A program made the translations under genes and the position numbers. The notes under the pieces are model-generated. The model searched no databases. It had not been told where the DNA came from and saw nothing but the letters and a program-made list of their open reading frames with translations. Positions 1 to 64,000 of a stretch of DNA of 64,000 nucleotides are shown one piece after another; within the stretch, counting starts at the first letter, position 1; each line of letters starts with the position of its first letter. The stretch comes from Nicotiana tabacum (taxonomy: Eukaryota; Streptophyta; Magnoliopsida; Solanales; Solanaceae): NCBI RefSeq assembly GCF_000715075.1, contig NC_134087.1, forward strand, positions 109,097,161-109,161,160, read 5' to 3'.

Positions 1-1955
1 AAATTTGAAAGGTTTAACCAAGTTTTGAATTTCTATAATTTGACCTCGGATTGGATTTCTGATGGTTTTGTTAGCTCCGCTGGGTGATTTTGGACTTAGG
101 AGCGCGTCCGGATTTTGAATTGGGGGTCCGTAGTAGAATTTGGCTTGAAATAGCGAAAGTTTGAATTTTGGAGAGTTTGACCGGGAGTGGACTTTTTGAT
201 ATCGGGGTTGGATTCTGATTCCGGAAGTTGGATCAGGTCCATAATGTCAAATACGACCAATGTGCAAAATTTGATGTCAATCGGACGGAATTTGATAGGT
301 CTCGGCATCGGTTGTGGAAGTTTTAAGTTTCAAGTTCATTGATTTCGAATTGAGGTGTGATTCGTCGTTTGGATGTTGTTATGTGTGTTTTGAGGCCTCG
401 AGTAGGTCTGTGTTATGATATGGGACTTGTTTGTATGTTCAAACAGGGTCCCGAGGGGCTCGGGTGAGTTTCGTATATGTTTGGGTTGTGTTGCGCTTGT
501 TTTTTTAATGTTTCGGCGTCGTTTTACAAGCATAAATGGTACTACATTAAGCAAATGACCTCCGATATTTTTTTTTATGGAAGCATTAGATCCGTATCAT
601 AATTATGGAGTCATATAAAAAGAATCATCGAATTTGGACATCGTATGAGAATTTTATGATCATTTTACTAAGAATTGGGTTGTCAGATTTTTCAAATTAA
701 TTACGAAATTACCACTGAATTCGTATTTAAAAATATGCACTATTTTCAAATATTGAAACCAACATATCTCCTTCAATATAAGGTCAAATGGAGTGATTCA
801 AGAGCCTAACTTGACTAAAATTTCACAAAGAATCCATTGGAGGCATCAAAAGTGAGTTTCAGGATCATTTGACATGAGAATTGAGGCAAAATAGCTGGCA
901 GAAAAATATATAAATAAGGATTTGTTCATTTGGTAATATTTTGAGTTGGGGAGCTCAGATTTGGGCGATTTGGAGGCTATTTTTACCATATGGATTGGGG
1001 TAAGTGTTCTCTACTCGGTTTTAGTTATATTTCATAAATCCATCTTTGTTTTTGGCATTTGATTGATGATTTCAAAGTGAAATTTGGGCGGTTTTGCCTA
1101 AAGTTTCTTAAAATAAATTTTTAAATTTTGAACATCGATTCGGAGTCGGAATTGGATGAAACTAGTATGGTTGGACTCATAACTGAATGGGTTGTCGGAT
1201 GTTGTGAGTTTTATCAGGTTTCGAGAAGCGAGACCGGGCTAGGCTTTTTGGCCGATTATGGGCTTTTTATTAAAGATTTGACATTTTCGATTGAGATTAG
1301 TTCCTTTAGCATTGTTTGATGTATTTGAGTTGTTTTTTGTTAGTTTCGATCCGTTCGGAGGTCGGAACGTGCGAGATGGCATTTTTGGAGCATCGCTTGG
1401 CTTGCTCGGTATTGGAATTGGCTTGTTTGAGGTAAGTAATGATTGTAAATCTAGTCCTGAGGGTATGAAACCCCGGATTTCACATTGTTTTACTATTTTG
1501 AGGTGACGCACATGCTAGGTGACGAGCGTGTGGGCGTGCACCGTTGGGGATTGTGACTTGGTCCGTCCCGTAGCAACTATAAAATTGTGTATTTGACTTA
1601 AATTATATGATACTTATGTGTTTTAGAAAGAATTTCCTATAAATTTGGCCGAATGCCATATTTGGGCCTTATGCCAGAGCTGTTTGGACCCTTAGGGTCT
1701 TTTTCTTATTATCCTCTCACTGTTTTTGATTTAAGATATATACTTAGTCATGTTGTGTTTACTGATTTCATAACTCAGTCTTTATTACTTCTTTATGATG
1801 CATAAAATGATATTTTGGGCTGAGTACCCTGTGTTAGTGATAGCCCGAGTGGCTTGAGAGGTTTCTGACTGAGTGAGACCAAGGGCCTGTGTTGTAAGGA
1901 TATTATGGGATCGGACTGCATACCGCAGCATATTGTTATTAATTCATGATTTTTG

Positions 1956-2046
1956 TGAGGCCGCGGGCCAGAATGATTTATGCCATGAGGTGGCTTGTTA
2001 TGAGGCTGAGGGCCTGATTGATTTATGCCACGAGGTGGCTTGTTAT
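1956..2046 (+). repeat. 45-bp tandem duplication inside the LTR
   Basis: Two adjacent copies of about 45 bp, each running from GAGGC..GGGCC through GATTTATGCCA to GAGGTGGCTTGTTAT, with a few mismatches. It gives rise to a short spurious ORF. Confidence 0.7.
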
Positions 2047-2128
2047 ATCACTTGGGTTGTAGGAGCCTCTCCGAAGTTTGTACACCCCTAGTAAGCGCGG
2101 GTACCCTGAGTGAGTGATATGATATTTT

Positions 2129-2325
2129 GCCCAAGGGGCTGTTCTTGATTCATGTTGTGCCCGAAGGGCTGTTTACGAGTGATTGTGAGGTATGCCTGAG
2201 GGATTGTTTATGATTCATGTTTGCCCGAAGGGTTGTATATGAGTGATGTTTGCCCGAAGGGCTGTTTATGATTTATGTTGCTCAAGGGGCTATATACGAG
2301 TGAGTTTTGCCCGATGGGCTGATTA
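2129..2325 (+). repeat. Degenerate 28-34-bp tandem repeat inside the LTR
   Basis: Seven spaced copies of GCCCGAAGGGCTG-like cores starting near 2129, 2159, 2193, 2223, 2251, 2280 and 2308, separated by TTTATGATTCATGTT-like or ACGAGTGA-like spacers. The core is an imperfect palindrome. Such internal repeats are common in long plant LTRs; no function is inferred. Confidence 0.7.
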
Positions 2326-2967
2326 TGTTTTCATCATTTTTTTACTCACTGTTTCATCACTTTGTTTGAAAAGTATTGAAAGATGTTTTTAAATGGTTTT
2401 ACTGAAACTGGATTTAAATGAGTTGAATTGATTCAAAACCCTGATTTTAAAAGTCTGTTGTATTTTACTGAGATTTCATGATATGAACTGTATATGTTTT
2501 ATTGCTCGTCAGTACTGCTCAGTCTCTATTTGCTTTTATTACATACTGAGTTGGTGTACTCACATTACTCCCTGAACCTTGTATGCAGATCCAGGTATTT
2601 CTAATCCCGGTAGCGGGTGTTGATTACTCAGTGACAGGTCCATTGGAGTTAGTAAGGTAGTTGCCTAGCGATCGCAGCCCTGCTTTTCTCCCTCCTTATC
2701 CGCCCTTAGTTGTATTCAGTTATTTGCAGGTTATGTTAGTCTTGATGTTGTTAGACGGTTGTAGTAGAAGCTCATGACTAGTGACACCCCGTTATCGGGC
2801 TTTCTTTCCATACTCTTGTTTTGATTGAAACTCCTTATGCAGGTTTATTGTTAAATAGCTTTGGTTTTGTTTTAAAAATGAAAATATTGATTGGTTTTGG
2901 TAGTGTGTCGGCTTGCCTGGTACCATGTTAGGCGCCATCATGACAGGGTTAGTTTTGGGTCGTGACA

Positions 2968-3124
2968 TTCACCCATGAAGGGTGTGATGAGGTTCGGAAA
3001 GAATCGCAGGTTGAGCCCAAGGTACATTGGACCTTTTCAGATTCTTGAGAGAGTGGGAGAGGTGGTTTACATGCTTGCATTGCCACCTAGTTAAATCAAC
3101 AATACATCCGGTGTTCCATGTGTT
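2968..3124 (+). pseudogene. Chromovirus (Tekay-like) pol fragment, end of integrase, left half
   Basis: Translates in frame as a segment with MKGVMRFG, LSPRYIGPF and EVVYMLALPP, the conserved GPY/F module that follows the Ty3/Gypsy integrase core. A stop and a frameshift follow (near 3091), and the sequence then reads toward the usual HPVFHVS block, which the LTR of element A interrupts at 3125. The reading resumes at 42399 with the RKYHGDPSHVL block. So this is the left half of one pol gene split by A. Upstream pol is missing because another LTR ends at 2967. Family assignment is from recognised motifs. Confidence 0.8.
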
Positions 3125-5970
3125 TGTCACACCTCCTTTTTACCACCCGAGGGGGGATATAAGGGAGTTTTTTTCAATTAAAGTGACATAAATTGAAATG
3201 GGATTATTTTATTTATTTTTCAGAGTCGCCACTTGGAATAATTTATTTTTGTGTCCCAAGTCACCGGTTTATTTTTAAATCCCAAATCGAGGAAATTTGA
3301 CTTTATTTAAAAGTCTGCGAAACAAGAAATTCTAGATAAGGAATTCTGTTAACCCGGGAGAAGGTGTTAGGCATTCCCGAGTTCTGTGGTTCGAGCACAG
3401 TCGCTTAAACTATTAAAATTTGCCTAATTATCTGATTTACCTAGTGTGCATTTTTAAACTTTTAAACTGCTTTTACTTATTTTATGGAATTATTATGGAA
3501 CAAGTTACGATTGTCGTACACTTGTTTGTTTGATACACATTATGAATCATGCCACGGGAACCGTACCCACGATCTACAACATGTTTAATTTGTTAAAGTT
3601 ATTAGAAGTTGTGGCCGGGTCACATAAATGTACCCCGAATTTGAAAATTATGTATCATACCTATGCCATGGGAACCATACCCATAGTCGCAATGATTTAT
3701 TATTAATCACACCTAAAGCAACTACACGTGTTCATAAGTGATTATTTCCTAAGGTTTGAGATTGTGCATGGGTCCAGTCCTAATTGTAGGAAAGACATAT
3801 GGGCCTTTATTCAAGCCCAAACAACATCCAAATGAATTCCGTTTGATCATTTATTTAGACTGGCCTAAATGAATTGGCTTGGCCTCCATAGTGGTTTCTC
3901 ACATAAGCTACCTAAGAAGCTCCTAAATGACACAGGACAAAGCACTTCTCAACCACCGAGAACTCTTTTGATGACTCAGAAGTCAGAACAAAATTTTAGA
4001 GATGTATTACTATGCCAAGCTTTTTATGCAAAACAACTCAATGATCAAGTACGTTGACAGAAATGAAGAACCACTTCTAAAAGCAACTCAATCATCCTTC
4101 TTCTCTCTCTCGTTTCATCAACATTTACAAGTATTGGAAAAGACGAATTGCTCTTTCATCTCCTAGTCTGATTAACAAATTTCCAAACATCTAGTTAAGT
4201 CTATTTACTACTACTCAATTTACCAATGATAGAAAAACGAAACAACAGCTTAAACATTCATACTAATTTGAATCATTTTATCAAACAAATATTCAGGAAT
4301 TAAAGATGAACTACACATATAAGGGAAACTTCAAATTACAACTACATGGCTTTTTTTATTAGATTACAACTATAATAAGAAAGCAAACTACATAATCCTG
4401 ACTGATTAAGTTTACTACACTTGATGAATTGCTATAATAGTTGTAACCTTCAATTTCATCCGCAACGCCTTTCAACTTGACAAACATTAGCTCACGATGT
4501 CTCATAATGGCTTGATTTGGGCTTGAGACACCTTCAATTGTTGAATTTGACCAACTAGTGGTCAAATCCATGGACTAATCGATTCTAACTTCAAACCACA
4601 AATTGAATCAATATCTCTAACAGTCAGCACTAAAAGCAAAGCTCAACTAAGATGACAAATGATTTCAAATTGAACATACCATTTCAAAAACATAAGTAGA
4701 AACAGTAATTTAGCATAAACAAACTCATGTTCCAGTCATAAATTCAATAAGTGATTACAGACTAGTGTAACTTACCTAAAACAGGAAATCAATGGAAACT
4801 GAGACCAAATAAAGGTCTGAAATCCAGACGATCAAACTCAGCTAATTTGAAGCCAACCAAACGAAATATTTACAAGCCAAATCAAGCGCGCGAAGACGAG
4901 AAGAGCCCAGAGATGCGCAAACAACAGCACAACTTCGATTTAGGTCCGAAATTGACTCAATCCACCAGAAATTTTTTAACCAAAGCAGTAGAAATCAGAC
5001 CAGCTTTTCCAATCTTCTCTTTTTGTTATTATTTTTTATATATATTCTTCAAGAAAAGGAGTCTGTCCGGAGGAGGAAATCATGGGGGTTCGGTGGCTGG
5101 CCGGATTCTGGCCTTAACTCGCTGGTGAGAATGAGAGAGGAAGAGCAGGGGTGCAGTGTGGTCGTCGATGGTCACTGACATGAGTCGGCCGTGACGACCA
5201 TTAGAGAGAGTGAAGAAGACGGAGAAGAAGAAGAGATTGATTTTCCCATTTTTTGGCCCTCTCTTGCGCCGCTGCTGCGTTTCCTTTTAGAGGATTAAAG
5301 GGGAGGGGTCATGGTTGCACTGTTGAAGATGAGAGCTTCTTCCAGATGAGAGTGTCATTTTTGTTCTTTTCAGAGTGGGGAGGGTCTATCTCTATCACTT
5401 AGGTCTAGGTCTTGAATGGGGAAGGGAGTAGGGTTCTAATTATGAGAGGGGTAAAGCGGGTCGGGCAGGCGGCTTGGGCAGGTAGGTCATTTGGTTTTTT
5501 TGGGACAATGTAGTGGTTGGCCCAATTTTGAACAAGACCCAAATAATTCCTTAATTCCCTTTTTTTGTTTTCTTTTCTTTTCTTTGGTTCTAATTCTAAT
5601 TAAATTAATTAAAATCCTAAATCAATCTATTTTTATTGAAATTAAAAATACTTTTTTTTATTTCTAACATTAAACAACTAATGAACTTAAAACTAAAGAA
5701 AAATGCTAATTTTAAAGGCCAAAATCTAAATATGTAAAAATAATCATTTTTTATGATTTTTGCTTAATAAAATTAATTCCTACATGCAAATTGAACCTAA
5801 GATGGCATGAAATTAAAACGTGACAATTTTTTAGATTTTTCTATGATTTTAAAATATTAAAAATGCATAAAATGCAACTAAATAAAGAAAAACTCCTAAA
5901 AATCAATTAAAATTATTTTGGTATATTTTTAGAAGTTATTTTCATGTAGGGCAAAAATTAGGTGCTCAAA
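3125..5970 (-). repeat. Element A 3' LTR
   Basis: About 2846 bp, matching 39554-42398. On the + strand it starts TGTCACACCTCC and ends TGCTCAAA; the partner ends TGCTTACA, so the expected terminal CA here has become AA. It contains AGAGTCGCCA at 3222-3231 and GGTGTTAGGCA at 3363-3373, both shared with the B and C LTRs. A TATA-like run lies at 5032-5047 in the element's sense. ORFs inside are short and unsupported. Confidence 0.88.
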
Positions 5971-5985
5971 GCTGCCCCTCTTTGC
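5971..5985 (-). other. Polypurine tract of element A
   Basis: Read on the minus strand this is GCAAAGAGGGGCAGC, directly before the 3' LTR. Element B has an almost identical tract at 12067-12081. It primes plus-strand DNA synthesis in LTR retrotransposons. Confidence 0.75.
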
Positions 5986-6106
5986 TAGGAAACATGAAGA
6001 GTTTTCGGGCAAAGATAAAGTGAGAAATTACAAGCAATTTTTGCCCGTTTGAAACTCCATTTGGAAGCATTTGAAAAAAGTCTGACCGAACCTTGCTTCG
6101 GAGGTT

Positions 6107-6150
6107 GCCTATATATCCTTGGCTATAAAGGAATCAGGTCACTGTAGTTC
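6107..6150 (-). promoter_or_regulatory. Shared Ogre motif, copy 1 (A, next to polypurine tract)
   Basis: Reads GCCTATATATCC..GGAATCAGGTC..TGTAGTTC on the + strand. It is preceded by GACCGAA..GGAGGTT as in other copies. This is one of eight copies of a motif of unknown function; see findings. Confidence 0.7.
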
Positions 6151-6817
6151 TAGAAGTTTTGGTAGCTGGGACTACCAAAAAACTGTGATTTCACTGTTGT
6201 CGCTGTTTTTTTGTTTTGCTTACTGAGCTCTTTATTACATCGAGATAAAAGATAAAAGATAAACTAGCTAAACCTATCAACTATGAGTTACAAGATTCCT
6301 ATCTATAAACCTTTCAAAGCTTCATCTTAAGTCTTGGATGGTTCCTCTTGCAGACTTTGATCTGAATCATGATACTCATTAGCTGCAACTGTTAGTTCAT
6401 TCTTCTTCAGCTTTTCAGATCAAGGCAGGACATGCAAAGCTTGTGACTTCAATCATATCTTGAGAAATTCGCATCTTTTCTCCACTTTTACACTTAGAGT
6501 TCACTTCTTTTCTTGTTTTTTTATTCTTCTCTTTTGTCTGGATTAAGACTTCTTCTTTTGGTCGCCTCGAAACTTGTGCCTTATGAAAAAAACCTGTTTA
6601 GGCACCAAAACAAACAAACGAACTAAATTTTTCTGCCCCAATTTTCACAAGGGAAATTTTGTGAGTTATTGCAACAAAATCTACACTATTTCTTTATTGA
6701 AAGTAATTAAAATCAGGATTGTGTATCCCTGAGAAAAAGAGATTAGGGAGTGGAGACCCTATATCTAAAATGAAATCAAATAGGGATCGGAGGCCCTAAG
6801 TTGGGAAGATTACCAGG

Positions 6818-7554
6818 TTATGCTGGAAAAATGACCGGGTTATGCCAGAGAGGTCCTCGGGTTATGCCGGGAAAGGTTATCGGGTTATGCCAAAAAAGGT
6901 CCTCGGGTTATGCCGAGAAGGTCATTGGGTTATGCCAGAAAAGGTACTCGGGTTATGCTGGGAAAGTCATCGGGTTATACTGGAAAAGGTCCTCGGGTTA
7001 TGCCGGGGAGGTCCACGGGTTATGCCGGGAAAGGTCCTCGAGTTATGCTGGGAAAGTCATCGGGTTATGCCGGAAAAGGTCCACGGGTTATGCCGGGAAA
7101 GTCATCGGGTTATGCCAGAAAAGGTCTTCGGGTTATGATGGAAAAGTTCCTCGGGTTATGCCGGGGAGGTCCACAGGTTATGCTGGGAAAGTCATCGGGT
7201 TATGCTGGAAAAGGTCCTCAGGTTATGCCGGGGAGGTCCACGGGTTATGCCGGGAAAGTCATCGGGTTATGCCGGAAAAGGTCCTCGGGTTATGCCGGGG
7301 AGGTCATCAGGTTATGCTGGAAAAGGTCATCGGGTTATGCTGGAAAGTTCTTCGGGTTATGTCGGGGAAGTCATCGGGTTATGCCGGAAAGGTCCCCGAG
7401 TTATGCCGGGGAAGGTCATCGGGTTATGCCGGAAAGGTCCTTGGGTTATGCTGGGGAAGTCATCGGGTTATGCCGAAAAGGTCCTCGGGTTATGCCGGGG
7501 ATCAACTAGGGGGTGGGACCCTATGTTGGAAAGATTACCAGGTTATGCTGGCAT
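6818..7554 (+). repeat. 22-23-bp tandem array (about 30 units) in element A 3' UTR
   Basis: Units alternate between CGGGTTATGCCGGGAAAGTCAT (22 bp, two parts CGGGTTATGCC and GGGAAAGTCAT) and a 23-bp variant with GGAAAAGGTCCT. They repeat with few interruptions and then degrade beyond 7500. Several frames stay open across the array only because the repeat lacks stops, so the 255-residue and shorter overlapping ORFs are artefacts. Tandem arrays between pol and the 3' LTR are a known trait of Ogre/Tat elements and a source of satellite DNA. Confidence 0.9.
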
Positions 7555-8069
7555 CAGCTAGGGAGTGAGACCCTATGTTGGAAAAGACGTAGCTAGGGAT
7601 TGGAGACCATATACTACCATGAGTTTGAATTTTTCTTCTTCTTTCTTTTCATTTCTTTTTTTTTGTTTTATTTAAAGAAAATGAGTAAAAATGCAGGAAA
7701 CAATTTGGAGGAGACTTCACTTTTGGATTGATTACTGCTGCAAAGTTGTTCCTAGCCCTTGCGCAGTTTCTTTTTGGTGCACCTGCTTCTTGCAAGGCTG
7801 CTTTTGGATTGCACATGTTTCCTGTTTTCAAACAAAGAACAATTGTTAGTTTGAAACGGTGGTTGGTTTTGTGGCCTTGATTGTTTTAGTCAGTTGATCT
7901 TGGTCGGCTTCTTTGATGATACTTTCAACTGCAATTGGTTTTTTCTTGAAGACCGATTTCATTTATGGCCCTGGAGAAACTTTAGATTTCCAAACTTTAC
8001 TGTGACGGTTAGCCATGTGGGACTTAACCTTTGCAACTTTATTTTGCCTTTGTGGGCCTTTCCCTTCTG

Positions 8070-8074
8070 ACTTG
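8070..8074. repeat. Target-site duplication of element B, left copy (ACTTG)
   Basis: ACTTG directly before the B LTR; the same five bases follow the other LTR at 33264-33268. This fixes both ends of element B. Confidence 0.9.
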
Positions 8075-11000
8075 TGTCACACCTCCTTTTTACCTGCGCC
8101 CGCAGGGGTGTAAATGAAGTTTTTCCAATTAAAGGACAATCGAAACGGGATTTATTTATTTATTTTAGAGTCGCCACTTGGGAGATTTATGGTGTCCCAA
8201 GTCACCGGTTTAATCCCGAATCGAGGAGATGAATGACTTTCTATTACAGTCCGCGAACCAGAAATACGGATAAGGAATTCTGTTAACTCGGGAGAAGGTG
8301 TTAGGCATTCCCGAGTTCCGTGGTTCTAGCACGGTCGCTCAACTGTCATATTCGACTTATTTATCTGATTTTTATACATGTTGAACCTGTGTGCAAATTT
8401 TAAGTTTTTCCCGCTTTTATTGTTGTTATTTTAAGAGAGAATTGCAACGTCGTGAAAACACGTCTCGAACCACGTCACATCAATGCACCCATGGTTATTG
8501 ACACATTTCGACTCTGTTGAGATTTGGATTTGGGTCACATAAATGCGCACCCGATTTTAAGAAAGTAATTTATTAAAAGCGCACCTAAAGTGACTAGCGC
8601 GTTATTATTTTGAGGAAAGCCGTGAAATTTATTAGATGGTCCGTCCCGAAATATAAAGTATTTTAACGCAATATTTACTGAGGGCCCCGCAACTTATGCG
8701 TTTTATTTGGCGAGGCTCGTCTCATTTATTATTTACAGGCTAATCTTAAATGACTATTATTCTTCTATTTATTTGTCTTTGAAGAAATAAATAAAAGGGG
8801 CCCTAATTAGTTATTATTAGAAAATCCTATAATCTATCAATTGAAAATTAGTAGACCAAATGTCATTTCCACTTTAGGTCCAAAGAACCCAATCCATATG
8901 CTGGATCGAGTTTTGAATTACACGACTTGGTTATTTGATTCTGCTAACATTCATGAATAAGTTAACTGATTCAAATTCAAGTAGACTATTGATATTAACC
9001 ATTAACATGCAATTGCTTGTTCTTACGTCGAAGTAGTGAGCTTAACGAACAAAGGGGAGGACATCAATAACTAGCATGTTGGGCTGTTTTAAAAGCGCGT
9101 TTAACCTGAAATCGGAATAAGCACCACATGTTGACTTCTGAATTAATTGTAAGTCCAAACAATACTGATATTCGATTTTAACTCAATGTTAGCTGAAATC
9201 AGTAATAAACTATACTAAGTCTACAACTAATGAACGCGAATTAACGGTTTAAACAGTCCTAATTAGGTACAAACTTCACAGTCTACATTTCATTGAGTTA
9301 TAGATCAAATTGGACTATACAACTACTTATCATCTATATCTACTGAGCTACAGATACAACATCAAATAATTAAGGGCCCGAGCATTTCCATTTCATGTTT
9401 ACATCTCAAAGCTACATCAAATTGAGCTTAGTTGTGTACCTGGTATTGGATACAAAAGAAGAGGAGGATGAGAAACAGCAGATGCAGTAGCAACACAGCA
9501 ACAGCAATAAACAGCGACAGCCCAATAACAGATTAAAACCAGCAAAATCCCAGCAATATCCAATGGAACAGTAACGAGAAACCCACAACAAACTCAGAAA
9601 AACTAGTTGACAACCCTAGCAATACCAAACTGAACCAGAGAACTCCCAGAAACAAATAGAGGGCAGAAATCTACTCTGAAATGCAATGAAACAGTACTTT
9701 CTGATTCTCTATTCTTTAACTCTCAAAGAAGAACACTTTCAAGAAACTCTATTCTTTTAACTGATTTTCAGCAATCAAAGAAGACTAGACTTCCTTCCCC
9801 CAATATTGAACTCTTAGTATTGAAATCCAGCCTGTTTTCACTCTCTAACTAACTAAACTTTTGTGTTAAAATCCAGTCACTTTCACTCTCAAACTAAACT
9901 GACCTCTCCAACATTAAAAGTCAGCCTATTTTATATATTTCTAATTCTGATACAATCTATTCATCTGCATTAAAACCTTTAACTCTAAAATCTGTTCAAG
10001 CTAACAATTATCTAAAACTAATTCTGATTAACAGCTATAACCAATCCTCCTGATAACTGAATGACTAAGGTTGAATTCCAATTGAAACAAATGAACTGAA
10101 TTTAAATCAAAACCAAACTAACACAACACAGAACTCAACAGAATCATTAAAGCTGAAACTGAAACTGAATCAAAATCACATGAATGCAGGGATTAAACTA
10201 ACACAATTCTAGGTCAAACCTATACAAGAATGCAGGATCATTGTCAGTATATTGACAATGCCCTGAAGCTAATTGCCTAAAGATCAGTACATACAACATT
10301 CGACCTCAAACCATTTGATGAAAACTACTAGTAAAACTGAATTAATAAACGATAACTAATTAGCCGATTGCTTATAACAATTGACAACAGTCAATCAGAA
10401 ATAGATAATCAGGCAATTTACGCGGCATTGACAAAAATAGGGATTTATAATAAAAACTTAATTAATCGACGAAACTATTCGAATCGATTATACAGCCTAT
10501 AATATATACTTCGTAACGAACAGAAGTAAATTTGACCAAATAAAAGGTCTGAGTGAGAAGAACAGAACATTTGACAAAAATGAAAAAATTAATATAACAA
10601 CTCTAAACAAATAAACAGACATTTAAAACATCTAAAATAGAATAAAAGGAAAGAAAGAAAAATACCTTAAATGGAACAGAGAACAGACGGACTTGAAATT
10701 TTTAAGGTCAAATGGACCTTAATCGAGTGTTCTCAACTGAGAACACTTCGACTAAGGTCAGTTAAACACCCAAATTCCCTTCAATTTCGGACAGAAACCA
10801 GTTTTGGTTTTCTAGGGTTCTTACATTTCGATTTGGGGTTCGAGTGTTTATAGCTAGATTCAACCCAAACCAAAGGTGGTTTGGGCACGAGGGAGGTCGG
10901 GGTATGAATTTGGGCTTGGTTGGGGTAGGTTCAAGTTCTGCTCGAATCTTCAAATGGAGATTCGAGACGTTCCAAGTTGATTCGAGGCAAGTGGTTCATG

Positions 11001-12066
11001 GATTTGGATCGGGGGTGGTTGGGTGGTCATTTGGTGTTAATTTGGGGCTGAGGGGAAGTGGTGTCGCCACCAGAGGAAAGGGGGAATGGGTGGCGGCTAT
11101 TAGGGTTCCAGGTTTTCGATCTAATATTCGAGAAGATCGAGCAACATTCGAGGGAAACCGAGTGGGGATTTGGGACGGGGAGGTCGAGGGGAGTCTACGG
11201 TGTAAAAGTGGGAGGGATTGGGTGCCGAACACCGCCGTAGGCGATTTCCGGCTTGGTGGCGGGCAGTGGCGTTACGTTTTGTCTCTGAAGAAGACGAGAG
11301 ACGGGGGTGTGAGAATGAAATGGGGGTAAGAGGTTTGGGGGTTGTGGTTGTGGTATATTAAAATTGTTGATTTAATCAGGGCCGCTGGATGAATGAAATC
11401 CAACTGTCCTAATCGAGTCAATAATCAAAATGGGGTCGTTTCAACCACATGGGTGCTGGACCGGACCGGGTACAAGGTGGGTCGGGTCAGGGTTTGTGAA
11501 TGGGTTAACTTCTGGACCGTTTGATCAAGCTGATTCAACGGTCCAGATTGACATGACCAAAACGTCGTCGTTTGGTCGACGCTGGGGCAGACCGGGTTGG
11601 GGCGAATTTGATTTGGGCTTTTCAAATTAAACTGAATTTGGCCCAAAATTCTGATAAACTATTTATTATTCTTTTCCTTTTATTATTCTAGAATTCTAAT
11701 AAAATAAAAAAATCCAAACCTAAATTTAAACTTGATCAATTTATCCTAAAAATGTTAATTAACTCTAAGTAGTAATTATCACAGAATAATTAAATACCAA
11801 ATCACACAATTAAACACTAAAATGCAAAGTGCATTATTTTTTATGCTTTTCTTGTAAAATACAATTTTACTAAAAATAAAATCCTAAATTCAAAATGCTA
11901 TTTTTTTGTACTTTTCCATTAATTTACACAAATAAACGTGTACACACAAATGCAATCAATAGCTAAAAATATCACGAAAAATTCACAAAATTGCACACAA
12001 AAGAAAAAATATTTTATTTTGAATTTTTGGGAGTAATTTGTGTGAGGCAAAAATCACGTGCTCACA
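8075..12066 (-). repeat. Element B 3' LTR
   Basis: 3,992 bp, TGTCACACC..GCTCACA on the + strand. The partner LTR (29766-33263) is 3,498 bp; the difference is a block of about 500 bp (roughly 9510-10030) missing there. The first ~100 bases differ at about three positions, so B is younger than A. Contains AGAGTCGCCA at 8167-8176, GGTGTTAGGCA at 8297-8307 and a TATA-like stretch near 10500 in the element's sense. ORFs at 10.7-11.6 kb recur in the other LTR and have no recognisable product. Confidence 0.93.
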
Positions 12067-12081
12067 GCTGCCCCTCTTTTT
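12067..12081 (-). other. Polypurine tract of element B
   Basis: AAAAAGAGGGGCAGC on the minus strand, touching the 3' LTR. Its last 11 bases match the tract of A at 5971. Confidence 0.8.
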
Positions 12082-12209
12082 CCGGAAACACAAAGGGTTT
12101 TCGTGCAAAGATAAAGTGAGGGGATACGAGCGATTTTTTTTTGCCCGTTTGAGTACTCCGTGTGAAGCATTTTTTGAAAGAGTTGACCGAACTTCTGCTT
12201 CGAAGGTTT

Positions 12210-12252
12210 CCTACATATCCCTGGCTAAAAGGGAATCAGGTCAATGTAGTTC
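12210..12252 (-). promoter_or_regulatory. Shared Ogre motif, copy 2 (B, next to polypurine tract)
   Basis: CCTACATATCC..GGAATCAGGTC..ATGTAGTTC, with GACCGAA..CGAAGG before it. The arms CTACAT and ATGTAG are perfectly complementary. It lies at the same place as copy 1 in element A. Confidence 0.75.
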
Positions 12253-12502
12253 GGAAAGTTTTGGTGGCTGGGACTACCATGGGACTGTAATTTTGCTGCT
12301 ACTGCTGTTGTATGCTGCTGCCACTGCTTACCGACCTCCTTATTACACCATTGGTAAAAGAAAAAAAGAAGCTAGACTAAACTAAGGATTACAAAATCTT
12401 ATCTATCTTCGAACTTGCTATGGTCGCCTTACTTTCTTGTTGGCTTGTGTTTCCTCCGCTGTTTCTTTCTTTGACTTGACTTGTGAGTGTATTCCTTTGT
12501 TC

Positions 12503-13318
12503 TACAGGCGGGCTCCTGACTTTAATTTCAACTTAAATATAACAACCGCCATTCTCCAGGCGGGCTCCTGACTCCTTCAACTTCAAATTTAACAACTTCC
12601 ATTCTACAGGCGGGCTCCTGACTTCTTCAACTTTTAAAATAAACAACCTCCGTTCTACAGGCGGGCTCCTAACTCCAACTTAAAATTTAACAACCTCCAA
12701 TTCTCCAGGCGGGCTCCTGACTCCAACTTAAAATTTAACAACCTCAATTCTACAAGCGGGCTCCTGACTCCAACTTAAAATTTAACAACCTCCATTCTCC
12801 AGGCGGGCTCCTGACTCCAACTTAAAATTTAACAACCTTTATTCTACAGGCGGGCTCCTGACTCCAACTTAAAATTTAACAACCTCCATTCTACAGGTGG
12901 GCTCTTGACTTCTTCAACTTTTAAAATAAACAACCTCCGTTCAACAGGCGGGCTCCTGACTTCTTCAACTTTTAAAATAAACAACCTTCGTTCTACAGGC
13001 GGGCTCCTGACTTCTTCAACTTTTAAAATAAACAACCTCCGTTCTACAAGCGGGCTCCTGACTCCAACTTAAAACATAACAACCTCCGTTTTACAGGCGG
13101 GCTCCCGACTTCTTCAACTTTTAAAATAAACAACCTCCGTTCTACAGGCGGGCTCCTGACTTCTTCGACTTAAAACATAACAACCTCCGTTCTACAGGCG
13201 GGCTCCTGAGTTCATCAACTTAAAATTATAACAACCTCCATTCTCTAGGCGGACTCCTGACTTCTTCGACTTAAAATTATAACAACCTCCGTTCTACAGG
13301 CGGGCTCCTAACTTCTCC
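12503..13318 (+). repeat. Minisatellite of about 50 bp, 17 units, in element B 3' UTR
   Basis: Seventeen copies of a core like TCTACAGGCGGGCTCCTGAC, separated by TTCTTCAACTTTTAAAATAA or CCAACTTAAAATTTAACAACCTCC-type spacers of 27-32 bp in two main versions. Higher-order grouping is visible: blocks of the CCAACTT version at 12670-12900 and of the TTCTTCAACTT version at 12900-13170. Not CRISPR: the spacers are themselves repeated and the host is a plant. Confidence 0.93.
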
Positions 13319-14512
13319 AGCAATTACTTCCCTCAAACTGGTGTTTTCACTTCTCTGAAACCTGCCGGGGATAACACTGTTGGGGAATTATCTTCCTTCT
13401 TTAAGACTAGTTACTTTCCTCCTTTTAACAATGGTGGGGATGATACTGATTCAAAGACCACTACCCTTAAAACTTGGGTTATCTTGCTTCTTCCAAGATT
13501 GCTTTCTTTAAAACTTGTATTGTCTTCTCCCGTAAACTGCTGGGAATTCCACTTCCTTCAAAACTTGTGTTATCTTCCATCTTCCCTAAGTGGGTATCTG
13601 ATTTCAAGAAAATTTTCGCAATGAGAGAAAATTTTCTGCCCCAGTTTGATAATCTTCTTTGTGTCCATGTCTCCCCGCTGTCAATAACATTTCCTTTCCC
13701 CTGCTTCAAATCAAAGAAAATTTTGTTAGTTTAAAACGTGGTGAGTGGTCGTGTCACTCCTGCTGGGGATGGTTTTTCCCCTTTTTCCTTTCCCTGCTTT
13801 GCGTTTTATTACAAAACTTGTTGGGGATGATATTATTTGCTGGGGATGATATTCCTGCTGGGGATGGTTTTTCTTTTCTCTTCCTTCCCCGCTCTGTGTT
13901 GTCCGACCATCGCGAAACTTGGTCGATAATCTGTCGGAGTTGTTCTTGCATCTCGCAAATCTGCTGGGTATCCTCTTGGAATTTGATCCATAACTTTTCA
14001 ACTTCCTAATTTTCTGTTTTTCTCCAACTTCCCCTGGAAATTTGGTCCCCTTGGAATCTAGACCCATTCATCATTTGGTCTTGCGACAAACTTCTTTTCG
14101 CTTTGTCGCCTTATTTTTGGCCTGTCCTATTTGCATTTTGCTTTGCACCGTTTTGGCAACTGGTAGTAAGCTCTGAAAAATCTTTCTCAAAACAAACTGC
14201 TGGAGGAAAAATTCTTTAAAAAAAAGAAATGAAAAGTGATGATTTCAAAAGATGGAAAAAGAAAAAGTCTTTCTGAACGAATGCTGGGGAGAAGAAAGGA
14301 AAGGGACTTATCTGAATGATATAACCGATCCCAACGATCATGTCGTGTATTCTGGATTAATCAACCCAGTCTATTTGTATCAATCAATCTTTCTGATGGC
14401 CTCATTTCGCTGGGGGATATGCAGGCGCCCAACTCTTTTTGCCAAATCAACACTTTTGCATTGTTTGATGCCTCGACGGATCCTTTTCGCCAATCTTATC
14501 TTGTCGCCTCAT

Positions 14513-14710
14513 AGTGCCCTTCGAGGGGTTTTCACTAATAAGACTCTCTTATTTCTCTCAACTCCCGTCGCCTTCTGGTGCCTATGAAGGTTTTCACCAT
14601 AAGACTCTCTCATTTTGTTTCTCTCAGCTTTTGTCGCCTTACGGTGCCTATGAAGGTTTTCACCATAAGACTCTCTCATTTTATTTTCTCTTTCTCAGCT
14701 GGGGATTGGA
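14513..14710 (-). repeat. Three copies of a 64-66-bp repeat shared with element A
   Basis: Units GTGCCTATGAAGG then TTTTCACCATAAGACTCTCTC begin near 14513, 14577 and 14643. Element A has a diverged set at 33970-34145 at the corresponding place, so the repeat predates the split of A and B. Confidence 0.75.
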
Positions 14711-15046
14711 GTGTTACCGATAAGACTTTATCTGCTGGGGATTCTTTTGGCTATCAATTCTTCCCAGCTTATGATCCTCTTTCTGTTGAGGATCAGAGTG
14801 TTATTCTCGACTTCCATTTGCATGACTTGGCACTTCTCGGATACTGATCGGGAGGTCTTTTTTGGGCATCAATATGGGTTTTTGTGTATGGAAAAAAGGG
14901 GTATCAAAAGAGGTTCAAAAATAATTTTGATGGGTAAAACATTACAACTCTTGGAATCAAACTTTCTTCCCGCAACTTCTGCCCCAGTTTCGTGCTTGGG
15001 GATTTTATTTTTATTTGTTTGTTACACTATGACCGAGCCGTGAGGC

Positions 15047-15087
15047 GCCTACATATCCTCTTTGAGGAATCAGGTCGAACGTAGTTC
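15047..15087 (-). promoter_or_regulatory. Shared Ogre motif, copy 3 (B, after pol)
   Basis: GCCTACATATCC..GAGGAATCAGGTC..CGTAGTTC with GACCGAGCCGTGAGG before it. It lies about 250 bp beyond the pol stop. Confidence 0.75.
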
Positions 15088-15333
15088 ACTCGATTCCTTT
15101 GTATTTCTTTTTCTTGTGGCTTTTCTTTTTGTTTTGTTATTATTTTTTCTTCCTTTTCTTTTTTTTTTCATTTTCATTAGTGATTCCAAGAGAGGGACAT
15201 AAAAGAATAAATAAGGCTCAAAGGGGGAAGCAAAGGTTAAAGTGTTTGGATAGAAGAAAGAATTGCCTCAGTTATTTCATTCTCTGATAAATGCCAAGTA
15301 CAAACAGACAAACATCAATTGCAATCAAAGGAA

Positions 15334-15678
15334 TTACACATAATATCTCTTGACTGCGTCAGAATTGATAGCCATGTCGATGCATCTTCCCTCGACATCT
15401 GTCAGACATAAAGCGCCATTGGATAACACTCTGGTCACAATAAACGGCCCTTGCCAATTCGGGGCGAACTTGCCCTTTGCTTCGGCCTGATGTGGCAAGA
15501 TTCGTTTCAGCACCTGCTGTCGTACTTCAAATTTCCTGGGACGCACCTTCTTATTATATGCTCTTGCCATCCTCTTTTGATACAACTGGCCATGACATAC
15601 TGCTGCCAATCTCTTTTCATCAATCAAGCTCAACTGCTCCAATCGGGCTTTGACCCATTCATCATCATCAATCCCAGC
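15334..15678 (-). pseudogene. Element B pol, C-terminal part after integrase (GPY/F module)
   Basis: Continues the integrase frame after a stop at 15679-15681. The open part of 102 residues contains the conserved KGKFAPNWQGPF block, a GPY/F-type module that follows the integrase core in Ty3/Gypsy elements, and ends with AVKRYYV and a natural stop at 15334. No chromodomain follows, as expected for the Tat lineage. The same segment, frameshifted, survives in element A at 34710-34862. Confidence 0.85.
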
Positions 15679-16809
15679 CTAAGCGATAATCCGGAGGGAC
15701 GGAATTTCTACTTCTGCCGGTATCATTGCTTCAGTTTCGTATACCAACAAATAAGGAGTTGCACCTACTGAAGTGCGGACAGTAGTGCGATATCCCAACA
15801 ATGCAAATGGCAACTTTTCGTGCCATTGCCTGGACCCTTCTACCATCTTCCTCAATATCTTCTTTATGTTCTTGTTGGCTGCCTCAACCGCGCCATTCAC
15901 CTTGGGACGATACGGGGTGGAATTGCGGTGTGTAATTTTGAACTGTTGACATACTTCTTTCATCAAACTGCTATTGAGATTAGCACCATTGTCCGTGATG
16001 ATCACTTTGGGGATCCCAAATCTACAGATGATATAGGAATGAATGAAATCCACCACTGCCTTCTTTGTTACCGACTTGAAAGTTTTAGCCTCAACCCACT
16101 TGGTGAAACAATCGATGGTGACCAGAATGAACCTATGACCGTTGGAAGCTGCCAGCTCAATCGGTCCAATGACATCCATGCCCCATGCAACAAATGGCCA
16201 TGGTGCTGACATTGTATGCAATTCTGTTGGCGGAGAATGAATCAAATCTCCGTGTATCTGACACTGATGGCATTTTCGCACGAAATTGATACAATCATTC
16301 TCCATAGTGAGCCAATAATACCCTGCTCGAAGAATATTCTTCGTCAATACATATCCGCTTATATGTGGCCCACAAACTCCCGTATGTACCTCTGTCATCA
16401 GTATAGTGGCTTGACCAGCATTTATACATCTCAGCAATCTCAAATCTGGTGTTCTTTTGTATAACACTCCTCCACTGAGGAAAAATCCATTTGCCAATCG
16501 CCGAATGGCTCTCTTTTGATCTCCGGTGGCCTGCTCTGGGTATATCCCCATCCTGAGGTATTCCTTGACATCATAAAACCATGGCTCGCCATCCATTTCT
16601 TCCTCTATCATGTTGCAATAAGCATGCTGATCACGAACCTGAATATGCAACGGGTCAACATGAATTTTGTCTAGGTGGTGCAACATCGATGCTAAAGTGG
16701 CCAAAGCATCGGCAACCTCATTGTGAACTCCTGGGATGTGTCTGAACTCCACTGATCGAAATCGCTTGCTCAGATCGTGCAAACATTGTCGATATGGTAT
16801 AAGCTTCAA
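15679..16809 (-). pseudogene. Element B integrase (with end of second RNase H)
   Basis: The longest open stretch of B pol, 376 residues. The first ~45 residues end the second RNase H (NEVADALA, with the last catalytic Asp). Then come the HHCC zinc-binding motif (VHTGVCGPH..CHQC, about residues 145-190) and the catalytic core, with MDVIGP, ITDNG and NGAVEAANK giving the D, D and E residues; the last two are spaced D-35-E. All catalytic residues are present. It inserts the DNA copy into the genome in the nucleus. The stop at 15679 cuts off the GPY/F module, so this is a near-intact domain of a dead polyprotein. Confidence 0.92.
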
Positions 16810-17058
16810 ATCTCGTGTTTCCCATTCACCCTAGATTTGATGCACTAGGAGGTCCGAGTCTCCCAAGACCAAGACGTCCTGGACATCCATGTCTGCAGCT
16901 AACCGTAAGCCCAAAATGCATGCCTCATATTCAGCCATGTTATTGGTACAATAGAAACGTATCTGTGTCATAACAGGATAATGATGTCCTGTTTCAGAAA
17001 TAAGTACCGCTCCTATTCCAACTCCTTTCGCATTTGTGGCTCCATCAAAGAAGAGCTT
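16810..17058 (-). pseudogene. Element B second (Tat-type) RNase H
   Basis: The frame between the stops at 17059-17061 and 16831-16833 reads LFFDGA, NNMAEYEAC, LGDSDLL; with NEVADALA downstream, all four acidic catalytic positions (D-E-D-D) are present. This is the extra RNase H of the Tat/Ogre lineage lying between the normal RNase H and integrase. Both flanking stops are TAG. By comparison with the family (from memory) one replaces Trp TGG and one replaces Gln CAG. Confidence 0.85.
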
Positions 17059-17650
17059 CTAACCTGGTTCCTCAGATAATTCCAACTCATCTATATGCAT
17101 CACTTCTTCATCAGGAAAATACATCCTCAATGGCTCGTATTCTTCATCAACAGGATTCTCAGCCAAGTGATCGGCCAATGCTTGGGCTTTCATGGCCGTC
17201 CTCGTTACATAGACGATGTCGAACTCCGTGAGTAATATTTGCCATTTCGCTAACCTCCATGTGGGCATAGGCTTCTGGAAAATATACTTCAGTGGATCCA
17301 AGCGTGAAATGAGATAAGTAGTATATGATGACAGATAATGTTTAAACATCTGTGCCACCCAAGTTAGGGTGCAACACGTTTTCTCAAGTTGAGTGTACTT
17401 AACCTCATAGACCGCAAACTTCTTACTGAGATAATAGATGACTTGCTCCTTCCTTCCTGTGATATCATGTTGCCCCAGTACGCAACCAAATGAATTCTCC
17501 AGTACCGTTAGATAGAGAATCAACGGTCTTCCTGGTTCAGGTGAGACCAACACAGGTGGGTTTGATAGATACCCCTTGATTTGGTCGAAGGCTTCCTGAC
17601 ATTCTGCCGTCCATTCTACCGCAGCATCTTTCTTTAGTAGCCTAAAATGG
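17059..17650 (-). pseudogene. Element B RNase H (first) and connection
   Basis: Open from about 17640 to a TAG at 17059-17061. It contains the RT-linked RNase H signatures LYLTVLENSFGCVLGQHD, YYLSKKF, EKTCCTLTWV and LTEFDIVYV, followed by ADHLAEN. It degrades the RNA strand during reverse transcription. Near 17641-17646 the reading shifts: the run CCATTTTAGG appears to lack one T, so the phase changes between RT and RNase H. Confidence 0.88.
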
Positions 17651-18810
17651 GTTCACAAGTTTTCGTGAGTTGAGCGATGAACCTGCTGATATAATTCAAC
17701 CTTCCCAACAGACTCATTACTTCTGTTTTGTTCTTCGGCGGTGGCAATTCCTGGATGGATTTGATTTTTTACGGGTCCAACTCAATGCCTCGCCGACTGA
17801 CGATGAATCCCAACAGCTTTCCAGATGGAACACCAAATGCACATTTGGCCGGGTTGAGCTTAATGTCGTATCTTCGAAGTCTTTGGAAAAACTTCCTTAG
17901 GTCTGCCACGTGGTCTTCCTGACGCTTAGATTTTATGATCACATCATCTACGTACACCTCAATCTCTTTGTGTATCATGTCATGAAACATCGTAGTCATT
18001 GCTCTCATGTACATTGCCCCAGCGTTCTTCAAGCCAAAAGGCATTACCTAGTAGCAATAAGTCCCCCACGGCGTAATGAATGCCGTCTTTTTCGCATCTT
18101 CTTCATTCATCAGAATCTGATGATACCCAGCATAGCAATCTACAAAAGACCTGATCTCACGTCCGGCACAATTATCGATCAAGATATGGATGTTGGGTAA
18201 TGGAAAGTTGTCTTTGGGGCTTTCCCTGTTCAAATTGCGGTAATCGACACACACTCTGATCTTCCCATCTTTCTTCGGCACTGGCACCACATTAGCCAAC
18301 CAATCAGGATATCGAGTGACCAAAATAACCTTTGCCTACAGCTGCTTGGTTACTTCTTCTTTAATTTTCACACTCATATTTGTCTTGAACTTCCTCAATT
18401 TCTGCTTGATAGGAGGGCACGCCGGGTTAGTGGGCAATTTGTAAACCACTAGATCGGTGCTTAAGCCCGGCATGTCATGGTACGACCATACAAAAATATC
18501 TTTGAATTCAATAAGTGCTTTGATTAGTTCCTCCCTGATGTTCGGCTCAATGTGGATGCTTATTTTGGTTTCCCTGACATCGTCTGCATCCCCTAAATTG
18601 ACAGCTTCAGTGTCATTCAGATTGGGCTTGGGTTTCTCTTCGAACTGGCTTAATTCTCTGTTTATCTCTTCAAAGGCTTCATCCTCATCGTATTTCGATT
18701 TATCATCATAATCGACCTCTTGTACAATTAGTTCAGAATCAGATTGATTTTTTAGACTAGGTTGAAGATCCGTTATGCATACCATGTCATTAGAACCGGT
18801 ATAAAGAGAA
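17650..18810 (-). pseudogene. Element B reverse transcriptase
   Basis: Exon 2 of B pol begins after the intron acceptor at 18811. The N-terminal region is acidic (YDEDEAFEEINREL). RT motifs follow in order: WLANVVPVPKKDGKIRVCVD, FPLPNIHILID, SFVDCYAGYHQI, TAFITPWGTYCY, MPFGLKNAG, and the YVDD catalytic box at 17943-17954. Stops interrupt it at 18336-18338 (TAG, between TKQL and AKV), 18048-18050 (TAG) and 17769-17771 (TAA). The active site itself is intact. Reads made by RT would act in cytoplasmic virus-like particles. It is inactive as a polyprotein because of the stops. Confidence 0.92.
17943..17954 (-). other. RT catalytic box YVDD
   Basis: Codons for Tyr-Val-Asp-Asp in the reverse transcriptase of element B; the two aspartates bind the catalytic metals. 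Confidence 0.9.
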
Positions 18811-18990
18811 CTGTTCAGAAAGAGAAAAGAAGAAAACAGAATTAAAAAAAATAAAGAGAGAAAACTTTCACTTTATTAAAATGCGGGATAACAGAGTTTC
18901 ACGCTTTTGTCGAATACAAAAATAAAACAAAACTGGATTACAACTCTGGAATAATCCAGAAAACAAGAAAGAAAATCCAGAGCCTACTAC
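18811..18990 (-). other. Putative intron between protease and RT in element B
   Basis: On the minus strand the donor is TCTTG|GTAGTAGG (GT at 18990-18989) and the acceptor is TTTCTGAACAG| (AG at 18812-18811), preceded by a T/C-rich run over about 40 bases. Removing 180 bp joins the gag-pro frame (ending ..RRES) in phase with the RT frame (..SLYTGSND). Without splicing, the TAG inside the donor ends translation. Ogre elements are known to have a spliced intron at this point. The A element has a diverged counterpart (34994-35219). Confidence 0.7.
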
Positions 18991-19180
18991 CAAGACTCCC
19001 TCCGGGTAGGAAGAGGAGTAGTTGTCCAATTGTTGATATTGGCCCTAGGCCCCACAAACTGTATATCTGCCCTACTGGAACCTTCTCCAGCTTCTATCAC
19101 GTTGACGTCGGCGAACAGCCTTTTAAAACCTTGATTCAAATCTCCATCTGACCCAATCAAAGGTCCAAGAATTTTGGGGA
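18987..19180 (-). pseudogene. Element B end of the gag-pro frame, after the hAT insertion
   Basis: Reads LGPLIGSDGD, FKRLFADVNVIE, ending PLPTRRESW and TAG at 18987-18989. It continues the frame broken at 22516 by the hAT element. The Trp codon and stop overlap the proposed intron donor. Confidence 0.8.
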
Positions 19181-19188
19181 CTAACAAC
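19181..19188. repeat. hAT target-site duplication, left copy (CTAACAAC)
   Basis: Eight bases repeated at 22508-22515, the target size expected for hAT elements. Confidence 0.93.
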
Positions 19189-19445
19189 TAGGGGTGGGCG
19201 TTCGGTATTTCGGTTCGGTATGTAAGAATTTCGGTTCGGTATTCGGTTTATCAATTGTGTATACCAAATACCATACCAAAATATTTCGGTACGGTTCGGT
19301 ATTTACTATTTTGGTTCGGTACGGTTTCGATTTAACAATCAATGAATATTGAATAATCAATGCTAAATTGCTAAATGCTAACGCCTAACCTAACAGTGCA
19401 CAACTGCACATGCAGTCATGCACAATTGGAACTTGGAAGAGGAAT

Positions 19446-20209
19446 CACAAATGCAGTGTTTTCAGTTTTCACAATTGAAATTCTAAAGTGTTTGCACTTT
19501 GCACAACTGCACAATGTGCACAAGTTTGAAAAAACTGAAAAGCCTGCACAGTGCACACTGAAAACACTGAAAACTTTGCACAAATTTGGAAGAGGAAGCA
19601 CAACTGCACATGGCTCATGGCTGAAAACCTGAAACAAGAATAACATATTATTCTGCAGACAACAACTTCACAATCTGGCAACTGCAGATGCAAACTTGCA
19701 CGCCAGATCTGGCAATCAACTTAATAGTTAACACTTAACACTCACAGTGCAATAAAAACACAGTCCAAACTTAAGCACATGGCAACTGAACACTTAAACT
19801 GTTAAACAGTTAAACTACAGATGCTAACTTGCACAACTGCAGTCTGCAGATGCTAAACTCATTAACCCAGTGCAATAAAAACACAGTCCAACAAATGCAG
19901 TGTTTGCACAATCGAAATTCTAAAGTGTTTGCACTTTGCACAATGTGCACAACTGCACATGGCTCATGGCTGAAAGCCTGAAACAAGAATAACATATTAT
20001 TCTGCAGACAACAACTTCACAATCTGGCAACTGCAGATGCAAACTTGCACGCCAGATCTGGCAATCAACTTAATAGTTAACACTTAACACTCACAGTGCA
20101 ATAAAAACACAGTCCAAACTTAAACACATGGCAGCTGAACACTTAAACTATTAAACAGTTAAACTGCAGATGCTAACTTGCACAACTGCAGTCTGCAGAT
20201 GCTAAACTG
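19446..20209 (+). repeat. Direct duplication in the hAT 3' region (offset about 349 bp)
   Basis: About 260 bp at 19601-19860 recur at 19950-20209 with few differences. A shorter upstream piece (19446-19530, ATTCTAAAGTGTTTGCACTTTGCA) recurs at 19889-19945 with a deletion. Rich in TGCACA, CTGCAGA and TTAACA words. Likely tandem duplication in the element's non-coding part. Confidence 0.8.
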
Positions 20210-20582
20210 CAGTCTGCAGACAACAAACTTGCGAACTTCTCTGTTATCTTCTTTCACCACAAAGTATTCCCAAATATCGGAGCATTGAGCAGTAGCACGG
20301 GGCATGATTGCACTTGAACTTGAACCTAAAAAAAATATAAATCATATGTTAGAATATTATAGTTTGATGATAATAAAACAAAACTACAAACTATTAAGTA
20401 TATCATTATCACCAAACAAATAGAGTATTAAACTTACCACTCAAGATGCAAGTTGCAACTATACATCAAACAATGCTAGTAGTGCTTCCATTATTTTCCA
20501 TATCTAAAGATAATACGACCAAATATGTCATACAAATGAAAAGGCATGATATATTATTTTTAATTAAAATACACACAAAATA

Positions 20583-21554
20583 TTAAAGCTTACCAAGCTC
20601 GAGTTCCTCAAGATACTTCAAGTCTTCTTCAACACTAATAGGATTCTTCTCTTCTCTAATCCAATCTTGAACACAAATAAGAGCTTGCACACATTTAGTA
20701 GTCAATGAACTCCTAAATGAATCAAGAATAAGGCCACCAGTGCTAAACGTGCATTCCGATGCCACACTAGAAATTGGAATTGCCAACAGATCACGAGCCA
20801 ACTCCGAAAGAATAGGAAATCTAGGAGCATGTGTTTTCCACCAACTCAAGATATCAAATTCTTCACTAAAAGGCTCTTGTTCTTCACTAATGTATTTATC
20901 CAACTCCGATTTAGCACCCCCACTTCCATTGACTTCCTTTTGTTTCTTTAAGCTAAGCTTAGTCCTAATTTTTGATGCACTTATAACACTCCCACTAGGT
21001 GTATTAGATGTGTTGTTAGATGAAGTAGAACTAGATGGAGATTGAGGACCAGATTCGGTTGAATACTTTTTTAGATACTCTCCAAACAAAGAATTCATAT
21101 AAGCATACACCTCAACATTTATTTTCTTCCCTTTTTCCTCCCCAAAAAGTTCTTCAAGTGCTCCCTCAACATATTCAAATTTGTTACGTGGATCCAAGAC
21201 GGAAGCAATAAAAATCATTTTATTCATCTTTTCAGGCTCACCCCAATACTTCTTGAACTTTTCTTGCATTTGCTCAACCATTTTTCTCAAATGCCTATCC
21301 TCACTAGCTAAACACATTTTCAAATGACAATAAAGTTCAGATACATCCTCAAAATGAGAATTACAAGTGACATAACGTGAACCTGAAACTTTTTTAGTTA
21401 GCTCGTGAAATCTTGCAAGAAACTCTATCACATTCCTCACATTCACCCAATCATCAGATTCAAGAGGACCTGCATTACCACCATTTTCACAAAGATGAGA
21501 ACATTGATATGCTATTGTTAGTTGCTCATATGAATATGATATGGTAAAGTTCAA
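20583..21554 (-). pseudogene. hAT transposase, C-terminal half with hATC dimerisation domain
   Basis: 323 open residues resembling Ac/RICESLEEPER-type hAT transposases: WVNVRNVIEFLARFHELT, FKKYWGEPEKMN, FIASVLDPRNKF, then a Ser/Asn-rich linker (about 170-195) and the hATC dimerisation domain (about 218-310) with WWKTHAPRFPILSELARDLL, IPISSVASECTFSTGG and an end like LICVQDWI. The BED zinc finger and the first catalytic acidic residues are missing. The natural stop is present at 20583. Sequence to the right (21555-22200) shows no further transposase I can recognise, so the N-terminal half appears deleted. Acts in the nucleus on hAT ends; this copy should be inactive. Confidence 0.88.
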
Positions 21555-22330
21555 AAATCAGACCTAAACAAGGTAATACAACCAAAAGAAAGAGTATCAA
21601 CGTGATACAGATGATATTTTCCTACTAAAGGGAAAAGCTCGGAACATCAGTTCATTCAATCAGCAATACAACCAAAAGAAAGCGAAACATACCTTTGAAA
21701 TTGAAATTGAATCAAGCTCGGAAGACTGAAACAGGACAGCAGCGTCTTCGACACTTCATTTGCCCGGAATCGAATCGAGCTGGAAATCGCCGCCTATAAC
21801 CCTAAAATAGTTTGATGCAGAAAATCAGAAATTAAATCTCAACAAAAACCTCAGAGAGTAGTCGAGTACTGGGATGAGATCATGAGAATGAGATGAGACT
21901 TACAAAACTTACAAAATTAGTGAAGTTAATCGGTGAAGATGAGATGAGACTCGAGCTCGAATGTCGACTGGTCGTAACTCAACTCGCAGACTGATATCCT
22001 AGAGTCGCAGTCGATTCTCGTCTTCTTCTTCTCGTTCTCGATGATATCTCCTAAGCACCAAAGACTAAAGCAGTAAGCAAACCCTAATACCCTATCTCGA
22101 TCTCGAATTCTCGATGATATCTTTGACTCCCAGCCCTAGACCCCAAGTGTATTAACACCAAAACTCTGAGTGTTGGACTGTTGAGTGTTGGGAAAACGTC
22201 TAAGACTCTAAGGTAGAATTGGGTTTGGGGCGCAGCTGGGCCTGGATGTGGGCGTGTGGGATGTGGCCCAAAGTCAAATAAAATAGGTAATTGGGTTTGG
22301 GGCTTTGGGGTTTGGGCTGTATTAATATTA
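21555..22330 (-). other. hAT upstream non-coding region
   Basis: No recognisable transposase coding sequence. Contains several CTCGA-rich stretches and ACTGGGATGAGATCATGAGAATGAGATGAGACT-type short repeats (about 21870-21960). It probably holds what is left of the 5' region. Confidence 0.5.
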
Positions 22331-22507
22331 CCAAATTTTGGTATTTTGGTTTACCGAAATAATTCAATTATAAAACCGAAAACCGAACCAAAATACCGAA
22401 ATTCAAGTACCGAATTAGACCGAAATACCGAAAAAAATGAAACCAAAATACCAAATTAATTTGGTTCGGTTCGGAATTCGGTTTTTCGGATTTTATGCCC
22501 ACCCCTA

Positions 22508-22515
22508 CTAACAAC
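22508..22515. repeat. hAT target-site duplication, right copy (CTAACAAC)
   Basis: Matches 19181-19188. Confidence 0.93.
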
Positions 22516-23426
22516 CTTTTGATACCTGCTCTGACAAAGGATCTAGAAGGAAGTGGAACTGGCTTGGGAAGAACCCAAACTTTCTTCTTCAACTTTTGGG
22601 CCCGTCTTACATCTGCTGCCGTAGGCTTGAATCCTAGCCCAAAAGTGTCCAGGTTCTTGGGCAAAGAAACTGGCTGGACCATACCTTGCAGATCAACCCC
22701 CAAACCTTTTCCTGGTTCAAACCCGCTATTTAGCATTTCCGAGGCTACCATGAAGGTCACAGCTGCGATCCTGGGAAGTGGAAGGTCCTCGCCTTCGGAA
22801 ATTTTATCCACTGAAATCGCGTCGAAAACCTGGTACACCCATGGACCTTTGTCGTCATCAGTTTCTATGAATGGCACAACGACATCACTCACAATGCTTG
22901 TACCATCATCCCCGTGCACCACTATCTCCTGCATGTCCCATTCAAATTTCACCATCTGGTGCAATGTAGAAGGCACTGCTTTGGCAGCATGGATCCAGGG
23001 TCGCCCCAATAGAAGATCGTATGATACTGCCACGTATACCACTTGGAATTCCATGGTGAATTCCACTGGACCAATGGTCAATCCCAGTATGATATCACCC
23101 ACCGTGTCGGTACCACCTCCATCGAGACCTCGGACGTAGATGTTGTTCCTGTGAATCCGGTCATGATCAACTTTCAGCTTGTACAGAGTAGTCAAAGTAC
23201 AGATGTTGGCGCTTGATCCATTATCAATCAATACTCGGGTGACCACCGAGTCTTCGCATTTCACGGTCAAGTATAGGGCTTTGTTGTGTTCTGTACCCTC
23301 TGCTGGCAATTCATCATCAGAAAACGTCACTCAGTTAACCTCGAAGATTTTGTTCACTATCCTCTCCAAGTGATTTACAGAGATTTTATCCGGAACATGG
23401 GCCTCGTTCAGGATTTTCATCAGTGC
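22516..23426 (-). pseudogene. Element B aspartic protease with G-patch-like tail
   Basis: The retropepsin-like domain begins near KALYLTVKCED and has the active-site loop LIDNGSSANI (23211-23225 for DNGSS), then YDLLLGRPWIH, the second conserved block. A tail of about 90 residues contains SEMLNSGFEPGKGLGVDLQG, a glycine-rich G-patch-like segment seen in Tat/Ogre polyproteins. It cleaves the Gag-Pol polyprotein in particles. Stops at 23427-23429 (TAG) and 23331-23333 (TGA) separate it from gag, and the hAT insertion at 22508 breaks its end. The ORF extending to 22368 is an artefact that runs into the hAT terminus. Confidence 0.9.
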
Positions 23427-23981
23427 CTAGCAATGATCGCTGGAATGGATCAGCAGTGATAGTAACGAAATCTGTGCTGGGGTCTTTCTTAACTGCTCCA
23501 CAATGGAGTAGTCTTGTGCCTTCATTTTCTTCAAAAACTCCTCAGCCTCTTCCTCCGTCACTGGCTTCTTTACCACCGGTGGGTTGGACCTACTTAACTC
23601 TACGGGAGCAAAACACTTTCCCGAACGAGTTAAGCCCTGGGCCTCACATACTTCTTCCACAACCTCCTTCCCTTTGTACATTGCTATCGCTTTACTGTAG
23701 CTCCATGGCATGAATTTCTCGCTGGTTATCGGTATCTGCATTACTGGCCTGATGACAACTGGCCCTATGCATGCTGGCTTGCTTGGTACCCCTCGCACCG
23801 TTACATTGACCGGCTCTGGATTCTTTGCAACAACAGACGAACTCTTCCCCATCACCACTACTGGCTTGACGTCTACCTTTTCCAACTGTACCACCTCTTC
23901 TCCACCTGTCGACTTTTCTTTTGGACTGGCACAGATCATCACCGTCTGTGAGGATTTCTTTAGCTCCCCTCCTTCGTGCAC
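23427..23981 (-). pseudogene. Element B Gag-Pro linker region
   Basis: 184 open residues between the zinc knuckle and the protease: charged start (HEGGELKKSSQ), a Val/Pro-rich middle (PVNVTVRGVPSKP) and MPWSYSKAIAMYKG, followed by EEEAEEFLKKMKAQDYSIVEQL. This order is typical of Ogre-like polyproteins in Solanaceae (from memory). No enzymatic motif. A stop just upstream (23985-23987) breaks it from gag. Confidence 0.8.
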
Positions 23982-23984
23982 AAG

Positions 23985-25807
23985 CTAGATCATGTGGGTT
24001 TCGTGGTGTGCTGGCAACGGGTTCTGATTGATATTGGGTGCCTCCGGTGTCTGAACCTCAATCTTGTTGGTGTCAATAAGACCTTGCACTGCACGTTTCA
24101 ACTTCCAGCACTTCTCGGTATCATGTCCCGGAGCCCTCGAACAATACTCACAGCTTACCGAGTGGTCTATATTTTGGGAAAGGGGATTCGGCAATCTGGG
24201 CTCAACAGGACTCAACAAACCTAACGGCCTTAATTTGTGGAACAAAGCAGTATAGGTTTCTCCCAACTCGGTGAATGTTCTTTGTCTCTGCACCCTTTCA
24301 TTTTTGAAAGCCTGATTCCCCCGGAAACCTGGCCCTGCGGGATTCCTGTAGGACCTTGGTAGTGGATATGTGTTTTGTGGAGGTGAATATGTATTTTGTG
24401 GAGGTGGATAGGTATTTTGGGGAGCCGGCGCGCGCCACTGTGGGCGAGCCGGAGGCTAGGTATATGTCTGGGCTTGATGGACGGAGAAATGTGGTTCTTG
24501 TGGTGGGTAGTAGGGCTGTGGAGGGTAATTTGGAGTGTGTGGGTAATTTGGGTGATGGGGTCTGGCTTGGTAGCGGGGGAAAGGACCTCTCGATCTGGAC
24601 CAATTACCTGTCTCTATTGTTGCGACCTCTTCTCTTTTCTTCTTCCCGAGCGCACCTCCTGTGCCGCTCAGAATGGCCTGAGTTGTTGCTTTGATTGCCG
24701 AATAGCTCAGGATTTTGTTGGACTTAAGTCCCTCTTCAATCATACCGCCCATTTTCACCACCTCATTGAAAGATTTGCCAACTGACATCACCAAGTGACC
24801 AAAGTAAGTTGGCTCTAGAGTCTGCAGAAAGTAGTCCACCATTTCCCCCTCTCTCATCGGAGGATCAACTCTTGCTGCCTATTCTTTCCACCGGAACCCA
24901 AATTCTCTAAAGCTCTCTCCCGGCTTCTTCTAAAGTTTCAGCAATGTGAGACGGTCAGGGACGATCTCAAGGTTGTACTGGAAGTGACCTGCGAATGCTT
25001 GTGCTAGATCGTCCCAGGTGTACCACCTGCTCGGATCCTGTCTTGTGTACCATTCCAGTGCAGACCCACTTAGACTTTGACCAAAGTAAGCTATTAGCAG
25101 CTCATCTTTACCACCTGCTCCTCTCATCTTGCTGCAAAACCCTCGCAAATGTGTCATTGGATCACCGTGCCCCTCGTATAGATCAAACATTGGCATCTTG
25201 AACCCTGCCGGTAATTGAACATCAGAGAAAGGACATAGATCTTTGTAAGCTACATTGACCTGATTGTCTAACCCATGTATAATCCTGAAGGACTGCTCCA
25301 GGCTTTTAAATTTTCGAAGCACTTCGTCCTGCTCCGGGCCCTTAGCGGCTTTTCAATCTCCATCGGGATTTCAAAGTGAGGATTATAAGTATATGGCTCG
25401 GGTGCTTTGAGGGTAGGTTCAGGGGGGTAATATTAGTTATCGTGAGCCTGAAACAACGACCCACTGGATGATCTTTGTAACGTAGCTGGTGGGGGTGCCA
25501 CGAAAATAGGAACATTTGGTGGGGGAAGGTTCTGATTGGGTGTTGGAGCTTGGGGATCATAGGGATTTCTTCCCTGATAGTAGTGGTGACTTGGGAAGCT
25601 TGTCGAAGGGCCGGGTGAAGGGTATTCTGGCATATGTCCTGGTGGGAGAGTAGGAGTAACGGGTGGTTCGGGCCCCTTTTGTACCCTAGCCAGGGCTAGC
25701 TGCATTTCGTTCATCTCCAGTCTCATTTTTTCTATTTTTTCCATTGCCTCTTTCAGCATCTGACTTTCCGTCCTTTCCTCTTCAACACTGTTTTCTGAGT
25801 TAGTCAT
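23985..25807 (-). pseudogene. Element B gag (nucleocapsid polyprotein)
   Basis: Starts at the ATG at 25807 (MTNSENSVEEER, then a short coiled-coil-like EKIEKMRLEMNEMQ). A Pro-rich stretch follows, then the retrotransposon gag core: LPAGFKMPMFDLYEGHGDPMTHLRGF, GSALEWYT, FAGHFQYNLEIVPDRLTL, FREFGFRWKE, MVDYFLQTLEP. After a Pro/Tyr-rich region comes a zinc knuckle at 24108-24152. Stops at 25433-25435, 24930-24932, 24879-24881 and 24456-24458, plus a break at 25322-25345, inactivate it. It packages element RNA in cytoplasmic particles. Confidence 0.92.
24108..24152 (-). other. Gag zinc knuckle, CX2CX5HX4C spacing
   Basis: Residues CEYCSRAPGHDTEKC. The spacing has five residues between the second Cys and His, one more than the common retroviral CX2CX4HX4C knuckle. 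Confidence 0.8.
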
Positions 25808-26140
25808 GCTTTTCGGTATGGGCCCTTTGGATCTTGTTTGGTAATGGTAATCTGCCAGAACGTTCTAACAAACTAACTGGTTTGAAATCTCTGGAAAACA
25901 ACAAAATTGTTAGCGTTAGAGTTTAACACATATTGCAATTGCACGTTGGGGGATGTAATGTTCCTAGGCAGTTTAACCATTTCTAACATGTCTTTGTTCT
26001 GTATGCATCATCCCGGCTTATTTTATTTGTGCCCTTTAGGTGTTTCTGAAACTTTCCTTTATTTGCTTTCTCTTTCTCTCTTTTCCTTTCTTTCTTTTAT
26101 TCACTTTTTCTTTTAGCGGTGGTCGAATCTTATGTGGATT

Positions 26141-26184
26141 GCCTACGTATCATGTCCCCGCATAAATCAGACCATGCGTAGTTC
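26141..26184 (-). promoter_or_regulatory. Shared Ogre motif, copy 4 (B, between ORF1 and gag)
   Basis: GCCTACGTATC..AAATCAGACC..GCGTAGTTC on the + strand. It is about 330 bp upstream of the gag start and 180 bp after the ORF1 stop. Confidence 0.8.
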
Positions 26185-26366
26185 TACCGCAAATAAAGAC
26201 ACCAACTTTTGGAAAATTTATTTCATTACTAGAACTTCTATTACAAACTACCCATTTGGAAAAGGAAATCAAAATACAGACTCCGAAGTACTAACATAAT
26301 TTGATGCCAAAAGGAAACACACGGACAAACAACAGACTTTTGAAAATAGAAAAATATAGATTTGAA

Positions 26367-28421
26367 CTAGGAGTACATTAACGCTTTGAATTTTGGTGCC
26401 CACGGGGCATCGTTCGGCCTTTCCGCGGGCTTTGGTGCAAGGCCCCTTTGCAAGCTTTTAAATTCTTCCATGATTCGGTGGACGTAACCCATGACTGAAG
26501 CAAAAAGGGTATCACGGGGTATTTCCTCACATGCTAGGCACCTCATGGTGATGTAATGCCCAATCTCCTCAATTCTACCCCTGATTTTATCCCTTTCCAT
26601 GAACAGTTGCTCTATTCGTTGATTCTTTACTCCCAGTACTTGAGCGTTGTCAGTGAGTTGATCTTGGAACCTCTCCATTTGTTCTTCCAATCGGGCCATT
26701 AAATCATAGCAGCGCTTCCTGTCCGTTCTAGCATCTCGGGCTTGTTTAAAGACCCGATCTTTGAGAGTGGAATTTGTTTCTCTTAATATTTCAATGCTCG
26801 CTTCATAATCCCTTCTCACTTGCCGTAAGTGCTTTGCTCGCGCTGTACCTTTTGCCCATCTGGCCTGAATTCTTGTTATGCAGGCCTCTGATCTTGCCAA
26901 ACCCTCTCGGCTTTCAATGACTTGGTTTCTCAACCCAGTTATCAGACCTTCGTAGGACCGGCTCCTTTGTTGGTTGTTGGCATCCATTCTGACTCGTTGG
27001 ATTTTGGCTTTCAAGGCCTTATTTGCTTGAGTCAATCTGTTCTTTTTTCCTGGGTCAGCATCGACTTGCACGCTATTTTCATATTTCAGATCCTCAATTT
27101 GCTGTTTCAACTTGCCAATTTCAACCTGATAGCCTTCTTCTCTTGCCAGCCAGCCCCATTGTTCTTGCGAGTCATTCGTGAATTGCTGGACATGGGCTCT
27201 TTTAGCAGGCCTTTGACGAATCCGGAACCTTTTCCCAAACCATGCATCATACTTCGGGTCCACCTCGCCTTTGGCTAAATCTCGCACCATAGTTTTGGGC
27301 TCAAGGAATCTGCATTCATGCCATAATTTGCGAATTGTATCTTCCGGGACTGTGGCATTCGGTCTTAGCTCAATGGTATGCTTGCTCAAATCTTCATCAT
27401 GAGGGATAATCTGGAATCTTCCCAATTGACGCAATACCCGATGGGGAGCGTATGGTTGGATACTACGGACACCCATCAGAAGAACATAACATTCTTTGGC
27501 CGACATGTATATTGCTCCAATAGCGGGCAACCACCCAAACGCCCATTCAATTTGGTCCGCCGTTAGTGATATCAGTCGTATAAACCAATCTCCAGTACCC
27601 TAGGGGAACGGAACACCCGTTACCCGCTTCTCAAACATTTCAATGCAATTTAAACCAGTGAGCCCGAAGTTCATATACCCCACTCGATGGCAGAGATATT
27701 CCTATATCTACAACTGAAGTAATAGATTGCAACCTTGGAAAAAACTTCCTCCCTCCTTACACGCGGTCAATGCTCGGTATATTTCTGATAAGATCAGGGG
27801 AACTATAGTGCTGTCAGCCCTTTTCATTGCGACATCAACCATCCCCACGAGACCTATCTCTATTTTCTTGTCGTCTCGTGGGCAAACCATGATTCCCAAG
27901 AATGTCGTTTTGAATGCCAAGGTTCGTCTTGCTTCCCATTTACCTCTGTTTCCGGCGTGAGTCAGTCCCAAATTTGGCTCGTCAAAACCCCGCGGATTAC
28001 CATAACGCTGATATAAGAACTGAAGAGCGCAACATCCTTTTGATAAATCATTATTCTGCATAGTCCGGCTGATATTTAACAAGTCCAGAAATCGATGTGG
28101 CGATACCGGCCTTGGTGACAACAAATACTGACTTCTCAGATTCCCATTCATACTCGCATAACCTGCTACTTCCTCCAGTGTGGGTGTAAGCTCAAAATTC
28201 GCAAAGCAAAATACATTTCAGGTCGGGTCCCAAAATGGTATCAAAGCCTCGATGACATCCGTCCTTGCCTTGACATTTAGTAGACTGATGAGACCCCCCA
28301 AGACTCTGACCACTATTTCTTTGCTGCTTTTTCCCAAATCGTCCCACCACATATGGAGCTGGAGAGGGACCTCGCTAAAGTCGGTGAAGGGTTTGTTTTC
28401 ACTTGTGCTCATCCTGCACAT
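26367..28421 (-). pseudogene. Element B ORF1, upstream of gag
   Basis: Begins at 28421 (MSTSENKPFTDF) and ends at 26367. The N-terminal ~400 residues (LHMWWDDLG, RVLGGLISLLNVKARTDVIEALIPFWDP, ALQFLYQRYG, ADSTIVPLILSEIYRALT, WFIRLISL) resemble the conserved domain of ORF1 in Ogre-like elements, related to the plant mobile domain group (DUF7745 in my memory). The last ~250 residues are a long coiled coil (LKQQIEDLKYEN..MERDKIRGRIEEI). Function unknown. Stops at 28218-28220 (TGA), about 27707-27716 (two) and about 27600 break it. The 3' part, 26367-27530, is open for 387 residues. Confidence 0.85.
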
Positions 28422-28499
28422 TTATTAAGGTGATTTAAACAAAAGCAAAAAATTATTTGACTCAAAAAATGATTTGACTATATTTTTAGAAAGAAAGAT

Positions 28500-28905
28500 C
28501 CGATTTTTCGAACACGACCTTTCGGCACTTCGGGGATGAAGATTTTAAGGCTGTGAGGGTCAACCGATCAAAACTCTAAAGGATGATCAAAAGTGGCCAT
28601 TTATGCAAAGTCAGCCTTCTGGCGTCCCTTTCGGGAACATTTGGCTATTTTTGACAAAAATAGCATCACTTGATTTATTTAAGACTCTTTTCTTGTTTTT
28701 CCAAAATAGTAACCCGACATTGAGGACACGGCCTTACAGAGCCTCGGGGACGAGGATTCTAAGGCTGTGTGGGCTAATTGGTCAAAATTCAAAATAAAAT
28801 GACCAAAAGTGGCCGTTTATGCAAAGTCAGCCCTCCGGCGTCTATTTCAGGAACATTTGGCTATTTTTAACAACAACGACACCGCCCGACTTATAATAAA
28901 ATTTT
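28500..28905 (-). repeat. Direct repeat of about 216 bp in element B leader
   Basis: Two copies with blocks GGACACGGCC / GAACACGACC, TTCTAAGGCTGTG, AAAAGTGGCC, TTATGCAAAGTCAGCC and AACATTTGGCTATTTTT. The ATGCAAAGTCAGCC blocks start near 28602 and 28818. Non-coding, between ORF1 and the leader. Confidence 0.75.
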
Positions 28906-28958
28906 TGACATTTTCTAGGTATTTTTGCAAAAAGGGGAAGTTGGACCCGATGAGGGTT

Positions 28959-29002
28959 GCCTACGTATCTCACATCCGGTGAGAATCAAACCGACGTAGT
29001 TC
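28959..29002 (-). promoter_or_regulatory. Shared Ogre motif, copy 5 (B leader, before ORF1)
   Basis: GCCTACGTATC..GGTGAGAATCAAACC..ACGTAGTTC, preceded by GACCCGATGAGG. Arms CTACGT and ACGTAG are fully complementary. The closest relative is copy 8 at the same place in element A. Confidence 0.8.
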
Positions 29003-29269
29003 GGGCAAGGAAAACAAACTAGAAAAAACAAGACTCCTTTCTTTTCAAAAATACACTTTTTTTTTCAAAATTTCGGCAGAGTTTCGACACTACTTGGACA
29101 TTGGTTTTTTCTAAAAATAAGTAGTTATCTCTCTACACTGTTATTTTCTCTTTTTCACGATTTTCTAGTATTCCCTAATTTTAGTAAGTCGGTCCGCATA
29201 TCTTGAACAAACAAATGCATAAATCAAACAAGATGTAGTAGGATGGTCTTTTCACTTCAGGTTGTTTGT

Positions 29270-29743
29270 CCTAGACGGACCCAACCCCTGTGTTGAGTCC
29301 CCTAAGTCAAAATGCACATGATGCAAATAAACGTTCCTACTAGGGTTCCGTCATGAGGTTGAGTTATTCTAGGTTCAAAACCTAGGTGTTTGTTCTAGAC
29401 CTGGCTTACCCGAGCAGACAGCTCGAGCCGAGGGGGAGGCAGCGTACCGGGAATACAGAAGCTTCGCCGGCTTTGCAACTTATCCAAACCTCGTTCTAAA
29501 TTGGGAATTAGACACTATACAGAAAAGAAGTCACACGAAGTGCACCCTTCTTCATGATTTAGAAGACTCAGAGAGGAGATGGGTTTCGGCACAGTTTATA
29601 TATAGTTCACATAATATCAAAGCGGTAAAAGCAGTCAATTAGCACATTAGGCAAAGATCATGTAACAAAATCAGATAAAGCCAAACACAACAATTATCTA
29701 AGCTCGAATTCTGAACCCTGAACAAAACGTTCTGGGTTTTTTA
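29270..29743 (-). other. Conserved leader of element B next to primer site
   Basis: About 470 bp that align by eye with 39057-39531 in element A: CCTAGACGGACCCAACCCCT, GTTCCTACTAGGG, TTATTCTAGGTT, CTCGAGCCG and TCTGGGTTTTTTATCCCC blocks. The pol and leader of A and B have diverged much elsewhere, so this strip may hold packaging or dimerisation signals (inference). No ORF. Confidence 0.6.
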
Positions 29744-29761
29744 TCCCCAACAGAGCCGCCA
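29744..29761 (-). other. Primer-binding site of element B (tRNA-Arg type)
   Basis: TCCCCAACAGAGCCGCCA on the + strand ends in CCA like a tRNA 3' end; four bases (GAGC) separate it from the LTR. Ogre elements are known to use a tRNA-Arg primer; the exact tRNA match was not checked. Confidence 0.8.
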
Positions 29762-29765
29762 GAGC

Positions 29766-32700
29766 TGTCACACCTCCTTTTTACCTGCGCCCGCAGGGGC
29801 GTAAAGGAAGTTTTTCCAATTAAAGGACAATCGAAACGGGATTTGTTTATTTATTTTAGAGTCGCCACTTGGGAGATTTATGGTGTCCCAAGTCACCGGT
29901 TTAATCCCGAATCGAGGAGAAGAATGACTCTGTATTACAGTCTGCGAACCAGAAATCCGGATAAGGAATTCTGTTAACCCGGGAGAAGGTGTTAGGCATT
30001 CCTGAGTTCCGTGGTTCTAGCACGGTCGCTCAACTGTCATATTCGACTTATTTATCTGATTTTTATACATGTTGAACCAGTGTGCAAATTTTAACTCTTT
30101 CCCGCTTTTATTGTTGTTATTGTAAGAGAGAATTGCAACGTCGTGAAAACACGTCTCGAACCACGTCACATCAATGCACCCGTGGTTATTGATACATTTC
30201 GACTCTGTTGAGATTTGGATTTGGGTAACATAAATGTGCACCCGAGTTTAAGAAAGTAATTTATTAAAAGCGCACCTAAAGTGACTAGCGTGTTATTATT
30301 TTGAGGAAAGCCGTGAAATTCATTAGACGGTCCGTCCCGAAATCTAAAGTATTTTAACGCAATATTTACTGAGGGCCCCACAACTTATGCGTTTTATTTG
30401 GCGAGGCTCGTCTCATTTATTATTTGCAGGCTAATCTTAAAATGACTATTATTCTTCTATTTATTGTCTCTAAAAAAATAAATAAAAGGGGACCCTAATT
30501 AGTTATTATTAGAAAATCCTATAGTCTATCAATTGAAAATTAGTAGACCAAATGCCATTTCAACTTTAGGTCCAAAGAACCCAATCCATATGCTGGATCG
30601 AGTTTTGAACTACACGACTTGGTTATTTGATTCTGCTAACATTCATGAATAAGTTAACTGATTCAAATTCAAGTAGACTATTGATATTAACCATTAACAT
30701 GCAATTACTTTTTCCTACGTCGAAGTAGTGAGCTTAACGAACAAAGGAGAGGACATCAATAACTAGCATGTTGAGTTGTTTTAAAAGCGCGTTTAACCTG
30801 AAATCGGAATAAGCACCACATGTTGACTTCTGAATTAATTGTAAGTCCAAACAATACTGATATTCGATTTTAACTCAATGTTAGCTGAAATCAGTAATAA
30901 ACTATACTAAGTCTACAACTAATGAACGCGAATTAACGGTTTAAACAGTCCTAATTAGGTACAAACTTCACAGTCTACATTTCATTGAGTTATAGATCAA
31001 ATTGGACTATACAACTACTTATCATCTATATCTACTGAGCTACAGATACAACATCAAATAATTAAGGGCCCGAGCATTTCCATTTCATGTTTACATCTCA
31101 AAGCTACATCAAATTGAGCTTAGTTGTGTACCTTGTATTGGAAACAAAAGAAGAGGAAGATGAGAAACAGCAGATGCAGTAGCAACACAGCAACAACAAC
31201 AAACAGCTATAACCAATCCTCCTGACAACTGAATGACTAAGGTTGAATTCCAATTGAAACAAATGAACTGAATTTAAATCAAAACCAAACTAACACAACA
31301 CAGAACTCAACAGAATCATTAAAGCTGAAGCTGAAACTGAATCAAAATCACATGAATGCAGGGATTAAACTAACACAATTCTAGGTCAAACCTATACAAG
31401 AATGCAGGATCATTGTCAGTATATTGACAATGCCCTGAAGCTAATTGCCTAAAGATCAGTACATACAACATTCGACCTCAAACCATTTGACGAAAACTAC
31501 TAGTAAAACTGAATTAATCGACGATAACTAATTAACCAATTGCCTATAACAATTGACAACAATCAATCAAAATAGATAATCAGGCAATTTACGGGGCATT
31601 GACAAAAACAGGGATTTATAATAAAAACTTAATTAATCGATGAAACTATTCGAATCGATTATACAGCCTATAATATATACTCAGCAACGAACAGAAGTAA
31701 ATTTGACCAAATAAAAGGTCTGAGTGAGAAGAACAGAACATTTGACAAAAATGAAAAAATTAATATAACAACTCTAAACAAATAAACAGACATTTAAAAT
31801 ATCAAAAATAGAATAAAAGGAAAGAAAGAAAAATACCTTAAATGGAACATAGAACAGACGGACTTGAATAGACTCGGACTTGAACTTTTTGAGGTCAAAC
31901 GGACCTTAATCGAGTGTTCTCAACTGAGAACACTTCGACTAAGGTTAGTTAAACACCCAAATTCCCTTCAATTTCGGACAGAAACCAGTTTTGGTTTTCT
32001 AGGGTTCTTACGTTTCGATTTGGGGTTCGAGTGTTTCTAGCTAGATTCGACCCAAACCAAAGGTGGTTTGGGCACGAGGGAGGTCAGGGGGTGCCAGGGT
32101 ATGAATTTAGGCTTGGTTGGGGTAGGTTCGAGTTCTGCTCGAATCTTCAAATGTAGATTCGAGAAGTTCCAAGTTGATTCGAGGCAAGTGGTTCATGGAA
32201 ATGGATCGGGGGTGGTTTGGTGGTCATTTGGTGTTAATTTGGGGCTGAGGGGAAGTGGTGCCGCCACCAGAGGAAAGGGGGAAAGGGTGGCGGCTATTAG
32301 GGTTCCAGGTTTTCGATCTAATATTCGAGAAGATAGAGAAACATTCGAGGGAAACGGAGTGGGGATTCGGGACGGGGAGGTCGAGGGGAGTCTACGGTGT
32401 AAAAGTGGGAGGGATTGGGCGCCGAACACCGCCGTAGGCGATTTCCGTCTTGGTGGCGGCGGTGGCGTTACATTTAGTCTCTGAAGAAGACGAGAGACGG
32501 GGAGTGTGAGAATGAAATGGGGGTAAGAGGTTTGGGGGGGGGTTGTGGTATATTAAAAATGTTGATTTAATCAGGGCCGCTGGATGAATGAAATCCAACG
32601 GTCCTAATCGAGTCAATAATCAAAACGGGGTCGTTTCAACCACATGGGTGTTGGACCGGACCGGGTACAAGGTAGGTCGGGTCAGGGTTTGTGAATGGGT

Positions 32701-33263
32701 TAAATTCTGGACCGTTTGATCAAGTTGATTCAACGGTCCAAATTGACATGACCAAAACGTCGTCATTTGGTCGACGTTGGGGTGGACCGGGTTGGGGCGA
32801 ATTTGATTTGGGCTTTTCAATTTAAACTGAATTTGGCCCAAAATTCTGATAAACTATTTATTATTCTTTTCCTTTTATTATTCTAGAATTCTAATAAAAT
32901 AAAAAAAAAATCCAAACCTAAATTTAAACTTGATCAATTTATCCTAAAAATGTTAATTAACTCTAAGTAGTAATTATCACGGAATAATTAAATACCAAAT
33001 CACACAATTAAACACTAAAATGCAAAGTGCATTATTTTTTATGCTTTTCTTGTAAAATATAATTTTACTAAAAATAAAATCCTAAATTCAAAATGCTATA
33101 TTTTTGTACTTTTCCATTAATTTACACAAATAAACGTGTACACACAAATGCAATCAATAGCTGAAATATCACAAAAAATTCACAAAATTGTACATAAAAG
33201 AAAAACTATTTTATTTTGAATTTTTGGGAGTAATTTGTGTGAGGCAAAAATCACGTGTTCACA
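29766..33263 (-). repeat. Element B 5' LTR
   Basis: 3,498 bp, partner of 8075-12066. Carries a deletion of about 500 bp between ACAGC-type words (junction near 31205) relative to its partner. Contains AGAGTCGCCA at 29858-29867 and GGTGTTAGGCA at 29988-29998. Followed by the target copy ACTTG. It would hold the promoter for B transcription toward lower coordinates. Confidence 0.93.
31667..31680 (-). promoter_or_regulatory. Possible TATA box in element B 5' LTR
   Basis: GTATATATTATAGG in the element's sense, about 1.6 kb into the LTR, with the shared U5-like blocks downstream. This is a position and composition argument only. Confidence 0.3.
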
Positions 33264-33268
33264 ACTTG
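33264..33268. repeat. Target-site duplication of element B, right copy (ACTTG)
   Basis: Matches 8070-8074. Confidence 0.9.
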
Positions 33269-34660
33269 TTGCTCTTTTTTTTTTTAACTTCGGAGCATTG
33301 GGAAACTTTTGGCTCCTCAAACTTTGGCACATCGGCTAGTCGCGTGGGACTTAACCTTTTCCAGCTTTGTTTCACCTTCGTAGGCCATTCATTTCTGGAT
33401 TCTTTCCTCCAACTTCAATTTCAGAGCATTTGGGGTATACATTGGCTTTTAAAACCTTTGCCGAGACGGTCAGCCGCGTGGGACTCAACTCTTTCAACTT
33501 CATTTCGCCCTTATAAGCACTTCAATTTGATTTCTTTCTTTCGAGAGCTTTCAATTTTAAACCATCGGTCGCCATGGCCAGTCGAGGTCGACTTGATGCC
33601 CCTGACGAGGCTGGGTGCCTTCTTGCATATTATCTTGTATCAAATGAGAACCCTGTAAATCAGTCTTGCCATCCTTTCTTTGTCTTAGTTTCGGAACAGA
33701 GTTAGACCGAAAGGGATTCAAAGAAAACAAACAATGGAATGGAGAATGAGTTTAAACAAGATGTGTCCCTTTCGAGGAAAGGAATGAAGGACTTATCTGG
33801 AGTACATGCGGACTTCAATGAACATGACATGCCTTTTGGACTGGATACCTGATCCGTGCAAACCGTCCGACTCTCAGAAATTCATCACAACTTTTGCCTC
33901 GAAATAGAGAAACCTTGCCCAGGACTGCGTCAATGTCAGTGACTGAAGATCCTTTTTTCCGATTAATGGTGCCTTTTGCGGGTTTTCACGAGCTGACCTC
34001 TCTCATTTCTCTTCTCACTATCGCCTTGTAGTGCTCTTGTGAGTTTTCACTAACAAGACTCTCTCAATTTAGTTTCTCTACTTACTGTCGCCTCATGGTG
34101 CCCGTGCGGGTTTTCACCAATAAGACTATCTCATTTTGTTTCTCTCATTTTGAATGCATCGGATCCAAGAAGTTGTATTCTCCAATCCTTGAACATTCTC
34201 ACCGATTGATCGAAAGGACTTGAAAGGATTCGGGTAAAAATGATTTGGACTGAATTACAAACATTCAGGTAGTATCATCGTTGTACTATTATAACATCTG
34301 CCCCAGTTTCACTTTTAGAAAATTTGGATTTTTATTTTGGTGTGACTGAATCCGAGAGAGAGGCTGCTACGTATCCTTTCGGAATAAAGTCAAATGTAGT
34401 TCAGGAAACTTTTTTTTTTACTTTCTTTTTTTGTTTTTGTTGTTTCTTTCTTTTTCCTTTCCTTTTCCTCTCTTTTTTTTTCATTTCATTTTCTTTGGTT
34501 TTCTTATTTTTTTCATTTTAATTTTCCTCTCTTTTCATTTTTTTATATCATTTCATTCTTTTTCAATTTTTTTTCAATAGCACTTTCAGGTTCCAAATAG
34601 GGTAATCAAAGAAAAGTAATCGGCTCAAAGGGTTTGCAAAGGGTTGATAGTATTTGGGTA
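33269..34660 (-). other. Element A 3' untranslated region, pol-proximal part
   Basis: Continuation of A after the B insertion. Two units with GGCTAGTCGCGTGGGACTTAACC (split as GGCTAGTCGCG / TGGGACTTAACC) near 33331 and 33465, about 134 bp apart, match the unit at 8004. The 65-bp repeat shared with B is at 33970-34145. Shared motif copy 6 is at 34364-34402. A T-rich run covers 34408-34580. No recognisable protein. Confidence 0.7.
34364..34402 (-). promoter_or_regulatory. Shared Ogre motif, copy 6 (A, after pol)
   Basis: CTGCTACGTATCC..GGAATAAAGTC..TGTAGTTC. The most degraded copy, at the same place as copy 3 in B. Confidence 0.65.
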
Positions 34661-34709
34661 GCGAGAATAAAAGCCTTCTTCATCCCAATCGGAGAACATT
34701 TATGTTAGA

Positions 34710-34862
34710 TAAAGGATCCAACATAGTACCTTTTAGCTGCATTTGCATTGACAGTTATTTCAGGACATTCCCTTCGATGTTTTCCAGGTACAACGCTCTC
34801 TTTGGCGGTACCCTTGTTACCATGTATGGATCTTTCCAATTTGGAGCCAATTTTCCTTTAAT
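34710..34862 (-). pseudogene. Element A pol remnant, GPY/F module
   Basis: Reads KGKLAPNWKDPYMVTRV then ALYLENIEGN, and after a one-base frameshift the usual AAKRYYV-like end. It corresponds to 15334-15560 in element B. Directly upstream lies the start of pol, so the RT, both RNases H and integrase core were removed by one or more deletions. Confidence 0.8.
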
Positions 34863-34899
34863 TTTTCCAACTCATTGTTTTATTTCCTTAAACTTATCT

Positions 34900-35219
34900 T
34901 CATTTCAATCTAATTCTCGATTCATTATTTCGAAGTCTGACAGCGTTTTAGGATCTGGGCATGAAGTCCGCAAGCATGTCATGTTATTGAAATCTGCATT
35001 TAACAGAACTAAAAAGAGAATAAGAAAAATGACAAGATTAAGAAAAGAGACATTCCTGGACAATGAAATATTAATTTCATTTGATTTTTGATTTTTTGAT
35101 TTTTTTTTCAATTTTTTGAAGATAGAAGGGTTTAAATCGGAAAGTAAGACAATAAAGTAAAACATCCGGATCACACCCTGAGATAATCCGGACATAGAAA
35201 GGATAGCAAGACTGGCTAC
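34900..35219 (-). pseudogene. Element A pol start and diverged intron
   Basis: Contains NNMTCLRTSCPDPKTLSDFE, the beginning of pol exon 2 in Ogre-like elements, then breaks off near 34900. A donor-like AGTAGCC (35219) and a T-rich tract ending in AATGCAG (34994-34996) mark an intron of about 226 bp like that of B, although the exact phase does not join cleanly here. Confidence 0.65.
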
Positions 35220-35515
35220 TAAGACTCCCGTCTGATGGGGAACTTTCAGGCTTGGCGACCGTCTTTCGACGTCTCTTCTGTTTCGGCAATGGCTGCAATA
35301 GCCTTCAGTGCCGGATCAAATTCCTCATCTTCACAAATCATTCCGACAATTGGCCCAGTGTTGTGACCAAGCAATAGATTGTTCATCACATCAGGAGTTT
35401 CTTCATCCCGAAAAACGATTCTTTCAGCTTCAATCTAGTCTTCAACTGCCTTTTTAAGGGTCATATGCTCCAAAGTGGTATTCACATCTAACATCAGCTC
35501 GGTGCGAGGGGGACT
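35220..35515 (-). pseudogene. Element A end of protease-linked region
   Basis: Reads TTLEHMTLKKAVED, stop, AERIVFRDEETPDVMNNLL, GMICEDEEFDPALKAIAA up to the intron donor. It is the end of the gag-pro frame. Most of protease, including the DNGSS active site, is missing upstream. Confidence 0.65.
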
Positions 35516-37121
35516 CGGGGTTCGGTCGGTTCGGGCCACTGACTGCAATAGATCTAGCCTGATTAGTTTTTGGAACAAGCTTGAATACGATTCACCAATA
35601 GAGGTGAACTGATTCTTTTTGAAAGGCTCTCTTGGGCGAGGATTGCATTGGGGATCATTTGGTTGAGGATTATATGGAGCTTAGTAAGGATGGACATTTC
35701 TGGGAGGTGGAGCTCGGTTTTGTGTATAATGTTGTGGCCGCGAGTAAGGTTGCGCGTTCATCACCACATAGGGAGGCGGTGCAACGGCATAAGGAGCATC
35801 TTGAAGGGGATAATAGTGTGGTGGTCCATAGGAGGCACATATGATTGGTTGAATGACCTACGGGCCCCCCTCGAGCTTGAAACCATCATGGCTCCCTCTT
35901 CACTTCCATTGTTGTTTATCAAACCCTCCGAACCATTCTGAGCAGCATGTGATGTGGCCTTAAAAGCAGCATGACTCAAGATTCGACCTATTTTTAAACC
36001 GTTTACAACAAAACCGTTTCCCCAATTTTGATAGCCTCAGCGAACGGCTTATCCATAGCAGACATCATGTTCTGGAAGTAGTCCGCCTCTAGGGCCTGTA
36101 GAAAGACCGTGACCATTTCAATTTCGTCCATTGGAGGCTTTACCCTGGTAGTTTGCTCACGCCATTTAACAGCATATTCGCGGAAGCTTTCCACGGTTTT
36201 CTTTTTCAAATTGGGCAAAGAGTTTCTGTCAGGAGCGATGTTCACATTATACTGGAACTGGCGGACAATATCTCGGGCCATATCGTCTCACACGTGCCAA
36301 TGGGTAATTTCTTGATCCGTATACCACTCAGAAGCGATTCCTGTTAGGCTTTCCCCAATATAGGCCACTAGTAGTTCCTCTTTTCCACCAGCGCCCCTCA
36401 ACTGGTTACAGTATCGTGTTAGATGAGCGACCGGGTCTCCGTGCCCGTTGTACTTTTCAAATTTTGGTATCTTGAAGTTAGCTGGCAAGTGGACAGGGGG
36501 AAACATACAGAGGTCATAGTATGAGACACTCTTTTGGCCACTCAGACCTTGCATGTTTTTCAGGCTTTGTTTTATGCTCTTCATCTTCCGAGCCGCTTCA
36601 TCTTGCTCGGAATTTTTAACAACCTTTTCTTTCTCCACCAAGAGATCATATTGCGTAGGTTGAGTTAAAGAGTACGGGTTCACATATATTATTTCTGATT
36701 GAAGTTGTGGACACTAAAAAGTGAACATTGGAGGCTTAACATGCGGCCGTGGTAAAGTTGGTTGTGTTCTGGTGCAGACTGGTGATGTAGAGAACAATAC
36801 TGAAGGTGCCTAGGAAGCTAGCGCCTAGGGACGAACCACAGAAGGCATGCCAGGAACATTGAACGACATTGGAGGGTGCCCGCATGGGATGAGCGGGTTG
36901 GGCACAGGGGCGTTAGTAACCTCACCTAACCTAGGGATCAACTCAGGAAACCCAGGAATTGCACTTGGCGGTTCCCTACCATTAGACCAGGCGTCCCACA
37001 TTTCCAATATGCAGAGACGCAACATCTTATTCTCTTCAGCAGCTGCTGATTCTAGTTGTGGAATAACCAGTGTTGGGCTATCCTCAGGATCGATGATTTG
37101 TGGATGGATTTCAGAGGCCAT
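35516..37121 (-). pseudogene. Element A gag
   Basis: Starts MASEIHPQIIDPEDS at 37121. The gag core is at 36683-36003: LPANFKIPKFEKYNGHGDPVAHLTRY, GIASEWYT, DIVRQFQYNVNIAPDRNSL, FREYAVKWREQTTRV, VTVFLQALEADYF. It is homologous to B gag but clearly diverged. Stops at 36825-36827, 36288-36290 (TGA, where Trp is expected) and 36003-36005 break it. The tail (35520-35980) is rearranged and I see no zinc knuckle. Confidence 0.88.
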
Positions 37122-37199
37122 AGGAACCTTTCCTTTGGATCTTGTAAGTAAGGATGGGAAGCCAGATTACCAACAAAACCAACCACCTAAACAGAACCT

Positions 37200-38717
37200 G
37201 GCTTAATTTGCACACCTCACAAACTTGTTAGTTTTGAGACGCTTAACAGATAGGAAATCGCATATTGGGATGCAATGCACTTAGACAGTTAAACGTTTCT
37301 ACTATGTGTTTGAACGAGTTGCATGTTTCATCTTGGCCTTAATTAACCCTCTTTTTTCAATCTGCACGTCTTTTCTTCATTTTTGCTTCTCTCAAATCGC
37401 TCTTGATTTTTGTTTTGTTTCTGTCGCTCTTCTATTTTGGCACTCTCTTTTTCTCTTTTTTTTGTTTTTTTGTTTTTAGTCACTCTTTTATTTTATGTCA
37501 CTCCTTTTTTTCACTCTTTTCTTTATTTTCTACTCAACTTTTTTTTAAGTTTATTTTTCACTCAATTTATTTATGGCTATGATCGATTCCGATGGGGATT
37601 ACCTACGTATCATTACGTCGCATGAATTAGATCTTGCGTAGTTCGGGATGATCGAGAATGGAGTAAACAAACTAACTTTTTTTTTTTACTTTTTATAAAA
37701 ACTCAGACCATGAAAGCTTTAGGACGGAAGAAAAACATATTTTTTTTTGAATTTTTGTTTTCTTTTGTTTTTTGGAATTTTCAAAAGAAATGCTTTAAAA
37801 GAAGAAAGGAAATATTTTTGTTAGATTTTTGATTGTTGACTTTTTTATATTTTTTTGAAAGAAAGACTTCTAAAAATTCCTTTTCTTTTGATTTGAACTT
37901 TGGGAATTTCAAAAGTAAAAAGAAATTATTACTTTTTTGAATGTTTATTTGTTTAATCTTTTTCTAAAGAAGAAAGGAAATATTTTTGGCTTTTGGATGT
38001 TGCCTCTTAATTTTCGAAAGAGGGGCTTTTAAGAAAATATTTTAGATTTCTGAGTTTTTTTTTTGTTTTTTAAAATTTACAAAAGTACATCTAAAGAAAA
38101 GCAAAAATATTTTTGGACTTCAATTTTTTTTAAATTTTTTTTTTGAAAGAAAGACTTTTAAACAAGGAAGAGAATTTTTTTTTTTTTTTGAATTTTTGGG
38201 AAAAGACTTCTTAAAAAGGTAGAAAAATATATTTATTTATTTTTGAATTTTGATTTGACTTGTGGATTTTCGAAAGAAGGAATTTTAAGAAAACATTTCA
38301 GATTTCTGAGTTTCTCTTCTTACTTTTTTTGTTTTTTTAATTTACGAAAGTACTTTTAAAGAAAAGCGAAAATATTTTTGGACTTTTATTTCTCAAATTT
38401 TTATGGACATTTACAAAAGAAAGACTTTTAAAGGAGAAAAGAATATTTTTGGATTTTTGTTTCTATTTTTTTTGTTGGAAAAATACTTCCAAAATGAAGG
38501 AAACCCGTATTTTGGATTTTGGATTTTTTTTTTATTTTGTTTTTTTTATTATTTTATTTTTTCATATGAAAGACTTCAGAAAGAAGGAAACTACTTTTTT
38601 GAATTTAAAAACTACTTGTTTTTCTTCTTAATTTTCCAAGGAAATATTTCTACAGAAGGAACAAAGGAAAAATATTTTTGAATTTTTTTAAAATTAGGGT
38701 CGGAACCGATGAGGTTT
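37200..38717 (-). other. Element A T-rich leader with degenerate repeats, no ORF1
   Basis: Very T-rich. Repeats of about 110-130 bp built from GAAAGACTTTTAAA, GGAAATATTTTTGG and similar words run from about 37700 to 38690. Motif copies 7 (37601) and 8 (38718) border it. In element B the same interval between the motifs holds ORF1, which is missing here. Phe/Leu-rich ORFs come from composition. Confidence 0.65.
37601..37644 (-). promoter_or_regulatory. Shared Ogre motif, copy 7 (A, before gag)
   Basis: ACCTACGTATC..GAATTAGATC..GCGTAGTTC; matches copy 4 of B (both have a GTATCAT..CGCAT core). It lies about 480 bp upstream of gag. Confidence 0.8.
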
Positions 38718-38761
38718 GCCTACGTATCTTACATCCGGTGAGAATTAGACCCATGTAGTTC
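38718..38761 (-). promoter_or_regulatory. Shared Ogre motif, copy 8 (A leader)
   Basis: GCCTACGTATC..GGTGAGAATTAGACC..TGTAGTTC, preceded by AACCGATGAGG; counterpart of copy 5 in B. Confidence 0.8.
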
Positions 38762-39056
38762 GGTCAGTTTTGACGGAACAAGGGAAGCATGACACTAGAA
38801 AATTTTGGTTCATTTTGAAATGACTTTTCTTTTTCTTTTTCTTTTTCTTTTTTTTTTAGAAGTTTGGTAGCATTTCGAGATATTTTAAACACCATTTTTG
38901 GGAAATGGATGAATTTCTCTCATACCTCAATCTTGGTTTTCTTTGAATTTTCTTCCCTAATCTAGAAGCCGGTCAACATGCAAATCGAAATAAATAAATG
39001 CACAGGTAGCATGTAAATATGCATCAGGTTGGTCTTTTTATTTCGGGTACACCTGT

Positions 39057-39531
39057 CCTAGACGGACCCAACCCCTGTGTTGAGTCCCCAAAGTCAAATG
39101 CACATGATGCAAACAAGCGTTCCTACTAGGGATCCGGCATGAGGCTGAGTTATTCTAGGTTTAAAACCTGGGTATATTGTTCTAGACTTGGTGTACCCGA
39201 GCGGACAACTCGAGCCGGGGAGGGGGGAAGGGGGCTACATACCGGGAACCAAAAGGCCATTCGGCTTTATAACTTGTCTGAACCTGTTTCTAAATTAGGG
39301 TATGGCACTAACAGAAAAGAAGCCACGCCAGCATGCACTTCCCCGAAGATGAGAAGAGAAGGGTTTCGCAGCAGTGTGTATATAGTTCAAACAATATCAA
39401 AGCGGTAAAAAGCGGCATTTAGCACATTAGGCTTTAACATATATAAAAATCAGATAATAAATAAAAGTCAATTATAAAATTTATTCTAAGCTCGAATTCT
39501 TGAACCCTGAACAGGAAGTTCTGGGTTTTTA
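39057..39531 (-). other. Conserved leader of element A next to primer site
   Basis: Matches 29270-29743 of element B by eye over most of its length (GACGGACCCAACCCCTG, CACATGATGCAAA, TTCCTACTAGGG and CTCGAGCCG blocks). Non-coding. Confidence 0.6.
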
Positions 39532-39549
39532 TCCCCAGTAGAGTCGCCC
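39532..39549 (-). other. Primer-binding site of element A (tRNA-Arg type)
   Basis: TCCCCAGTAGAGTCGCCC on the + strand, spaced four bases (GAGC) from the LTR as in B. The last base is C instead of the A of CCA, presumably a mutation. Confidence 0.75.
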
Positions 39550-39553
39550 GAGC

Positions 39554-42398
39554 TGTCACACCTCCTTTTTACCACCTGAGGGGGGATATAAGGGAGTTTT
39601 TCCAATTAAAGTAACATAAACCGAAATGGAATTATTTTATTTATTTTTCTGAGTCGCCACTTGGAATAATTTATTTTTGTCTCCCAAGTCACTGATTTAT
39701 TTTTAAATCCCAAATCGAGGAAATTTGACTTTATTTCAAAGTCTGTGAAACCAAAAAATTCTAGATAAGGAATTCTGTTAACCGGAGAGAAGGTGTTAGG
39801 CATACCCGAGTTCCGTGGTTCGAGCACGATCGCTTAAACTATTAAAATTTTCCTAATTATCTGATTTACTACATCTTTTAAACCTAGTGTGCATTTTTAA
39901 ACTTTTAAACCGCTTTTAATTATTTTATGGAATTATTCTGGAACAAGTTACGATTATCGTACACTTGTTTGTTTGATACACATTGTGAATCATGTCACGA
40001 GAACTGTACCCACGATCTACAACATGTTTAATTTATTAAAGTTATTAGAAGTTGTGGCTGGGTCACAAAATATAGCCCCAGATTTGAAAATTAGGTATCA
40101 TGACTATGCCACAAGAATCATACCTATAGTCACAATGATTTATCATTAATCGCGCCTAAAGCAACTACGCGTGTTCATAAGTGATTATTTCCTAAGGTTT
40201 GAGACTATGCATGGGTCCAATCCTAATTGTCATAAGAGGAAAGACATATGGGCCTTTATTCAAGCCCAAATAGCTTCCAAATGAATTCCGTTCGATCATT
40301 TATTTAGACTGGCCTGAATGAATTGGCTTGGCCTCCATAGTGGTTTCTCACATAAGCTGCCTAAGAAGCTCCTAAATGACACAGGACAAAGCATTTCTCA
40401 ACCACCGGGAATTCTTTTGATGACTCAGAAGTCAGAACAAAATTTTAAAGATGTATTACAATGCCAAGCTTTTTATGCAAAACAACTCAATGATCAAGTA
40501 CGTTGATAGAAATAAAGATCCACTTCTAAAGGCAACTCACTCATCCTTCTTCTCTTTCTCGTTTCATCAACATTTACAAGTACTGGAAAAGACGAATTAC
40601 TCTTTCATCTCCTGGTCTGATTAACAAATTTCCAAACATCTAGTTAAGTCTATTTACTACTTCTCAATTTACCAATGAATATAAAAACGAAACAACAGCT
40701 TAAACATTCATACTAATTTGAATCATTTTATCAAACAAATATTCAGGAATTAAAGATGAACTACACATATAAGGGAAACTTCAAATTACAACTAAATGAC
40801 TTTTTTTTATTAGATTACAACTATAATAAGAAAGCAAACTATATAATCCTGACTGATTAAGTTTACTACACTTGATGAATTGCTATAATAGTTGTAACCT
40901 TCAATTTCATCCACAACGCCTTTAAACTTGACAAACATTAGCTCACGACGTCTCATAATGGCTTGATTTGGTCTTGGGACTCCTTCAGTTGTTGAATTTG
41001 ACCAACTAGTGGTCAAATCCATGGACTAATCGATTCTAACTTCAAACCACAAATTGAATCAATATCACTAACATCAGCACTAGAAGCAAAGCTCAACTAA
41101 GATGACAAATGATTTCAAATTGAACATACCATTTCGAAAACATAAGTAGAAACAGTAATTTAGCATAAACAAACTCATGTTCCAGTCATAAATTCAATAA
41201 GTGATTACAGACGAGTGTAACTTACCTAAAACAGGAAATCAATGGAAACTGAGACCAAATAAAGGTCTGAAATCCAGACGATCAAACTCAGCTAATTTGA
41301 AGCCAACCAAACGAAATATTTACAAGCCAAACGAAGCGCGCGAAGACAAGAAGAGTCCAGCAATGCACAAACAACAACACAACTTCGATTTAGGTCCGAA
41401 ATTGACTCAATCCACCAGAAATTTTTGAACCATAGCATTTGAAATCAGACCAGCTTTTCCAATCTTCTCTTTTTGTTATTATTTTTTATATATATTATTC
41501 AAGAAAAGGAGTCTTTCCGGAGGAGGAAATCATGGGGGTTCGGTGGCTGGCCTGATTCTGGCCTTAACTTACCGGTGAGAATAAGAGAGGAAGAGCATGG
41601 GTGCAGTGTGGTCGTCGATGGTCACTGACCTGAGTCGACGGTGACAGCCATTAGAGAGAGTGAAGAAGATGGAGAAGAAGAAGGGACTGATTATCCCGTT
41701 TTTTGGCCCTTTGTTGCGCCGCTGCTGCGTTTCTTTTTAGAGGATCAAAGGGGAGGGGTCATGGTTGCTCTGTTGAAGATGAGAGCTTCTTCCAGATGAG
41801 AGCACTGTTTTTGTTCTTTTCCGAGAGGGGAGGGTCTATCTCTGTCGCTTAGGTATAGGTCTAGAATGGGGAAGAGATTAGGGTTTTATTTATGAAAGGG
41901 GTAAAACGGGTCGGGTAGGTGAGAGGTGGGTCATTTGGTTTTTTTTGGGCCAATGTAGTGTTTGGCCCAATTTTGAACAAGACCCAAATAATTCCTTAAT
42001 TCCCTTTTTTTCTTTTCTTTGGTTCTGAATTCTAATTAAATTAATTAAAATCCTAAATCAATCTATTTTTGTAGAAACTAAAAGTTCTTTATTTATTTCT
42101 AACATTAAACAACTAACTTAAAACTAAAGAAAAATGCTAATTTTAAAGGCCAAAATCTAAATATGTAAAAATGACCATTTTTATGATATTTGCTTAATAA
42201 AATTAATTCCTACATGCAAATTGAACCTAAGATGGCATAAAATTAAAACGTGATAATTTTATGATTTTTTATGATTTTAATATATTAAAAATGCAAGAAA
42301 TACAAATAAATAAAGAAAAATTCCTAAAAATCAATTAAAATTATTTTGGTATATTTTTAGGAGTTATTTTTATGTAGGGAAAAAATTAGGTGCTTACA
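39554..42398 (-). repeat. Element A 5' LTR
   Basis: 2,845 bp, TGTCACACC..TGCTTACA on the + strand; partner of 3125-5970. Holds GAGTCGCCA at 39651-39659 and GGTGTTAGGCA at 39792-39802. Confidence 0.9.
41482..41496 (-). promoter_or_regulatory. Possible TATA box in element A 5' LTR
   Basis: TATATATAAAAAAT-like run in the element's sense, present in both A LTRs (also 5032-5047), about 900 bp into the LTR. No start site can be shown from sequence alone. Confidence 0.35.
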
Positions 42399-42684
42399 AT
42401 TTTCATGTTCCGGAAGTATCACGGTGATCCGTCCCATGTGCTAGATTTCATCTCAGTCCAATTGGACAAGGATTTTGCTTACTAGGAGGAGCCGGTGGAT
42501 ATTTTAGCCTGCCAGGTTCGATAGTTGTGGTCTAAGAGTTATCCTTCAGTTCGAGTGCAGTGGAGAGGCTAGCCGGCCGAGGGAGCTACTTGGGAGTCTG
42601 AGTCGGACATGCGGAATAGATATCCACGCCTTTTCACCATCCCGGATACTTTTCTACGTTCGTCCGAGGACGAATGGTTGTTTT
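42399..42684 (+). pseudogene. Chromovirus pol fragment, right half, with chromodomain
   Basis: Continues the pol frame cut at 3124: FRKYHGDPSHVLDF then a chromodomain-like region (VDILACQVR, SVRVQW, ATWESESDMRNRYPRLF) and a short tail ending DEWLF. A C-terminal chromodomain marks Tekay-type chromoviruses, which target heterochromatin. Stops at 42486-42488, 42522-42524 and 42570-42572 inactivate it; the last two are TAG where family members usually have Gln (from memory). Confidence 0.85.
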
Positions 42685-42696
42685 AGAGGTAGAGAA
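42685..42696 (+). other. Polypurine tract of the chromovirus
   Basis: AGAGGTAGAGAA directly before the LTR that begins TGTAATGACCCG. Confidence 0.65.
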
Positions 42697-43435
42697 TGTA
42701 ATGACCCGATAGGCCATCTAGAGTTTTAGAATCTAATTATGTGTTTCGAAGCCTCCAATAGCTTCTTTAAGCCTTCCTCGGTTTGTGTGCACAATCCAGG
42801 TGTTTTTTCGGAAGGCATTTATGTTAAAAACTGATAAAAATAAGAATTTCTATCTTAATAATCTATTTAAAGGTGTTTAAATAGATTTTGAGCAAACAAA
42901 TCCGGATTCATATTTTGATGGTCCCGCAAGGTCCGTATCGTGATTTGGGACCTGGGCATATGCCTGGAATCGAATTCGGAGGTCCCTAGCTCGAGTTATT
43001 GATTTTTGGCGAAAACTGAAAGTTTAAAGGTTTAATAATTTTTAAGAATTGACCAATGTTTGATTTTGTTGATACCGGGTTTGTATTTTAGCTCTGGAGC
43101 CTGATATAGGTCCATTACTATATTTATGACTTGTCTGTCAAATTTGGTGAGAAATGAAGTTGGTTTGACGTGATTCAGACATTTGGTTGTTAAAATAAAA
43201 GTTTTAAAGTTTTCTTAAAAATTTCATTTGATTTAGAGTCTGATGCGTAGTTCTAGGCATTATTTTGGTGTTTTGATCATGCTAGCGAGTTCGTATAAGG
43301 GGTTTGGACTTGTATGCATAATAGGTTTGGAGTCCAGAGAGCTCGGGTGAATTTCGGATAGGGTACAGATGGTTTAATCTTAGAAAATTGTTGGTTTTCC
43401 ACTTCTGCTGGTTTCTGTGATCCCTTCTTCACGTT

Positions 43436-43745
43436 CACGAAGGTACTCACGCGAACATGAAGAGTGAAATGGGCTGGGTGGATTTAATTCATCGCGAACG
43501 CGATGGATGGCTCGCTAATGCGGAGCAATAGGTGCCTTACCCTTCGCGAACGCGACCAGCTTCTCGTGAATGCGTAGCTTAATGACCTGGGAGGGGGATC
43601 ATCGTTCTTATTCGCAACGCGAGCACTGGCTCGCGAACGCGAAGGCCAGGGGTAACAGCCTTCACGAACGCGATGGACTCGCAACGCGAAAGCCACTTGG
43701 GCTGTTGCACACCGCGAACACGGTAGGCCCTTCGTGAACGCGAAA
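43436..43745. repeat. Array of GCGAA-N-GCG palindromes in chromovirus LTR
   Basis: At least eight imperfect palindromes such as TTCGCGAACGCGA, CTCGCTAATGCGG, TCGTGAATGCG, CTCGCGAACGCGAAG spaced 15-40 bp. The same style of array, built on TCGCATTTGCGA, occurs in the related solo LTR at 60893-61115. Confidence 0.75.
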
Positions 43746-44800
43746 AAGACGTGACATCCAGACCTTAAAACATTTCAAAAATGGGATTCCTCCAATTTTT
43801 CATAACCCTTCCATTAGAGCTCGTCCTAGGAGCAATTTTGAAAAGAAAACTCAACATCAATTCATAGGTTTGTACACTTTAACCCATTTTTTCCATTTTT
43901 AACATTACCATTAATTCTTAGCCCTAATATTTGTTCTTCCATGGTAAAAAAATTAGGGATTTAGGAAGAATTGGGGTTTTTTAAAATTAGAATTTAGACC
44001 TCAAATTGAGGTCGGATTTTGAAACTAATTATATAATTAGACTCGAGGTGAATGGGTAAATGGATTTTGGTCTGAACATTGGGTTTTGACCAAAGGACCC
44101 GGGGTCGATTTTTGACCTTTTTTCTATAGAAAGTTTGGAAATTCTAAATTTATACATTTTAATTGATTTCTTTAGCAATTTTTGATATTATTGAGTCAAT
44201 TATGGATATATATGAGTGATTTGGAGGCGGATTCTAGTGGAAAGGCCCCGTTAGAGCTCTGAATTGACTGTAGAGTGAGGTAAGTGTTGAGTTTAACCTT
44301 GACTCGAGGGAATTAAGAATTCTCGAACTATGTGCTATGTGAATTGCATGTATTGCAGCGTATATGCGAGATGACGAGTGCTTATACGCTGTCAAATTAC
44401 TTGTTTCCCCTAATTTTCTATTTTTTCCGTAATTATCTCATTCCATGTCTCATGATGTTATATGCTCTAAATGTCTTCCATGCTTAATTGCTACTTGTTA
44501 ATCCGTGTTTCCTTCTGTTAATAATGTTAGATCCTTTCATATTTTCATGATTCACTGCTACTTATTTTAACTAATTTACTTGCACCTTCTAATTGTCATT
44601 TACCGGACTTGACTTACTGTGTAGTATTACGTATATGAATTCCCGTGTTGTACACAGTTTCCTTTATGGTTCCGTTTGGTATTTATTGATCGTAAAAGTT
44701 CTTGTGATTTGAATTATTGATTTGACTATGCAAATTGAGTATTTGGTACTGATATGGTGGGAGTGGGTTGCACGCCGCAACATATGAAAAAACTTTTTGG

Positions 44801-44803
<3 letters not shown>

Positions 44804-44859
<56 letters not shown>
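44804..44859. repeat. (TA)n microsatellite
   Basis: Uninterrupted TA dinucleotides, about 28 units. Confidence 0.97.
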
Positions 44860-44862
<3 letters not shown>

Positions 44863-45001
44863 GACGGCGTGCATTTGTACTATACGGTGGGATCGGGTTG
44901 CACGCCGCAACAGGTGGAATAAGGGTGGATTGATACGGTGAAATAAGGGTGAATTATGATACTGATATTGATATATGGTGGGACTCAGGTTTGCGCACCG
45001 C

Positions 45002-45136
<135 letters not shown>

Positions 45137-45860
45137 GAGGATTCTATGTTGTACGGTGAGATCGGGTTGTGCGCCACAACAACCTATGTGTTTCTATTTC
45201 CTTGAGCTGTGTTGGTTTTCAGTATTTTCACTTAAAACTCTAAGGATTGGTAATTTTGATCATCACTGGCTTATTTCTTGAGACTGTAGCTATTATTGTC
45301 AGTTGACTATCTTATTTTGTTCCGTATTTCCTTTTCTGTCTTTATTATATACTACGTACAGGTTGTAGTGTAGGTGACCTGCCTTAGCCTCGTCACTACT
45401 TCATCGAGGTTAGGTTCGGCACTTACAGAGTACATGGGGTTGATCGTACTCATATTACACTCTGCACTTCTTGTGCAGATTTTGGAGTCGGCCCCAGCGG
45501 CGGTTATTGGCGAGCTCAGATTGGACTACTTGCGGAGACTTGGGGTACAACTTCACAGCGCCCACAACTCCTGGAGTCCCCTCCCCTTTTTATTTAGCTG
45601 TGTACCTTCTTTTCATACATCTTTATGTTATTTCAGACCCTTATTTGTACTCTTCTAGTAGCTCGTGTACTTGTGACACCGGGTCTAGGGTTGTATAAGA
45701 TGTTTGATTGTTTTAGCTTCCGCATTGATACTTTGGATTATTTCAGTTAATTTAGTTCTTTCCCGTCATTTAATTTAAATTGTTCTAAAGTTGGCTTGCC
45801 TAGCAAGTGAAATATTAGGCACCACCATGTTCCTGACGGTAGAAATTCTGGGTCGTGACA

Positions 45861-45910
45861 TATATAGTAATTAAACAATACTGGGGAAGGGGAAAATATA
45901 ATAAATTAAT
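45861..45910. other. Short host spacer between chromovirus LTR and LINE
   Basis: About 50 bp of AT-rich DNA. It begins with TATAT, the candidate target copy of the chromovirus; the other copy is not in the window. Confidence 0.5.
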
Positions 45911-46129
45911 TTTTTTTTAAGAAAATAGGAAATAGATATATTAATAACTAAGGAACATCTAGTACATAGTCGACATGACTTGCATCTCGGAGGATGCATT
46001 TGTTTCCTAAGCTTGCTAGCCTATTAAAGTTTCATTACATAGAAGTTTTTTGTGACAAGTAGATTCAAGTTTGTCACTTTCAACAAAATCTGTTACATCA
46101 AAAGTTGGTACGACAAGAACTTTTTTAGT

Positions 46130-46651
46130 GGATTTCACTGTTTTACTTCTTCCTGCCAATCCCTGAGCTTGGCTATCCCTTTAAAGGACCCCTTTTGCTA
46201 GCTGGTGGGCAATCCTATTCCCCTGCCTAAAAGTATGCTAGAGAGTAACCCTCTGCTGGTGCATTAAGGACCTGCAATCATTAGCAGTTTTGTTAAATAA
46301 TTTATTATCATTTTGTATTGCCTGGATAGCCTCTAAGCAGTCTGTCTCAATCTCAAGTGGGAAGAGATTCCATTCCTTTGTTGTTCTTAGCCCTTCTCGT
46401 AGTGCTTTTAATTTAGCTGCTAGGGAGCCATTTGCATGTGCTAGTTTTGCAAAACCAACCACCCAGCTACCTGTTGCATTTCTAAGAACACCGCCTAAAT
46501 CACAATTTTTGTTATAGCTATGAAAACTGGCATCCACATTTAGTTTGTACCACCCCCAAAGGGGTTTGAACCAGTTGATTTTTATAAGGGATTTGGGAGG
46601 ATTAATAGAGGATTTTTTCATGAAAAGTTTAAACTCCACTGCCTTTTGCAT
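46130..46651 (-). pseudogene. LINE C-terminal RNase H domain
   Basis: Plant RVT_3-type RNase H: WYKLNVDASFHS (first Asp), GGVLRNATGSWV, AAKLKALREGL, IETDCLEAI (Asp), then after a TAG stop at 46238-46240 HTFRQGNRIAHQLAK. The position in AAKLKAL where the catalytic Glu normally sits is Lys, so catalysis is probably lost. Its origin is host-like RNase H acquired by plant L1 elements. Confidence 0.85.
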
Positions 46652-47424
46652 GATTTCGGAACCTCTTATTTGGTTGGTAGTGTTGTTGATGTTATTACTG
46701 TTTCTATTAATCTAGATATGCCAGATGATGAAGGGAAAAAAGTTATTCCAGTTTATAAAGTTATGGTTTATAGGAATGTTGGAGTCCCTTATTTGGAGAA
46801 GCCAGTGCTTCCCACTTCCGTTGATAGGGTGGGTCCCTTGCAGGCCGCTCCAGAGATTACTGACAGCTCTACAGTCAAGGAAGATATGTTCAATTGACTC
46901 TTCAATAGGGTTTTTACAGATGGGACAATTAGAATCAATGTTTAGTCCAATATATGAAAGGTACTTCCTACAAAGGATTCGACTGTGAAGGCATTACCAT
47001 AGGAAAAATCTGATTTTATTGGGGCACTCCAAATGCCAGATCCATTCAAAGTCAGAGTTAGAGTTCTTCGAAGATTCTAGCAGTGTATAACAAGAAGCGG
47101 TGGTAAAGATTCTTTTAGTGGTGAAGGACCAAATAGGTAAGTCAATGGGAAGGCCTTTTGGCGGATTTTTGTTTTAGAGATGGTAGTTAACAAATCAGGA
47201 AAGGGAGAGAAGGTTAAACAGTTTAGGTTCCAATTGGTACCATCAAAGATATCTCTAATTTTGATGGAGAAATCTTTGGCTGAAGGAGGGCCTGTAACTA
47301 GGTTCCTTAGGTTATCAATATTTGGTATCCAATTGGCCTCCCATAGATTAAGATTGGAATGGATGTGAGGGGACCATGTGATGCCTTTGGAGCAGATGTC
47401 CCATCCTCTGCAAATGTTTTCCAA
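46652..47424 (-). pseudogene. LINE zf-RVT region
   Basis: Reads GWDICSKGITW, LLTTISKTKIRQKAF, a stop at 47077-47079, then KIRFFLWKCL, CPICKNPIEESIEHIFLDC and FIIWHI. The Cys/His set (CPIC..EH..HIFLDC) is the zf-RVT zinc-binding module of plant LINE ORF2, between RT and RNase H. Frame changes occur within it. Confidence 0.75.
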
Positions 47425-47513
47425 AGGAAGGAGGATCTATTCGCAGAGGAGCTATTGCAATAGTATGAGATGATAAGCTTTGCCCAAGGAATTAAAGCAT
47501 TTGTAAGAAGTCT

Positions 47514-49252
47514 TCAGCTTAAGCTAGCCAGAGTACAAAGGTTTTTATTGAGAGCATTATGGATCCCCAATCCACAATATTTTTTGGGTTGGCATATAGT
47601 GGTCCAGTTTACCAAGTGAAGTTTTCTTTTTTCTACCGTACTACCCCAAATGAAGTCCCTTTGGACTTTATCAATCTCCTTAAGGGTTTTTCTAGGGAGT
47701 AGGGTGTATTGCATGTAATGGTTTGGGATGGAATTAAGGGATGCTGACGCAAGGGTTGTTCTTCCTGCCAAACTAAAGAACCTCATTTTCCAGGATGCAA
47801 GTTTGGTTCTCATCTTGTCTATGAGGAATTGGTAATCCCTATGTTTTGGGTTGTGGTGGAGGATAGGGAAATCAAGGTATGTGCCAAAGTTGTTACTCTT
47901 CTTAATACCTAGAGAAGTGGTAATGTTAGTGAGTATTGAGTGGTTACAATTTTTTGAAAACAGAATCTTCGATTTAGTAATGTTGATGCTTTGACTAGAT
48001 AGAGAGCAAAATTGGTCAAGCCCATTTTTTATGGCCTGACAAGATTTAGCATTATCTCTAGCCATCAGAGAAAGGTCGTCAGCAAATAATAAGTGGGAGA
48101 TTTTTGGACATTTATAACCTAGGAAAATGGGGTCCCAATTTTTGATGTCCACTTAGTATTCTATATATCTGGTAAGCATTTCTAGGCAGAGGATAAAGAT
48201 GTAGGGGATATGGGGTCGCCTTGTCTAATACCTCTACTTGGTTGAAAATAGTTTGTAACAACTCCATTGACTAAGATTGCTATTTTACTGGTAGAGATGC
48301 AATTTAGCAGTAGTTTAGAGTATTTTGGAGGGAAGTTAAAGAAATCTAGGGTGTGACGAATGAAAGACCATTCAAGATGATCAAAAGACTTTTCTAAGTC
48401 AATTTTCAGAATCATATGGTCTTGCTTACCTTTCAGTTTATTGAACTTAGAAATCATTTCTTGGATGATGATAGGATTATCAGAGGCTCTTCTATTTTTC
48501 ATAAAGCTAGCTGATATGGACTGATAAGTTGATCAAGGAAAGGTTTGATATGATTGGCTAGAATCTTAGTAATTATTTTATAGATAGTATTGAATAAGCA
48601 AATAGGTCTGAAATTTTTGATATTATTAGCATTATGTAATTTAGGAATGAGGCATAAAATTTTTTGTTAATTTCCGAAGGGTTTTTTAGTTGTTAAAGAT
48701 GTTATGGCAGAGCTTCTTGACATAATTCTCTATATGGAACCAATATTTTTGGAAGAAGAAGGGGTGCAGACCATCTGGTCTGGGAGACTTGAATGGTTTG
48801 AACGAGAAGACTGCACTTTTAATCTCATTATCCAGGAGGGGGGTATCTAGATGATCTAGGTTATTTTTTTTACATCTGGATTGAGTATTTAGGGGGTTAG
48901 TCCAGGAAGAGTAATTATGAGAGGAGGTAAATGTATAGGTAAAGTAGTTTTGGACATGGGACAGAATAATACTATGATCATTTATCCAGTTACCAGCATT
49001 ATCTTTGAAGAAAGTAATTTTGTTTCTTCTTTTTCTATTGGTGGCAGAGTGGAAGAATTTAGTATTGGTGTCACCATCATTAAGCCACATTATCCTGGAT
49101 CTAAGTTTCGAGTAGTCTTCTTCTATCTTTAGAATATCATTGAACTCGTGTTGAAGATCTAATTCTAATTTTTTTAGGAAAGAGCTGGTAGCGTAGCTGT
49201 TAGAAGATTGGATGCCTTGGAGTCTAGCTAAGAGTTTTCTCTTCCTTCCCAT
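47514..49252 (-). pseudogene. LINE reverse transcriptase
   Basis: Three open pieces. 49252-48686 has WLNDGDTNTKFFHSATNRKRRNKI and KSPRPDGLHPFFFQKYW, where the usual KSPGPDG has Arg for Gly. 48502-48182 has DHMILKIDLEKSFDHLEW (motif A Asp) and RGIRQGDPISP (motif B) and then shifts frame. 48152-47514 has HLLFADDLSLMA (motif C FADD), KINITKSKILFS-like and SWKMRFFSLAGRTTL. Catalytic Asp residues are kept. It would prime cDNA from nicked target DNA in the nucleus. Confidence 0.9.
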
Positions 49253-49282
49253 GATATTGCCAAAAGTGTTGTCCTTCCAAGG

Positions 49283-50110
49283 TTAAACATTATCTATAAA
49301 GTTAGAGCTAGACTTAAAGTAGTCACTATTATTCCAGTAGTTTATAACAACAGATTGAAACTCCGGATGTTTACACCAAAAGGTTTCTAACCTAAAAGGG
49401 ACCTTATGAGGAGTTCTATTTCTAGGAATTAATTCAACTAGGATAGGATTGTGATCAGAGTGGGTTCTAGGTAGATGGATAATAGAGCTTTTAGGAAAAA
49501 GTTCAATCCATTCTTCATTTCCAAAAACCTTATCAAGTCTTTCTAAAATAAGACTCTTATTGTTATGTCTATTATTGGTCCAGGTGTATTTGCTTCCCTT
49601 GAAGCCTAGATCAACTAGGTTACAATTATTAATTTTAGACCAAATATATTTAGCTCTACTATCTTTGATTGATTTGCCTCCAAATTTCTCACTAGCGGTT
49701 AAAATGTCATTAAAATCACCACCTACTAGCCAAGGTCCTTTATAAGTATTACTAATATTTTCAAGGTTATCCCATATCATATATCTATAATGAATATTGG
49801 TACTAGCATAAATCGAAGTAAAGAGCCAAGGTTTACGTAAAAGATGTACCTCTATGGTTGCATAGATCTCCTGACCTCTTCTAACAGCATTTTGGACGTT
49901 GATTATATCATCCCTCCACATCATAACCATACCACCTGACTTCCCCTCAGATGGAACTTCTATCATCTCAGTGAAACCAATTTCATTGAGAATAGCGGAA
50001 TGGTTGTTCATCCTTGTTTCCAACAAAGTAACCAAGCTCGGCCTATGAGTATCTAGCATTTCCCTAAAGTTCCTCCTAAAGTTGTCATTGTTTCCTCCCC
50101 GTATATTCCA
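49283..50110 (-). pseudogene. LINE apurinic-type endonuclease
   Basis: C-terminal half of a 526-residue open frame (50863-49283). From about residue 245: IIWNIRGGN, LVTLLETRM, GGMVMMWRDD, TSIYASTN, WLVGGDFNDIL, LERLDKVFGN and THSDHNPIL, the ordered motifs of the EEP nuclease that nicks target DNA. Catalytic residues look intact. One TAA at 49283-49285 separates it from RT. Confidence 0.9.
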
Positions 50111-51718
50111 TATTATGAAATTATTGGATTGATTCATGGCTAAGTTAGAGTCAGTGTTGTTCATCTCCCCATTCTCCCTTACCCCCCCCCCCCCGCTTGG
50201 ACAGGGTTCCTCCTCATTGATGGAACTAGGATCATTGCTTTGTTTCCCACAGTTGGGTCGTGTGGAGGGCGAATATCCATCGAGCACTTGTATAGGGCTA
50301 ATGGGAAGCTGAGAACATACCTCTTCTCGTGCCTCTCCGTGAAGAGAAAGATTTTTATTCCATCTAGGTTTGAGAGTTCTAGGGTTGGCCCTAAGTGAAG
50401 ATTTAGGGGGACATCCTCCTCCTCCATCTCTGCCTCCACTATCCCTGGTATGGCGTCTTCTTGTTGTTGCGGTAGGGGTATTGGTGGTGGTGGGGGGGGG
50501 TACCATCCATTGGTTCCCTAGATTGACATCCCAAGGGAGAAATATGGGGTTTAGGTGGGTGTACATCTCCGTTGGAAAGAATGAGAGGTCCAGTGGTGCA
50601 TTTAGAGGGTGCATGAGGTTGAATTGAGGAGGCATATTCCATTGTTCTCTCATTGTTTGGGCCATTTGAGGGTTCAATGATGGAGCCATGGGATGAATGA
50701 CATTGTTGAGCCATACTTGGTTGAGATAATTGTTCATTGCCAATCTCATTTCCTCAGTGATAAGTTGAGCTAGATATTGAGTATTGTGCAAGATCACAAT
50801 GGCTTCTTGGCCATTGATCGACACTGTGAACGAGAGTGCATGGCCCATGAGCCCTAACTCCATCCAACTCGTGGGTTGATAATCTTATGCTTGGGGAGGT
50901 TGAACGTAAATAATTTGGGGCTGTTCATGGGGATGGAGGGGGGAATGTTTTCCAATTGGAGAGGGTGTCGTTGTCTCAAGATTTAGATTAGTCGAGTTCT
51001 TCTCCTTAGGGTTGAAGGAACTCTTGGCATTTTGGTTAAAACAAGTTAAATTTATTGCACTGGAAGTTGGCGTGGGATTTTGGGTAGGAGGAGAGGTTAG
51101 CCGATTGGGTGGGGAGGTGATGATTGCTTCGTTTTTGTCTATGGCTTTTGATTGCCCTAGGTCATGTTTTATAGAACACTTAAAGGTTTTGATTGGATTA
51201 CCAATGGGAATGTCCATTTGGCTACTTTCTTCTATGGTCTTTGCCATTTGGCCAACATGCATGGAGGGGGAGATCTTGTCATATCTTAAGGATGGATTTT
51301 GTGTAGATTCCTTAGATAATAAAAGATTTTGGAGAGATTTCGGTTTAAGTAGGGGGTTCGGGGTAGTAGGGGTAGGATTAGTGGTAGGGGTAGATTCGTC
51401 CATACTAGAGTCATTTTGCATGGCATTGGTTTTCACTAAGGAGTTGGCAATATAAGGTGCCACGGTGGAGTCTTGCATGCAAGTATCTTGTGTGTCAAGA
51501 TCCAATTCATTATTTAGTTGATTAAAACTATTTTTACTAATAAAATTGACATTATCCATAGTAGTTTGTGTCAAAACCATTTGTCTCTCTTCTAAAAGGT
51601 GGTTTTTCATGTGAGAGGTAGTTTGATCAATAGTCGATTCTGGATGGGTAATGACAGGAGGAATTTGATTATTAGGAGGATTATTTTTTGTTTTATATTG
51701 GAGTGTTTGAGTAAACAA
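50111..51718 (-). pseudogene. LINE ORF1 C-terminal, low-complexity region
   Basis: Two open pieces (51718-50885 and the first ~240 residues from 50863). Rich in Asn, Thr, Ser and Pro without recognisable domains, as is usual for the tail of plant LINE ORF1. A run of C at about 50182-50194 on the + strand (G in sense) and another at 50490-50500 are slippage-prone. Confidence 0.65.
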
Positions 51719-51829
51719 GAACTTACCTGTTTTTGCATTGAATAAATTAACCGGAGTACCTGGACCTTGGTTGCCTACTGCATGGATGGTGGGTATTTGG
51801 TTTGGAGTTTTTCGCCTTGATTCTTCTTC

Positions 51830-52763
51830 TTATTGAAGGAGACATTTTTCTATTTAGAGTCACAAACATCTTGTGTAGCTACTTGTTGATGTTCTTGTCC
51901 TACATAATGAGGATCCAAGCTTTGCATTTTGATTTAGGTGCATTGTCTTAGTGTGTGACCAAAACGGCCACAATTTTTTCAAAGAAAATCCTCCCCTTCA
52001 TAGAGTATATCCTGTTTGTGGTCTCCAACAAATAGGAAGGATTGAACTGGAATTTCCAAAGGGATTTTGACACAAATCCTTGCATAACGACCTCTTAGGA
52101 TTGTTGAGGTGCATGTGTCAATTTTCAGTAGGCGTCCTATTGCATTACCAATTTTTGCTAGGATTTTACCATCGTAGAATTCAGTTGGTAATTAGGGCAG
52201 CCTTACCCAAACTGCTGAGGTAGTTAGTTTTTTATTTCTAGCCATAACATTTGGTTTCCATTTGGAGATAGATAGGAAATGACCATTGATGAACCATGGC
52301 CCTAGGTGAATAACTTTATCCATGTTTTCTTTCTTTGTGAATTTGATAATGTAATAGTCCTCACCAAGATCAACTAAAGAGAAGTCCTCCGTCGGTTTCC
52401 ATAGATCTTGGATCTTCCTCTTTAGGTAATGGTGTAGCATACATTCCCTACTAACTTGATTATAATAGAGTATTTCCATGGCTCATAGATACGTTGCCTA
52501 TCTTCCAATGAAAGAGAGATTTGTATAACTTCACCTAGAGTAGTCCTGGGATCATGCACTACTTTTGTGTCTTCCACTGCCTTTGTTGGTTTAAGCATAT
52601 CATCATGATCTATGGAAGGAGTGAAAATTGTTAGGTTAGATTTCAATAGTTTATCCTTAAAGGATATTGGTCTCTCCAGATTGTTTGGTAAGGGAAGGTG
52701 TTGGATTAAATCAGGTGGTTTTGGGAAAATAGTCTCTTGTTTCTCAAGGGGTTGGGAATGCAT
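51830..52763 (-). pseudogene. LINE ORF1 N-terminal, DUF4283-like domain and zinc knuckle
   Basis: Starts MHSQPLEKQE at 52763. After SFKDKLLKSN and YEPWKYSIIIKLVG the frame shifts near 52430, then reads LKRKIQDLWKP, FSLVDLGEDYYIIKF and PWFINGHFLSISKWKP (DUF4283-like, RNA-binding-associated). After a stop at 52192 it reads GRYARICVKIPLE and a CCHC-like NCGRFGHTLRQC knuckle, whose first Cys codon appears to be TGA. ORF1 proteins bind element RNA. Confidence 0.8.
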
Positions 52764-52920
52764 TCTAGAGAGAAGTTAACTAATTGTAAATTAAAACATT
52801 ATAGTGGAGGAAAAGAATTAAGTAATCGTACATTTTGGACTTATAAAAATAAAGTAAATAGAAAAATGAGAGAAAAGATAAATATTTGTTTTTCTCTCTA
52901 AGAGTTGTGCCAATGTCACG

Positions 52921-53300
52921 CTTGGTGTATATATATATATAATATAATTTTCTCCCCTTCTTATTAATTGAATAAGTAAAGTATTACTATATTGTTCGAG
53001 AGATTTGAATTCAAATAGAAAATTTACTTTAATATATTTACAAAATATTGCTGACCCTCACTCTTCTCGTTTTTAAAGGTTCATCTTCAGTATGCCTTTT
53101 TCCTGAAAATGAAGATCATATTTCTTGAAATACAGAGAAGTTTATTCGTTGGCGAGTAGCGGAACTAAGGGAATCAAATGAAACTGTCCATTATAAATCT
53201 GCAATGCAAACCCAAAAAAGATAAAAATAAAGAATAACATAACATGAAGAAAAGTATGTAATTCAACATCAAGCATTATGTGTAAACTATAGCAGAGGTT
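52921..53300. other. AT-rich DNA between LINE and SINE
   Basis: No gene seen. A short TA repeat at 52929-52945 lies close to the LINE 5' limit. Confidence 0.5.
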
Positions 53301-53310
53301 GATATAAGCA
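53301..53310. repeat. TS SINE target duplication, left copy (GATATAAGCA)
   Basis: Ten bases repeated at 53519-53528. Confidence 0.93.
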
Positions 53311-53518
53311 GCAACAACAACAACCCAGTATAATCTCACTTAATGGGGTCTGTGGAGGGTAGTGTGTACGCAGACCTTACCCCTACCCTGAGCTAGAGAG
53401 GTTGTTTCCAAATAGATCCCCGACATCCTTCCCTCCAAGAATTTCCCACCTTGCTCTTGGGGAGGCTCAAACTCACAACCTCTTAGTTGGAAGTGGAGGT
53501 TGCTTACCAACAAAGGTA
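53311..53518 (-). mobile_element. TS-family SINE
   Basis: 208 bp on the minus strand. The 3' end is a TTG repeat (GCAACAACAACAAC on the + strand). Next to it is GGGTAGTGTGTACGCAGACC, a hallmark of Solanaceae TS SINEs, and at the 5' end a tRNA-like head with TAAGCAACCTCCACTTCC and a B-box-like GGTTGTGAGTTTGAGCC. Transcribed by RNA polymerase III and mobilised by LINE enzymes. Flanked by a perfect 10-bp target duplication. Confidence 0.95.
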
Positions 53519-53528
53519 GATATAAGCA
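53519..53528. repeat. TS SINE target duplication, right copy
   Basis: GATATAAGCA, identical to 53301-53310. Confidence 0.93.
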
Positions 53529-54640
53529 TTACCACCAAATTACCAATCTCATATCATTAGAAGTATGAAAGGCACATCTCAATATGTTCAAACAATACAC
53601 AGTAGTTGATGTCACATCACAGTGCTACTAATAAAAGAGCAACGATTCCGTTACTAAAGGAGACCTTGAGAATTTCATTATTTCATATGGATCCAAATCA
53701 TTTATCTTTTGGACACGGCGATTTCACTCCCCCTACTGTTTTGTTCCATTCTTCCACAAAATTACATAAAATGAGAAAGAATCTCTTTATCAAGAATTCA
53801 AATTGTTGTTTCCAAAAGTAGAAAAATGAATTAAAAATGCCAACTAAAGAGGATTAGCCTTTTTTCCGTAACAAAGAAGCAATAAATACAAGAAGAAAAC
53901 TCAAATATGATTGTAAAAATAATTTTGTATATAAAAATGCGTTCATTGAATAATCTCGACATTGTAGAAATGTCAAAAGATCATGCAAAATATCTTCCAT
54001 GTTGTACAATGGGAGAAAATATTTTGTTGGAGAATAAGTCACTTAATATGGCCACAAGATTTCCCTTTATCATTTTGTATTATACACTTTCCAGACCCTT
54101 TGATTTCTGTCATAAATGAGAGTTATTAGGGAGCATTAATAGGCAATACATTGGAAACGATTTTGCTTTGTACATAGTCAATTTTAGGGTCAATTTTTTT
54201 TATGTTTATGGTATCAACCGTGCATTCAAGAGATTTTTGGGATGAGGTCGATTAAAGAGAATTTAAGTGACTTTTAAGTTTTTAAAAATCAAATTGAATG
54301 AATGAAAAAAATAAAAAAAGGAGATAAAAGATAAATAATACAAAGAGCCCTAAAAAAAGTATAGTACATATGTATGTTTTACGAACCTAAAGCCCATTTC
54401 AGTGGGTTGCCGTATAGGCCTATGGGCTTTCCATGTTTATGATCCAATCCCTCGCAATTCCTTCTGGCTTCATTCAGGCACCCGCGTCGGTCGTAAAAAT
54501 GGCATGTTAACCTGTAGCCGCTTTATTTTTTTTTTGTTTGTACCTGTATTTATTTTTTTGTTAAAAGTCTTTTAAAAAGACTATTTTGCCCTTCTTTATT
54601 AAAAGATTATTTTCTCTCTAAGTATACGCTAGTCCTCTAC
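53529..54640. other. Unassigned AT-rich DNA
   Basis: No ORF resembles a known protein, and no clear element ends are visible. May include upstream sequence of the plant-mobile-domain fragment that follows. Confidence 0.4.
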
Positions 54641-55468
54641 TGTCTATGTCTCTCTCTCCCGTTATTCGCGTTTTTTGATTTGTTCTTCTCTGAAATCAAA
54701 CGGTTTTCGTCGTTGTTTTTGATTTTTCAACTGTTTGTTCCCCAATAACATTACGTATAATCACAGATACATTGCATTAACTTTCTGGATTTTATTTTAT
54801 TATTAATTTTTACGATTTAATTTCTGGTTTTGGTTTTGATAGTCATGTATTTATGATAAAATAGTTTCCTAGGTTTAGTTTGATAAGTGCATTAGGTTTA
54901 CTTTTACGATTGTGTTTTTAAATTTTTTGAACATGTGTTTGTGTTGTTGATGAAAATTCTATAAATTCTTTAGTGATTTTTGGAAATTTTTGAATTTTTG
55001 AGAGTTAAATAGATGATACTATTAAAGTGTGAAGTTTATATTACTTCAATGTTACCTTAGATAGGAGCTGAAGTTTTGTTTCATGTTTTGTGTTTTTTAT
55101 TATATTTTGTATGAACTTCACCATTATTTTTGGATTTGAATTTGTGTTTTGTTTTTTGTAAAAACTACAGCATGGTTTTTCCTGAATGTTTTGTTTTGTA
55201 ACTGGTGAACTATAGCTCTTGGAGATGAATTTTTTTTTTTAATTGGCAAACTTAAGCTCTATGAGCTGAAGTTTATGTTTTGTAACTGGCAAACTTCAGC
55301 TCTAGGAGCTGAAGTTTTTGTTTTGTAACTAGCGAACTTTAGCTCTAGGAGCTGAAGTTTTTGTTTTGTAACTGGCGAACTTCAGCCTTCTTAGAGTTGA
55401 TGTTTTAAACTGATTTTTTTATAATGTTTTGATGTTATTTTTTGTATCTTTTACTTTTTTTGAACAGA
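54641..55468 (+). other. Possible 5' leader and intron of plant-mobile-domain gene
   Basis: A CT-rich start (TCTCTCTCTCCCG near 54649) is followed by T-rich non-coding DNA and a strong acceptor-like TTTTTTTGAACAG ending at 55468, right before ATGGATCTAAAG. The last 200 bp hold a 43-bp tandem repeat. The gene structure is inferred. Confidence 0.4.
55199..55405. repeat. 43-bp tandem repeat with palindromic core, five copies
   Basis: Copies begin near 55199, 55239, 55282, 55326 and 55369: GTAACTGGCGAACTTCAG then CTCTAGGAGCTGAAG. The core CTTCAGCTC..GAGCTGAAG is an inverted repeat with the spacer TTTTTGTTTT between units. Confidence 0.8.
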
Positions 55469-55873
55469 TGGATCTAAAGCACACTAAAGCACATAAAGCA
55501 GCTAATGCACCTAAAGATCCTAAAGCACTTAAAGCACCTAAACAACTTATAATACTCCCAGGTCCTTTCGTCCCTGCTGCTCCGCCTACAAAACCAGGGC
55601 ATAGATATTTTTGAGTTTGGAGATTGGTTTAACTCTCGTGGTTACTGGAAGGGGAACCACGATTTGAAGAGTTTAATTGCAAGTTTCTTGACTCCTACAC
55701 AACGAGATAAGCTTAATAATGGTATATTTCGTTATATTATGGCTATGGAGAATTTCACATGCAGCATGAAGTTGGTTCATTGTTTGTGTCTTTCTCGAAT
55801 ATTCACACATGATTGAGACTCCATTAGTTTCAAGATTTTTGGCCATGATGTTTCCTTCACCCTTGAAGACGTT
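55469..55873 (+). pseudogene. Plant-mobile-domain gene fragment, interrupted by element C
   Basis: Begins MDLKHTKAHKAAN, a Lys/Ala/Pro-rich N-terminus. After a frameshift near 55605 it reads FGDWFNSRGYW, SLIASFLTPTQRDKL, and after one stop ISFKIFGHDVSFTLEDVC. The last block is characteristic of plant mobile domain proteins (the MAIL1/MAIN and MULE-linked group). The LTR of element C begins at 55874 within the codon run, so the remainder is outside the window. It may be a host gene or part of a Mutator-like element. Confidence 0.6.
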
Positions 55874-56456
55874 TGTCGCGCCCCCTTTTTCCCTTTTTGA
55901 CGGGGAAGTCCAGGTTTCGACATTTATGGGGGTAATAACTCATTTCCTTTTTAGGAATTGGGTATTTTAAAGAGTCGCCACCTAACATATTATGGTGCGT
56001 TAGGACACCTAGAGAGATTAACTCTTGGATTCATTTGCATTACCAGAGATTTAGGATAAGAGCTCGAAATAACCTCGAGAGGAAGGTGTTAGGCACCCCT
56101 CTTGGTCCACAACTATGGGTCCCTACCGAACTTATATTTATGAATTAGTCCATTTGCAAATGAATAGTTGAAACGAATAATTGCAAGTAAAGCACGTTTG
56201 ACGTTGTATAACCCAAATAATAAGGTAAAGATTATAAACAAGTTGTGTACATATAGAAAAGTAAAGCAAAGGGATTTTTGGAAAGGAGGGGTCCTAGGTT
56301 GGATAGCCTACATGATCACCCCACGCAATGCCCGGTAACACACCTCGATGAGGGGCTACACGTGACATTAGCGCGTAGTTATCATATCCCGTTCTACCCA
56401 AGTCCATCTCCTTGATCATAGCCTAAAGCGTTCTAGTAACCTTGACAATGTCCTAC
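55874..56456 (-). repeat. Element C 3' LTR, part proven by comparison
   Basis: Matches 63417-64000 along its length with scattered differences. Contains AGAGTCGCCA at 55971-55980 and GGTGTTAGGCA at 56085-56095. The LTR continues further right, but its inner end cannot be set because the other copy is cut by the window. Confidence 0.85.
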
Positions 56457-58483
56457 GCGTGCACTACCCGTCCCTTCCTTGTGGTCCTAGAGGTATTTTA
56501 GGACCTCTAAATCTGGGCAGTTCTAGATGACCCCTAAGGTGCTTAAAAAAGGAGAAAATTCTAGGCCACGGGCAAGAACACATAGGACTTAACTGCTAAA
56601 TACAGAAAGAGATAGTTAAAAGTCTTAGGTTTATCTCTACAAGTAATACACATAGGCAGCACGTCTCAAACACAAACAAGATCAGTTTTTTATTTAGAGA
56701 AAAGGCCTAAACGGGACGTCTAAGTGGATGTCAATGCACAGAAACAAGCAACCTTGTTTTTATAAACACGACAGTAAGGTCCTGATTAGTTTGCCTACTG
56801 ATTTTAAACTGTTAAATCTGAACAACTTCAAGTAGTAAAAATACAGTTGGCAGAATTTAAAAATTGCCCTATAGGCTTGCCTAAACGCAGAACAATGATG
56901 TCCTAAGAGCATGATAATTACGTTTGATATAGTAAAATAGTGGACAGATTTTAAAAACAGACTCTTGAATTCCTATAGGCATGCTTTCTAATAGTAAATT
57001 AGGGAAGTATTTGAAAGAATTCATTTAAGGAAAACAAACCATTGATTAAGCCATTTTTTGAAGTAAACTAACATTAATTTAACTAACTTATTTAAACTAA
57101 ACTTATTTTAGATCTATAGGCAGAAATTCTGATTTTTAATTTATATAGGCATGGTATCTAATTGTTAAGAACTGATGTTAGAAACTTATAGGCATGATAT
57201 CTAATGAAAACGCATGTAATTACCCGTTATAACAGATGTTGAACTTGATCACATGCTTAAGTATGGTATCTACTTGTGAAGTTGATTGTAAAACCTATAG
57301 GCATGATTTCTAGCATGGTGAAGCAAACATAGAAAATATATAAAATCCTATAGGCATGGTTTCTAACATGGTAGGGCAGACATAGCAAATATAAGATCCT
57401 ATAGGCATGGTTTCTACCCATATTACCCCACAAATATGTAACTACCCACCCCTTTTCACTAATCACCTTAATATTCGTTTATAAATTATTACAAACCAGA
57501 TGAATGAATTACATATATAAAGGAAAAGAAGAAGTTATATTATAGGGAGCCTGAAGCAGCCCCAAGTGATTTCCCAAACCTCCAATAGCCTCGAATTCCA
57601 ATTTCATAGACAATATCATTGTCCAGGTGAGTCAGAGTTCCCTAAGGATCTCAAGGATCCCAGAAAGTACTCAAACCTAGACTTTGTAACCAAATTGAGT
57701 AAGTGCAATGTGGAAGGGCCAGCCTCAGCGTGCTAGAGTACAGAGGGATCTCAAAAGGATCTAAAGGCAGTACACACACTAGAGGGGGCAGAACCTAGAG
57801 ACTTAAGAGTAGAGTGAGAGTGGTTGACATAGTTTGAAAAGGTTTTAGAAGGAAAGCAGTGTGAAAGAGACTCAGTTGAAGTAGTTTTGTAAATAAGAAG
57901 GTTGTTTAGTAAAACAGCTTTTGAGAACAGTCATGTAATTAAAAAAACAGTAGGTTAGTCAAACAAGTTCAGCAAACACTCAGGGAACAAATTTCCACAC
58001 AGGGTCAATTGGGGGTTGGGGACAAATAGAGCAAGTATGATGAACACATAACAGGTAGAAGTCTCTTGTGCTTGGTGCAGGTAGTAAGACATAGATTCAG
58101 GAGTGTTAATTAGAACACAGTTATAGAACCAGAGATGCTTTAAGGAGATTCATGGGAGTTGGGAGATAATAGAGTATAGGATTTTATACTAAACGTGGCT
58201 GAGCATAATATTAAAACAACTTGGGGAACTAGCCCAGTAAGTGCATACTAGAACTAGGCAACAGTATACAAGTATTAAACAGAGTAGAGTCAAGTTACTC
58301 AGTTCATGAGAGCATGCTGACCCTAAAGAGGTAAGACAGGGCTAACATAATTAGATGAAGCAAAGAGATTAATTACATGTTGAACAGCAGAACCATAAGT
58401 AGAAACAAATCAGGAACATGATGAACTGAAGTAATAAAAGAAACATATTTTTTTTGGAGCTTGAATTGAAATCAGAGCATACC
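56457..58483 (-). other. Element C sequence, LTR or interior, non-coding
   Basis: No recognisable protein. A repeat with CCTATAGGCATG(G/A)TTTCTA recurs about eight times between 56870 and 57420 at irregular spacing. Confidence 0.55.
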
Positions 58484-58488
58484 AGTAT
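58484..58488. repeat. Solo LTR target duplication, left copy (AGTAT)
   Basis: Repeated at 61845-61849. Confidence 0.88.
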
Positions 58489-59287
58489 TGTCACGACCCG
58501 GATTTACCACCCTCGGGAGTCGTGATGGCACCTACTAGTGTTAGCTAGGCAAGCCGACTGTTTGAATAAATTACCTTTTTACTAGTTTATATTCCTTAAC
58601 TATTATAAGGCAATAACTTAAAGACAACGAAAGTTATATCAAGCGGAAGAAAAACAATAAAATTTCTGAGTATAACCATTACAACTGTTTACACAAGACT
58701 ACCTAGAACTGGAGTCAAAGCTTCACAGACGGTTTAAGAGTACTACAAATAAGGTTTGAAAGAAATAAATACAACACTATCTCTGGAAATACATGAAAGA
58801 AACAGGAATAGTAGATAGAAGGAGATTTCAAGGTCTGCAGACGCCTGTAGGACTACCTCGGGTCGCTTGATGAACCAGAAACAACAATCTCACTAACATC
58901 CGAAGTCTACAACACTGGGGTCTGCACAAAAAGTGCAGAGTATAGTATCAGCATAACCGACCCCATGTGCTGGTAAGTGCCTAGCTTAACCTCGGGGAAG
59001 TAGTGACAAGGCTAGGACCTGACTACCAAAAAAACCTATGCAGTTTAATTATATACAGCGAAAAAAAAGAACAATAATATACAGTCAAGTATGGGAGGGG
59101 TAACATACTACGGGGACATTGAATAATAACAGAAGAGTAACAAATAAATATGAGGATCACCACAGTTCAATTGAAATTAGGAAGGGGAGATCATGCTGCG
59201 GGGTATAACAAGTATCAACAGAAAACCAACAATTAAATGTAGAGAAACCGTAACTCAGTTATCAATAAGAATCTGGAAAACAAAGAC

Positions 59288-59785
59288 AAGTGCACGGTAT
59301 CACCCTTCGTGCTTTAACACTCTCTCACCAAAACAATACACGATATCACCCTTCGTGCTTTAACACTCTCTCACCAAAACAATACACGGCATCACCCTTC
59401 GTGCTTTACAGTCTTCCTCACCCAAGCAACAAACACAAGGCAAATAGGATAAGGGAATCTATAACATCGAAATAAAATCAAGTAACAACAGAAAATCAGT
59501 AAATAAACGTAAAGGACAACATAACTCAATTATCAGTAAGAATCAGGAAAATCAAGGACAAGTGCACGGTATCACCCTTCGTGCTTTTACTCTCTCCCTC
59601 ACCATAAGAATCAATCTAAACTACACGACATCACCCTTCGTGCTATTACTCTCATCCTCACCATAAAATCAATATGATAGGCACAAAATGGTACATCGTT
59701 CAGCACGACATCACCATTCGTGCTTTACACTCTTTCCTCACAAATCATACACGACATTACCCTTCGTGCTTTAACACTCTTCCTC
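59288..59785. repeat. Repeat of about 53 bp, seven copies, in solo LTR
   Basis: Core CGGTATCACCCTTCGTGCTTT with variants (CACGACATCACCCTTCGTGCT), followed by ACTCT..CTCACC. Copies occur near 59294, 59340, 59387, 59566, 59625, 59704 and 59749, with a gap in the middle. Confidence 0.85.
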
Positions 59786-59841
59786 ACGCAAAAAACAATC
59801 ACAAGAAATAAAGGCAAGGAAATAAATGAAATTAAAATAAA

Positions 59842-60140
59842 ATCCCAGCAAGGGAACAATAGTACAACAATCAAATCCCGACAAGGGAATCAATATCAAA
59901 ACAATAACATCCCGGCAAGGGAGATAATATCATGATTCTCTCTCTCCTTTCTTTTTTCACATTTACTTCATAAATCAATTCACAACTTGAGCCAATGCTC
60001 TATAATGTTCAACAATTCTATTCTTAACTTGAGCCAATGCTCTACAATGTTCAACAATTTAATTCTTAACTTAAGAAAATGCTCTACAATGTTCAACAAT
60101 TAAATTCTCAACTTGAGCCAACACTCTACCATGTTCAATT
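59842..60140. repeat. Two short tandem repeats in solo LTR
   Basis: Three copies of AATCCC(A/G)(G/A)CAAGGGA at 59842-59925, then four copies of a 50-bp unit CTTGAGCCAATGCTCTACAATG / TTCAACAATT at 59985-60140. Confidence 0.75.
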
Positions 60141-60892
60141 AACAATAATACTTCCACAAGTAATATTCCTCAATATAAATTATCATATAGAGCACGAACA
60201 ATACGAAACAGAGTCACATTAATCATAGTATAAGACTCATGGGCATGCTTGACACCAATGTATAGATACTCGTCACCATGCCTATACATCGTACTCAACA
60301 AATAACACATAGAAAATGGGGCACAACTCCTAATCCCTCAAGCTAAGGTTAGACCAAACACTTACCTCGATGCCACGAATTCAAGCCTCTACTATCGCTT
60401 TACCTCTTGATTCCACCACCAATTCGCTCGTATCTAGCAACAAGTTACTTAATTACATCAATAAATGTTAAATGAATCAATCCAATGCATAAAAATGAGT
60501 TTTCTAAAGTTTTACCCAAAACTCAAAAATCGCCCCCGGGCCCACATGGTCAAAACCCGAGGTTCGAGCCAAAACCCGATTACCCATTCCCCCACGAACC
60601 CAAATATATAATTTGTTTTGAAATCGGACCTCAAATAGAGGTCCAAATCCCCAATTTTTAAAAAACCTAGGTTCTACCCAAAACACCAAATTTCCCCCAT
60701 GAAAATTATTGATTTTGAGTTGAAATCATGTGAAAAGATGTTAATAATTGAAGAAAACGAGTTACAATTCACTTACAATCGATTTGGAGGAAGAGTTGTC
60801 TTTGAAAAATCGCCCAAGAGTGTTTTGGTTTTGAAAGAGTGAAAAATGGGAGATTTTCGGCTAAGTATAAAGATTGTAGGTTGCATATATGG

Positions 60893-61115
60893 GAATTGCG
60901 AATAAGGTTCGCAATTGCAAACCCCGACCTCTGCTAGGTTCGCATTTGCGAAGGGGGTTCTCGCATTTGCGAGATGGGAAATGCGAACAAGGGGTCGCAT
61001 TTTCAATGACAGGCCCGATAAGGGGTGTATTGCATTTGCAAAGGGAATCTCACATTTGCGAGGAGAAGCTGGCCTGGGCTGCTTTTGCAATTGCGACAAA
61101 GCCCTCGCATTAATG
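60893..61115. repeat. Array of TCGCATTTGCGA palindromes in solo LTR
   Basis: Repeated imperfect palindromes: TTCGCAATTGCAA, TTCGCATTTGCGAA, CTCGCATTTGCGAG, CTCGCATTAATGCGAAG. Counterpart of 43436-43745. Confidence 0.75.
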
Positions 61116-61844
61116 CGAAGCCTGCAGGCCTGCATAGAAATAGCTGAAGCCTGAACTCCTTTAGTCCAAAAATTCACCACGTGGCCTATCCAAAACTCAC
61201 CCGAGCCCTCGGGGCTCCAAATCAAACATGCATACTAACCTAAAAACATCATACAGACTCGCTCGTGCATTCAAATCACTAAAATATCATCAACAACTAT
61301 GAATTTAGCATCAAAATCATGAAATTTCTTAAGAACTTCAAACTTTCCAAATTTCTCAAATAAGGTCCGATTCACATCATTTCAAATCCGTTTCTTACCA
61401 ATTTTCACAGGTCGACTCAAATCATATATAAGACCTGTACCGGGCTGCGGAACCAAAATACGGGCTCGATACCAATGGTTTCAAACACATTTCACTTTCA
61501 AAAATTCACAATTAATTCAGCAAAACTATTTCTTTAAAAAAATCATTTCTCGGGCTTGGGATCTCGGAATTCAATTCCGGGCAGTCACCCAAGTCCCATA
61601 TTTTAATTCGGACCCCCCGGGACCGTCCAATCACAGGTCCGGGTCTGTTTACCCAAAATATTGACCAAAGTCAACTTAAACTCATTTTAAATACAAAATT
61701 CATCATTTTTCACAAATTTTCACAAAATGACTTTCCGGCTTCGCGCTCAGACTGCGCACGCAAATCGAGGTGATGCCGAAAGAGGTTTTTAAGGCCTCAG
61801 AATGCAGAATTCACTTTTGAAACAAGTGATGATGGGTCATCACA

Positions 61845-61849
61845 AGTAT
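61845..61849. repeat. Solo LTR target duplication, right copy (AGTAT)
   Basis: Matches 58484-58488. Confidence 0.88.
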
Positions 61850-63395
61850 AGAGATAGTAAACACAAGGTGAAGAATAGGATAGCGAATAATTAGCCTTGG
61901 CTTACAACCGACTAATTCAGAATGGTAGCAAGTAACAATCAGAATCATGGTAGAAAATAAGGCAAGAATCAAAGTTCAGCAATAATTATGGAACCATGTA
62001 CTAATCAGAATCAAATCAATGTAAGTACCTCCCTTCAATTAAGGAGTTAAATAACAAATAAGGAAATAAATCAACGTACGACCAATAAGGAAAGATTTCA
62101 AATACAGTAAGTATAGGGTAAACAATTAGGGTTAAGTTCAGAAAAATTCTAATTAAGGAGATGGTTAGTAAGAATCAAGTACCAATGCAGACAAAGTAAG
62201 CAAATCAATCAAATTGAATAGAAAGGGTAGGAATCGAAGGTTTTTAAAAAAAGGTCGTCCAATCAAACAAAGAAACAGGGGATCCATAATCAATCATAGA
62301 GAAAGTCATGAGTCAGTGTTTAGCATATAAAGTAAGACATGGATAGTAAAAGGTCGACATACAACTCTAGCAAACATGAAGGTTGAACAACATTGATGGA
62401 AAGAGGCAAGTCTTGAACAGTTAAGATGAACCCAAGCACATAGAATCGATGTAATTTAGGCTAAGAAACTCAGTAGAAACATAATCGAGGCTAGATAGTC
62501 ACAGAAACTCAAACGAGAATCGGTTAGTCACAAAAACCAAATGAAGAACCCTAAAATTAGGGCTTTCTGCATAGACGAGTTGAAGATGTAGTAAAATCAT
62601 AGGATCAGTCAAAACATGCAAGAAATAGAAGTTTAAACACAAAGAATTTGTTAAACAAGGTTTTTTAAAAGGAAGTTCCGAAATCCCTAGTTTTAGAAGG
62701 AGGTGAAAAACACTTGAAATCAACGATTCTTGTAAAGAATCTCAAGGACAGTGTAAAGCTTTGAAGAAACAAACTTAAATCGTCCTAGATCTGTACAGAT
62801 CTAGGAGGCGTAGAAAAGAAATTGAGGTTTCGAAAGAAACCCATATAGATATGAAGAACCTGCTTAGAAAACCCAAGGATCGTTGCAAATACAACATATA
62901 GATATTTGACCATGATGCATGAACAATTTTAACCAGAGTAAGACTACTATGAGGTTTCAGATTGGTACCCTCAAGTAGACAATTTGAGGGGAAAGGCACG
63001 GAACCGTTGACTGCACCGCTGATCAACTGGTTTTACCGTAAATAAGCCTTTCTAAATTTAAGGGCAGTAAATAAGAAGAGTGCAACCACTCATTAAAGCG
63101 TTGCTATAGGATTTGATACGCATGAGTGGAATATGATGTGGAGCATGAGTTATGCAGCAATTAATAACATGTAGTCAAGTATTTGCACGTAGAAAAAATA
63201 AATATAGTATTTAAATAATTGAAAGACAATTACAGTAAAAAGAAAACAAAGAGACAAGTCAGTTTCAGGGATAAAGAATCATGAATGCATAAAAGAAAAC
63301 GGATAGTTAAATTCAAATAAGGGAGAAGGGTACGAGATAAAGCATGCTTGGGCTAATAAAAAAGATAAGTTCGTTATGGTAAGAGCCTAAAGGTA
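61850..63395 (-). other. Element C interior next to primer site, non-coding
   Basis: A-rich in the + strand, no recognisable protein on either strand. No copy of the 44-bp motif found in elements A and B is seen here. It may include leader sequence near 63100-63395. Confidence 0.5.
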
Positions 63396-63413
63396 TCCCC
63401 AGCAGAGTCCCCA
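63396..63413 (-). other. Primer-binding site of element C (tRNA-Arg type)
   Basis: TCCCCAGCAGAGTCCCCA, ending in CCA, three bases before the LTR. It differs from the A and B sites at two to three positions. Confidence 0.75.
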
Positions 63414-63416
63414 TGT

Positions 63417-64000
63417 TGTCGCGCCCCCTTTTTTCCTTTTTGACGGGAAAGTCCGGGTTTCGACATTTATGGGGGGTAATAACTCATTTCTTTTTTGGGA
63501 ATTGGATATTTTGAAGAGTCGCCACCTAACAAATTATGGTGCGTTAGGGAACCTAGAGCGATTAACTCTTGGATTGGTTTGCATTACCATAGATTTAGGG
63601 TAAGGGCTCAAAATAACCGCGAGGGGAAGGTGTTAGGCACCCCTCTTGGTCCACAACTGTGGGTCCTCGCCGAACTTATATTTATGAATTAGTCCATTAG
63701 CAAATGAATAGTTGAAACAAATAATTGCAAGTAAAACACGTTGGACGTTGTATAACCCAAATAATAAGGTAAAGATTTTGAACAAGTTGTGTACATATAG
63801 AAAAGTAAAGCAAAAGGATTTTTGGAAAGGAGGGGTCCTAGGTTGGTTAGCCTACAAGATCACCCCATGCAATGCCCAGTAAACACTCCTCGATGAGGGG
63901 CTACACGTGACATTAGCGCGTAGTGATCATATCCCATTCTACCCAAGTCCCTCCCCTTGGTCATAGCCTAAAGCATTCTAGTAACCTTGACACTGTCCTA
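63417..64000 (-). repeat. Element C 5' LTR, cut by window end
   Basis: Starts TGTCGCGCCCCC; contains AGAGTCGCCA at 63515-63524 and GGTGTTAGGCA at 63629-63639. Partner of the LTR at 55874. The ORF at 63495-63692 lies across these blocks and has no recognisable product. Confidence 0.85.

Follow-up and report, generated by a model that had tools for sequence, protein, structure and literature searches.

The window analysed here, 64 kb of the Nicotiana tabacum genome, is made up of a large LTR element, B, nested inside a second LTR element, A, and its minus strand is the reading direction of both. The coding frames of B on this strand comprise ORF1 (plant-mobile-domain type), a G-patch frame, RNase H and integrase, and A is a gene-less element. 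An inserted hAT transposase is also present in the window. Four copies of a short motif belong to each of the two elements, and the features of the locus are, in the order in which they are read:

39554..42394, minus strand: 5' LTR of A (LTR pair 92.5% identical)
38693..38761, minus strand: site 1 of A (class 1a), pseudoknot arms GGTC/GACC
37576..37644, minus strand: site 2 of A, pseudoknot arms GATC/GATC
34339..34402, minus strand: site 3 of A (short form 3'), pseudoknot arms GACT/AGTC, the most decayed of the eight
29766..33279, minus strand: 5' LTR of B (parts matching the 3' LTR 95.0 and 96.8% identical)
28934..29002, minus strand: site 1 of B (class 1b), between PBS leader and ORF1, pseudoknot arms GGTT (28989-28992) and AACT (28939-28942)
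26367..28217, minus strand: ORF1 of B in two frames, DUF7745 / plant-mobile-domain type (domain below cut-off here)
26116..26184, minus strand: site 2 of B, after ORF1 and before gag, pseudoknot arms GGTC/GACC
15679..17652, minus strand: RNase H and integrase frames of B
15026..15087, minus strand: site 3 of B, 3' of integrase, pseudoknot arms GACC/GGTC
12499-13316, minus strand: tandem repeats of about 50 bp in B, between sites 3 and 4
12180..12252, minus strand: site 4 of B, near the polypurine tract and 3' LTR, pseudoknot arms GACC/GGTC
8075-12081: 3' LTR of B (parts matching the 5' LTR 95.0 and 96.8% identical)
6079..6150, minus strand: site 4 of A, near the 3' LTR, pseudoknot arms GACC/GGTC
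3125-5966: 3' LTR of A (LTR pair 92.5% identical)

The host elements and their motif copies

The host is an Ogre-like LTR retrotransposon family together with its gene-less derivatives. Features shared with Ogre elements (Tat lineage of Ty3/gypsy), as these are described in excerpts of PMC6317226 and PMC3305785, are an ORF1 with a plant mobile domain, the order of RNase H followed by integrase, tandem repeats between pol and the 3' LTR, and a large size; the same excerpts mention no conserved untranslated RNA structure. An ORF1 of the plant-mobile-domain type is given there for 57% of Ogre elements (PMC6317226). This domain scores above both cut-offs in the relative L027 and below the cut-off in B itself, and just before the integrase domains of B a check for the archaeal-type RNase H that Ogre elements have between RH and INT returned only the end of RVT_3, at 19.4 bits against a cut-off of 21.6. 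A further trait of Ogre elements is an intron, removed by splicing, that separates gag-pro from pol. The tandem repeats, an Ogre trait, are present in B (12499-13316).

A covariance model of the motif (R1; 69 positions and 14 nested pairs, trained on 24 rows that include the window's own eight copies) found exactly eight matches in the 64 kb, all on the minus strand and with scores of 40.5-75.6 bits, the next match reaching 10.0 bits. A mechanical scan with three sequence blocks recovered the same eight copies with 0-3 mismatches each, and the corresponding control of five shuffled windows gave 5 matches when up to 5 mismatches were allowed. Both scans confirm the eight places listed in an earlier note made from the sequence alone, and the coordinates agree with its placement of the B copies before ORF1, between ORF1 and gag, after pol and near the polypurine tract. 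That note had written the motif as a pattern of 44 bp on the plus strand. The minus strand being the sense strand of both elements, the motif belongs to their sense RNA, in which the unit reads GAACTACG...GATACGTAGG followed by about 20 nt.

Between their LTRs, A resembles B only in the PBS leader, at sites 1-4, in a repeat near 14.5 kb and over 133 bp at 25.1 kb. At site 1 the similarity forms a 65-bp island with 87.7% identity that coincides with the structured unit. The view that the motif is older than the split between A and B is supported. The copies at 38718 and 28959 are sister variants, termed 1a and 1b. Within the window 1a is confined to A and 1b to B, and both variants occur together in two A-type loci elsewhere (L019 and L022), which implies that the number of copies per element varies around four; the matching places claimed in the earlier note hold, and its fixed number of four does not.

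A pseudoknotted unit and its covariation

The unit of about 62 nt consists of an outer stem (CUACG/CGUAG), an inner hairpin, a second hairpin, and a loop tetramer paired with a tetramer further downstream. To describe it, 24 copies from all classes were aligned by MAFFT without structural help. On this alignment RNAalifold proposed an unforeseen helix between the loop tetramer (GGUC, GGUU, GACC, GACU, GAUC or GGCC) and a tetramer just 3' of the second hairpin, which together with the outer stem makes a pseudoknot. RNAalifold does not permit crossing helices and then dropped the outer stem. The complementarity of CTACG and CGTAG had already been noticed and is borne out by the pairing of the outer stem, but the topology is that of a pseudoknot and not of a simple stem. 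Similarly, the GACCGAA..GAGGTT that had been seen in front of the motif does occur, but as a part of the unit, where it forms the second hairpin and the downstream pseudoknot arm. An additional closing stem (CCGAA/TTCGG) was rejected, as by our reading it is missing at site 3 and in competition with the second hairpin.

Pairing in the 24 copies amounts to 97.5% for the outer stem, 100% for the pseudoknot (96/96 cells), 92.5% for the inner stem and 84.2% for the second hairpin, and in 55 other distinct copies (two of the 57 held out were dropped when distinct sequences were listed) to 98.9%, 97.7%, 96.0% and 85.6%, respectively. For the structure as a whole, 93.2% of 455 cells are paired in the 24 copies, compared with 80.7% in shuffles and at most 37.9% with slid partners; in the 55 copies it is 94.4% of 1,038 cells, compared with 83.8% and again at most 37.9%. 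Cells changed on both sides number 78 against 26 in shuffles for the first set and 161 against 55 for the second, where all four pseudoknot pairs show double changes, though such cell counts overstate the independent events because the copies are related. The number of double-changed pairs is not clearly above shuffles (126/500 and 32/500 shuffles were as high), and neither is the number of pair types (197/500 and 237/500). In alignments A3 and A4, class 3 lies one column off register in the second hairpin, which lowers its counts. The blocks used for finding copies demand the outer stem, the upstream pseudoknot arm and UGAUUC, so that conservation in these parts is partly selected; the downstream pseudoknot arm and the interiors of both hairpins are not demanded by them.

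There are 15 distinct pseudoknot helices, six of them fully Watson-Crick, and one inner pair is found as CG, AU, UA and GC. When the inner-stem arms (22 distinct pairs) were swapped between classes, the mean fell from 2.59 of 3 pairs in the native combinations to 1.25, with none of 10,000 permutations as high as the native value. A sliding-arm permutation test of the pseudoknot, which has low power, gave 54/57 copies fully paired against a permuted mean of 48.6, with 2 of 2,000 permutations as high. Judged from these comparisons of sequence, covariation is convincing for the inner hairpin, the second hairpin and the pseudoknot, and the motif is almost certainly a structured RNA. The sense RNA is favoured as the functional strand by the ratio of G.U to A.C cells in the sense reading, at 16 to 3 in the pseudoknot and 12 to 7 in the inner stem, although the pseudoknot is the only part in which this preference is clear. 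In the second hairpin the ratio is 39 to 41, and by our reading many of its A.C cells come from the outermost pair, which is absent in class 1b.

The limits of the unit were taken from gapless identity along the flanks. In classes 1b and 3, identity stands at 0.53-0.65 immediately in front of GAA, and from values of 0.91-0.98 it drops to about 0.66 roughly 20 nt past the core; class 2 declines more gently and class 4 is lower throughout. This profile indicates a unit that begins with GAAC and closes with the downstream arm, and its length of about 62 nt replaces the earlier 44 bp.

Layout and abundance in the tobacco genome

A search that was blind to the motif started from integrase, for which the query matched 107 places. 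From 20 of these on 14 contigs the 1.2 kb downstream of each was taken, and in 20/20 the motif was found in sense 557-610 nt downstream of integrase, which is the place of site 3; the 20 loci represent one subfamily with 91-93% similarity to B. In an alignment with B and L035, the least divergent of 22 windows of 62 nt is that of the motif. Over all 22 rows its divergence is 3.5% against 3.7-55.5%, the closest other window being nearly equal, while in five diverse rows it is 5.5% against 11-70% elsewhere, with 49% and 70% in its two neighbours.

Three strict patterns gave 14,835, 2,749 and 9,968 exact matches in the N. tabacum genome (3.996 Gb), where the first two sets overlap and cannot be added, and the counts refer to classes other than 1b and 4. 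The reversed pattern had no match genome-wide for any of the three. Layout was studied in 20 loci of 10 kb around the first 20 motif matches of contig 1, with L005-L012 (overlapping L013-L020) and L001-L004 (chance matches) left out before counting. More than one copy was present in 15/20 of these loci, and in 15/15 multi-copy loci all copies lie on one strand and in the order site 1, 2, 3, 4, with some sites absent. A SINE or other repeat inserted independently at each place is rejected on account of this constant strand and order, of conservation that ends about 20 nt past the core, and of the lack of any tRNA found by ARAGORN in the window, which also removes a tRNA origin; the earlier note's view that the motif is not such an insertion is upheld.

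Matches to the frames of B within these 10-kb stretches comprise several frames in 8/20 loci, a gag-like match only in 5/20 and none in 7/20. Site 1 was missed by the scan in 3/8 coding loci (L013, L018 and L026), so not every site appears to be indispensable. A coding element on C1 from 1764070 (L021 with L035) has the order site 1, ORF1, site 2, gag-like, G-patch, RH, INT, site 3, site 4, with site 2 about 200 nt past the ORF1 match and the gag-like matches beginning about 1.6 kb downstream of site 2. The element covered by L029 and L034 carries sites 1, 1, 2, 3 and 4 in order with no match to a B protein in between, and its longest sense frames have 125 codons (a repeat) and 119. On the opposite strand L030 repeats this order of sites, its site 4 lying within L034, and L014 has kept a frame of 238 codons and a gag-like match. 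Gene-less derivatives thus retain the motif sites.

Beyond tobacco, viral contigs contained 4 matches to the pattern without its second arm and none to the two-arm pattern, and prokaryote species genomes contained none. A protein-level search for read-through of the motif returned one match (P0001) and five more (P0002-P0006) in short JGI or ENA contigs, whose flanks, as we read them, resemble the copies of N. tabacum itself and so are no evidence of distant species. Similar words may occur in other dicots.

Possible functions of the motif

The motif is best explained as a pseudoknotted cis-acting element that this Ogre-like family and its gene-less derivatives carry in their sense genomic RNA, a reading to which we assign a probability of roughly 0.6. 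As gene-less copies need no translation, any signal that they retain should work in cis, on the RNA itself, and packaging, export, stability and reverse transcription were considered as such roles. That the motif serves as a cis-acting replication signal is quite probable. A trans-acting factor would bind the long transcript at a number of points and thereby cause its selection for replication; Gag or another protein of the element would be the most likely binder, for packaging into virus-like particles, and gene-less derivatives would retain the sites in order to be recognised by those same proteins. Packaging in particular, already among the roles suggested in the earlier note and given somewhat less than even odds by us, is favoured by the position of site 1 behind the PBS leader, that of site 4 by the 3' LTR, and the presence of the sites in both autonomous and gene-less types. 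Retroviral packaging signals are usually situated at the 5' end. The motif resembles them in that site 1 follows the PBS leader and gene-less derivatives keep the sites, but its sites reach as far as the polypurine tract.

Export from the nucleus or stabilisation of the RNA is a lesser but still appreciable possibility, in which recruited host factors would export long unspliced or gene-less RNA or protect it from decay. A pseudoknotted transport element in the RNA of mouse MusD is, like the motif, a cis-acting structure of an LTR retrotransposon (excerpt of PMC12786077), Ogre RNA is partly spliced according to an excerpt of PMC6317226, and gene-less derivatives would need export as well. The motif, however, is present as about four short copies along the RNA where a single site would suffice for export, and in sequence it is unlike known export elements, Rfam giving 0 matches at the gathering score in the window and, for site 1 at E<=10, 5 chance matches with no ribozyme among them.

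A role in the translation of ORF1 and gag is improbable, be it through internal initiation, which the earlier note had listed as a possible role, or through re-initiation. Site 1 does lie upstream of ORF1 and site 2 about 200 nt downstream of it, yet gag-like matches begin only about 1.6 kb past site 2. Internal initiation is disfavoured because sites 3 and 4 are located downstream of pol and the sites are kept by derivatives without coding frames.

It is about as improbable that the motif acts as DNA, either as a protein binding site with an ACGT core or as a recombination point between modules, the latter another suggestion of the earlier note. Modules do change at the sites, as the similarity of B to 6/7 site-2 targets ends exactly at the first base of site 2 (26184) and continues past its 3' side, but the single orientation in 15/15 multi-copy loci speaks against this, as do loop and stem letters that vary while pairing is kept across a crossing helix, for which duplex DNA has no need. 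Homologous recombination could still make use of the motif as a by-product.

There is very little probability that the motif has no function and that shared descent and CpG decay mimic covariation. CpG transitions can account for the changes in the outer stem (CUACA, UGUAG) and for part of the inner-stem variation of site 2 (ACG/CGU to AUG/CAU), and the joint change of both arms reported for the second copy (CTACAT/ATGTAG) is present but confounded by such decay of both arms. They do not account for the inner pair with four different compositions, for those double changes of the pseudoknot that lie outside CpG (C to U in its upstream arm, for example), or for a motif that is the most conserved window in its neighbourhood.

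HDV-like ribozymes have the helix order P1, P2, P3, P1', P4, P2'. The strand order of the motif is equal to this, but a self-cleaving ribozyme of this type, or its relic, is the least plausible explanation, since the outer stem has only 5 bp, a single base at the position of the catalytic base separates the second hairpin from the downstream arm, four unpaired bases precede the inner stem, the catalytic junction and the pairing of inner loop to junction are absent and the inner loop is variable, no Rfam ribozyme matches, and cleavage at several sites would break up the genomic RNA.

Little seems to be known of the way in which LTR retrotransposons of plants tag their RNA for packaging or export. 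The excerpt of a 2025 review (PMC12786077) discusses RNA pools for packaging in plants and does not mention a cis-acting RNA signal. No description of the motif was found in full-text literature, in keeping with the earlier note, which knew of none; few subscription papers were covered, so the original Ogre papers could describe it. Literature matches to sequence words of the motif have titles that look unrelated. A compact pseudoknot with about ten thousand matches in one genome and several per element provides a defined RNA for testing, a tag that links non-autonomous elements with their helpers, and a candidate for a new RNA family.

Going beyond the cis-acting element as such, a doubtful extension would be that this new family uses a pseudoknot of HDV topology as a spaced array along giant retrotransposon RNAs; read by a protein of the element, the array would be a multi-point address that serves either packaging or genome architecture. 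Gene-less derivatives would then be parasites of the system that have retained only its array. Since the GGUC-type upstream arms at sites 1-2 are complementary to the GACC-type ones at sites 3-4, an exchange of partners between the 5' and 3' portions might close the RNA into a loop.

Motif surroundings and a possible module boundary

At window position 26184, the 5′ edge of motif site 2 in element B (the nested one of the two Ogre-like elements), likeness to other element types ends abruptly; past the 3′ edge of the site similarity to them continues, and the sequence reads as if modules had been joined at this copy of the predicted pseudoknot. Site 4 is directly preceded in both elements by an additional small hairpin (GGTAGTCCCAGCTACC), with a folding energy of -13.5 kcal/mol in A versus -3.8 kcal/mol in B.

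6151-6200 (-), small hairpin by site 4, element A
12253-12300 (-), small hairpin by site 4, element B

Site 1 is present twice, about 220 bp apart, at two 10-kb loci elsewhere in the genome (L029, at 3742 and 3971; L030, at 6022 and 6243). At a third such locus, L027, a 737-codon open frame (2564-4774, +) spans site 1 through ORF1, so that even the motif can be read as codons at this locus.

Frames in element B and apparent family activity

22368-23330 (-), G-patch domain frame
20583-21557 (-) and 19598-20208, hAT transposase frame, an insertion within element B

The G-patch is known as an RNA-binding domain from betaretroviral proteases, and its frame in element B is a candidate partner of the motif. 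Two 262-bp direct repeats, 98% identical, adjoin the hAT frame. As only 3 of the 107 integrase matches listed in the window's own genome carry an internal stop and many sit within open frames about 1,183 codons long, the retrotransposon family looks recently active.

Other elements in the window

46238-51829 (-), LINE-like frames (pieces of endonuclease, reverse transcriptase and RNase H)
55873-56455 and 63416-64000, pair of direct repeats sharing 92.5% identity

A covariance-model scan of the window found no motif in the LINE-like region. The direct repeats are possibly the LTRs of another element, truncated by the window end.
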